NCBI GenBank assembly: GCA_030530785.1
Contig: JAUMUJ010000025.1
Span: 1-33,283 of the forward strand
DNA from: Moraxella sp.
GTDB lineage: Bacteria > Pseudomonadota > Gammaproteobacteria > Pseudomonadales > Moraxellaceae
Direction: 5' to 3'
DNA: 33,283 nt
The notes below the pieces were generated by a model. The model searched no databases, was not told the origin of the DNA, and worked only from the letters and a program-made list of their open reading frames with translations. Shown piece after piece: positions 1 to 33,283 of this stretch (position 1 is its first letter; each line of letters opens with the position of its first letter). The position numbers were made by a program, and so were the translations under genes.

Positions 1-230
1 ACATGGTTTTCCACAGTCTAACTTATTGATATTACTTTATTTTCATGGGTTATCCACAGGTTTTTGCTCCTCTTATTATTATTATATAAATATATATATT
101 AATAATAAGGCAACGATAAAATTGTGGATAACTTTAAAATTTTAAAAAAATTCATAAAAAATTAGCAAAGACCTTGACCCTGTTGTCAAAATCAGGTAGA
201 ATTGGCAACTTGCTAAACTTTATCATCGTT
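1..230. other. Putative origin-side region with DnaA boxes (right part of a dnaA/rpmH intergenic region)
   Basis: Perfect DnaA boxes TTATCCACA lie at 50-58 (+) and 123-131 (-), and a one-mismatch box TTTTCCACA at 7-15. Between them, about 66-118 is almost pure A/T and could be a DNA-unwinding element. rpmH follows at once. In many Gammaproteobacteria the rpmH/dnaA gap is the replication origin, with dnaA divergent. dnaA would then lie to the left outside the window; that is inference. The region is cut by the window edge. Confidence 0.6.
174..202 (+). promoter_or_regulatory. rpmH promoter (-35 TTGACC, -10 TAGAAT)
   Basis: TTGACC at 174-179 and TAGAAT at 197-202 are separated by exactly 17 bp. 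They sit about 80 bp before the rpmH start, which leaves a leader of roughly 75 nt. It is the best sigma-70 match in this gap and probably drives rpmH-rnpA and beyond. Confidence 0.65.
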
Positions 231-265
231 ATCACGGTTTCTGCAGAACCAAGCGGTGTTGTTAA

Positions 266-418
<153 letters not shown>

Positions 419-433
419 TCTCATCAGATGAAC

Positions 434-460
434 AAAGCACCTTTGGGTGCTTTTTGTTTT
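434..460 (+). terminator. Intrinsic terminator/attenuator after rpmH
   Basis: AAAGCACC (434-441) pairs with GGTGCTTT (446-453) across a 4-nt loop and runs into a T-rich tail. It lies between rpmH and rnpA, so it probably lowers rnpA expression relative to L34. Confidence 0.75.
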
Positions 461-517
461 TGTGTTTGGCAAAAACAAAAATCTTAGCATGACATAGGTT
501 TGGATAATTTTACCATC

Positions 518-883
518 ATGACTGACACGACATTTTGCAAAAACAGACGATTGCTTAAACCTGATGAATTTAGGCAAGTGTTTGATAATCCCATAAAAAA
601 AATCCATTCTGAGCATTTGTTATTGTTTGCACAAACAGGACAAACCCATGCTCGTCTGGGGCTTGCCATTACCAAAAAAAAGCTTAAATTGGCGGTCATG
701 CGTAATCGTTTGAAGCGATTAGCCCGAGAGCATTTTCGCCTAAATGCCGACCGAATCGGAGCGGTGGATGTGGTATTGATTGTCAAAAAAAGCTACCCAA
801 AAGACACGGATTTGCATGGTGAGCTTGCTTTGATTTTTCAAAAATTAGCCACATTGTTCCCTGCTGTGCATGATGATTGTTAG
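518..883 (+). CDS. rnpA: Ribonuclease P protein component
   Basis: The 121-residue protein belongs to the RnpA family, the protein cofactor that helps RNase P RNA bind and cleave pre-tRNA 5' leaders. The RNR-type basic helix is visible as [15 protein letters not shown] about two fifths of the way along. [17 protein letters not shown] near the N-terminus is the usual opening block. I chose ATG 518 because the family normally starts close to this motif. An in-frame TTG at 500 would add six residues and cannot be excluded, since neither start has a strong ribosome site. It overlaps the start of yidD by 14 nt, so the two are translationally coupled. The C-terminus (HDDC) is short and unremarkable. 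Confidence 0.95.
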
Positions 884-1187
884 ATTTTTGTTGTTTTTGT
901 TGGGCTTTTACCAAAAAGCCATCAGCCCCCTATTACCCGCCCGTTGTCGTTTTTATCCCACTTGCTCAGCTTATGGCAGATATGCTCTAAGATGGCATGG
1001 TGTGCGTGGCATACCGCTTGTGGTTTGTCGTATTTTGCGTTGTCAGCCATGGGGTGGCTCTGGGGTGGATTTTGTGCCCATTTTTTTTAAAAAGTTTCAC
1101 TTTGTGGCAAGTGATGGGCAAATAAGTTTTGTGTATAAAGATAAGTTTGGCTATACCGCTTTGCAAAATCACCTGATGAAAGGCTAG
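870..1187 (+). CDS. yidD: Membrane protein insertion efficiency factor YidD
   Basis: The 105-residue protein carries the YidD/Hemolysin-related core: an N-terminal hydrophobic helix, then [27 protein letters not shown] with the conserved Cys-rich CRFYPTCS motif, and [13 protein letters not shown] near residue 60. It is thought to assist YidC-dependent insertion of inner-membrane proteins. The gene overlaps rnpA by 14 nt and precedes yidC by 81 nt, the standard rnpA-yidD-yidC order. The roughly 35-residue tail after the conserved core is longer than in some relatives. The start is ATG 870, with a second ATG immediately after. Confidence 0.95.
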
Positions 1188-1268
1188 GTTTTTTGGTAAA
1201 AGTTTAGTAAAATAGTCTATTTTATTGGTTTTTGGTGGCAAGTTTGCTTGCCCACTTAGGATAGTTTT

Positions 1269-2918
1269 ATGCAAAAAATTCTGCGAACCTTAATCATCAT
1301 TGCCATGCTCATCACATCGTATTTGCTTATTTTGGCATGGCGTGATGATTATGCCACCACAAAAACAACCGCCACCACACCTGTTGCCACCACAACCAAT
1401 GACGTGCCTGTGGCAGTATCAGGTGGTGATGTGCCTGTGGTGGACGTGCAGACAGCGTCCAGCCCTGTGCAAGCAGGTCAGCTCATCAGTGTTACAACGG
1501 ACCGCCATGAGATTAAAATAGACCCTGTGGGCGGTGATGTGGTTTATGCAGGTCTTAAACAGTACGATGATGTGCTAGGCAGTGTTGATAGGCTGGTGCT
1601 GTTGGAGAGTGGTCAAGGACGAACCTATGTTGCTCAATCGGGTTTGATTGGGCAAGATGGTATTGACACCCAAGCAGGACGGGCGGTGTATAGCAGTCCG
1701 CAGACCAGTTATACACTCAATCCAACATCGGGCATCTTGCAGGTGCCTTTGGTGTATCAAAAAGATGGTTTGACCATCACCAAAACTTATACCTTTAAGG
1801 CGGGAGAATACCCCATTACGGTCAGCTATAACATCAATAACGCCACCGATAAGCCGTGGCAAGGTCAAATGTATGCCCAGCTAAAACGTGATAACAGTGC
1901 CGACCCTGGTCTTGATGATAAAGGCATGATGGGCATGGCGACCTATTTGGGTGGAGCGTGGGGCACACCTGACAGCCCATATAATAAACTTAAATTTAAA
2001 GATTTTAATGGCAATGGTTTAAATGCCACCAACAAAGATGGTTGGGTGGCAATGATTCAGCATTATTTTGTGTCGGCATGGACACCATCGGGTAATTTTG
2101 ATGGTCAGTTTTATAGTCGTACCCAAAATAATGAGCATTTTATCGGGTTTAACAGCCCTGCGGTGAACGTGCCTGCGGGCAAACAAATGACCTTAGATGC
2201 CACCTTGTATGTCGGTCCTAAGGTGCAAAAAGAACTTTATGGTGTGGCAGAGGGTTTGGATAAAACGGTGGATTATGGCATTTTTTGGCCCATCTCCAAG
2301 ACCTTATTTATGGTGTTAGAAGCCTTGCATAAAGTGTTGGGTAACTGGGGCTGGGCGATTATTGGTTTGACCATTTTGGTAAAAATTGCCCTGTTTTGGC
2401 TGTCCAACAAAAGCTACGTTTCTATGGCAAAAATGCGTGCCATCGCTCCTAAGTTAGAAGCCCTAAGAGAAAAACACGGCGATGACCGCATGGCGATGAG
2501 TCAGGCGATGATGAGCTTGTATCGTGAAGAAAAGGTCAATCCGATGGCAGGCTGTTTACCGATTTTACTGCAAATGCCGATTTTCTTGGGGCTTTATTGG
2601 TGCTTGGTAGAGAGTGTGGAGTTACGCCATGCCCCGTGGATTTTGTGGATTAAAGACTTATCAGCGATGGATCCGTGGTTTATTTTGCCGATTATCATGA
2701 TGGCGACCATGTATTTTCAACAGCTACTAAACCCACAGCCTACTGACCCCATGCAAGCGAAGATGATGAAAATCATGCCCTTGATTTTTGGGGTATTTAT
2801 GCTGTTTTTCCCCGCAGGTTTGGTGCTGTATTGGACAGTCAATAACTTGTTTAGTATGGCTCATCAGCAGTACATTAACAAAAAAGTGGAAAAAGAATAT
2901 CAAGCCAAAACAGCTTAA
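1269..2918 (+). CDS. yidC: Membrane protein insertase YidC
   Basis: The 549-residue protein is an Oxa1/Alb3/YidC-family insertase that integrates proteins into the inner membrane with or without Sec. It has an N-terminal transmembrane helix (about 5-22), a Thr/Pro-rich linker, a large periplasmic beta domain (about 65-330) and a C-terminal five-helix insertase core. Recognisable core blocks include GWAIIGLTILVKIALFWLS, the cytoplasmic hairpin KMRAIAPKLEALREKHGDD, and NPMAGCLPILLQMPIFLGLYW. Length matches gammaproteobacterial YidC. It ends with a basic tail and is followed by a strong terminator at 2931-2965, closing the rpmH-rnpA-yidD-yidC unit. Confidence 0.98.
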   Translation: MQKILRTLIIIAMLITSYLLILAWRDDYATTKTTATTPVATTTNDVPVAVSGGDVPVVDVQTASSPVQAGQLISVTTDRHEIKIDPVGGDVVYAGLKQYDDVLGSVDRLVLLESGQGRTYVAQSGLIGQDGIDTQAGRAVYSSPQTSYTLNPTSGILQVPLVYQKDGLTITKTYTFKAGEYPITVSYNINNATDKPWQGQMYAQLKRDNSADPGLDDKGMMGMATYLGGAWGTPDSPYNKLKFKDFNGNGLNATNKDGWVAMIQHYFVSAWTPSGNFDGQFYSRTQNNEHFIGFNSPAVNVPAGKQMTLDATLYVGPKVQKELYGVAEGLDKTVDYGIFWPISKTLFMVLEALHKVLGNWGWAIIGLTILVKIALFWLSNKSYVSMAKMRAIAPKLEALREKHGDDRMAMSQAMMSLYREEKVNPMAGCLPILLQMPIFLGLYWCLVESVELRHAPWILWIKDLSAMDPWFILPIIMMATMYFQQLLNPQPTDPMQAKMMKIMPLIFGVFMLFFPAGLVLYWTVNNLFSMAHQQYINKKVEKEYQAKTA

Positions 2919-2930
2919 TGGTTAAAATTA

Positions 2931-2965
2931 AAAAAAGAGTGTATTTAAAATACGCTCTTTTTTTA
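2931..2965 (+). terminator. Intrinsic terminator after yidC
   Basis: AAAGAGTGTATTT and AAATACGCTCTTT form a long stem with a very short loop, flanked by an A-run and a T-run. It could act in both directions, but only yidC reads into it. Confidence 0.85.
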
Positions 2966-3065
2966 TTGCTAAAAATTGCTTTGATAACCAAAATTAAACA
3001 GTTGTTTTACTTGTGATAAAAAAGTGGAATTGTTTTTATTTTTTGATTTATAATAAAATAGGATT

Positions 3066-4637
3066 ATGTCTTTTTTTGGAGTTGATGATATGAATGGTAA
3101 TTTAGATAAGAAATTAAATTTGTTAATTGGTGAATTTAATAGAGGTGGACTTTCACAGTCAGAAGAAAAAATTCTGCGTGATTTTCTTGATAAGTATGCA
3201 GTGGCAACCTATGTTGGAAATTTAGGTGTTGATCTCACCATTTCACAGTGGAGGTATAAGGATAATGTTACAATTGAGACATCTGATGTTGTGTATTTTG
3301 AAAGTGAAACAAGAGAAACCATTCAGAAGATAGTAATAGATAGGTTAATGAATAAAAATGGGGAAATAAAAACAAAAGAGGCTAATTCTGCGGGGCTGTT
3401 TGAAAGAATGAAAGCTAGTAGAGCATCAAACAATATCGCTAATATCTCACAAGAACAAAAAGCCAAAGCCGAAGCCGAAGGCGAAAAAGAAAAGAATGCT
3501 CTTGCCTATATTTTGAAGGCGATTGTTAATGACCCTTCCATTCCTTATCATGCTAAAATCAATAGTGTCATTGCCTTAGGTTCGGCAAGTTGTGCAATCA
3601 TCGCTGTTCAGCCTATCCCATTTGCAGATATTTTTATTTTAACCCCCGTACAAATGGTGATGATTTATTATTTGAACAGAATTATTTCTGATGATGCGGA
3701 TGCGGATATTGATGCAGGTTCGCTTTTAACCACATTGGCGGCGGTGGCGGGCTGGGGGCTAGTAGCACAACAAACGATATTGGGACTTTATAAGACGGTA
3801 TTGCCTTTTATGGGTGGATTTACAACCATTCCGTTGGTTTATGGGGCAACTTCTGCGATTGGCTATATGGCGGTCAAAATGCTTGAAAGAAAGGCAAAAT
3901 ATAAAGATTTTGACCCTAACAATCTAACGCCACAGCAAAGGCAAGAGTTTGGAAGAGTGGCGGAACAAGCCAAAAGGGATGCTAAGAAAAACAAGCAATC
4001 ACTTGGGGAGTTAAAAGACTTTGTGGCAAATGCCAAAAAACAAGCGGAACAGTTTTATGATTATGAAAAAGAAAAGGCACGCTTAGAGAGTCAAATTAAA
4101 GCAAATAAAGAGTTGGAACAAGAATTTATTAAAAAGCAAACAGAATACGAAAGTAAATTATTGGGATTAAAGGAGGATTATCAGTCTTTGGAAGATGAGC
4201 AGTTGGAAATAATGCTTAAAAATGAAGAATTAAGCGAAGAGAATAAATTATTGCTACAAGAGTTTATTGTTATCAAAAAACAGTATGATGACTTAAAGAT
4301 ACAAGCCTTAGAAAACCGTGAATCTAAGCGTGAGTTTTATCAAAAAAGAATAAAATTGTATCCCAATATTATTTTTGATAAAAATTCTCTTGATGAATTT
4401 TTGTTATTGAATGAAAATGATAACTTCTTGGTTGAAAAGCTGATTGGTCATCTAAATAATTCGCCAGATAAAGCACACCTAAGATGTAAGATTGAAAGCA
4501 CTGATTTTTTGGAGTATGGCTTTGGCTCAAAAGGTAGATTATACGCCAAAAAATTGGGTATGAAATACCATATTTATAGAATTGGTAATAAAGCCACACA
4601 AATTAATGATATTAAATACCTAAAATCTTTAACATAA
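3066..4637 (+). CDS. DUF697-type membrane protein with coiled coil and RelE/HigB-like C-terminus
   Basis: This 523-residue protein has no close functional name. A charged N-terminal region (about 1-140) is followed by a hydrophobic part (about 150-270). That part contains AVQPIPFADIFILTPVQMVM, the hallmark of DUF697/YcjF-like proteins that are often linked to GTPases or stress systems. Residues about 285-430 are rich in E, K and Q and look like a long coiled coil. The last 90 residues end RLYAKKLGMKYHIYRIG, then NKATQINDIKYLKS, resembling the C-terminal strand and helix of RelE/HigB/ParE toxins; this is inference. It stands alone between two terminators, its codon use is more AT-rich than its neighbours, and it separates yidC from mnmE, which are often adjacent. 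A later ATG at 3090 is an alternative start. Confidence 0.75.
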   Translation: MSFFGVDDMNGNLDKKLNLLIGEFNRGGLSQSEEKILRDFLDKYAVATYVGNLGVDLTISQWRYKDNVTIETSDVVYFESETRETIQKIVIDRLMNKNGEIKTKEANSAGLFERMKASRASNNIANISQEQKAKAEAEGEKEKNALAYILKAIVNDPSIPYHAKINSVIALGSASCAIIAVQPIPFADIFILTPVQMVMIYYLNRIISDDADADIDAGSLLTTLAAVAGWGLVAQQTILGLYKTVLPFMGGFTTIPLVYGATSAIGYMAVKMLERKAKYKDFDPNNLTPQQRQEFGRVAEQAKRDAKKNKQSLGELKDFVANAKKQAEQFYDYEKEKARLESQIKANKELEQEFIKKQTEYESKLLGLKEDYQSLEDEQLEIMLKNEELSEENKLLLQEFIVIKKQYDDLKIQALENRESKREFYQKRIKLYPNIIFDKNSLDEFLLLNENDNFLVEKLIGHLNNSPDKAHLRCKIESTDFLEYGFGSKGRLYAKKLGMKYHIYRIGNKATQINDIKYLKSLT

Positions 4638-4643
4638 GTGGAT

Positions 4644-4675
4644 AAAGGCGTATTAAGTATACGCCTTTTATTTTT
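4644..4675 (+). terminator. Intrinsic terminator after the DUF697 gene
   Basis: AAAGGCGTAT and ATACGCCTTT pair across a short TAAGT loop, followed by a T-rich run. It lies just after the stop at 4637. Confidence 0.85.
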
Positions 4676-4778
4676 TGTTGGTAAAATATTTTTAATACTG
4701 AAAATTTTTGTTAAGGTATTGATTATAAAGCCTTTTGATTTTGGTTGTATCCAAAAAAGTTTCCATTGAGAAATTGTC

Positions 4779-4939
4779 ATGAAGAAAATTATTTTACTCA
4801 TCGTTATTTTTCTGATTGTTTTTTAAGTAAAGTGATTTATCACCTTTGCTTTAAAATGTCTTTTTTGCCCAAATCATGGTTAAAATATTTGGGTTTAGGG
4901 TTGTTTGTGTGGTTTGGCAGTTGCAATTTTATTGGCTAA
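4779..4939 (+). pseudogene. Possible frameshifted small membrane protein
   Basis: ATG 4779 opens a 15-residue hydrophobic peptide, MKKIILLIVIFLIVF, which stops at a TAA next to a run of six T. Shifting by one base at that run continues for about 38 more residues with a second hydrophobic stretch (GLGLFVWFG) to a stop at 4939. It may be a small two-helix membrane protein broken or slipped at the T-run, or simply AT-rich non-coding DNA. I do not recognise a family. Otherwise the 4638-4988 gap holds only the terminator. Confidence 0.25.
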
Positions 4940-4988
4940 GCCTTGTAAAATATGCTAAGATAATCCATTTATTTTGCTTTTTCACAAC

Positions 4989-6458
4989 ATGACCCTTAAT
5001 ACCAAAACCAATCCAACCATTGTCGCCATCGCCAGTCCCATAGGGCAAGGCGGGGTGGGTGTGATTCGCCTATCAGGTCGCACCGCTTATGCCGTTGGTT
5101 GTGCCATCTCGGGCAAATCCACTCTTACGCCACGCCACGCCCATTTTGCCAAATTTAAGGACGCACAGGGGGCAGTCATTGACGAAGGGGTCATCATCTA
5201 CTTTAATACTCCCCATTCGTTCACAGGAGAAGACGTGGTGGAACTTCAAGGTCATGGCGGTATGGTGCTCCAAAACCTGCTCCTTGCTCGCTGTTTTGAG
5301 CTTGGGGCAAGACAAGCAGTTGCGGGCGAGTTTTCCTTGCGTGCCTTTGAAAATGATAAAATTGACCTGGTGCAAGCCGAAGCGATAGCGGACGCCATCT
5401 CTGCCACCAGTGTCGCTCAGGCAACGAGTGCCATTCGCTCACTATCGGGAGAATTTTCCAATAAAATCAATGAGTTATCTGAAAAAATTGCCAATATCCG
5501 CCTGTATGTGGAAGCAAGCATTGACTTTCCTGATGAAGACGATGTGGAATTTTTGTCAGACGGGGTGATTAAGTCTAAGATTGATGAGATTTTGGCTCAC
5601 ATTGATGACATTTTGGCGACCGCCAAGCAAGGTCAGCTCTTACGAGACGGGGTGCAGGTGGTATTGGCAGGTAAACCAAATGCGGGCAAATCCAGCCTGT
5701 TAAACCGCCTAGCGGGGGCGGAGCGTGCCATTGTTACTGACATTGCAGGGACAACACGAGACACGCTGTCTGAAACGCTGACTTTGGACGGCTTGACCGT
5801 GCATTTGACTGACACCGCAGGGCTTAGAGACACGTCTGATAAGGTGGAAAAAATCGGTATTGACCGTGCCAAATCAGCCGTTAAGCAAGCCGATATTTTG
5901 CTGTTTGTCTATGATGCCAGTAGTGAAAATAAGCCATTTGCCCTTGCCAAAGAACTGTTTGCTGATATCATTGATGAGATTGGTGTGGAGAATTTTGAGC
6001 GTAAACTTGTGATGGTTGCCAATAAAGCTGATTTATTGGGTGATGTTTCACGTGAAACAATGACTGATTTTAATAGTAATGATAACCATGATGGCGAAAA
6101 TGTTCCACATGAACCAAATCAAAATACTTCCAATGTTCCACGTGAAACAATCAGTCAAATACAAGTCTCCTGTACCACAGGATACGGGCTTGATGAATTG
6201 GTGCGTTTATTAAAAGATAAAGTGGGCTTTCACCCGCCAGAGAACAGCCTAATCGCTCGCACTCGCCACATTGATGCCCTAAAACGTGCCAAGTCGCACG
6301 CTATGGACGCACATACTCAGCTTATCGTCTATCAGGCAGGAGAGCTGGTGGCAGAGAGCCTACGACTGTCGCAGGTGGCATTGGGCGAGATTACGGGGCA
6401 GATGACGGCAGATGAGCTACTTGGGCGGATTTTTTCAAGTTTTTGTATCGGAAAATAG
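4989..6458 (+). CDS. mnmE: tRNA uridine-5-carboxymethylaminomethyl modification GTPase MnmE
   Basis: With MnmG, this GTPase makes the cmnm5 modification at wobble U34 of several tRNAs. The N-terminal tetrahydrofolate-binding domain starts TIVAIASPIGQGGVGVIRLSG. The P-loop is GKPNAGKSS near residue 228, the switch region carries IAGTTRDT, and DTAG follows. The G4 motif NKAD is near residue 345, and the C-terminus ends with the invariant CIGK that carries the catalytic Cys. ATG 4989 fits the family start; a TTG five codons upstream is possible. Oddly, the segment between G4 and the SCTTG G5-like motif is enlarged by an Asn-rich insert. It contains three parS-like DNA sites (6044, 6101, 6134), read as VSRET, VPHEP and VPRET. 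The nrdR ribosome site overlaps the stop. Confidence 0.97.
   Translation: MTLNTKTNPTIVAIASPIGQGGVGVIRLSGRTAYAVGCAISGKSTLTPRHAHFAKFKDAQGAVIDEGVIIYFNTPHSFTGEDVVELQGHGGMVLQNLLLARCFELGARQAVAGEFSLRAFENDKIDLVQAEAIADAISATSVAQATSAIRSLSGEFSNKINELSEKIANIRLYVEASIDFPDEDDVEFLSDGVIKSKIDEILAHIDDILATAKQGQLLRDGVQVVLAGKPNAGKSSLLNRLAGAERAIVTDIAGTTRDTLSETLTLDGLTVHLTDTAGLRDTSDKVEKIGIDRAKSAVKQADILLFVYDASSENKPFALAKELFADIIDEIGVENFERKLVMVANKADLLGDVSRETMTDFNSNDNHDGENVPHEPNQNTSNVPRETISQIQVSCTTGYGLDELVRLLKDKVGFHPPENSLIARTRHIDALKRAKSHAMDAHTQLIVYQAGELVAESLRLSQVALGEITGQMTADELLGRIFSSFCIGK
6044..6059. promoter_or_regulatory. parS-like site 1 (perfect palindrome, inside mnmE)
   Basis: The sequence TGTTTCACGTGAAACA is a perfect 16-bp palindrome and matches the conserved bacterial parS consensus bound by ParB. 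In the mnmE frame it reads V-S-R-E-T. Confidence 0.85.
6101..6116. promoter_or_regulatory. Degenerate parS-like site 2 (inside mnmE)
   Basis: TGTTCCACATGAACCA keeps the layout but has CACATG instead of the CACGTG core plus one arm change. Binding is doubtful. It encodes V-P-H-E-P in the same frame as its neighbours. Confidence 0.4.
6134..6149. promoter_or_regulatory. parS-like site 3 (inside mnmE)
   Basis: TGTTCCACGTGAAACA has an intact CACGTG core and one arm asymmetry. It is read as V-P-R-E-T in MnmE. Confidence 0.8.
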
Positions 6459-6467
6459 GAGAGCGAT

Positions 6468-6956
6468 GTGCATTGTCCGTTTTGTGGTGCAACTGACACC
6501 AAAGTGATTGACAGTCGTTTAGCTGCCGAAGGGTCGCAGGTTCGCCGTCGTCGCCAATGCACCGAGTGTGGCGAGCGTTTTACCACCTTTGAAGTGATGG
6601 AAGTGGTCATGCCTCGTATCATTAAAAGCAACGGTTTGCGTGAGCCTTATGATTATAACAAACTTCGCCGTTCTATGGCACTGCCCTTACAAAAACGCCC
6701 CGTGAGCATTGATGAGATTGATACAATCGTACACCGAATAGAACAACGCCTACGCCAAACAGGCGAACGTGAGGTATCAAGCAAGGTGCTTGGCGAGATT
6801 GTCATGGCGGAGTTAAAGGCGATTGATGATGTGGCGTATGTGCGTTTTGCCAGCGTGTATCGGGATTTTCAGGACATAGAAGCCTTTAAGGCTGAGCTTG
6901 AAGGTTTTGCCCCCAAAGTGTGCCACGACAATTTACAAGGACGAAATCATGACTGA
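6468..6956 (+). CDS. nrdR: Transcriptional repressor NrdR
   Basis: The 162-residue protein is a zinc-ribbon/ATP-cone repressor of ribonucleotide reductase genes, sensing ATP/dATP. The zinc ribbon uses CPFC (Cys3, Cys6) and CTEC (Cys31, Cys34), followed by GERFTTFE. The ATP-cone spans about residues 46-136 and begins with [21 protein letters not shown]. The start is GTG 6468: it gives the canonical MHCPFC N-terminus and has AGGAGAG at 6457-6463, overlapping the mnmE stop. The end overlaps ribD by 8 nt. The nrdR-ribD pairing is common in Proteobacteria and implies co-transcription. Confidence 0.97.
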
Positions 6957-8049
6957 TATTTTGTCTGATGACATCAAATCTTGCCCAACCGCCTTGCCCG
7001 ATGATGAAACATTCATGCTCATGGCATTGATTGAGGCCAAAAAAGGCGAGTTTACCACTCGTCCCAATCCTGCGGTGGGCTGTGTGATTGCTAAAAATGG
7101 CTTAATCATCGGTAAGGGCTTTCACCCCAAAGTAGGCTGTTCTCATGCCGAAGTATTTGCCTTAGATGATGTCAAAAATAACGGTCAAGACACACAGGGG
7201 GCAACCGCTTATGTAACGCTTGAACCGTGTGGTCATTTTGGACGTACACCCCCGTGTGCTAATGCTTTGATGGATGCAGGCATTAGCCGTGTGGTTATCG
7301 CCACGCTTGACCCTAACCCCAAAGTGGCGGGCAAAGGCGTGGCAATGCTTAAAGGTGCTGGCATTGATGTGGTGGTGGGCGTGTGCGAACACCAAGCCAA
7401 AGACCTAAACAAAGGGTTTTTAAAGGCGATGGCGACAGGTCTGCCATTTGTTCGCTTAAAAATGGGCATCAGTCTAGATGGTCGCATTGCCATGCAAAAT
7501 GGGCAGTCTAAGTGGATAACGGGCGAATTATCTCGCAGGGACGTGCAAAACTTGCGTGCCAAAAGCGGGGCGATTATCACAGGCTCTGGCACGATTTTAG
7601 CGGACAACCCCGCCCTAAACGTGCGATTGCCCGATATGGAGCTTGACAATGTCGGTACAACCGCCATACCCCAGCCTAAAATCGTGGTGGTGGACAGAAG
7701 TGGCAAGTTATCACTTGATGATGATTTTACGGCATTTAAAAACCCTGATACGCTAATTTGGCGAGATGATTTGTCTGCCCTGTTAAAAACGCTCGTGGCG
7801 GAGCATCAATGCCATGACGTGCTTGTGGAAGCAGGAGCAACGCTTGCCACTGGTTTTTTGAACCAAAATTTGGTGGATGAGCTGATTATTTATCAAGCTC
7901 CTTGCTTGCTTGGGGCGACTGCTCGTCCGATGTTTGGGGTGGACATTCAGCACTTGCAGGACAAACTTAATTTTGTGTTGGTGGACGTAGAAAGACTTGG
8001 TGATGATGTTAAGATGATTTTTCGCCCAAAAAACTTATCCACAGCTTGA
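6949..8049 (+). CDS. ribD: Bifunctional diaminohydroxyphosphoribosylaminopyrimidine deaminase / 5-amino-6-(5-phosphoribosylamino)uracil reductase
   Basis: The 366-residue enzyme catalyses two consecutive riboflavin pathway steps, deamination and then NADPH-dependent side-chain reduction. The N-terminal deaminase has the zinc site HAE (67-69) and [11 protein letters not shown] (Cys94, Cys103). The C-terminal reductase begins around [13 protein letters not shown] and includes [16 protein letters not shown] chose ATG 6949 because it sits 6 nt after an AAGG ribosome site and keeps the family length; longer in-frame extensions run into nrdR. A perfect DnaA box (8035-8043) is embedded in its last codons. 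It is followed by a 273-bp (or 285-bp) gap of DnaA and parS-like sites before riboflavin synthase. No FMN riboswitch is visible. Confidence 0.97.
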
Positions 8050-8084
8050 TTGCTTTTGTGTTTGAGCAAAATTTTATCACATAA

Positions 8085-8100
8085 TGTTCCACGTGAAACT
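8085..8100. promoter_or_regulatory. parS-like site 4 (ribD/ribC gap)
   Basis: TGTTCCACGTGAAACT has an intact CACGTG core with a terminal mismatch. It is intergenic and lies beside DnaA boxes. Confidence 0.75.
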
Positions 8101-8148
8101 GTGGAAAACTTTTAAAAGTATGTTAAATTGAGTTGTGGATAACTTAAT

Positions 8149-8164
8149 TGTTCCACATGAAACC
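8149..8164. promoter_or_regulatory. Degenerate parS-like site 5 (ribD/ribC gap)
   Basis: TGTTCCACATGAAACC has the CACATG core variant and a terminal mismatch. It begins 7 bp after a DnaA box. Confidence 0.4.
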
Positions 8165-8177
8165 CTTGATATGACTA

Positions 8178-8193
8178 TGTTTCACGTGAAACT
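8178..8193. promoter_or_regulatory. parS-like site 6 (ribD/ribC gap)
   Basis: TGTTTCACGTGAAACT matches the palindromic consensus except for the last base. Confidence 0.8.
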
Positions 8194-8334
8194 TATTTTT
8201 GGATAAAAGGTTTTGCATGAAACATATCGGGGCTGTGGATAAGTTGTGGTTTGAGTGGTTGGTTTGGGCTGTGTCTTTAAGTTATCCACAATTTATTGAT
8301 TGATGATTTTGCATGAATTAGAATGGGAAAGTTG

Positions 8335-8994
8335 ATGTTTACAGGTATCATAGAAACGACAGGCACACTGACCGCCATGACGCCCACAGGGGGCGATGTT
8401 CGGCTGACGATACACGCTCCCAAGATGGATTTTGGCGATGTCAAATTGGGGGATTCTATTGCATCTAATGGCATTTGTCTCACGGTGGTGGCGATTGATG
8501 GCGACAGTTATGCGGTTGATGTTTCACGTGAAACATTGTCCATTTCGGCATTGAATGCGTGGAAAGTGGGCGACACACTTAATCTAGAAAAGGCCATGCT
8601 CCCCACCACTCGCTTTGGTGGGCATATCGTGGCAGGTCATGTGGACGGTGTGGGCAAAATCGCCAAAATCGCCAAAGACGCCCGCTCGGTCTATATAGAA
8701 GTCGCCATACCGCCAGAGCTGATGAAATACACCGCTGACAAAGGCTCAATCACGGTGGACGGCATTAGTCTGACGACCAACCGCATAAAACCGTCCGATA
8801 ACATTGTTTGTCTCAACATCATTCCCCATACAGCGGAGATGACTAACATCGCCCGTCATTGGTCGGTGGGGCGAGCGGTCAATATTGAAGTGGATTTGGT
8901 GGCTCGCTATTTGGAAAGATTATTGTTGGGACAAAAAGACGCACCAAAAAATAATTTGACAATGGAGTTTTTGGCGGATAATGGCTTTGTATGA
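8335..8994 (+). CDS. ribC: Riboflavin synthase, alpha chain
   Basis: The 219-residue enzyme dismutates two 6,7-dimethyl-8-ribityllumazines to riboflavin. It has the two tandem lumazine-binding barrels: the first starts MFTGIIETTG and the second near GGHIVAGHVDGVGKI around residue 100. ATG 8335 gives the near-universal MFTGIIE start; an ATG four codons earlier is in frame. Codons 62-67 are a perfect parS-like palindrome (8520-8535), read V-S-R-E-T. Here that replaces a natural V-x-x-E-T-L segment of the family without an obvious insertion. The C-terminal tail is ordinary. The gene is also called ribE in some species. Confidence 0.97.
   Translation: MFTGIIETTGTLTAMTPTGGDVRLTIHAPKMDFGDVKLGDSIASNGICLTVVAIDGDSYAVDVSRETLSISALNAWKVGDTLNLEKAMLPTTRFGGHIVAGHVDGVGKIAKIAKDARSVYIEVAIPPELMKYTADKGSITVDGISLTTNRIKPSDNIVCLNIIPHTAEMTNIARHWSVGRAVNIEVDLVARYLERLLLGQKDAPKNNLTMEFLADNGFV
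8520..8535. promoter_or_regulatory. parS-like site 7 (perfect palindrome, inside riboflavin synthase gene)
   Basis: TGTTTCACGTGAAACA is identical to site 1 and a perfect palindrome. Confidence 0.85.
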
Positions 8995-9100
8995 TTAAAT
9001 GAGCGAAAAGTAGGTGCGTGCCACACGCCAAATAAACCAAAATGATTTTCAGTTATTTTTAAAATCATAGAAAATAAATAAACAAAGCGAATTGAGTGAA

Positions 9101-9118
9101 GTTAAATTGCAATTTAAC
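9101..9118. promoter_or_regulatory. Perfect 18-bp palindrome upstream of the methyltransferase gene
   Basis: GTTAAATTGCAATTTAAC is a perfect palindrome 34 bp before the next start codon. It could be an operator for an unknown dimeric regulator. It carries no T-tract, so it is not a typical terminator. Confidence 0.4.
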
Positions 9119-9152
9119 CACAACAATCTTGTTTAATTAAAAAGTAGTATTT

Positions 9153-9596
9153 ATGAAACTAAAAATTCCACCTGTGGTTGTTACGATGGTTTTTGCTCTT
9201 TTAATGTGGGCTGTTTCCAATATTGATTTAATGTTTGGTTTTAAGTCATTTTCGTTGGCTATTTTAAGTATTTTACTGGGGGTTTTGGTAATTATTTTAG
9301 GAGTGTTAGAATTTAAAAAAGCCAAAGTTACTCTCAATCCGCTAGACCCCGAGCAAAGCCAAAATATTGTTAGTGCAGGTATTTATCAATACACTAGAAA
9401 TCCAATGTATTTGGGGATGGCGTTAATATTGGTGGGCGTGGCTTTTTATTTTGGCGGTATTTTATTATGGTTTTTTGTGGGGGGATTTTTGATTTATATG
9501 ACTTATTTTCAAATCATGCCAGAAGAAGAGATTTTAACAAAAAATTTTGGTAAAACTTATTTGAATTATAAACAAAAAGTACGGCGTTGGATTTAA
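9153..9596 (+). CDS. Isoprenylcysteine carboxyl methyltransferase-like membrane protein
   Basis: The 147-residue integral membrane protein has about four hydrophobic segments. It carries the ICMT/PEMT-type signature: GIYQYTRNPMYLG near residue 77 and a Glu-rich MPEEEILTKNFGKTYLNYKQKV block near the C-terminus. Members methylate small or lipid-like substrates using SAM at the membrane; the bacterial substrate is usually unknown. The start follows a poor ribosome site, with an 18-bp perfect palindrome (9101-9118) in its leader. It stands alone between riboflavin synthase and fmt. The C-terminal RRWI is typical of the bacterial family. Confidence 0.85.
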   Translation: MKLKIPPVVVTMVFALLMWAVSNIDLMFGFKSFSLAILSILLGVLVIILGVLEFKKAKVTLNPLDPEQSQNIVSAGIYQYTRNPMYLGMALILVGVAFYFGGILLWFFVGGFLIYMTYFQIMPEEEILTKNFGKTYLNYKQKVRRWI

Positions 9597-9709
9597 TGAA
9601 TTTATTATCTGTAAAATGTGCTTTTTTTTAAAAAGTGGTGTACTACGCACTAATATCAATAAAATCATTTACATAAACCAACGCAGTAAAAAAAATATAA
9701 GGTAAAACA

Positions 9710-10690
9710 ATGACCAAAAAACTACGCCTAATCTTTGCAGGCACACCAGACTTTGCCAAAGTCGCCTTACAAGCCTTGATTGACCACCAAGGTGAGCTAA
9801 GTATTGACATCGTGGCGGTCTATACTCAGCCCGACCGCAAGGCAGGACGTGGACAAAAATTGACGGCAAGCCCTGTCAAAGAGCTTGCCCTTGCCCATCA
9901 TATCCCTGTGGAACAGCCGATAAGTTTTAGCTTAAAGAGTGAGAGCGGGCAGGTTTCACGTGAAACACTTGATAATTATCGCCCTGATGTGATGATTGTC
10001 TGTGCGTACGGTTTGATTTTACCGCTTGGCGTGCTAAATACCCCGACCTATGGTTGCCTAAACATTCACGGCTCACTACTCCCCCGTTGGCGTGGGGCAG
10101 CCCCCATTCATCGGGCGATTTTGGCGGGTGATGACGAGACGGGCATTACCATTATGCAAATGGCACAGGGTCTGGATACGGGTGATATGCTCTATAAAAT
10201 CGCCTGCCCAATCAATGACACCGACACCACACAAACCCTACACGATAAGTTAGCCGAGCTTGGCGGACAGGCGATGATAACAGTATTAAAAGACTTGGCG
10301 ATTTATCAAGCCAATGCCAAGCCTCAAGACGACAGTTTGGCAAATTATGCCGAAAAAATTACCAACAATGAAGGACAAATTGATTGGAATAATAATGCTT
10401 GGCAAATTAACCGCCAAATCCGTGCTTTAAATGCTTATGTCTTTTTAAATGGCGAACGCATTAAACTGTTAGAGTGTACACCCATAAAATCCGACCAAAC
10501 CACGACCGAGATGGCAGGTAAGGTTGTCAGTGTGGGGCGAAAGGCGATACTGGTGGCGTGCGGTGCTGATGAAAATGGCGACCAGCATTTAATTAACATT
10601 ACCAAAATGCAATGGGCAGGGGGTAAACCTTTGACCGCTGAACAAATTGCGGTGGGCGATAAATTAAAAGACGGACAGGTTTTTGACTAG
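9710..10690 (+). CDS. fmt: Methionyl-tRNA formyltransferase
   Basis: The 326-residue enzyme formylates Met-tRNAfMet using 10-formyltetrahydrofolate. The N-terminal catalytic domain shows LIFAGTPDFAKVAL and the active-site block NIHGSLLPRWRGAAPIHRAI, with catalytic Asn118 and His120. The second catalytic motif, QGLDTGDM, is near residue 155. The C-terminal domain binds tRNA. Length is normal. Residues 81-86 (QVSRET) are encoded by a parS-like palindrome at 9952-9967, in a linker where homologues vary. It is co-oriented with the small gene at 10694 and with rsmB (gaps of 2-3 nt), so fmt-rsmB forms an operon as in many Proteobacteria; no def gene lies adjacent. Confidence 0.97.
   Translation: MTKKLRLIFAGTPDFAKVALQALIDHQGELSIDIVAVYTQPDRKAGRGQKLTASPVKELALAHHIPVEQPISFSLKSESGQVSRETLDNYRPDVMIVCAYGLILPLGVLNTPTYGCLNIHGSLLPRWRGAAPIHRAILAGDDETGITIMQMAQGLDTGDMLYKIACPINDTDTTQTLHDKLAELGGQAMITVLKDLAIYQANAKPQDDSLANYAEKITNNEGQIDWNNNAWQINRQIRALNAYVFLNGERIKLLECTPIKSDQTTTEMAGKVVSVGRKAILVACGADENGDQHLINITKMQWAGGKPLTAEQIAVGDKLKDGQVFD
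9952..9967. promoter_or_regulatory. parS-like site 8 (inside fmt)
   Basis: GGTTTCACGTGAAACA differs from the perfect palindrome only at the first base. Confidence 0.78.
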
Positions 10691-10693
10691 GCA

Positions 10694-11041
10694 ATGATGA
10701 TGAATGCCATCAGTGTGTATTATGAAAATTGGCAAATGGACTGTTGTGGTGAATCGTTTAAAATAGGCGATACGGTTCAATGGGACTGCGTAAAATCTAA
10801 TGATGATTTTTTAATTCAAGCGGATTATTATTATGAAGCTCATGATGATAGCGATGTGGTGATTATGGGTAAGGTGGCTGAAATTTATGGGATAGAGTGT
10901 CAATACGAAAAAAGAGAAAATGGCGTATTATATCCTATCGGTTATCATAAAACCCCAATCTCACAAGCCAAAGAATTTATGTCTGATAAAATGGCAGAAA
11001 GTGGTTTTTTAGTTGTATTAGATGATGTTGTGATTAAATAA
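10694..11041 (+). CDS. Small DUF6578-like hypothetical protein
   Basis: The 115-residue acidic protein opens with VYYENWQMDCCGESFKIGDTVQWD. This resembles DUF6578-type proteins, where a CCG motif and a short SH3-like strand pattern occur; the assignment is from memory and moderate. No catalytic motif is visible. It sits between fmt and rsmB, with 3 nt before it and 2 nt after, so it is translated from the same message although it is not part of the usual operon. Its codon use is more AT-rich than fmt, which suggests later insertion. Three consecutive ATGs at 10694-10702 leave the exact start open. Confidence 0.75.
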   Translation: MMMNAISVYYENWQMDCCGESFKIGDTVQWDCVKSNDDFLIQADYYYEAHDDSDVVIMGKVAEIYGIECQYEKRENGVLYPIGYHKTPISQAKEFMSDKMAESGFLVVLDDVVIK

Positions 11042-11043
11042 AA

Positions 11044-12369
11044 ATGATGAATAAAAATTTACCCGTCCGAGCCAATATTATTTTAACCCTTGAAAAAATC
11101 CATCAAGGGCAATCCTTATCATTACTGTTGGACGATTTATTAAACACCGTCAAAGATAACGAAAAAGGTTTTACCCACGAATTATTATTGGGCACGCTTC
11201 GCCACTGGTATGCCATCAGTCGCATTGGCGAGAGTTTAATAAAACAGCCCCCAACTGATATTAGCATTACTTGTGCGTTAAATATGGGCTTGTACGAGCT
11301 TTTATATATGAACACGCCCGATTATGCGATTATCAACGAAACATTAAATGCGGTAAAATCTTTAAATAAAAATTATGGCGTGGGACTGATTAACGCCATA
11401 TTGCGAAAAGTGGCAGATAAAAAAGAAAAATTCGCCAAAAAAACGCAAAAAAATCACAGCCTACCCAATTGGCTTGCCAAAGAATTAAAGCAAGATTGGG
11501 GCGAGCATTATGAAATGTTGGGGCAAAATTTGCGAAAGCCTGCTCCGATATTTTTGCGTGTCAATGGCAAATTTAGCACGTTGGATAATTACGCCAATTT
11601 GTTAAATTCTGCCAATATCGCTCATGAAATCCTACCGCTTGGCGTGGCACACGAGCGTGTGATTGGGCTGACCACATCGCAAAAGGTGCAGTCTTTACCA
11701 TATTTTCAAGACGGCTTTGTGAGTGTGCAAGACCGTCATGCTCAGCTTTGCGGATATATTTTAAAGGCGTTAAATCTGCCCAAAAACCTAAGACTGCTGG
11801 ACGCTTGCACCGCACCTGGGGGGAAACTTGCCCAACTGCTGGAACTGTCAAACGATGTGTTTCACGTGGAACACATCACGGCATTAGATAATGACGAAAA
11901 ACGCCTAAATCGTGTGTATGACAACCTATCAAGACTTCGCTTGTCAGACAAGGTGGACGTGATTTGTGCGGACGGCACGAGCTATCGTACGGACACGCCC
12001 TTTGATGTCATCGTGCTTGACGCACCGTGCAGTGCCACAGGGGTTATCAGGCGACACCCTGACATTGTTCTGCTTCGTACTGAGCAAGATGTCGCCCAAA
12101 CAGTCGCATTGCAGGCGGACATCTTGCAAAATCTGTGGCAAAATCTGGCGGTGGGCGGACATTTGTTGTACATTACCTGCTCACTGTTAAAGGCAGAAAA
12201 CGAACGCCAAATCGTGAATTTCCTTGCCAGTACGCCAAACGCCAAAACGGTGGATTTTGAATTGACCTTGCCTAATCACATCAAGCAAACGGTGGGTTAT
12301 CAGTGTTTGCCGTTAAATGATGATGATGGTGATGGGTTTTATTATGCTTTGCTACAAAAAGTGGATTAA
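11044..12369 (+). CDS. rsmB: 16S rRNA (cytosine-967-C5)-methyltransferase RsmB
   Basis: The 441-residue enzyme has an N-terminal NusB-like RNA-binding domain (about 1-140) and a C-terminal Rossmann methyltransferase. The SAM-binding loop is LLDACTAPGGK (about 251-261). Two catalytic cysteines appear in DAPCSATG (Cys329) and ITCSLL (Cys379), as expected for m5C RNA methyltransferases of the RsmB/NOP2 family. It methylates C967 of 16S rRNA. Residues about 272-276 (FHVEH) are encoded by a parS-like site at 11858-11873, between motif I and the next strand. That segment is slightly longer than in typical RsmB. It is last in the fmt operon. Confidence 0.97.
   Translation: MMNKNLPVRANIILTLEKIHQGQSLSLLLDDLLNTVKDNEKGFTHELLLGTLRHWYAISRIGESLIKQPPTDISITCALNMGLYELLYMNTPDYAIINETLNAVKSLNKNYGVGLINAILRKVADKKEKFAKKTQKNHSLPNWLAKELKQDWGEHYEMLGQNLRKPAPIFLRVNGKFSTLDNYANLLNSANIAHEILPLGVAHERVIGLTTSQKVQSLPYFQDGFVSVQDRHAQLCGYILKALNLPKNLRLLDACTAPGGKLAQLLELSNDVFHVEHITALDNDEKRLNRVYDNLSRLRLSDKVDVICADGTSYRTDTPFDVIVLDAPCSATGVIRRHPDIVLLRTEQDVAQTVALQADILQNLWQNLAVGGHLLYITCSLLKAENERQIVNFLASTPNAKTVDFELTLPNHIKQTVGYQCLPLNDDDGDGFYYALLQKVD
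11858..11873. promoter_or_regulatory. parS-like site 9 (inside rsmB)
   Basis: TGTTTCACGTGGAACA has the CACGTG core and one arm asymmetry. It is read in a different frame from the others, giving F-H-V-E. Confidence 0.78.
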
Positions 12370-12520
12370 AGGCAAAATAAATGATAATATGAACATTATT
12401 GTTTGATGAAATCGATAACCAACCACCAAAATCATTTGTCAAGATTGTATCAATTTGGATAGATAGGCATTTAAAGAAAAATATCAGATGTATTATGATT
12501 GATAAATAATAGGAGTTGTG

Positions 12521-12751
12521 ATGGATATTAAGCCAATACAAACCATTGAACAAGCTGTTCAATACATACAGTCAATTCCAATCCAAAGACAGCAAAGTAT
12601 TTTTGAATATTTGTATGCTGATATGATTGATTATCAAAGCAGGTCAAAAATAAATCAAGAAAAACGCCAATTTGGGTTATATCAAGGCAAAGGTGGTTTT
12701 AAATTGTCTGATGATTGGGAAATGGGCGAAGAAGAATTGCTGGGATTATAA
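12521..12751 (+). CDS. Antitoxin of a VapBC-type pair (DUF2281-like)
   Basis: The 76-residue protein is acidic at its C-terminus (DWEMGEEELLG). The KRQFGLYQGKGGFKLSDDWEMG segment resembles DUF2281-type antitoxins, whose C-terminal part wraps the toxin. No clear ribbon-helix-helix is seen; the N-terminus is a short helical region. It is preceded by AGGAG at 12511-12515. I prefer ATG 12521 over GTG 12518 for spacing. Its stop is 1 nt before the start of the PIN-type toxin gene, the usual antitoxin-toxin layout. The antitoxin is intact while the toxin is interrupted. Confidence 0.8.
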   Translation: MDIKPIQTIEQAVQYIQSIPIQRQQSIFEYLYADMIDYQSRSKINQEKRQFGLYQGKGGFKLSDDWEMGEEELLGL

Positions 12752-12752
12752 C

Positions 12753-13157
12753 ATGAAAAATCAGTATGTTATAGATACACATATTTTTCTATGATTGGTT
12801 TTTAATCCTGATAAAATTACTGCTAAAATCAGACAATTATTGGAAGATAAAAACAATCAAGTTTTTATCTGCAATACCAGTTTTTGGGAAATTTCCATTA
12901 AGTACAATCTAGGCAAATTGGATTTAAATGGCGTATCGCACAAAGAATTGCCTAATATTGCGGTAAAAATGGGTATTGAAATTATACAAGTTAATTATGA
13001 TATTATGGCAAATTTTTATCAATTACCAAAAGTAGAAAAACACAAAGACCCATTTGATAGAATTATGATTTATTATTGTATTTATCATAAATTAACATTG
13101 GTTTCTATTGATGATAAATGCAATGAATATCAAAAGCTTGGTTTGAATTTAATATAA
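12753..13157 (+). pseudogene. PIN-domain (VapC-type) toxin, interrupted by an in-frame TGA
   Basis: ATG 12753 encodes MKNQYVIDTHIFL, then TGA at 12792-12794, then the same frame continues LVFNPDKITAKIRQLL to 13157. In PIN toxins the block D-T-H-x-F-L is followed by W, so TGA most likely replaces TGG (Trp). The nuclease acidic residues are otherwise present: Asp8 in DTH, Glu in SFWEISIKYNLGKLDL, and Asp in DPFDRIMIYYC. Full length would be 134 codons, normal for the family. VapC toxins cleave tRNA or rRNA. A start after the stop would lack Asp8 and should be dead. UGA read-through is an unlikely alternative. Confidence 0.85.
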
Positions 13158-13182
13158 TTTTTTTAATTTAAAAGGTACTTTT

Positions 13183-14595
13183 ATGAACTATATCAGCACT
13201 CGTGGTCATACCGCTCCCATGCCATTTAGCGATGTTTTGCTTATGGGGCTTGCCCCTGACGGTGGCTTAATGCTCCCTGAAACCTACCCGCAGATTGACC
13301 GTGCGACTTTGGATAAATGGCGAATGCTGTCTTATACCGAGCTTGCTTTTGAGATTATGTCGCTGTTTGCCACCGACATTGCCAAAGATGATTTAAAGGC
13401 TTTGATTGACAAAACTTACACCAAAACCGCCTTTGGTACAGATGAGATTACTCCTGTTCGTACGCTGACAGATGGCATTAAAATTTTGGAGTTGTCCAAT
13501 GGCGTAACGCTTGCCTTTAAAGACATGGCAATGCAGTTTTTGGGTAATGCTTTTGAATATGTTCTAAAACAAAAAAACAAACGTCTGACCATCATCGGGG
13601 CAACCTCTGGCGATACAGGCAGTGCCGCCGAATATGCCTTGCGTGGTAAGGATAATATTGATGTCTTTATGATGTCGCCACACGGCAAAATGAGCGAATT
13701 TCAACGGGCTCAAATGTACAGTCTCATGGACGATAACATTCATAACATCGCCATTGACGGTATGTTTGATGATTGCCAAGACATCGTAAAAGCCATTCAG
13801 CAAGATAAAACCTTTAAAGATAAATACCACATCGGCACGGTCAATTCTATTAACTGGGGTCGCATTTTGGCTCAAATTGTTTATTACTTTAAGGGCTATT
13901 TTAATGCCACCAATAATAATGATGAAAAGGTGAGTTTTTGTGTGCCGTCTGGTAATTTTGGTAATGTTTGTGCAGGTCATATCGCCCGTGAAATGGGATT
14001 GCCGATTCATCGTTTGATTGTGGCGACCAATGAAAATGATGTATTAAATGAATTTTTTAAAACAGGCAAATACATTCCAAGAAAAGCAAGCGAGACTTAT
14101 GTAACATCAAGTCCGTCTATGGACATTTCAAAAGCATCTAATTTTGAGCGGTTTATTTATTTGCTCATTGGTAAAGATGGCGATGAATTAAATCAGCTGT
14201 GGCAAGATGTGAATGACGGTAAAGGATTTGATTTGTCGCATTTATTACATGATGTCAATCATAAATACGGTTTTGTGTCGGGCAAATCCACGCACGCTGA
14301 CCGCATTGCCACGATTAAGGCGGTGTGGGAGAGCGATAAGGATTTGTTGGACCCGCACACCGCAGACGGCGTAAAAGTCGCTCGTGAAGTGCGTCTGAGC
14401 GATGAGACCATTATCGTGGCGGAGACAGCATTGCCCGCCAAATTTGCCGAGACGATTGTAGAGGCGGTTGGGCAAATTGACATTCCCAGACCTGAGCATA
14501 CCAAAGACATAGAAAGCCTGCCACAAAAAGTGATTGTTTTGGAAAATAAGGCAGAACTTGTTAAAGAGCAGATTGAGAAGTTTGTGAAGCTGTGA
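13183..14595 (+). CDS. thrC: Threonine synthase
   Basis: The 470-residue PLP enzyme converts O-phosphohomoserine to threonine. MNYISTRGHTAPMPFSDVLLMGLAPDGGLMLP is the standard N-terminus of the long (gammaproteobacterial/yeast) form. The PLP lysine lies in TLAFKDMAMQFLG (Lys113), and GATSGDTGSAAEYAL is the phosphate-binding loop. SGNFGNVCAGHIA is also conserved. Length is typical. It stands alone, not beside hom or thrB. An AAAAGG ribosome site lies just before ATG 13183. A weak hairpin follows at about 14599-14640. Toxin-antitoxin and restriction-like genes flank it on both sides. Confidence 0.97.
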   Translation: MNYISTRGHTAPMPFSDVLLMGLAPDGGLMLPETYPQIDRATLDKWRMLSYTELAFEIMSLFATDIAKDDLKALIDKTYTKTAFGTDEITPVRTLTDGIKILELSNGVTLAFKDMAMQFLGNAFEYVLKQKNKRLTIIGATSGDTGSAAEYALRGKDNIDVFMMSPHGKMSEFQRAQMYSLMDDNIHNIAIDGMFDDCQDIVKAIQQDKTFKDKYHIGTVNSINWGRILAQIVYYFKGYFNATNNNDEKVSFCVPSGNFGNVCAGHIAREMGLPIHRLIVATNENDVLNEFFKTGKYIPRKASETYVTSSPSMDISKASNFERFIYLLIGKDGDELNQLWQDVNDGKGFDLSHLLHDVNHKYGFVSGKSTHADRIATIKAVWESDKDLLDPHTADGVKVAREVRLSDETIIVAETALPAKFAETIVEAVGQIDIPRPEHTKDIESLPQKVIVLENKAELVKEQIEKFVKL

Positions 14596-14598
14596 TGA

Positions 14599-14640
14599 TA
14601 AAAGCCGTTCTGTTGGAAAATAGGACGGTTTAATTTTATT
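14599..14640 (+). terminator. Possible terminator after thrC
   Basis: AAAGCCGTTCT pairs imperfectly (with G-T pairs) with AGGACGGTTT, followed by T-rich DNA. The stem is weaker than the others in the window. Confidence 0.45.
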
Positions 14641-14657
14641 TAATTTAAGAGTTTGTG

Positions 14658-16451
14658 ATGATTAAAAATGCCAGTCCCTATACCCTGACAGACATTCTTT
14701 CCAAAAAAGATAATGATGAATGTTTGTATGTTATTCCGCCCTATCAAAGAGCATATGCTTGGGGAAAGTCTGAATGGGAAGAGCTATTTAATGATTTGCT
14801 AATCAATGACAAAGGTTATTTTTTGGGTTCATTGATTTGTATCGGCAATCCAAATGAGTATAAAGTGATTGACGGGCAACAACGTTTAACGACGCTTAGT
14901 GTTTTATTACTCAGCGTTTATCAGCAAATTGAAAAGTTAAAAAAAGATTTTTCGGCTAACATGAGTGATGAAAATATGGCTGATTATTTGTGGTTAAAAA
15001 GAGCCATTATCACAAATCATGATTGTCGCTTGACGCTTTCTATTCAAAATGAAAATAAAGACGATTGACTTTATTTGGCAAAATTTACATTAGACAATAA
15101 AGCACAAATAGATAAACCTAGCAATTTCGGCAATCGCCGAATATCAAAGGCTTATGAATATTTTAATGTACTTATCAATAATCAAATTATAAAACTTGAT
15201 GATGAAAATTGCACCAAAGAAGCGAAAAAACAGACGTTTAGAGTGTTGTTTGAATTTTTGGAAAAAGTTAAATCAGCCATGCTGATTAGAATAGAAACTG
15301 ATAATGAGCAGTCTGCCTTTTTATTATTTGAAAGTTTAAATAATCGTGGTTTGCCATTATCTCCCATTGATTTGATTAAAAATAAAATCTTAGAGAAAAT
15401 GAATGGGGATATTGAAAAAAATAACGAAAATTGGCAAAAAATTTTGAAAAATATCGGCGAAAAAGCCAATTTGCAAGAGCGTTTTTTAAGGCATTTTTAT
15501 ATGACCTATGCCGATATTTTGCCCGAACCACCAAAAGACAAAGAGGGTAATCTGACCATACCAAAAGTAACCAAAAGCAATTTGATTGATTTTTATAACA
15601 AACAAATTGACAAAGATGTTCAATTTGTTTTTGATAATTTAATTAAAAAATCAGAAATTTATGGATTGCTTACCAACCCAAATCAAATCACTGATGACAC
15701 TAATGTCGCCAAAAAATATCAAGAAAAATTGATAAATCTGCATTATTTAGGCATCAGTCAGGCTTATATGTTATTAGCCTTTGTTTTTGAAAAGCATAAA
15801 GAGCAAGATTTTACCGATTTGTTGGAATTTTTGGAATTTTGGTTTATTTGTCGCCATGCCACAAATGAGCCACCCACCCACCAATTAGATAAGATTTTTG
15901 CCGAACTTACCCATACTCAAAAACAAGATTATGATTTTGAATTGATAAAATCTACACTGTTTGGATGCTTAGACAAAGACAGAATCAAAAAATCATTGAG
16001 TAATGCCGATATTTATGATTATCCTAATTTGGTTCGCAATATTTTAATCCGCTTAGAACAAAACTTGCGAAACAAACAGACAGCCGTAGACTTTTGGAAA
16101 AAAACAAATAAACAACCCGTGTGGACGATTGAGCATATCTATCCACAAAATCCGCATGATGAGAAAGATTGGGGAGATGATGAGCAAAATGCACGGTTAA
16201 AACAAAAATTACACAGTTTGGGTAATTTAACCCTGACTTGCTATAATGGCTCATATTCTAACAAAAAATATGCCGAAAAATGCCAAGTTACTGACGATGG
16301 TAAACCAGTTGGTTTGATAAATGGCGACATTAAAATCAATCAAACCTTGCCAACACCAAGCGATAATACAAATGATTGGACAGCCAAAGAAATTGATGAA
16401 AGAACAGAGTGGTTGATTGAGCAATTTCTTGATTTTTTCTATAAGAGCTGA
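14658..16451 (+). pseudogene. GmrSD-like DUF262/DUF1524 protein split by an in-frame TGA
   Basis: The first part (to 15068) has the DUF262 motifs PPYQRAYAWGKSEWEEL and IDGQQRLTTLSVLLLS, the nucleotide-handling part of GmrS-type proteins. A TGA at 15066-15068 follows, and the same frame then continues through LYLAKFTLDNKA to 16451. The second part ends with the DUF1524 HNH-type nuclease motifs WTIEHIYPQNP and LGNLTLTCYNGSYSNKKYAEK. Full length would be about 597 codons. GmrSD-type (type IV) systems cut modified phage DNA. Both halves are clean in one frame, so a single nonsense change is the simplest explanation. The second half could restart at TTG 15075, which would resemble separate S and D subunits. 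ATG 14658 follows AAGAG. Confidence 0.85.
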
Positions 16452-16877
16452 TGTTAAATTGCAAAGCTATTTTAGAGATAAAGTGGCTTTTTATATTGAA
16501 TATAAATAAACTCATCAGCCAAATGATAGCTTAAACAAATGTGGGTTGATGACGATATTTGTTTTGGTGTTTGAGGTGAAATCATGCGAAATTTAAAACC
16601 ATTAAATATCATAACGTTTACTGTTTGGCGTAAAAATTGTAGTTGAAGATGTCTTGGTAAGGTGCGGTTGGTCTATAAAGCCGTGCCAGTTTGGACTGTT
16701 GGGGTCTATTTGGGGGCAGATTTGCGGTCAGATTGGCTAAAAATTTTCAGAAGTTGTGTTTTTGTCGGAAAGTTACCGCCAAATAGCGATAAATGCTTTG
16801 ATGGTGGGGTGGGTTTTGTTATGCTAGGAACAGTCATGGGTTTGTCCCATTTTTTTAGCATAACAATGGATATTTTT
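16452..16877 (+). other. Long leader/intergenic region before the LysM gene
   Basis: This 426-bp region has no recognisable gene. From 16662 it stays open in the LysM frame, but the 72 codons show no conserved features and precede a signal peptide, so I treat them as non-coding. It ends in a nested hairpin at 16819-16863. Confidence 0.5.
16819..16863 (+). promoter_or_regulatory. Nested hairpin / attenuator-like structure before the LysM gene
   Basis: ATGGG (16836-16840) pairs with CCCAT (16846-16850) and runs into TTTTTT, like a small terminator. Outside it, TTATGCTA (16819-16826) pairs perfectly with TAGCATAA (16856-16863). The structure ends 14 nt before the ATG, close to the ribosome-binding region. 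Confidence 0.45.
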
Positions 16878-18029
16878 ATGAAAATCAGTCCACTTAAAAG
16901 CCTTATGATGGCGTGCTTGTTGGGTGTTGCCACGCTTCCTGTGGCGTATGCCAAAAACAATCCGCCACCCACCATCAAAGCCGATGCCCCCAACCGCTAC
17001 ACCGTCAAAAAAGGCGATACTTTGTGGGGCATTTCAGGCAAATACCTAAACGCTCCGCACAGATGGCGTGAGATTTGGGCGACCAACAAACAGCTGAAAA
17101 ACCCCCATCTTATCTACCCTGGCGATGTGCTGATTTTGTGTATCATTAAAGGTAAAACTTTGGTGGGGGTGGACACAGGCGAAGGTTGTGCAGGTATTGA
17201 AAAAGCCATGCAAGCTCCCGCCAAAGGCACGCCCATTCAGGTCAATACCAGCAGTGAGAGCATCTCCATCATTCCTTTGGCAAACATTCGTCATTGGCTT
17301 AGCCGAGCGGAGATTGTCAATCCCCTAGATTTGGGGGCGACCCCCCGAGTCATCGCTGCCAAACAAGGCAAATTATTAACAGCGGTTGGCGATAAAATCT
17401 ATGTGCGTGGCACGGTGTTAAACTTGGGCGAGACCTATGGCGTGTACCGTCAAGCTGAGCCTTATGTGGACACCCAAACAGGTCAAGTGGTGGGAGCAGA
17501 AGTCATTCAGGTGGCTCGTGGTCTGGTAACAGACGTGGCAGCCAATGGTGTGTCTAGCCTAAAAATCACGCACACCTATGAAGCAGAAATCAAAGAAGGC
17601 GACAGAGTGTTTTCTGAGATTAGCTCTGCTTTGCCATCGGCATTTCACCCTGTGCCTGCCGAAGTAACTCGTGGTGGCATGATTGTGCGAGTGATGGGCG
17701 GGGTGGATCAACAAGCCCTAAGCATACCCACGTCTCCTAATCGCTCTGTGGTCAGAAGTGGCACTACGGTTGGGGGCAGAGATGGTGTGGTTGCCATCAA
17801 TCTTGGGGCAACCCAAGGAGCAAGGGCAGGTCATGTGTTGGATGTTTATCGCAAGGGGGCATTGATTAAAGACGTGCATGGCAATAATGATGTGGTGCGT
17901 CTGCCCAGCGAAAAAATCGGACAGGTCATGGTGTTTAAAGTCTTTAATAAAATCAGCTATGCTTATGTATTGGATGCAGAATATCCGCTGAGCATGGGCG
18001 ATTTGCTGCTGCCACCATCAGATTTATAA
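16878..18029 (+). CDS. Secreted LysM-domain protein
   Basis: The 383-residue protein begins with a Sec signal peptide (KISPLKSLMMACLLGVATLP, cleavage near VAYA-KN). One LysM domain follows (about 36-85): YTVKKGDTLWGISGKYL ... NPHLIYPGDVLIL. LysM domains bind peptidoglycan, so the mature protein is periplasmic or envelope-associated. The remaining 290 residues are beta-rich with no catalytic motif I recognise. Similar LysM proteins are common near fmt/rsmB/dprA in Moraxellaceae-type genomes; that is recollection. I chose ATG 16878 because it starts the signal peptide; ATG 16866 is four codons upstream. A nested hairpin precedes it and a terminator follows at 18034-18062. Confidence 0.88.
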   Translation: MKISPLKSLMMACLLGVATLPVAYAKNNPPPTIKADAPNRYTVKKGDTLWGISGKYLNAPHRWREIWATNKQLKNPHLIYPGDVLILCIIKGKTLVGVDTGEGCAGIEKAMQAPAKGTPIQVNTSSESISIIPLANIRHWLSRAEIVNPLDLGATPRVIAAKQGKLLTAVGDKIYVRGTVLNLGETYGVYRQAEPYVDTQTGQVVGAEVIQVARGLVTDVAANGVSSLKITHTYEAEIKEGDRVFSEISSALPSAFHPVPAEVTRGGMIVRVMGGVDQQALSIPTSPNRSVVRSGTTVGGRDGVVAINLGATQGARAGHVLDVYRKGALIKDVHGNNDVVRLPSEKIGQVMVFKVFNKISYAYVLDAEYPLSMGDLLLPPSDL

Positions 18030-18033
18030 GTCC

Positions 18034-18062
18034 AAATGCCAGCTTAGCGGTTGGCATTTTTT
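18034..18062. terminator. Bidirectional terminator between the LysM gene and dadA
   Basis: AAATGCCA (18034-18041) pairs with TGGCATTT (18052-18059), followed by Ts on the + strand; the minus strand ends in A/T-rich DNA. It overlaps the dadA stop codon. Confidence 0.75.
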
Positions 18063-19381
18063 ATGCCAACAAAGTCAAATGCCAAAGGCGGGGTTTGACC
18101 GCTCATGAGTAGGCTAAGTGCCAATGCCGAACCGCAAGCGTGCGTAAATCCAAGTGTGCCATGTCCTGTGTTAAGCCACAGGTTATCCAGCACTTGCCCA
18201 TGTGAGCCGTGTCTGATGTTTCCCAGATGAGCCTTGCCGATGAGTGGGACGTTTGATGGGGTCATCGGTCGTTGTCCACTCCAATAATTTGGCTCATCAT
18301 AGTCCAACGCATCGCCAAACAATGCCTTGACCCGATGGGTAATGGCTTGACAACGTATGGGGTCAAGCTGGGTGTTGTAGCCGTTAAATTCTGCCGTGCC
18401 TGCCACTCTTAGGTAGTCGGTGTCTGATGTCAGTCGGCTCATGACCAGTTTGTATTCATCATCAATTAGGCTTACCTGTGGCACACGAGCAGGGTCTTTG
18501 ATGGCGTAGGTGGCAGAGTAGCCTTTGGCGGGAAAAACGGGCAAATGCATCCCAATTTTATCAAGCAGTCGCTTGCCGTAGCTTGCCAAGCACACGACAT
18601 AATGCTCACTTTGGTGGGTGGTCTGTTGTCCGTTATGGTCAAGGATAAGCTGACTGATGGCGTGGTTTTGCTGATGTATGGCATTGATGGTGGTGTTGTA
18701 CAAAAATTTAACCCCTTGACGTTTGCAATGCTTGGCAAGCTCACAGGTAAACAGACGGGCATTGCCTGACAAATCATCAGGCGTAAAGGTCGCCCCAACG
18801 AGCTTATCGCCCAACGCAGATAAGGCAGGTTCGGTATCGGTGGCATCTTTGGCGGTCATGAGCGTGCGATGAGTACCCAAGTCCTGCATACGCAAGGTGG
18901 GGGCGATGGCGGATTGGTATTCGTACTGATTGGTATAAAAATGCAAAATTCCCTGATGGCGTTGTTCAAAATGCAAATCCAGCTCATCACTGAGTGTTTT
19001 GATGGCTTGGCGAGAATATAGCCCAAGTTTGACAAGTTGTACTAGGTTGTCATCGGCTCGTTTGGCAGTGCATTCTTGTAAAAATCGCCACAAAAACCGC
19101 CATTGTTCGCCATGACAATTTAAACGGTACAGTAGCGGTGCGTCTTTTTTAAACAGCCAAAAAAATGCCTTCATCGGGGTGGCGGGGTTTGCCCATGGGG
19201 TGGCGTGGCAGACGGAGATTTGTCCGCCATTGGCAAAAGAGGTCTCTAAGGCAGGGGCGGGCTGACGGTCTATGACGGTAACATCAAAACCTGCCCGAGA
19301 CAGATACCACGCTGTCGCCACCCCCGTAACGCCTGCCCCCATGACGGTAACGGTGGGCTGACGATTAGCCACGAGCGACAC
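18044..19381 (-). CDS. dadA: D-amino acid dehydrogenase, small subunit type
   Basis: The 445-residue FAD-dependent enzyme of the DadA family oxidises D-amino acids (often D-alanine) to 2-oxo acids and passes electrons to the respiratory chain. The dinucleotide-binding loop is VTVMGAGVTGVATAWYLSRAG near the N-terminus. SFANGGQISVCHATPWANP follows, as in E. coli DadA. The C-terminal block WSGQRPMTPSNVPLIG ... LNTGHGTLGFTHACGS is also diagnostic. It starts inside the last 17 nt of the ygfZ gene, so the pair is co-transcribed. No dadX or alr racemase lies beside it. Confidence 0.93.
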   Translation of the reverse strand: MSLVANRQPTVTVMGAGVTGVATAWYLSRAGFDVTVIDRQPAPALETSFANGGQISVCHATPWANPATPMKAFFWLFKKDAPLLYRLNCHGEQWRFLWRFLQECTAKRADDNLVQLVKLGLYSRQAIKTLSDELDLHFEQRHQGILHFYTNQYEYQSAIAPTLRMQDLGTHRTLMTAKDATDTEPALSALGDKLVGATFTPDDLSGNARLFTCELAKHCKRQGVKFLYNTTINAIHQQNHAISQLILDHNGQQTTHQSEHYVVCLASYGKRLLDKIGMHLPVFPAKGYSATYAIKDPARVPQVSLIDDEYKLVMSRLTSDTDYLRVAGTAEFNGYNTQLDPIRCQAITHRVKALFGDALDYDEPNYWSGQRPMTPSNVPLIGKAHLGNIRHGSHGQVLDNLWLNTGHGTLGFTHACGSALALSLLMSGQTPPLAFDFVGIKNANR

Positions 19382-20069
19382 TTTGGTTTAAAGTGTCATC
19401 GCCAAACGCCAACACTTGTCCAATTTGTACCACTTCATCGGGCGTACCGACCACCAAGGCATCTTGTCCGATGGCGTTTAGTACGCTAACTTTGCCAATT
19501 TTATCACCTGCTTGGGCAGGGGCATTTAGGCGGACACGGTGTAAGTAGGCTTTTGGGCTTGCCTTAAAGTACAGCCGTGCCACAATCTCCTGCCCCAGAT
19601 AGCACCCCTTATCATAATCCACGCCCCCACGTTGATGTAAGCGTAACTCTTGGGGTTGAAAGGCGTTTTGGGTGGGCGGGGTTATCCAGTAGTTGCCGAC
19701 AGCCAGACTTGCCAGTGCCCATTTGTCAAAGGGTGTGCTGTCATTGTTTGGACTAAACGTTGGCACACCGTCCGTCAAGGTGGCAAACACGGGACTGGGA
19801 GTGGACAGCTCAAACTTAGAAAACGCCCCGTATTTTTTGATGTGAGCAACAAGCTCATCTACGCATTCTGCCCATATGATGAGCCAAAAACTGTCGGGGC
19901 TTAACTGGCTTACCCAAAGCCCAAACTGTACCCGACCTTTTAGGTTGCAGATGGCACACGCTGTGGGAGTGTCGGTGAGCTTGGCGGTGTTGATGGTCAG
20001 CTGTCCTTGCAAAAATTTTTGGGCATCTTTGCCTGTCAAGGTGATGGCACAAAACACACTCATGGTCAT
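19365..20069 (-). CDS. ygfZ: Folate-binding protein YgfZ
   Basis: The 234-residue protein belongs to the YgfZ/GcvT-like family, which uses tetrahydrofolate to help build or repair certain Fe-S enzymes. The hallmark K-G-C-Y-x-G-Q-E motif is seen as KGCYLGQE (154-161), including the essential Cys156. The N-terminal part (LTGKDAQKFLQGQLTIN) matches the family's opening. It is shorter than E. coli YgfZ (about 326 residues), so the C-terminal domain is reduced. It overlaps dadA and is divergent from yjdM across about 100 bp. The start MTMSVF has two possible Met codons. Confidence 0.93.
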   Translation of the reverse strand: MTMSVFCAITLTGKDAQKFLQGQLTINTAKLTDTPTACAICNLKGRVQFGLWVSQLSPDSFWLIIWAECVDELVAHIKKYGAFSKFELSTPSPVFATLTDGVPTFSPNNDSTPFDKWALASLAVGNYWITPPTQNAFQPQELRLHQRGGVDYDKGCYLGQEIVARLYFKASPKAYLHRVRLNAPAQAGDKIGKVSVLNAIGQDALVVGTPDEVVQIGQVLAFGDDTLNQSVARG

Positions 20070-20142
20070 TCTCTGTAAAAAAAGATACTGTCTTTATGGG
20101 CGATGATGGGACTTTTTCAATGATATTTTGATAAAAATTCAG

Positions 20143-20148
20143 TATAAT
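20143..20148 (+). promoter_or_regulatory. -10 element of the yjdM promoter
   Basis: TATAAT lies 22 bp before the yjdM start, in the divergent ygfZ/yjdM gap. No convincing -35 element was found at normal spacing. Confidence 0.4.
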
Positions 20149-20170
20149 AGCTAATTTTTGGAGAAAACCG

Positions 20171-20509
20171 ATGACCTTACCTGCTTGCCCTGCTTGTGAC
20201 GAAAACTTAACCTATCAAGACGGTCAAATGTACGTCTGCCCCATGTGTGCCCACGAGTGGCAAGATGGCGTGGACACAGACGACACACCCATCATCAAAG
20301 ATGCGGTGGGCAATGTCCTAGCCGATGGCGACAGCGTTACGGTGATTAAGGATTTAAAGGTCAAAGGTTCGTCCACACCCATCAAAGTCGGCACAAAAGT
20401 CAAATCCATTCGCCTAATCCATGACGCACCCGATGACCATGACATTGATTGTAAGATAGATGGTTTTGGGGCGATGAAATTAAAATCCAGCGTGGTCAAA
20501 AAAGCCTAA
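20171..20509 (+). CDS. yjdM: Zinc-ribbon protein YjdM (PhnA-like)
   Basis: The 112-residue protein starts with a two-CxxC zinc ribbon, [21 protein letters not shown]. The PhnA/YjdM beta domain follows: [26 protein letters not shown] ... [21 protein letters not shown]. The family is widespread but its function is unsettled; the old name alkylphosphonate utilisation protein PhnA does not reflect a proven role. The start ATG follows TGGAGAA. It lies 80 bp before parC in the same direction and may be transcribed into it. Confidence 0.93.
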
Positions 20510-20589
20510 ATTTGCCTGCCTAAATTGGGAGGAGTTGTTTTGGTGTCTTTTAGCTGTTATCATACGCTTTTTGCCCAAAAACAGACATC

Positions 20590-22821
20590 ATGACAACCAA
20601 TCTAGATTTTGATACCCGCTCCATTGCCGATTTTACAGAACAAGCCTATCTAAACTATGCCATGTACGTCATCATGGACAGAGCCTTACCGCACATCGCT
20701 GATGGTTTAAAGCCTGTCCAACGCCGTATTATCTATGCCATGAATGAGCTGGGGCTTCGTCATACTGCCAAACCCAAAAAATCTGCTCGCACGGTGGGTG
20801 ATGTGTTGGGTAAATATCACCCGCATGGCGATACTGCGTGCTATGAAGCGATGGTACTCATGGCTCAGCCGTTCAGCTATCGTTATCCGTTGGTCATGGG
20901 GCAGGGCAACTGGGGTTCTGCTGACGACCCCAAATCCTTTGCCGCCATGCGATACACCGAAGCCAAAATGTCGCCTTATGCCTTGACGCTTTTGGCAGAA
21001 TTGCACGATGGCACGGTGGATTTTATCCCCAATTTTGATGGCACGATGAGCGAACCTGCCACGCTCCCTGCCCGCCTGCCAAATATCCTACTTAACGGCA
21101 CGACAGGCATCGCGGTGGGCATGGCAACTGACATTCCGCCCCACAATCTCACCGAGACCGTCAAGGCGTGCATTAAACTTCTAAAAAACCCCAACATCAC
21201 CACTGCCGAGCTGTGCAAAACCTTGCCTGCTCCCGACTTGCCGACGTCTGCCGAGATTATCACGCCAAAGAGCGAGCTTATCAAGATGTACGAGACAGGG
21301 CGTGGCAGCTATAAAATGCGAGCGACTTACCATACTGACCCCAAAGACAAGGACAGCGTGATTATAGATGCTCTGCCTTATCAAGTGTCAGGCTCAAAAA
21401 TCATTGAGCAAATCGCCCGCCTGATGAGCGACAAAAAGCTCCCGTGGGTAACTGACATTACCGATGAGTCCGACCACGAAAATCCTTGTCGTTTGGTGTT
21501 AGAATTAAAGCGAGGCGAGCTAAAAAAGGGCGATGATAACCTGACCAAAATCATGAATCATCTGTTCGCTCATACTGACCTAGAAACCTCCTATCGGGTC
21601 AATATGAACATGATTGGGCTAAATGGCAAGCCTGAGGTCAAAAACTTAAAACAAATCCTATCTGAGTGGCTCTCATCACGTCGTATGGTGGTGCTAAGAC
21701 GCTTACAAAATCGCCTAGATAAGATTGACAAACGTTTGCACGTCTTGGCAGGCTTGCTCATTGCCTATTTACACATTGATGAAGTCATTACCATTATTCG
21801 TACCGAAGACGACCCCAAGGCGGTCTTGATGAGCCGTTATGGACTGTCTGATGTTCAGGCGGATGCCATTTTAGACATCAAACTTCGCCAATTAGCCAAA
21901 TTACAAGAGATTGAACTGAATGCTGAGCGAGATGAGCTACAAAAAGAGCGAGCCGTCATTACCGAGCAAATGAGCAATCCTGACAGCCTAACGAACCTGT
22001 TGATAGACGAGCTGACTGCCGACACAAAAACGCATGGCGACAAACGAAAATCGCCCGTCATAGAGCGTGATGAAGCGGTGGCGGTTAAGATATCCGAGCT
22101 GATACCCAGTGAGAGCGTAACCGTCATCATCTCAAAAGCAGGCTGGATTCGCATGGCAAAAGGGCATGAGATTGACCCCATGACTCTAAACTTTCGCACG
22201 GGCGATGAGTACGCCACGCACGCTCTTGGCAAGACCAATGAGCGACTTATTGTCATTGACAACACAGGGCGTAGCTATGGGCTTGACACTGCCAAACTGC
22301 CGTCTGCTCGTGGGCAAGGTGAGCCGATGAGTAGCATGATAAATTTGGTCAATGGCGTAAAAATTGAGCAAGCCTTTTTTGCCAAATCCCTGCCTGTTGT
22401 CATTGCCAGCTCAAAAGGCTATGGTTTTATCAGCGATGTGGCAGGATTTGACACCGCCCAAAAATCAGGCAAAGTCATCGTCAATTTGGACGAAAATGCC
22501 ACTTTGCTCCCGTTTAGCCCCGCTCATGGCACTTATGTGGCGGTGGTGAGTAGTGGCGGTCATCTGCTCATCTTTAACCGTGATGAATTGCCTGTACTGG
22601 CTAAGGGCAAAGGCAATAAGCTCATGAGTTTAAAGGACAAAGAAACGCTGGTGGCGGTGTGTGCCTTAGCCGACACTGACAATCTTGTCATTCATACTGC
22701 CAAGCGTACGCTCACCTTAAAACCTGCCGACTGGGCAAATTATCAAGGCAAGCGTGCAGGGCGTGGCGGAGCATTACCAAAGGGGTTTTTGAGCGTGGTG
22801 GGAATAGGAGTGGAGAATTAA
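20590..22821 (+). CDS. parC: DNA topoisomerase IV subunit A
   Basis: The 743-residue subunit cleaves and rejoins DNA to decatenate replicated chromosomes, working with ParE (not in the window). The breakage-reunion domain has [27 protein letters not shown], with catalytic Tyr122 in [32 protein letters not shown] is also diagnostic. The C-terminal beta-pinwheel follows about residue 490. Length fits ParC, not GyrA, which would be longer and have a GQRGGKG box. The quinolone-determining position equivalent to E. coli Ser80 is Thr82 here; position Glu84 is retained as Glu86. An inverted repeat at 22834-22885 follows the stop. Confidence 0.97.
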
Positions 22822-22833
22822 GCATTTTGTGGA

Positions 22834-22885
22834 GTGCGTATCACACACTTTTAAATTTGATGGGTAAATGGTGCGTGATACGTAC
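22834..22885. repeat. Imperfect inverted repeat with GTGCGT-type arms
   Basis: GTGCGTATCACACAC (22834-22848) and GTGCGTGATACGTAC (22871-22885) are near reverse complements, with two mismatches in 15. It lies 12 bp after parC and may act as a terminator-like or REP-like element. Similar GGTGCGTG/CCACACGCC arms occur at 9013-9029. Confidence 0.5.
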
Positions 22886-22918
22886 CCTACGGCACGATTA
22901 GATAAAGGTGATTATTAA

Positions 22919-23191
22919 ATGTTGTATGTTAATTTAAGTGAATATGACTGTAAATCAATACTGTCCTAAACCAATAAAAATTTAATATTAGAATTGAGCA
23001 AACAATCATCTCAAAAACCAACGTTTAAGATTACTGATGGTATTTTGGAAATAAAAGGGGGAGATGAATATATAAGGTGAAAGTCTAACTAACTTTTTTG
23101 AAGGAGAAGTGGGTTATTATGACTATTTTCTTTCATCTTTATTATGAATATATTGGATAATGATAATTACGGCTTAATTTTCATTAACTAA
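22919..23191 (+). pseudogene. Decayed small gene of unknown family
   Basis: ATG 22919 starts MLYVNLSEYDCKSILS and meets TAA. The same frame then continues with a coherent LILELSKQSSQKPTFKITDG and ILEIKGGDEYIR. One base-shift later it reads GESLTNFFEGEVGYYDYFLSSLL, and another shift gives MNILDNDNYGLIFIN and a stop. The pieces look like one small acidic protein of about 85-90 residues broken by one stop and two frameshifts. I do not recognise the family; neighbouring decay suggests a former accessory gene. Confidence 0.4.
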
Positions 23192-23297
23192 TAGTGCCAT
23201 AGGGTTCATGCCACACACCGCTCAAATACGTCCCATTCATTGCATTTTTCAAATAATCACGATAAAATAAAGAAAAACCCATGAAAAAGGAGCTGTC

Positions 23298-23568
23298 ATG
23301 AGCGGTAATTTTAACATGAGTTTTGACCCTAAGGTAAGACAAGAATTTGCCGATGTGTTATCAGGCTATGGCTTGACGTCCCCCAAGCCTTTAAACTCTT
23401 TGCCAATCAAGTCATCAAAACCAAAACCGGCCTTTATCCTTTGATTGGCAAGCAAATGATGAACTTCACGAGCGGGTGCTGGTTGCCCTAAATGCCAACG
23501 AATAAGAAAAACAGGCGGGCAAATCGGTGCGTTATGCCGATTTTGATGAGATGAGACGGACTTGGCAA
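23298..23568 (+). pseudogene. Decayed RelB/DinJ-type antitoxin
   Basis: ATG 23298 reads MSGNFNMSFDPKVRQEFADV LSGYGLT in one frame. It then shifts to PQAFKLFANQVIKTKTG, shifts again to LSFDWQANDELHERVLVALNANE, and ends at TAA; beyond that EKQAGKSVRYADFDEMRRTW continues in frame. Together this resembles the ribbon-helix-helix N-terminus and tail of RelB/DinJ antitoxins. Two frameshifts and a stop make it non-functional. The boundary with the toxin remnant is uncertain. Confidence 0.7.
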
Positions 23569-23871
23569 ATGAGTGATAATCATCAAAAACCACGAGAGAT
23601 TGAGATTTTCTCATCATTTAAACGGTGTGCCAAAAGCATTATCTACATCTTATCAGTGGTGAATGGGCAGAAGTGATAAATTGTCTCATTCATCGCACGC
23701 CCCTACTGCCCAAATATAAAGACCACGCTAACAGGCAATCTAAAAGCATATCGGGATTGCCATGTCAAAAATGATTTGGTGCTACTTTATAAAATATCGG
23801 ACGATGATAATGTGTTGGAGCTACATTATTTGGGCACTCATTCTGAAGTTTTTAAAAATGCTGATAAATAA
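23569..23871 (+). pseudogene. Decayed YafQ-type mRNA interferase
   Basis: The fragments read in order KPREIEIFSSFKR, then CQKHYLHLISGEWAEVINCL and IHRTPLLPKYKDH, then LTGNLKAYRDCHVKNDLVLL YKISDDDNVLELHYLGTHSEVF to TAA at 23869-23871. The D-H-x-L-x-G-x-x-x-x-x-R-D-C-H-V block followed by L-L-Y is the YafQ/RelE signature, including the histidines used for ribosome-dependent mRNA cleavage. At least two frameshifts separate the pieces. Together with the antitoxin remnant, this was a dinJ-yafQ operon. Confidence 0.75.
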
Positions 23872-23874
23872 CCC

Positions 23875-24525
23875 ATGAAAAAATTCTATCTAATCCGCCA
23901 CGCCCAATCCGAATCCAACGCAGGAGTTGCCATTCGCCCCAATCATGCCATCGCCTTAACCGAGCTTGGTAATGCCCAAGCGTGCGAGCTGTCCGATTGG
24001 CTAATCGCCCACGTTCCCACGCCCAATCAGATTTTTGTGTCGCCATACATTCGTACGCACCAGACCGCCCAGCCTTATTTGGAAAAAATGGGCTTTTATC
24101 CTGTGGTCATTGATGATTTGCGGGAGTTTAATTACTTAGATTATGAGCGGGTGAAGGACTTGGATTTTGCCACGCTCATCAAAGTGGCAGATGAATTTTG
24201 GGCAACGGCGGATAAAGACCACACCGACAGCTCTACCACCGACAGTTTTGTCAATCTGGTGGAGCGTGTGGTGGCGGTGCGTGAGATGTTTGATGAGTTG
24301 CCAGATGGTAATTACATCGTCTTTACTCATGGTATGTGGCTAGGTATGCTGATGTGGCAGATGATGCTTGGTTATCATGGGGGTGCGTGTCCACGCTTAT
24401 TTCAGATGGCAAAATTTCGGGAGTTTGAGCTTGCCGTTCGCCCCAAAAACTGCGAAGTGTATCTGATGATAAGCAATGATGGACACAGCACGATAACTAA
24501 GGTTCGGGCAAGGGGCGATGACTGA
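23875..24525 (+). CDS. Histidine phosphatase family protein
   Basis: The 216-residue protein starts MKKFYLIRHAQSESNAG, the RHG motif of phosphoglycerate-mutase-like phosphatases, with catalytic His9 and Arg8. SPYIRTHQTAQPYLE is the second conserved block, DLREF supplies an acid, and VFTHGMWLGMLMW carries the second catalytic His. Such enzymes dephosphorylate small metabolites or proteins; the substrate cannot be predicted. It starts 3 nt after the dead yafQ remnant. The stop is 18 bp before a GacA-box-like palindrome. Confidence 0.9.
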   Translation: MKKFYLIRHAQSESNAGVAIRPNHAIALTELGNAQACELSDWLIAHVPTPNQIFVSPYIRTHQTAQPYLEKMGFYPVVIDDLREFNYLDYERVKDLDFATLIKVADEFWATADKDHTDSSTTDSFVNLVERVVAVREMFDELPDGNYIVFTHGMWLGMLMWQMMLGYHGGACPRLFQMAKFREFELAVRPKNCEVYLMISNDGHSTITKVRARGDD

Positions 24526-24543
24526 TTTTGGGTTATTTTAATT

Positions 24544-24561
24544 TGTAAGCAAATGCTGACA
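24544..24561 (+). promoter_or_regulatory. GacA/UvrY-box-like upstream element of sRNA A
   Basis: TGTAAG-CAAATG-CTGACA matches the GacA-binding palindrome TGTAAG-N6-CTTACA with one mismatch. It begins 62 bp before the CATAAT -10 (24606-24611). Confidence 0.7.
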
Positions 24562-24605
24562 AAATTTTGCGATTTTGGCGTATTTTCTGATAAGCCAACT
24601 TTTGG

Positions 24606-24611
24606 CATAAT
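24606..24611 (+). promoter_or_regulatory. -10 element of sRNA A
   Basis: CATAAT lies in TTTTGGCATAATACAC, shared exactly with sRNA B. No good -35 is present, as expected of an activator-dependent promoter. Confidence 0.6.
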
Positions 24612-24617
24612 ACACAC

Positions 24618-24747
24618 ATCAGCAAGGAGATGGCAAACGGATAAGCCAACATGGACGAATGCTGATGTTATGGACAGACCTTAGGGATACATCGGAGCAA
24701 TACTCCTTATGCAATAAGACCACAGGCAACCGCTTGTGGTTTTGTTG
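24618..24747 (+). ncRNA. RsmY/RsmZ/CsrB-type small RNA candidate A
   Basis: About 130 nt lie between a predicted start near 24618 and a terminator. Six GGA motifs are present (AAGGAGAT, ACGGATAA, ATGGACGA, ATGGACAG, GGGATAC, TCGGAGCA). Several could lie in loops; CATCAGCA at the 5' end pairs with TGCTGATG to enclose three. Repeated loop GGA motifs are how RsmY/Z and CsrB/C RNAs sequester the translational regulator CsrA/RsmA. The terminator stem is ACCACAGGC/GCTTGTGGT plus a T-tail, ending next to the convergent thioesterase stop. The class is inferred from motif content, upstream palindrome and a paralogue (25295-25454). No protein is encoded. Confidence 0.75.
24719..24745 (+). terminator. 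Terminator of sRNA A
   Basis: ACCACAGGC pairs with GCTTGTGGT across an AACC loop (one G-T pair) and is followed by TTTTG. Confidence 0.75.
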
Positions 24748-24749
24748 TG

Positions 24750-25172
24750 TTAGGCGTGTGTTTTTATCACAAATACCCCCTTAAACTTTGCTACCACCGT
24801 CTCGCCGACGCTTAGGGTGCATTGGGTGTGAACAGAAGCCTTGCCAAAACGTGCCAACATCGTCTTGACCCGATGGGAGTCGTCTGTCAAGGTGGCGTGG
24901 ATAAGCACGTCCGATGTGGCGGGGGCAAGATAGCGGATTTCGCTGTGCTTGATGACGATGTCGCCACAGGCTTGGGGAAAATGCTCATGCACCACCGCCC
25001 AGCCTGCCAAAGTCGCCCCAAGCGACAGACTGCCCCCAAACACCGTGCCGTGATGGTTGGTGTTGCCGTTGTAGGGCAGTTGCAATGTTACGTCCTTGTC
25101 GGTGCTGATGATGGTTAAGTTTAACGCACCACTTGCGGGGATTTGCGCCAAAAAGTCGGATAAGGATTTCAT
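24750..25172 (-). CDS. YiiD C-terminal-type (hotdog) thioesterase
   Basis: The 140-residue protein has a hotdog fold pattern: FLAQIPASGALNLTI, NHHGTVFGGSLSLGATLAGW (the YiiD_C-type active-site helix) and IVIKHSEIRYLAPATSDVL. It probably hydrolyses acyl-CoA or acyl-ACP thioesters, substrate unknown. I chose ATG 25172 because MKSLSDFLAQIPASG matches family starts. Two upstream ATGs (25205, 25229) would extend the coding region towards the sRNA B control element. It lies on the opposite strand between the two Rsm-type small RNAs. Confidence 0.82.
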   Translation of the reverse strand: MKSLSDFLAQIPASGALNLTIISTDKDVTLQLPYNGNTNHHGTVFGGSLSLGATLAGWAVVHEHFPQACGDIVIKHSEIRYLAPATSDVLIHATLTDDSHRVKTMLARFGKASVHTQCTLSVGETVVAKFKGVFVIKTHA

Positions 25173-25220
25173 GGTATCATCGTGGTCAAAAGACCATTGT
25201 AGCATGATTGTAAAAATCTT

Positions 25221-25238
25221 TGTCAGCATTTACTTACA
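25221..25238 (+). promoter_or_regulatory. GacA/UvrY-box-like upstream element of sRNA B
   Basis: TGTCAG-CATTTA-CTTACA matches TGTAAG-N6-CTTACA with one mismatch. It is almost the exact reverse complement of the sRNA A element and also begins 62 bp before CATAAT (25283-25288). Confidence 0.7.
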
Positions 25239-25282
25239 AAACTTTGCGTTTTTGGCGTATTTTCTGATGGTCATTATTTTGG

Positions 25283-25288
25283 CATAAT
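25283..25288 (+). promoter_or_regulatory. -10 element of sRNA B
   Basis: CATAAT in TTTTGGCATAATACAC is identical to sRNA A. The DNA before it (TTTTTGGCGTATTTTCTGAT) is also shared. Confidence 0.6.
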
Positions 25289-25294
25289 ACACCC

Positions 25295-25454
25295 AACAGC
25301 ACAGGATAGGCAAAAAATCCTAAGCAGTTTTTAGGTGGGAATGCCACAAGGACGAACGCTGTTACTAAGGAATGATGGTATGGACATTGCAAGAAGCAAA
25401 AGCCTCCTACGATAGACCGCAAATCCCCCGTTTGTGGTCTTATCGTTTTTTTTG
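25295..25454 (+). ncRNA. RsmY/RsmZ/CsrB-type small RNA candidate B
   Basis: About 160 nt from a predicted start near 25295 to a strong terminator. Five GGA motifs appear (CAGGATAG, GGGAATG, AAGGACGA, AAGGAATG, ATGGACAT), and 5' AACAGC pairs with GCTGTT. It shares GGACGAANGCTG with sRNA A in the same relative position. The terminator is GACCGCAAA/TTTGTGGTC with T8. Body sequence is otherwise diverged, while the promoter and activator palindrome are near identical, as expected for paralogous Rsm RNAs that keep only motif spacing. Function as CsrA/RsmA antagonist is inference. Confidence 0.75.
25415..25453 (+). terminator. Terminator of sRNA B
   Basis: GACCGCAAA pairs with TTTGTGGTC across TCCCCCG, with GATA/TATC extending the stem, followed by a run of eight T. 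Confidence 0.85.
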
Positions 25455-25457
25455 GGC

Positions 25458-25485
25458 TTGACATATCTAAATTTATAGATATAAT
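25458..25485 (+). promoter_or_regulatory. Promoter of the ArsR-type gene with overlapping operator palindrome
   Basis: TTGACA (25458-25463) and TATAAT (25480-25485) are 16 bp apart, near-perfect sigma-70 hexamers. ATATCTA-N6-TAGATAT (25463-25482) fills the spacer and overlaps the -10, the expected place for repression by the ArsR-type product. A similar sequence, ACATATCTAAATTTTTAT, recurs at about 25894-25911, upstream of the LLM gene. Confidence 0.75.
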
Positions 25486-25515
25486 GATGTATTATTTGTA
25501 AGATTATCTACATTC

Positions 25516-25833
25516 ATGAAATCCACCGATATTTTTAAAGTGCTTGCCAACGATGTCCGCTACCAGATTTTGCTGTGGCTTAAAGACCCCGCCGTGCATT
25601 TTGGGGCAGACACTCTGCGTTGTGCTGAGACGGGCTTTGATGGTGGGATTTGTGTGGGTGTGATTACCGAAAAATCAGGGCTTGCTCAGTCGGTGATTTC
25701 CAGCTATCTGACCAGTTTACAACAAACGGGGCTGATAGAAAGTAAACGCATCGGCAAATGGACGTATTATCGTTATTGTCCGAGCGGGGTGGAGCATTTT
25801 ATCTGCCAAGTGCGTGATGAGATTGGCGATTAA
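25516..25833 (+). CDS. ArsR/SmtB-family winged-helix regulator
   Basis: The 105-residue protein starts DIFKVLANDVRYQILLWLK and has the recognition helix region SGLAQSVISSYLTSLQQTGLIESKRIGKWTYYRY, a typical ArsR-type winged helix. No canonical ELCVCDL metal box is present; Cys residues in LRCAETGFDGGICVG lie just before the DNA-binding helices and could sense metal or redox. It is followed by the LLM oxidoreductase gene, the acidic peptide and an Old Yellow Enzyme, which it may control, since a half-copy of its promoter palindrome recurs before the LLM gene. Autoregulation is inferred from the palindrome at 25463-25482. Confidence 0.85.
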   Translation: MKSTDIFKVLANDVRYQILLWLKDPAVHFGADTLRCAETGFDGGICVGVITEKSGLAQSVISSYLTSLQQTGLIESKRIGKWTYYRYCPSGVEHFICQVRDEIGD

Positions 25834-25893
25834 AACAAGGTAAATGACAATTTGCCCCACACAAGCACGCCAAATTAAAAAAATTTTGCCAAA

Positions 25894-25911
25894 ACATATC
25901 TAAATTTTTAT
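25894..25911 (+). promoter_or_regulatory. Partial copy of the ArsR-type operator before the LLM gene
   Basis: ACATATCTAAATTT is repeated from 25461-25474, but the second arm is degraded (TATAAAT instead of TAGATAT). It lies about 25 bp before the LLM start. Confidence 0.5.
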
Positions 25912-25933
25912 AAATGTAAAAGTGAGAACAATC

Positions 25934-26920
25934 ATGACCGATGTGTCCGTGTTAAACCTTGCCCCCTTGCGAGACGGTGAGACCTTTAATCAAGCGGTGG
26001 ATAATTTGGTGGAGCTTGCCCAGCTTGCCGAACGGCTTGGCTATGCTCGCTACTGGGTTGCCGAACATCACAATATGCCTTATCTGGCAAGCTCTGCCAC
26101 AAGTCTGCTTATCCAGCGGGTGCTTGATAAGACAAGCACAATCCGAGTCGGCTCAGGCGGTGTCATGCTCCCCAACCATTCGCCCTTTGTCGTTGCCGAG
26201 CAGTATGGTACGCTGGCAAGCCTATACCCTAAGCGTGTGGATTTGGGGCTTGGGCGAGCCCCTGGTACTGACCCTGCCACCGCCCGAGCCATTCGCCGTC
26301 ATCAGGACGATTTTGCGACAAGTTTTCCAAGTGATATCAAAGAGTTGCAGTTTTATTTTGGTAATGACAACAGTGATAAAGTGCGAGCCTATCCTGCCAA
26401 AGGACTAAGCGTGCCACTTTATGTCTTGGGTTCTAGCACCGAGAGTGCTTATTTGGCGGGAGAGCTGGGTCTGCCTTATGCCTTTGCGTCTCATTTTGCC
26501 CCACGTTTTTTGACACAGGCGGTGGAGATTTATCGCCGAGAGTTTAGACCGTCTGATGTGCTTGACAAGCCCAAGGTCATCGTTGGGCTAAATGCCATTG
26601 TCGCTGACACTGACAGTGAAGCCCAGCTACTTGCCACCACCAGTTTGCAGTTTTTTTTAAATGTGGTAACGGGCGAGTCGTCAGGCATGAAACCCCCTGT
26701 GGCAGACATTGAAAGCCGTATCCCGCCACATATTCTGTCTATGGCAAAGAGCATGACGGCGTGTAGCGTGATTGGTTCGCCAAAGACGGTTAAGTTTCAG
26801 TTGGAGCAATTGCAACACCAAGTGAGTGCCGATGAGCTGATGGCGGTCAGCTATATTTATGACAAAGACAAACAGGCTCGCTCATATGAACTACTTGCCG
26901 ATATTGTCAAAACTTTATGA
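25934..26920 (+). CDS. LLM-class (bacterial luciferase-like) flavin-dependent oxidoreductase
   Basis: The 328-residue protein fits the MsnO8/YhbW-type luciferase-like family, FMN/F420-type TIM barrels. LGYARYWVAEHHNMPYLASSATSLL and TSTIRVGSGGVMLPNHSPFVVAEQYGTLASLYP are the characteristic blocks. RVDLGLGRAPGTDPATARAIRR is also typical. The substrate is unknown. I chose ATG 25934; a GTG at 25922 is in frame. It lies between the ArsR-type regulator and a 50-residue acidic peptide gene 16 nt downstream, so the two are probably one transcript. Confidence 0.9.
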   Translation: MTDVSVLNLAPLRDGETFNQAVDNLVELAQLAERLGYARYWVAEHHNMPYLASSATSLLIQRVLDKTSTIRVGSGGVMLPNHSPFVVAEQYGTLASLYPKRVDLGLGRAPGTDPATARAIRRHQDDFATSFPSDIKELQFYFGNDNSDKVRAYPAKGLSVPLYVLGSSTESAYLAGELGLPYAFASHFAPRFLTQAVEIYRREFRPSDVLDKPKVIVGLNAIVADTDSEAQLLATTSLQFFLNVVTGESSGMKPPVADIESRIPPHILSMAKSMTACSVIGSPKTVKFQLEQLQHQVSADELMAVSYIYDKDKQARSYELLADIVKTL

Positions 26921-26936
26921 TTGATAAGGAGTAAAC

Positions 26937-27089
26937 ATGACCATCCAACCCACCCCAACCCTTGATGATTTAAATCTTGATGAGCTGGATTTTGATGCCA
27001 TGCTTGGCGACTTGGCGGACGTGAGTGTGTCTGGCGGATTTGACGGTGAAAACGATGATGGCTGTGAAGGAGGTGCGTGTAAGATTTGA
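26937..27089 (+). CDS. Small acidic peptide with C-terminal Cys-x-Gly-Gly-x-Cys motif
   Basis: ATG 26937 follows an ideal AAGGAG (26926-26931) and encodes 50 residues, starting MTIQPTPTLDDLNLDELDFD and ending DGCEGGACKI. It is strongly acidic, has a Gly-Gly (VSGG) before the last quarter, and only two Cys, both at the C-terminus. It starts 16 nt after the LLM gene, so it is co-expressed. The layout (acidic leader, Gly-Gly, short Cys-containing tail, next to a redox enzyme) resembles a RiPP precursor. Equally it could be a small metal- or flavoenzyme-associated protein. I do not recognise a family. Confidence 0.6.
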   Translation: MTIQPTPTLDDLNLDELDFDAMLGDLADVSVSGGFDGENDDGCEGGACKI

Positions 27090-27222
27090 TTGATGATGAT
27101 TGTAATGGACTTATGGGGTGCATCGCTCTCTTTATGACAAATTTTTTGGGCAACTGATTTGCCTCCATATGTCCAATTTTAAAAACATCTTAATTTAACA
27201 TTTAATTTTAAAGAGAAAACCC

Positions 27223-28356
27223 ATGACAAATACCACCCCACTTTTTACCCCTTTTACCCTAAATAATGGCGTAGAGATTAAAAACCGTCTTGTCGTTGCT
27301 CCGATGACCCACTATGCGTCCAACCCTGACGGCACATTGTCTGACGAAGAGCGGGCGTTTTTGACGGGGCGGGCAGATGATTTTGGCTTATTTATCACGG
27401 CGGCGACTTTGGTGCACCCAAGCGGTAAAGCCTTTGTCGGGCAACCGTCTGCCTATGATGAAAGCCATTTGGTCAGCCTGACCGAAACCGCCAACATCAT
27501 CAAACAAGGCGGTGCAAAGGCAATTTTGCAAATCCATCACGGCGGTTATCAGTCGCTTGCTGAGTTTGGCGAGGTCATCGCCCCATCTGACATAGACAAC
27601 GGTCAGCACAAAGCTCGTGCCATGAGCGTGGACGAGATACAGGCGGTCATCACAGGCTTTGGTGTGGCGACCGATTTGGCGATACGAGCAGGGTTTGATG
27701 GTGTGGAGATTCATGGGGCGAATAATTATCTCATTCAGCAGTTTTTCTCGCCCCAAGCCAACAAACGAGACGATGAGTGGGGTGGAAGTTTACAAAATCG
27801 TTTGCGTTTTGTCAGAGCAGTCATCAAGACGGTCAATGACATCAAAATTAAACACAATAAAGCGGATTTTATCGTTGGGTATCGTTTTTCGCCAGAAGAA
27901 GCGGGCGATGATGGCTTGACAATGGCAGATGCGTTTGATTTGATTGATGCTTTGGTTGATGAGTCGTTGCAATATTTGCACGTTTCGTTGTGGGATTTTT
28001 ATAAAAAAGCAAGACGTGGGGCAGATACCAATTTAACCCGCATAGAACAGCTCCATACCCGCATTGGTGGAAAGTTGCCACTTATTGGTGTGGGTTGTCT
28101 GCTCTCTGCTGATGACGTGGTGCGTGCGTATGGTACAGGCTGGGCGGAGTTTGTCGCTGTGGGCAAGGCGGTGCTGACCAATCCTAATTTTGCCACGCTC
28201 CTAAAAACAGGCGACACCGACAAAATCGCCACGCACATAGACCCAAGTCTTGGTAACATCTATCGCCTATCATCTGCCCTATGGCAACAACAACTCATGG
28301 GACTGCCTTATTTGCCACCCTTAAAAGACAAATCATGGCAACCGCTAGACATTTAA
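27223..28356 (+). CDS. NADH:flavin oxidoreductase (Old Yellow Enzyme-like)
   Basis: The 377-residue FMN-binding TIM barrel starts PLFTPFTLNNGVEIKNRLVVAPMTHYASNPDGTLS, the OYE opening with the flavin-contacting APMT. ILQIHHGGYQ is the His-rich region, and GFDGVEIHGANNYLIQQFFSPQANKRDDEWGGSLQNRLRF is the signature block with active-site residues. OYEs reduce activated C=C bonds with NAD(P)H. It follows the ArsR-type/LLM/peptide group after 133 bp and may have its own promoter. A terminator (28362-28392) follows. Confidence 0.92.
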   Translation: MTNTTPLFTPFTLNNGVEIKNRLVVAPMTHYASNPDGTLSDEERAFLTGRADDFGLFITAATLVHPSGKAFVGQPSAYDESHLVSLTETANIIKQGGAKAILQIHHGGYQSLAEFGEVIAPSDIDNGQHKARAMSVDEIQAVITGFGVATDLAIRAGFDGVEIHGANNYLIQQFFSPQANKRDDEWGGSLQNRLRFVRAVIKTVNDIKIKHNKADFIVGYRFSPEEAGDDGLTMADAFDLIDALVDESLQYLHVSLWDFYKKARRGADTNLTRIEQLHTRIGGKLPLIGVGCLLSADDVVRAYGTGWAEFVAVGKAVLTNPNFATLLKTGDTDKIATHIDPSLGNIYRLSSALWQQQLMGLPYLPPLKDKSWQPLDI

Positions 28357-28361
28357 TCCAT

Positions 28362-28392
28362 AAAATCCGTGTAGTGCTTACATGGATTTTTT
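28362..28392. terminator. Convergent terminator between the OYE gene and yigZ
   Basis: AAAATCC-G-TGTA pairs with TACA-T-GGATTTT around a 5-nt loop, with T-runs on the + side. It overlaps the 3' end of yigZ on the minus strand. Confidence 0.75.
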
Positions 28393-28983
28393 GTCGTCCA
28401 AAAGCTTGCCGAATACCCCCAAATTACCCCCAAATTCGTCCACTTTTTCGCTGTCTAGTTGTACGCTGATGATGACATTATGGGCATAGTCTGTCTCCAA
28501 AATTTCGCCCCCAATTTGCCCGACCAAATAGCGGATTTGGGCTTCGTGGGCGAAGGTGGTTATGACCTTAATCAGTGATTTTGGCACAAATGGCACAAGG
28601 GTCATCTCGTCCACCACCATCTGTGTGGCGGTGGCGTAGGCTCGTGTCAGCCCGCCTGCTCCCAGTTTGATACCGCCAAAATATCGCACCACCACCACCA
28701 GCACGTTGCCGATGGTTTTATGTTGTAAGACATTTAAAATCGGTCTGCCTGCCGTGCCGTTGGGTTCGCCGTCATCATCAAAACCTGCGTGCGTGGTGTT
28801 GTGTGGGTCGCCTAAGATATAGGCAATACAATGATGGCGAGCGTCAGGGTATCTCTCACGCAACTGTTCCACGTGAAACATCACTTCGTCTTTTTGGCTG
28901 ATGGGATAGGCAAAGGTGAGAAACTGGCTTTTTTTAATCTCATAAACCGCTTGGCAGGGGACGGATAAGGTATGGTAGGTCAT
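28378..28983 (-). CDS. yigZ: IMPACT-family protein YigZ
   Basis: The 201-residue protein belongs to UPF0029/IMPACT. HHCIAYILGDPHNTTHAGFDDDGEPNGTAGRPIL and VVVVRYFGGIKLGAGGLTRAYATA are the family signatures. The C-terminal domain resembles elongation factor G domain IV. Role: translation-associated, in detail unknown. Residues about 34-39 (MFHVEQ) come from a parS-like palindrome at 28865-28880, read on the minus strand. It is convergent with the OYE gene and shares the strand of the next secreted protein gene, with a 23-nt gap. Confidence 0.93.
   Translation of the reverse strand: MTYHTLSVPCQAVYEIKKSQFLTFAYPISQKDEVMFHVEQLRERYPDARHHCIAYILGDPHNTTHAGFDDDGEPNGTAGRPILNVLQHKTIGNVLVVVVRYFGGIKLGAGGLTRAYATATQMVVDEMTLVPFVPKSLIKVITTFAHEAQIRYLVGQIGGEILETDYAHNVIISVQLDSEKVDEFGGNLGVFGKLLDDKKSM
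28865..28880. promoter_or_regulatory. parS-like site 10 (inside yigZ)
   Basis: TGTTCCACGTGAAACA has an intact CACGTG core. It is the most distant site, about 17 kb from the nearest other one. Confidence 0.75.
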
Positions 28984-29006
28984 GTTGGCGATTGGCTATA
29001 TAACTG

Positions 29007-29669
29007 TTATTGTAAAAGACCGATGTGGCAGGCTGGGCGACCGATTTTCATCTTGACCGTGCCAGAACAGCCAGACGGCAGGCGAATTTGGCTGATTGCT
29101 TGGGGTGTGGGGGCGACATGGGCGGTCAGTACTGAGCGGGGCAGTTTAAGGCGACGTAAGGCTTCATCGGTGCTGATGTGATAGACTTTGCGTGTCTTGG
29201 TGCTGTTGTTGCTTTTATAATCAAATACCGTAACTGTGTCATCATCATTAAATACGTAATGATTTTCGCCTTTTAGGATAATATCACGGTCATAAATGGA
29301 CACATACAGCAGTTTGCCGTTGTTGTAACCATAAGAAAAGCCATGTTTGCTTTGAGCGGTTCGTTTGGGGTCATAAAGCTCATGGTAAAAGAGTAGAGAG
29401 TTATTAAGTTTGGTATAAGACCAACACAGTTGTAAACCATCTTTGGGGGCATTGCAACCTTGTGGGTTTTCTTTTTTGTACTGAGTAATTTGTGCTTGTA
29501 TGGCATTCATTTCAGCTTGGCTATAATAAGTCTTGCTGTCGCACATCCAGCGACCTCGATAATTGTCATAAACGCAAGCAGTTGAGATGGTGGCAGAATG
29601 AACATTTGATACAAAAAATATCCCTGCTGACAGTGTGGCAAAGAGTGTGCCAAATTTAAAAAACGTCAT
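29007..29669 (-). CDS. Secreted hypothetical protein
   Basis: The 220-residue protein begins with a likely Sec signal peptide (MTFFKFGTLFATLSAGIFFV, cleavage near VHSA-TI). The mature part has several Cys residues that could form disulphides (CVYDNYRGRWMCD, QGCNAPKDGLQLC, SGCSGTVKMKIGRPAC). No enzyme motif is seen, and I do not recognise the family. It lies upstream of yigZ on the same strand with a 23-nt gap, and is divergent from rsuA. The truncated protein at 33030-33283 is also Cys-rich, but I see no clear homology. Confidence 0.75.
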   Translation of the reverse strand: MTFFKFGTLFATLSAGIFFVSNVHSATISTACVYDNYRGRWMCDSKTYYSQAEMNAIQAQITQYKKENPQGCNAPKDGLQLCWSYTKLNNSLLFYHELYDPKRTAQSKHGFSYGYNNGKLLYVSIYDRDIILKGENHYVFNDDDTVTVFDYKSNNSTKTRKVYHISTDEALRRLKLPRSVLTAHVAPTPQAISQIRLPSGCSGTVKMKIGRPACHIGLLQ

Positions 29670-29764
29670 GCTAAACCCTAAATGTTCGGTGATTGTTGAA
29701 ATTTAAAAACAAAACTATGTTACACTATTTACCGTCATTTTTATACAAAATTTTAGGTAAAAAT

Positions 29765-30466
29765 ATGAGACTGGATAAATTTTTAAGCAAAGCCACAGAG
29801 CTGTCCCGCAGTGAATGCAAAAAAATTCTACATCGTGGCGAAATTACCGTCAATAATGAAGTCATTAAAGATGGCAGTGTTCATGTCAGTGCCGATGATG
29901 ACGTGCTGTGGGCGGGCGAGCCGTTGTCGGTGGCGGACGGTCATCGCTATATTTTGCTCTATAAGCCCGATGGTTTTGAGTGCACCCTAAAAGCCAAAGA
30001 GTACCCCATCGTTACCGAGCTGATTGCCGTGCCAGAGGTGGCAAATTTGCGTATCGCAGGACGGCTTGATGTGGACACCACAGGGGCATTGCTATTATCT
30101 GATGATGGGGCGTGGCTACACCGAGTTACCAGCCCCAAACGCCACCAGCCCAAATGCTATGAAATCACGCTTGCTGACCCCATGACCCAAGATGAGCAAG
30201 CACATGCCATCAAACAAGTGGCAAATGGTATCTTGCTTGATGGCGATGCCGAAAAAACCCGCCCTGCCGAGTTGTCATTTACGGACGAGACCCACGCCAC
30301 GCTTGTTTTGACCGAAGGCAAATATCATCAGGTCAAACGCATGATGGCGTATTTTGGCAACAAAGTGATAGAATTGCACCGAGCAAGCATTGGCACGATT
30401 ACGCTAGATGGGCTTGATGTGGGCGAGTGTCGCTTTTTGACGGCGGATGAAGTGGGGCAATTTTAA
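29765..30466 (+). CDS. rsuA: 16S rRNA pseudouridine(516) synthase
   Basis: The 233-residue enzyme makes pseudouridine at 516 of 16S rRNA. An S4-like RNA-binding domain opens it: MRLDKFLSKATELSRSECKK. The catalytic motif is RIAGRLDVDTTGALLLSDDG, with the nucleophile Asp102. TEGKYHQVKRMMAYFGNKVIELHRASIG is the usual C-terminal block of the RsuA/RluB family. I chose ATG 29765 because MRLDK is the family start; upstream Met codons in frame add 24 residues with no conserved features. The stop TAA shares its last A with the start codon of dtd (TAATG), so the pair is translationally coupled. Confidence 0.95.
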   Translation: MRLDKFLSKATELSRSECKKILHRGEITVNNEVIKDGSVHVSADDDVLWAGEPLSVADGHRYILLYKPDGFECTLKAKEYPIVTELIAVPEVANLRIAGRLDVDTTGALLLSDDGAWLHRVTSPKRHQPKCYEITLADPMTQDEQAHAIKQVANGILLDGDAEKTRPAELSFTDETHATLVLTEGKYHQVKRMMAYFGNKVIELHRASIGTITLDGLDVGECRFLTADEVGQF

Positions 30467-30918
30467 TGAAAGCACTCATTCAGCGAGTTAAATCCGCCCA
30501 AGTGGTGGTAGATGGGGCGGTGGTCGGTCAGATAGATGGTGGTGTGCTGGCGTATGTGGGTGTCGGTCGAGACGATGATTTTGCCAAAGCGTGTCGGCTG
30601 GTGGATAAGATATTAAGCTATCGCATTTTTGAGAACACCACTGACCCTGACAAATTGGGCAAAATGGATAAAAGCGTGAGCGATGTCGGTGGTGGCGTGT
30701 TGTTGGTGTCGCAGTTTACGCTGATGGCAAACACTGATAAGGGTCGCCGTCCTGATTTTGCTCCTGCCATGCCCCCACAGGACGCACAGGCGTTATTTGA
30801 TAGGTTGGTGGATTATGCCAAAACCAAGCACCATCTGGTGCAGACGGGGAAATTTGGGGCAAATATGGTGGTCGGTAGCATCAATGATGGTCCGATTAAC
30901 TTTTTGTTAGAAGTGTGA
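30466..30918 (+). CDS. dtd: D-aminoacyl-tRNA deacylase
   Basis: The 150-residue protein frees tRNA from mischarged D-amino acids (and glycine) and is a homodimer. MKALIQRVKSAQVVVDG is the family start. SQFTLMANTDKGRRPDF (82 onwards) and NDGPINF (140-146, the Gly-cisPro region for chiral proofreading) are the defining motifs. Length is normal. The start codon overlaps the rsuA stop. The downstream gap to the convergent antiporter gene is about 90 bp with no clear terminator. Confidence 0.96.
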   Translation: MKALIQRVKSAQVVVDGAVVGQIDGGVLAYVGVGRDDDFAKACRLVDKILSYRIFENTTDPDKLGKMDKSVSDVGGGVLLVSQFTLMANTDKGRRPDFAPAMPPQDAQALFDRLVDYAKTKHHLVQTGKFGANMVVGSINDGPINFLLEV

Positions 30919-31008
30919 ACGCAGGCGTGTCGTCATCGCCCCATATATTGTTGGTGGGTGGTTACATGGGTTTGACCCAAACAAAAAGCGCCGTGATTGT
31001 ACACTCAT

Positions 31009-32886
31009 CTAACTGATTCCCTTTTTTGTTCTGGTCCAGCATTCGGGGTCTTCTTGCCAATCCACACGCTCATCACGCAAGATTGCCCCCATCATTTCAT
31101 GGGTCTCATCTCTTAGCTGTTTGATGAGATCGGTCATCGCTTTGTTATCATAGACTAAGATGTTTGGGTCATGCAAAAAAGACGCACACCCAAGATGATG
31201 GCGTTCTCGGGCTTCATAAAACTTAGACAGCTGACGGGCTTTTTCTTTGGACAGTCCGAGCTGTTCAAGAGCAATCCGTCCGCTTCGTATGGCAGAGTCG
31301 GCGGTCTCTCTGATGATGTAATTTGCCCCAGCGTGGTGCAAATCAAAAGCGTGCAACCCATCATAGGCTCGTGCCAAAATCGTCAAATGCGGATAATGGC
31401 GGCGAACAAAGCCGATGATGTCAGTGGACGCTTGTTTGCTGGCAAGGCAGATGATGAGCATTTTGGCGTGTTTTAGACCGATACTATTTAACATCTCAGG
31501 GCGGGTAGCGTCCCCGTAGTAGGTCTGTATGCCAAATTTGGCGAGTCCTTCTATCATCTCCACATGGTTATCAATCACGGTGGTGCTAAATCCACACGCC
31601 ATCAGCAGACTGTTGACCTGTTGCCCAAAGCGACCATGCCCCAAAATTACCACTTGTCCTGTGTGGGCGATGTCGTCATTGGTTCGGACGGGTTGTTCGT
31701 CTTTTAGGGCTTTTTTGGCAAAGATTTTTTCATAAGCCACAAAGCAAAGAGGTGTTAAAATCATGGACAAAGCGACCACCAGTAGCATTTTATCGCTCAG
31801 CTCTTTTGGCAAAACACGGCTGTGATTGGCAACTGAAATCAGCACAAAGCCAAACTCCCCTGCCCCTGCCAGCGATAGAGCAAACAGCTTATTTGCCAGT
31901 GGACTAAGGCGAAACAGTTTACCCAGCCCAAATAGTATCGCCCCTTTTAGTGTCATGAGTGCTAAGGTAATGACGATGATGGTGCTAAAATCGGATTTGA
32001 GCAGGGCAAAGTTCATGCTTGCTCCCACCGTGATAAAAAACAACCCCAAAAACAGGCTCTTAAAGGGGTTAAGCTGACTTTCCATTTCGTGCCGATAGGG
32101 ACTGTTGGCAAGGGCGACCCCTGCAATAAATGCCCCCAATGCAGGCGACAGACCCACCAAAGACATGAGCGTGGCAATGCCCACCACCACCGTCAGCGTA
32201 AATACCAAAAACATCTCATGAATGCGATAACGGCTTATCGTACGCAACGAAAATGGCACGGCATACCGCATGAGCATGACGATAAGTGCAATCGCCCCCA
32301 CTCCCACCAAAGCGATGACCCAGCCGTCCATGCCAGATAATAAGGTGGTTTGTTCAGATTGTACGCTTGCCACGCCCAGTAGGGGCAGTAGGGTGAGCAT
32401 GGGAATGGCGGACACGTCTTGAAATAAGAGTACGGCAAAACCTGCCCTCCCGCCTTGTGTGTTTAACTGCTTTTTTTCGGCAAGGGTTTGTAGAACGATG
32501 GCGGTGGACGATAAAGATAAAATGCACCCAAGTGCCACACCAATTTGCCAAGAAAACCCCAACCACAGGGCAATCATCAGTATGGCAAACAGGCTTAGCC
32601 CCACTTGTAATCCGCCAAGCCCGATGAGTTTATGTCGCATTTGCCAAAGCATTTTTGGGGCAAGCTCCAACCCCACCACAAACAACATCATCACCACGCC
32701 AAATTCGGCAACGTGTTGAATGCTTTGGGTTTCTTTACCGACAAAACCCAGCACAGGACCGATGGCAATCCCTGCCAAAAGATAGCCAAGCACCGACCCA
32801 AAGCCTGCTCTTTGGCTTATCATGACAGCGATGACCGCAAAAGACAGGTAAACAAAGGTGTATAAAAGTAAGTCGGTCATGGGCAA
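31009..32886 (-). CDS. Kef-type CPA2 monovalent cation:proton antiporter
   Basis: The 625-residue protein has an N-terminal membrane domain (about 1-390) with many hydrophobic helices. Its SLSSTAIVLQTLAEKKQ and LLFQDVSAIPML blocks are Na+/H+ exchanger-type motifs, the latter including the transport Asp. A cytosolic RCK/TrkA-N domain (about 405-530) follows, with VVILGHGRFGQQVNSLL (NAD-binding GxGxxG) and YGDATRPEMLNSIGL. It resembles KefB/KefC, which export K+ in exchange for H+ under electrophile or acid stress, though no glutathione-binding residues were checked. Start at MPMTDLL, with MTDLL an alternative. It is convergent with dtd. Confidence 0.9.
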   Translation of the reverse strand: MPMTDLLLYTFVYLSFAVIAVMISQRAGFGSVLGYLLAGIAIGPVLGFVGKETQSIQHVAEFGVVMMLFVVGLELAPKMLWQMRHKLIGLGGLQVGLSLFAILMIALWLGFSWQIGVALGCILSLSSTAIVLQTLAEKKQLNTQGGRAGFAVLLFQDVSAIPMLTLLPLLGVASVQSEQTTLLSGMDGWVIALVGVGAIALIVMLMRYAVPFSLRTISRYRIHEMFLVFTLTVVVGIATLMSLVGLSPALGAFIAGVALANSPYRHEMESQLNPFKSLFLGLFFITVGASMNFALLKSDFSTIIVITLALMTLKGAILFGLGKLFRLSPLANKLFALSLAGAGEFGFVLISVANHSRVLPKELSDKMLLVVALSMILTPLCFVAYEKIFAKKALKDEQPVRTNDDIAHTGQVVILGHGRFGQQVNSLLMACGFSTTVIDNHVEMIEGLAKFGIQTYYGDATRPEMLNSIGLKHAKMLIICLASKQASTDIIGFVRRHYPHLTILARAYDGLHAFDLHHAGANYIIRETADSAIRSGRIALEQLGLSKEKARQLSKFYEARERHHLGCASFLHDPNILVYDNKAMTDLIKQLRDETHEMMGAILRDERVDWQEDPECWTRTKKGIS

Positions 32887-33029
32887 GATTTGGTGGTGGG
32901 TTTGTTTTGATTGTAAAGCAATTTAGTGGTTTTGTATAGGGTTTTGGTGGTAAATTGACCCATAAAAAATACCGCCCAAGCCTTTATAGGTGGGTTAGAC
33001 AAGCGGGCGAGCAACATCATACTGCAACA

Positions 33030-33283
33030 TCACACACAAGGACGTTTACGACCACGACTGTCTTTGCAGGTGGGTTTTTCTTGCTCCATTCGTTTCCATG
33101 TTTCTAGTTGTATTGTTGGTATGCGTGGCTGACCATTCACACATTCAAAGTATTTTAGACCAATAGGAAGTTGATGTTTTTGCCAAAAAGCGATGAATTC
33201 CGCCTCACTACGAATCTCCCGACCTTGGCAGTCTTTGGGGAGTTTGGGGGTGTCGCCATCGCAGATAAAGTTACCGCCGATTT
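33030..33283 (-). CDS. C-terminal part of a Cys-rich hypothetical protein (truncated by the window edge)
   Basis: On the minus strand an open frame runs from the window edge to TGA at 33030-33032 (83 residues). Visible segments are NFICDGDTPKLPKDCQGREI, FIAFWQKHQLPIGLKYFECV, and a Cys-containing tail TCKDSRGRKRPCV. The four cysteines and their spacing suggest a secreted, disulphide-bonded or small metal-binding protein. The N-terminus lies beyond the window, so nothing more can be said. The 32887-33029 gap holds nothing recognisable. Confidence 0.65.
   Translation of the reverse strand, partial: IGGNFICDGDTPKLPKDCQGREIRSEAEFIAFWQKHQLPIGLKYFECVNGQPRIPTIQLETWKRMEQEKPTCKDSRGRKRPCV

Follow-up and report, generated by a model that had tools for sequence, protein, structure and literature searches.

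Palindromic sites in and between housekeeping genes

The window analyzed here, a stretch of 33,283 nucleotides from a Moraxella genome (contig C28), starts with rpmH and an AT-rich tract; beside rpmH, on the oriC side, lie two exact DnaA boxes (TTATCCACA), at positions 50 to 58 on the plus strand and 123 to 131 on the minus strand. A search of both strands for the parS-like 16-mer, allowing up to three mismatches, returned ten matches, exactly those listed in an earlier note on this DNA. Shuffled versions of the window contained 0.29 matches on average (standard deviation, 0.52), and ten or more were reached in none of 100 shuffles. The counts of perfect palindromes (two, at 6044 and 8520) and of CACGTG cores (8 of 10) were likewise reproduced, the remaining sites at 6101 and 8149 having a CACATG core and three mismatches.

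As the same note had stated, the sites lie mostly within genes. Seven of the ten are in reading frames that, from their translations, we take to be mnmE (three sites) and ribE, fmt, rsmB, and a YigZ/IMPACT-like gene (one each). In mnmE, a perfect palindrome at 6044 to 6059 is read as VSRET, a degenerate site with three mismatches lies at 6101 to 6116, and a third site at 6134 to 6149 is read as VPRET. The perfect site in ribE (8520 to 8535) encodes VSRET within DVSRETL, and the site in fmt (9952 to 9967) is also read as VSRET, whereas those in rsmB (11858 to 11873) and in the presumed YigZ/IMPACT-like gene (28865 to 28880, within 28378 to 28983 of the minus strand) are read as FHVEH and FHVEQ. 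The in-gene sites use the two stop-free reading phases, VSRET or FHVK/E. The remaining three sites occupy the interval between ribD and ribE, at 8085 to 8100, 8149 to 8164 (one-armed, CACATG), and 8178 to 8193. The clustered sites show no regular helical spacing: distances below 150 bases span 15 to 93 and share no period. The window gave no Rfam match at the gathering threshold and no tRNA.

The three mnmE sites fall in one loop. Residues 356 to 390 of MnmE (codons at 6039 to 6143, plus strand) align between the G4 (NKAD) and G5 motifs and were modeled by AlphaFold2 with a pLDDT below 50, compared with a mean of 77.9 for the whole model. In the alignment this loop is longest in G000, G001, G002 (M. 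lacunata), and G018 (M. caprae), and in M. lacunata, whose loop also carries three sites, the central one is an exact 14-base core (L010 11104).

Origin-limited distribution and the ParABS genes

The genome comprises 1,910,556 bases (1.91 Mb) in 57 contigs, and with a completeness of 86.9% some sites may have escaped the count. A whole-genome scan at two or fewer mismatches, the check called for in the earlier note, yielded ten sites, eight on C28 and two in recF on contig C54. The spread was uneven: two origin contigs totaling 46,427 bases hold all ten, whereas the reversed pattern matched twice in the whole genome. At three mismatches, the scan (18 matches) resembled the control (17); two of the eight additional matches were the window sites at 6101 and 8149, and the other six were scattered.

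Contig C54 carries dnaA-dnaN-recF-gyrB, and the gene order of relatives would place it across oriC from C28. In G005, G007, and G013, rpmH and dnaA are adjacent by contig ends, and the sign of the GC skew flips there. Together with rpmH, the AT-rich tract, and the two exact DnaA boxes, this junction bears out the proposal that the origin lies nearby.

The window had been described as lacking parA and parB, which is correct; a search of the genome located both on contig C5 as adjacent open frames in the order rsmG-parA-parB, where ParA and RsmG are presumed identities based on the translations. Of the conditions under which the earlier note would have given up its reading, two were thus examined, an even spread of the sites and a missing parB, and neither holds. 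ParB scored 169 bits against TIGR00180 (cutoff, 58) and matched solved Spo0J/ParB chains with E values down to 2e-42. The protein (P0001) contains AGERRWRA and GKARTTVSNLLRLN, showing GERR..R, which we take to be the nucleotide-binding motif, and a helix-turn-helix. By the shorter way around, parB is roughly 0.7 to 0.9 Mb from the origin sites in the single-contig genomes G001, G006, G007, and G013 and in G005.

A 16-bp palindrome in multiple copies above chance (10 against 0.29), confined to origin contigs, mostly coding, and accompanied by ParA and ParB matches the chromosomal ParABS systems of P. aeruginosa, B. subtilis, and C. crescentus. In P. aeruginosa, 9 of 10 parS sites are in coding sequence (PMC4368675). 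The origin-limited sites and the genes on C5 support the earlier reading of a ParABS centromere, as judged from sequence, and the system is of the ordinary kind. It differs from those three in the distance of parB from the origin sites, in an array partly interleaved with DnaA boxes, and in a core that varies over the genus with ACGT avoidance. Beyond what the earlier note had covered are the recF sites across oriC, the constraint on reading frame, the cluster of DnaA boxes between ribD and ribE, and the genus-wide change of the core.

Core types and ACGT avoidance across the genus

Orthologous sites occur in related species in recF, mnmE, ribE, fmt, and rsmB. The comparison of core type with ACGT content covered 21 readable genomes of the genus; G019, which showed no parS of either type, one CACGTG, one control match, and no ParB candidate, seems unreadable and was left out of the counts. 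At the place of the 6044 site, 19 of the 21, the window's own genome included, carry a site with no more than one core mismatch; the site of G013 has two mismatches, and G003 lacks the site. Away from the origin loci, 794 kb of distal DNA contained no exact core and five one-mismatch cores. Arrays of several sites are common in the family: in the sample, 113 of 119 genomes had at least one exact core, with 4 to 14 per genome in one sister genus (g18). Among 299 genomes of the phylum, the window's own included, each of the other 298 had zero to three one-armed sites.

Within the genus the core is of two types, CACGTG and a one-armed CATGTG/CACATG. The parS dyad is centered on ACGT, and core type tracked how far this tetramer is avoided throughout the genome (contrasts, r = -0.74). 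All 52 single-mismatch sites in the origin-region DNA of the nine one-armed genomes broke ACGT, with no change at the other ten positions. CACGTG is retained at the fmt site (9952) in 7 of the 9 genomes of this type. ACGT was strongly depleted in eight sampled genomes, and GGCC, GATC, GCGC, and CCGG were strongly depleted in most. Of 256 tetramers, ACGT alone strongly separated avoiders from comparison genomes, in a comparison without G011 (4.7 kb sampled) and with G010, once its ACGT count had been seen, shifted from the one-armed to the comparison genomes. Elsewhere G010 was kept as one-armed, namely, in the single-mismatch tally, the contrasts, and the sign-flip test, which gave P = 0.065 for ACGT per kb and P = 0.002 for CACGTG. 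Contrasts on distal ACGT, with G011 left out and G010 again counted as one-armed, gave P = 0.006; the list of avoiders in that analysis did not include G010. The avoiders form only two clades (support, 100/100 and 94/96). Four of the five sites of G010 are one-armed, yet this genome does not avoid ACGT, and G014, G015, and G003 have mixed cores without avoidance.

A coincidence of coding, in which conserved peptides (DVSxETL in RibE, FH in RecF, VSCETG in MnmE) happen to spell a parS-like word, is extremely improbable. Some sites do fall on protein motifs, notably in mnmE, where most relatives have their second site at the G5 motif VSCET. However, the excess over chance is found in the origin region only and includes three sites outside genes, and at the first mnmE site the R of canonical genomes is replaced by C or H in each of the nine one-armed genomes, a change that is not synonymous. 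In canonical and mixed genomes, parS codons were identical in 6 of 12 cases, compared with 130 of 636 other codons (P = 0.023), which lends modest support to a constraint on the DNA itself.

Deamination of CpG or methyl-cytosine, turning C to T at the parS centre without selection, would fit the predominance of C7 to T (47 of 52) among the single changes of the one-armed genomes. We nevertheless regard it as unlikely: ATGT and ACAT showed no clear excess in avoiders (0.89 versus 0.86), the total observed/expected ratio of CpG overlapped between groups, and only ACGT separated them strongly. No C5-methylase was common to the avoiders either; a match was found in 11 of 22 genomes, with G004, G007, G008, and G012 among the avoiders that had none.

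An alternative to pressure on ACGT is that ParB specificity shifted in some lineages. This would agree with the clustering of core type on the tree, and ParB/Noc specificity is known to switch through few residues (PMC7383237). We give this explanation little weight. No column of the ParB alignment separated the 12 canonical or mixed sequences from the 7 one-armed ones (19 sequences; G008, G009, and G019 were unmatched at an E value of 1e-30). A new specificity would favor the symmetric CATATG, but the exact GTTYCATATGRAAC occurred in 4 of 22 genomes, once in each, and it would not clear ACGT from other parts of the genome. In five altered sites, one arm has A6 replaced by C, as in the Noc-binding NBS (TATTTCCCGGGAAATA); unlike NBS, these sites keep G at position 1 and a parS-type other arm. 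The window sites, with CACGTG or CACATG cores and G as the first base of the 14-mer, do not have the NBS form.

We are highly confident, from comparative sequence data, in taking the array for the parS centromere of the Moraxella chromosome, with a central ACGT kept or broken largely by genome tolerance under a one-arm rule. ParB, supplied by an operon elsewhere, would recognize each 16-bp palindrome by its pair of GTTYCAC arms, be loaded as a CTP-gated clamp, and then spread, after which ParA would separate the origin regions, the latter steps by analogy with other bacteria. The sites would flank oriC on both sides, in conserved housekeeping genes and in an intergenic group among DnaA boxes. 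Over the genus, most sites keep their place, with the central ACGT kept or broken largely according to each genome's tolerance of it. Where a surviving site has lost ACGT, the change is confined to one arm, leaving one intact GTTYCAC arm for a ParB that shows no type-specific change, and we infer that one-armed sites are functional. P. aeruginosa ParB binds the half-sites GTTCCAC and GTTTCAC (PMC10419367); the GTTYCAC arm is the recognized unit, and the one-armed Moraxella sites keep one such arm. Those half-sites are described there as hundreds of scattered single arms, whereas the Moraxella sites are full-length, fixed in place, and altered in one arm.

The ribD-ribE composite and implications for the proposed centromere

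The three sites between ribD and ribE, which lie 8 kb from oriC, are set in a cluster of exact DnaA boxes that is conserved. In the window these boxes are at 8035 to 8043 (plus strand, end of ribD), 8134 to 8142 and 8234 to 8242 (both minus strand), and 8282 to 8290 (plus strand, upstream of ribE). Over 21 genomes, the interval contains 68 exact boxes in 7,871 bases, compared with 35 in 794,129 distal bases. Such a density might suggest a second replication origin rather than a centromere, but this is very improbable, as the GC skew flips at dnaA/rpmH in G005, G007, and G013 and not at ribD-ribE, and the highest AT content over 40 bases is 0.80 at ribD-ribE and 0.93 at oriC. The interval would be a place for the replication initiator and the segregation loader to come together away from oriC.

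The strong depletion of ACGT in eight genomes, like that of the other short palindromes, resembles bacterial restriction-site avoidance, and in the case of ACGT restriction is probably the cause. Unlike in known cases, the avoidance seems to have reshaped the chromosome's own centromere. We found no report of this in the literature searched and, to our knowledge, none exists. On balance we favor the view that ACGT avoidance, probably linked to a present or past restriction system, rewrote most centromere sites in at least two lineages while ParB stayed unchanged where it matters, the sites escaping in one arm through a base that ParB still accepts, with genome defence rather than ParB as the driver; the conserved DnaA-box/parS composite at ribD-ribE belongs to the same claim.

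Few bacterial DNA words are as well conserved as parS, and a joint shift of most sites in one genus, with no corresponding change in ParB, therefore amounts to a natural experiment on the requirements of ParB. The prediction is that an intact GTTYCAC arm and a second arm with C7 to T suffice for ParB loading. If this is true, restriction avoidance and chromosome segregation would be linked, and the conserved composite would offer a defined spot at which to ask about crosstalk between initiation and segregation away from oriC.

The parS array of the window and its predicted ParABS system

The earlier note located ten parS-like 16-mers, predicted ParB loading sites, between window positions 6044 and 28880. 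All ten were confirmed at their positions, with 0.29 expected by chance and none of 100 shuffled sequences reaching ten. The array itself is real, and its reading as a ParABS centromere is most likely right. The window is the entire contig C28 of a draft genome (1,910,556 bases in 57 contigs, 86.9% complete), and its MnmE is, over the best segment, 90% and 89% identical to those of its closest named matches, Moraxella lacunata and M. caprae. With up to two mismatches allowed, a genome-wide scan gave eight sites in the window and two more on contig C54, ten in all, compared with two matches to the reversed-pattern control; at three mismatches, 18 matches compared with 17 for the control placed the additional matches at control level. 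Both C54 sites lie within recF, reading VFHVEH and MFHVKQ, and this contig contains a DnaA box at its first base, dnaA, dnaN, recF, and gyrB. In 10 of 14 Moraxella and Psychrobacter loci (L009 to L022), recF, dnaA, rpmH, and mnmE occur in that order on a single contig, with about 6 to 7 kb from recF to mnmE; the remaining four do not contain the full set. From this order in relatives, oriC most likely lies between C54 and C28.

ParB is encoded on contig C5, side by side with an apparent ParA and RsmG. In many bacteria parB adjoins oriC, whereas in five congeneric genomes (G001, G005, G006, G007, and G013) it lies far from the origin sites, approximately 0.7 to 0.9 Mb along the shorter arc. Another match to ParB, weaker and under the family cutoff, was seen at positions 53998 to 54309 of contig C4 in the same genome as the window (G000). 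A C5-methylase match (C4, 55561 to 56979) lies some 1.3 kb away, and together they are perhaps a mobile element. Elsewhere in the window, two adjacent, apparently split frames (14655 to 16451) resemble a DUF262/GmrSD-like protein, and a short frame (12795 to 13157) resembles a PIN-domain (VapC-like) protein. At least one exact core was present in 113 of 119 Moraxellaceae genomes, many of which carried 4 to 15, and the window array is a predicted multisite ParABS centromere of a common kind. The location of sites within genes resembles Pseudomonas aeruginosa, in which, according to PMC4368675, nine of ten parS sites most likely lie in coding sequence.

Core types across the genus and the one-arm rule

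Exact 14-mer cores were counted on either strand in 22 congeneric genomes (21 without G019), distinguishing the canonical GTTYCACGTGRAAC (CACGTG) from the one-armed GTTYCATGTGRAAC (CATGTG/CACATG). Nine genomes were mainly canonical (canonical/one-armed counts of, for example, 10/1 in G000 and 15/1 in M. lacunata, G002). Three were mixed (G015, 4/3; G003, 2/2; G014, 6/6) and were grouped with the canonical genomes in later comparisons. The other nine were mainly one-armed: G004 (M. cuniculi), 1/12; G006, 1/15; G007, 1/10; G008, 3/13; G009, 2/8; G010, 1/4; G012, 2/9; G013, 2/10; and G020 (M. oculi), 0/8. The symmetric double change, CATATG, was nearly absent, occurring once each in 4 of 22 genomes. 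parS positions are orthologous across the genus. The recF, rsmB, and first mnmE sites are mostly CACGTG in canonical species and CATGTG/CACATG in one-armed species, with some losses in both groups. No column of an alignment of 19 ParB sequences (7 from one-armed and 12 from canonical or mixed genomes) separated the core types.

Mismatches were tallied for cores with at most one mismatch in origin-region DNA. The nine one-armed genomes held 9 exact and 52 one-mismatch sites. All 52 mismatches fell in the central ACGT at the parS dyad (47 C7 to T and 5 A6 to C) and none at the other ten core positions, two of which the pattern lets vary; with the arms counted as one, only two of six possible kinds of ACGT-breaking single change occur in these genomes. 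In the other twelve genomes, 78 sites were exact and 28 had one mismatch, again always central (27 at C7 and one A6 to T). Distal DNA (794 kb) contained no exact core and five one-mismatch cores. Since P. aeruginosa ParB binds the single arms GTTCCAC and GTTTCAC, as stated in PMC10419367, a site altered in one arm would keep a recognized arm while losing the dyad-spanning ACGT.

Sites within genes and between ribD and ribE

Origin-region DNA of the genus contained 167 sites whose core had no more than one mismatch. Of these, 128 lay inside open frames 180 codons or longer, 76 in a VSRET-like and 52 in an FHVK/E-like phase; none of the 128 used the third phase, which makes TGA. All three mnmE sites fall in a loop that separates the G4 and G5 motifs and is longest in the lacunata/caprae/window group. 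MnmE seems to tolerate this parS-carrying DNA insert, given an AlphaFold2 pLDDT below 50 at residues 356 to 390. The first mnmE site encodes C or H in all nine one-armed genomes (likewise in mixed G014 and G015) versus R in canonical ones, despite available synonymous escapes. Because of MnmE's own G5 motif, the second reads CATGTG in both types and inflates the one-armed counts of both. At the ribE site, 17 of 19 genomes retain the arginine. A synonymous escape is seen there in eight one-armed genomes, of which five still have a site, with A6 to C, and three no longer do; in G010, R is changed to C. At fmt, seven of the nine one-armed genomes retain CACGTG unbroken, though ACGT is nearly absent elsewhere in some, and one of two ACGT in the examined G004 DNA sits in a parS-like site. 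Perhaps one intact parS site is needed.

The ribD-ribE gap of the window (8035 to 8290), 8 kb from oriC, holds a cluster of exact DnaA boxes interleaved with parS, four boxes lying in or adjoining the region. The ribD-ribE regions of 19 genomes of the genus and two Psychrobacter loci, 7,871 bases in all, contained 68 exact boxes versus 35 in 794,129 distal bases, and 19 of these 21 had at least two at ribD-ribE. In a 12-region alignment, the boxes are the best conserved part, the ribE start excepted. One to four parS-like sites were present in the gap of all ten canonical or mixed genomes examined there. Of nine one-armed genomes, seven lack such sites in the gap, and eight of the nine keep at least one DnaA box there; this absence of sites largely explains why only 4 of 61 sites are intergenic in one-armed genomes versus 35 of 106 in the others. 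The composite also occurs in Psychrobacter loci L021 and L022, in locus L244, and in G110, of a sister genus; in two genomes of another genus (g193), the stretches around mnmE yielded neither ribD nor ribE. GC skew puts the origin at dnaA/rpmH, not at ribD-ribE. Our guess is that the composite may be a DnaA-titrating or DnaA-ParB coupling site.

Correlation of the parS core with ACGT avoidance

The genome-wide ratio of CACGTG to its reversed control, GTGCAC, was 0.02 to 0.37 in eight one-armed genomes (the avoiders), 0.43 in G010, and 0.81 to 2.61 in the other twelve. In sampled DNA (mostly 57 to 60 kb per genome; 80 kb from G016, M. bovoculi; 126 kb from G000; 4.7 to 39 kb from G003, G011, G014, and G017), the avoided word was the tetramer ACGT, with observed/expected counts on both strands of, for instance, 0/292 in G007, 4/225 in G004, 4/233 in G020, and 8/250 in G009 and weaker depletion in G006 (42/192), G008 (56/268), and G012 (78/228). 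With G010 placed among the others and G011 excluded, ACGT alone of 256 tetramers strongly split avoiders from the twelve others (geometric mean observed/expected, 0.05 versus 0.64; next-best tetramer, 0.84 versus 0.99). GGCC and CCGG were very strongly depleted in nearly all genus genomes sampled, GATC, GCGC, and CGCG in most, and TCGA in some.

Across 21 genomes, the one-armed share correlated with CACGTG depletion (Spearman, −0.79). Phylogenetic contrasts gave an r of −0.74 (P = 0.0001; sign-flip P = 0.002) against CACGTG and −0.68 (P = 0.0007; sign-flip P = 0.065) against ACGT per kilobase; the correlation was −0.72 after subtracting parS itself and −0.59 (P = 0.006) using distal-DNA ACGT only. 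The tree requires three changes and contains two avoiding clades (support, 100/100 and 94/96), the second having the canonical M. bovoculi group as its sister. The parS core change follows ACGT avoidance across the genus. Against this coupling stand G010, which is one-armed (4 of 5 sites) without ACGT avoidance; G014, G015, and G003, which are mixed without it; the second mnmE site, whose CATGTG counts as one-armed in both types; and the number of avoiding clades, which is only two. Judging from palindrome avoidance in bacteria generally, restriction is the probable cause of ACGT avoidance. A search for C5-methylase, with matches in 11 of 22 genomes and none in avoiders G004, G007, G008, and G012, found no enzyme behind it.

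No title in the literature covered, which did not extend to the main parS survey (Livny 2007), concerned parS in Moraxella or restriction avoidance of parS; two papers mentioning parS sites, Moraxella, and ParB together dealt with polyvalent phage proteins and Psychrobacter plasmids. As a centromere, the array belongs to a known kind. New, as far as this literature goes, is the tie between parS sequence and ACGT avoidance, which is the aspect worth following.
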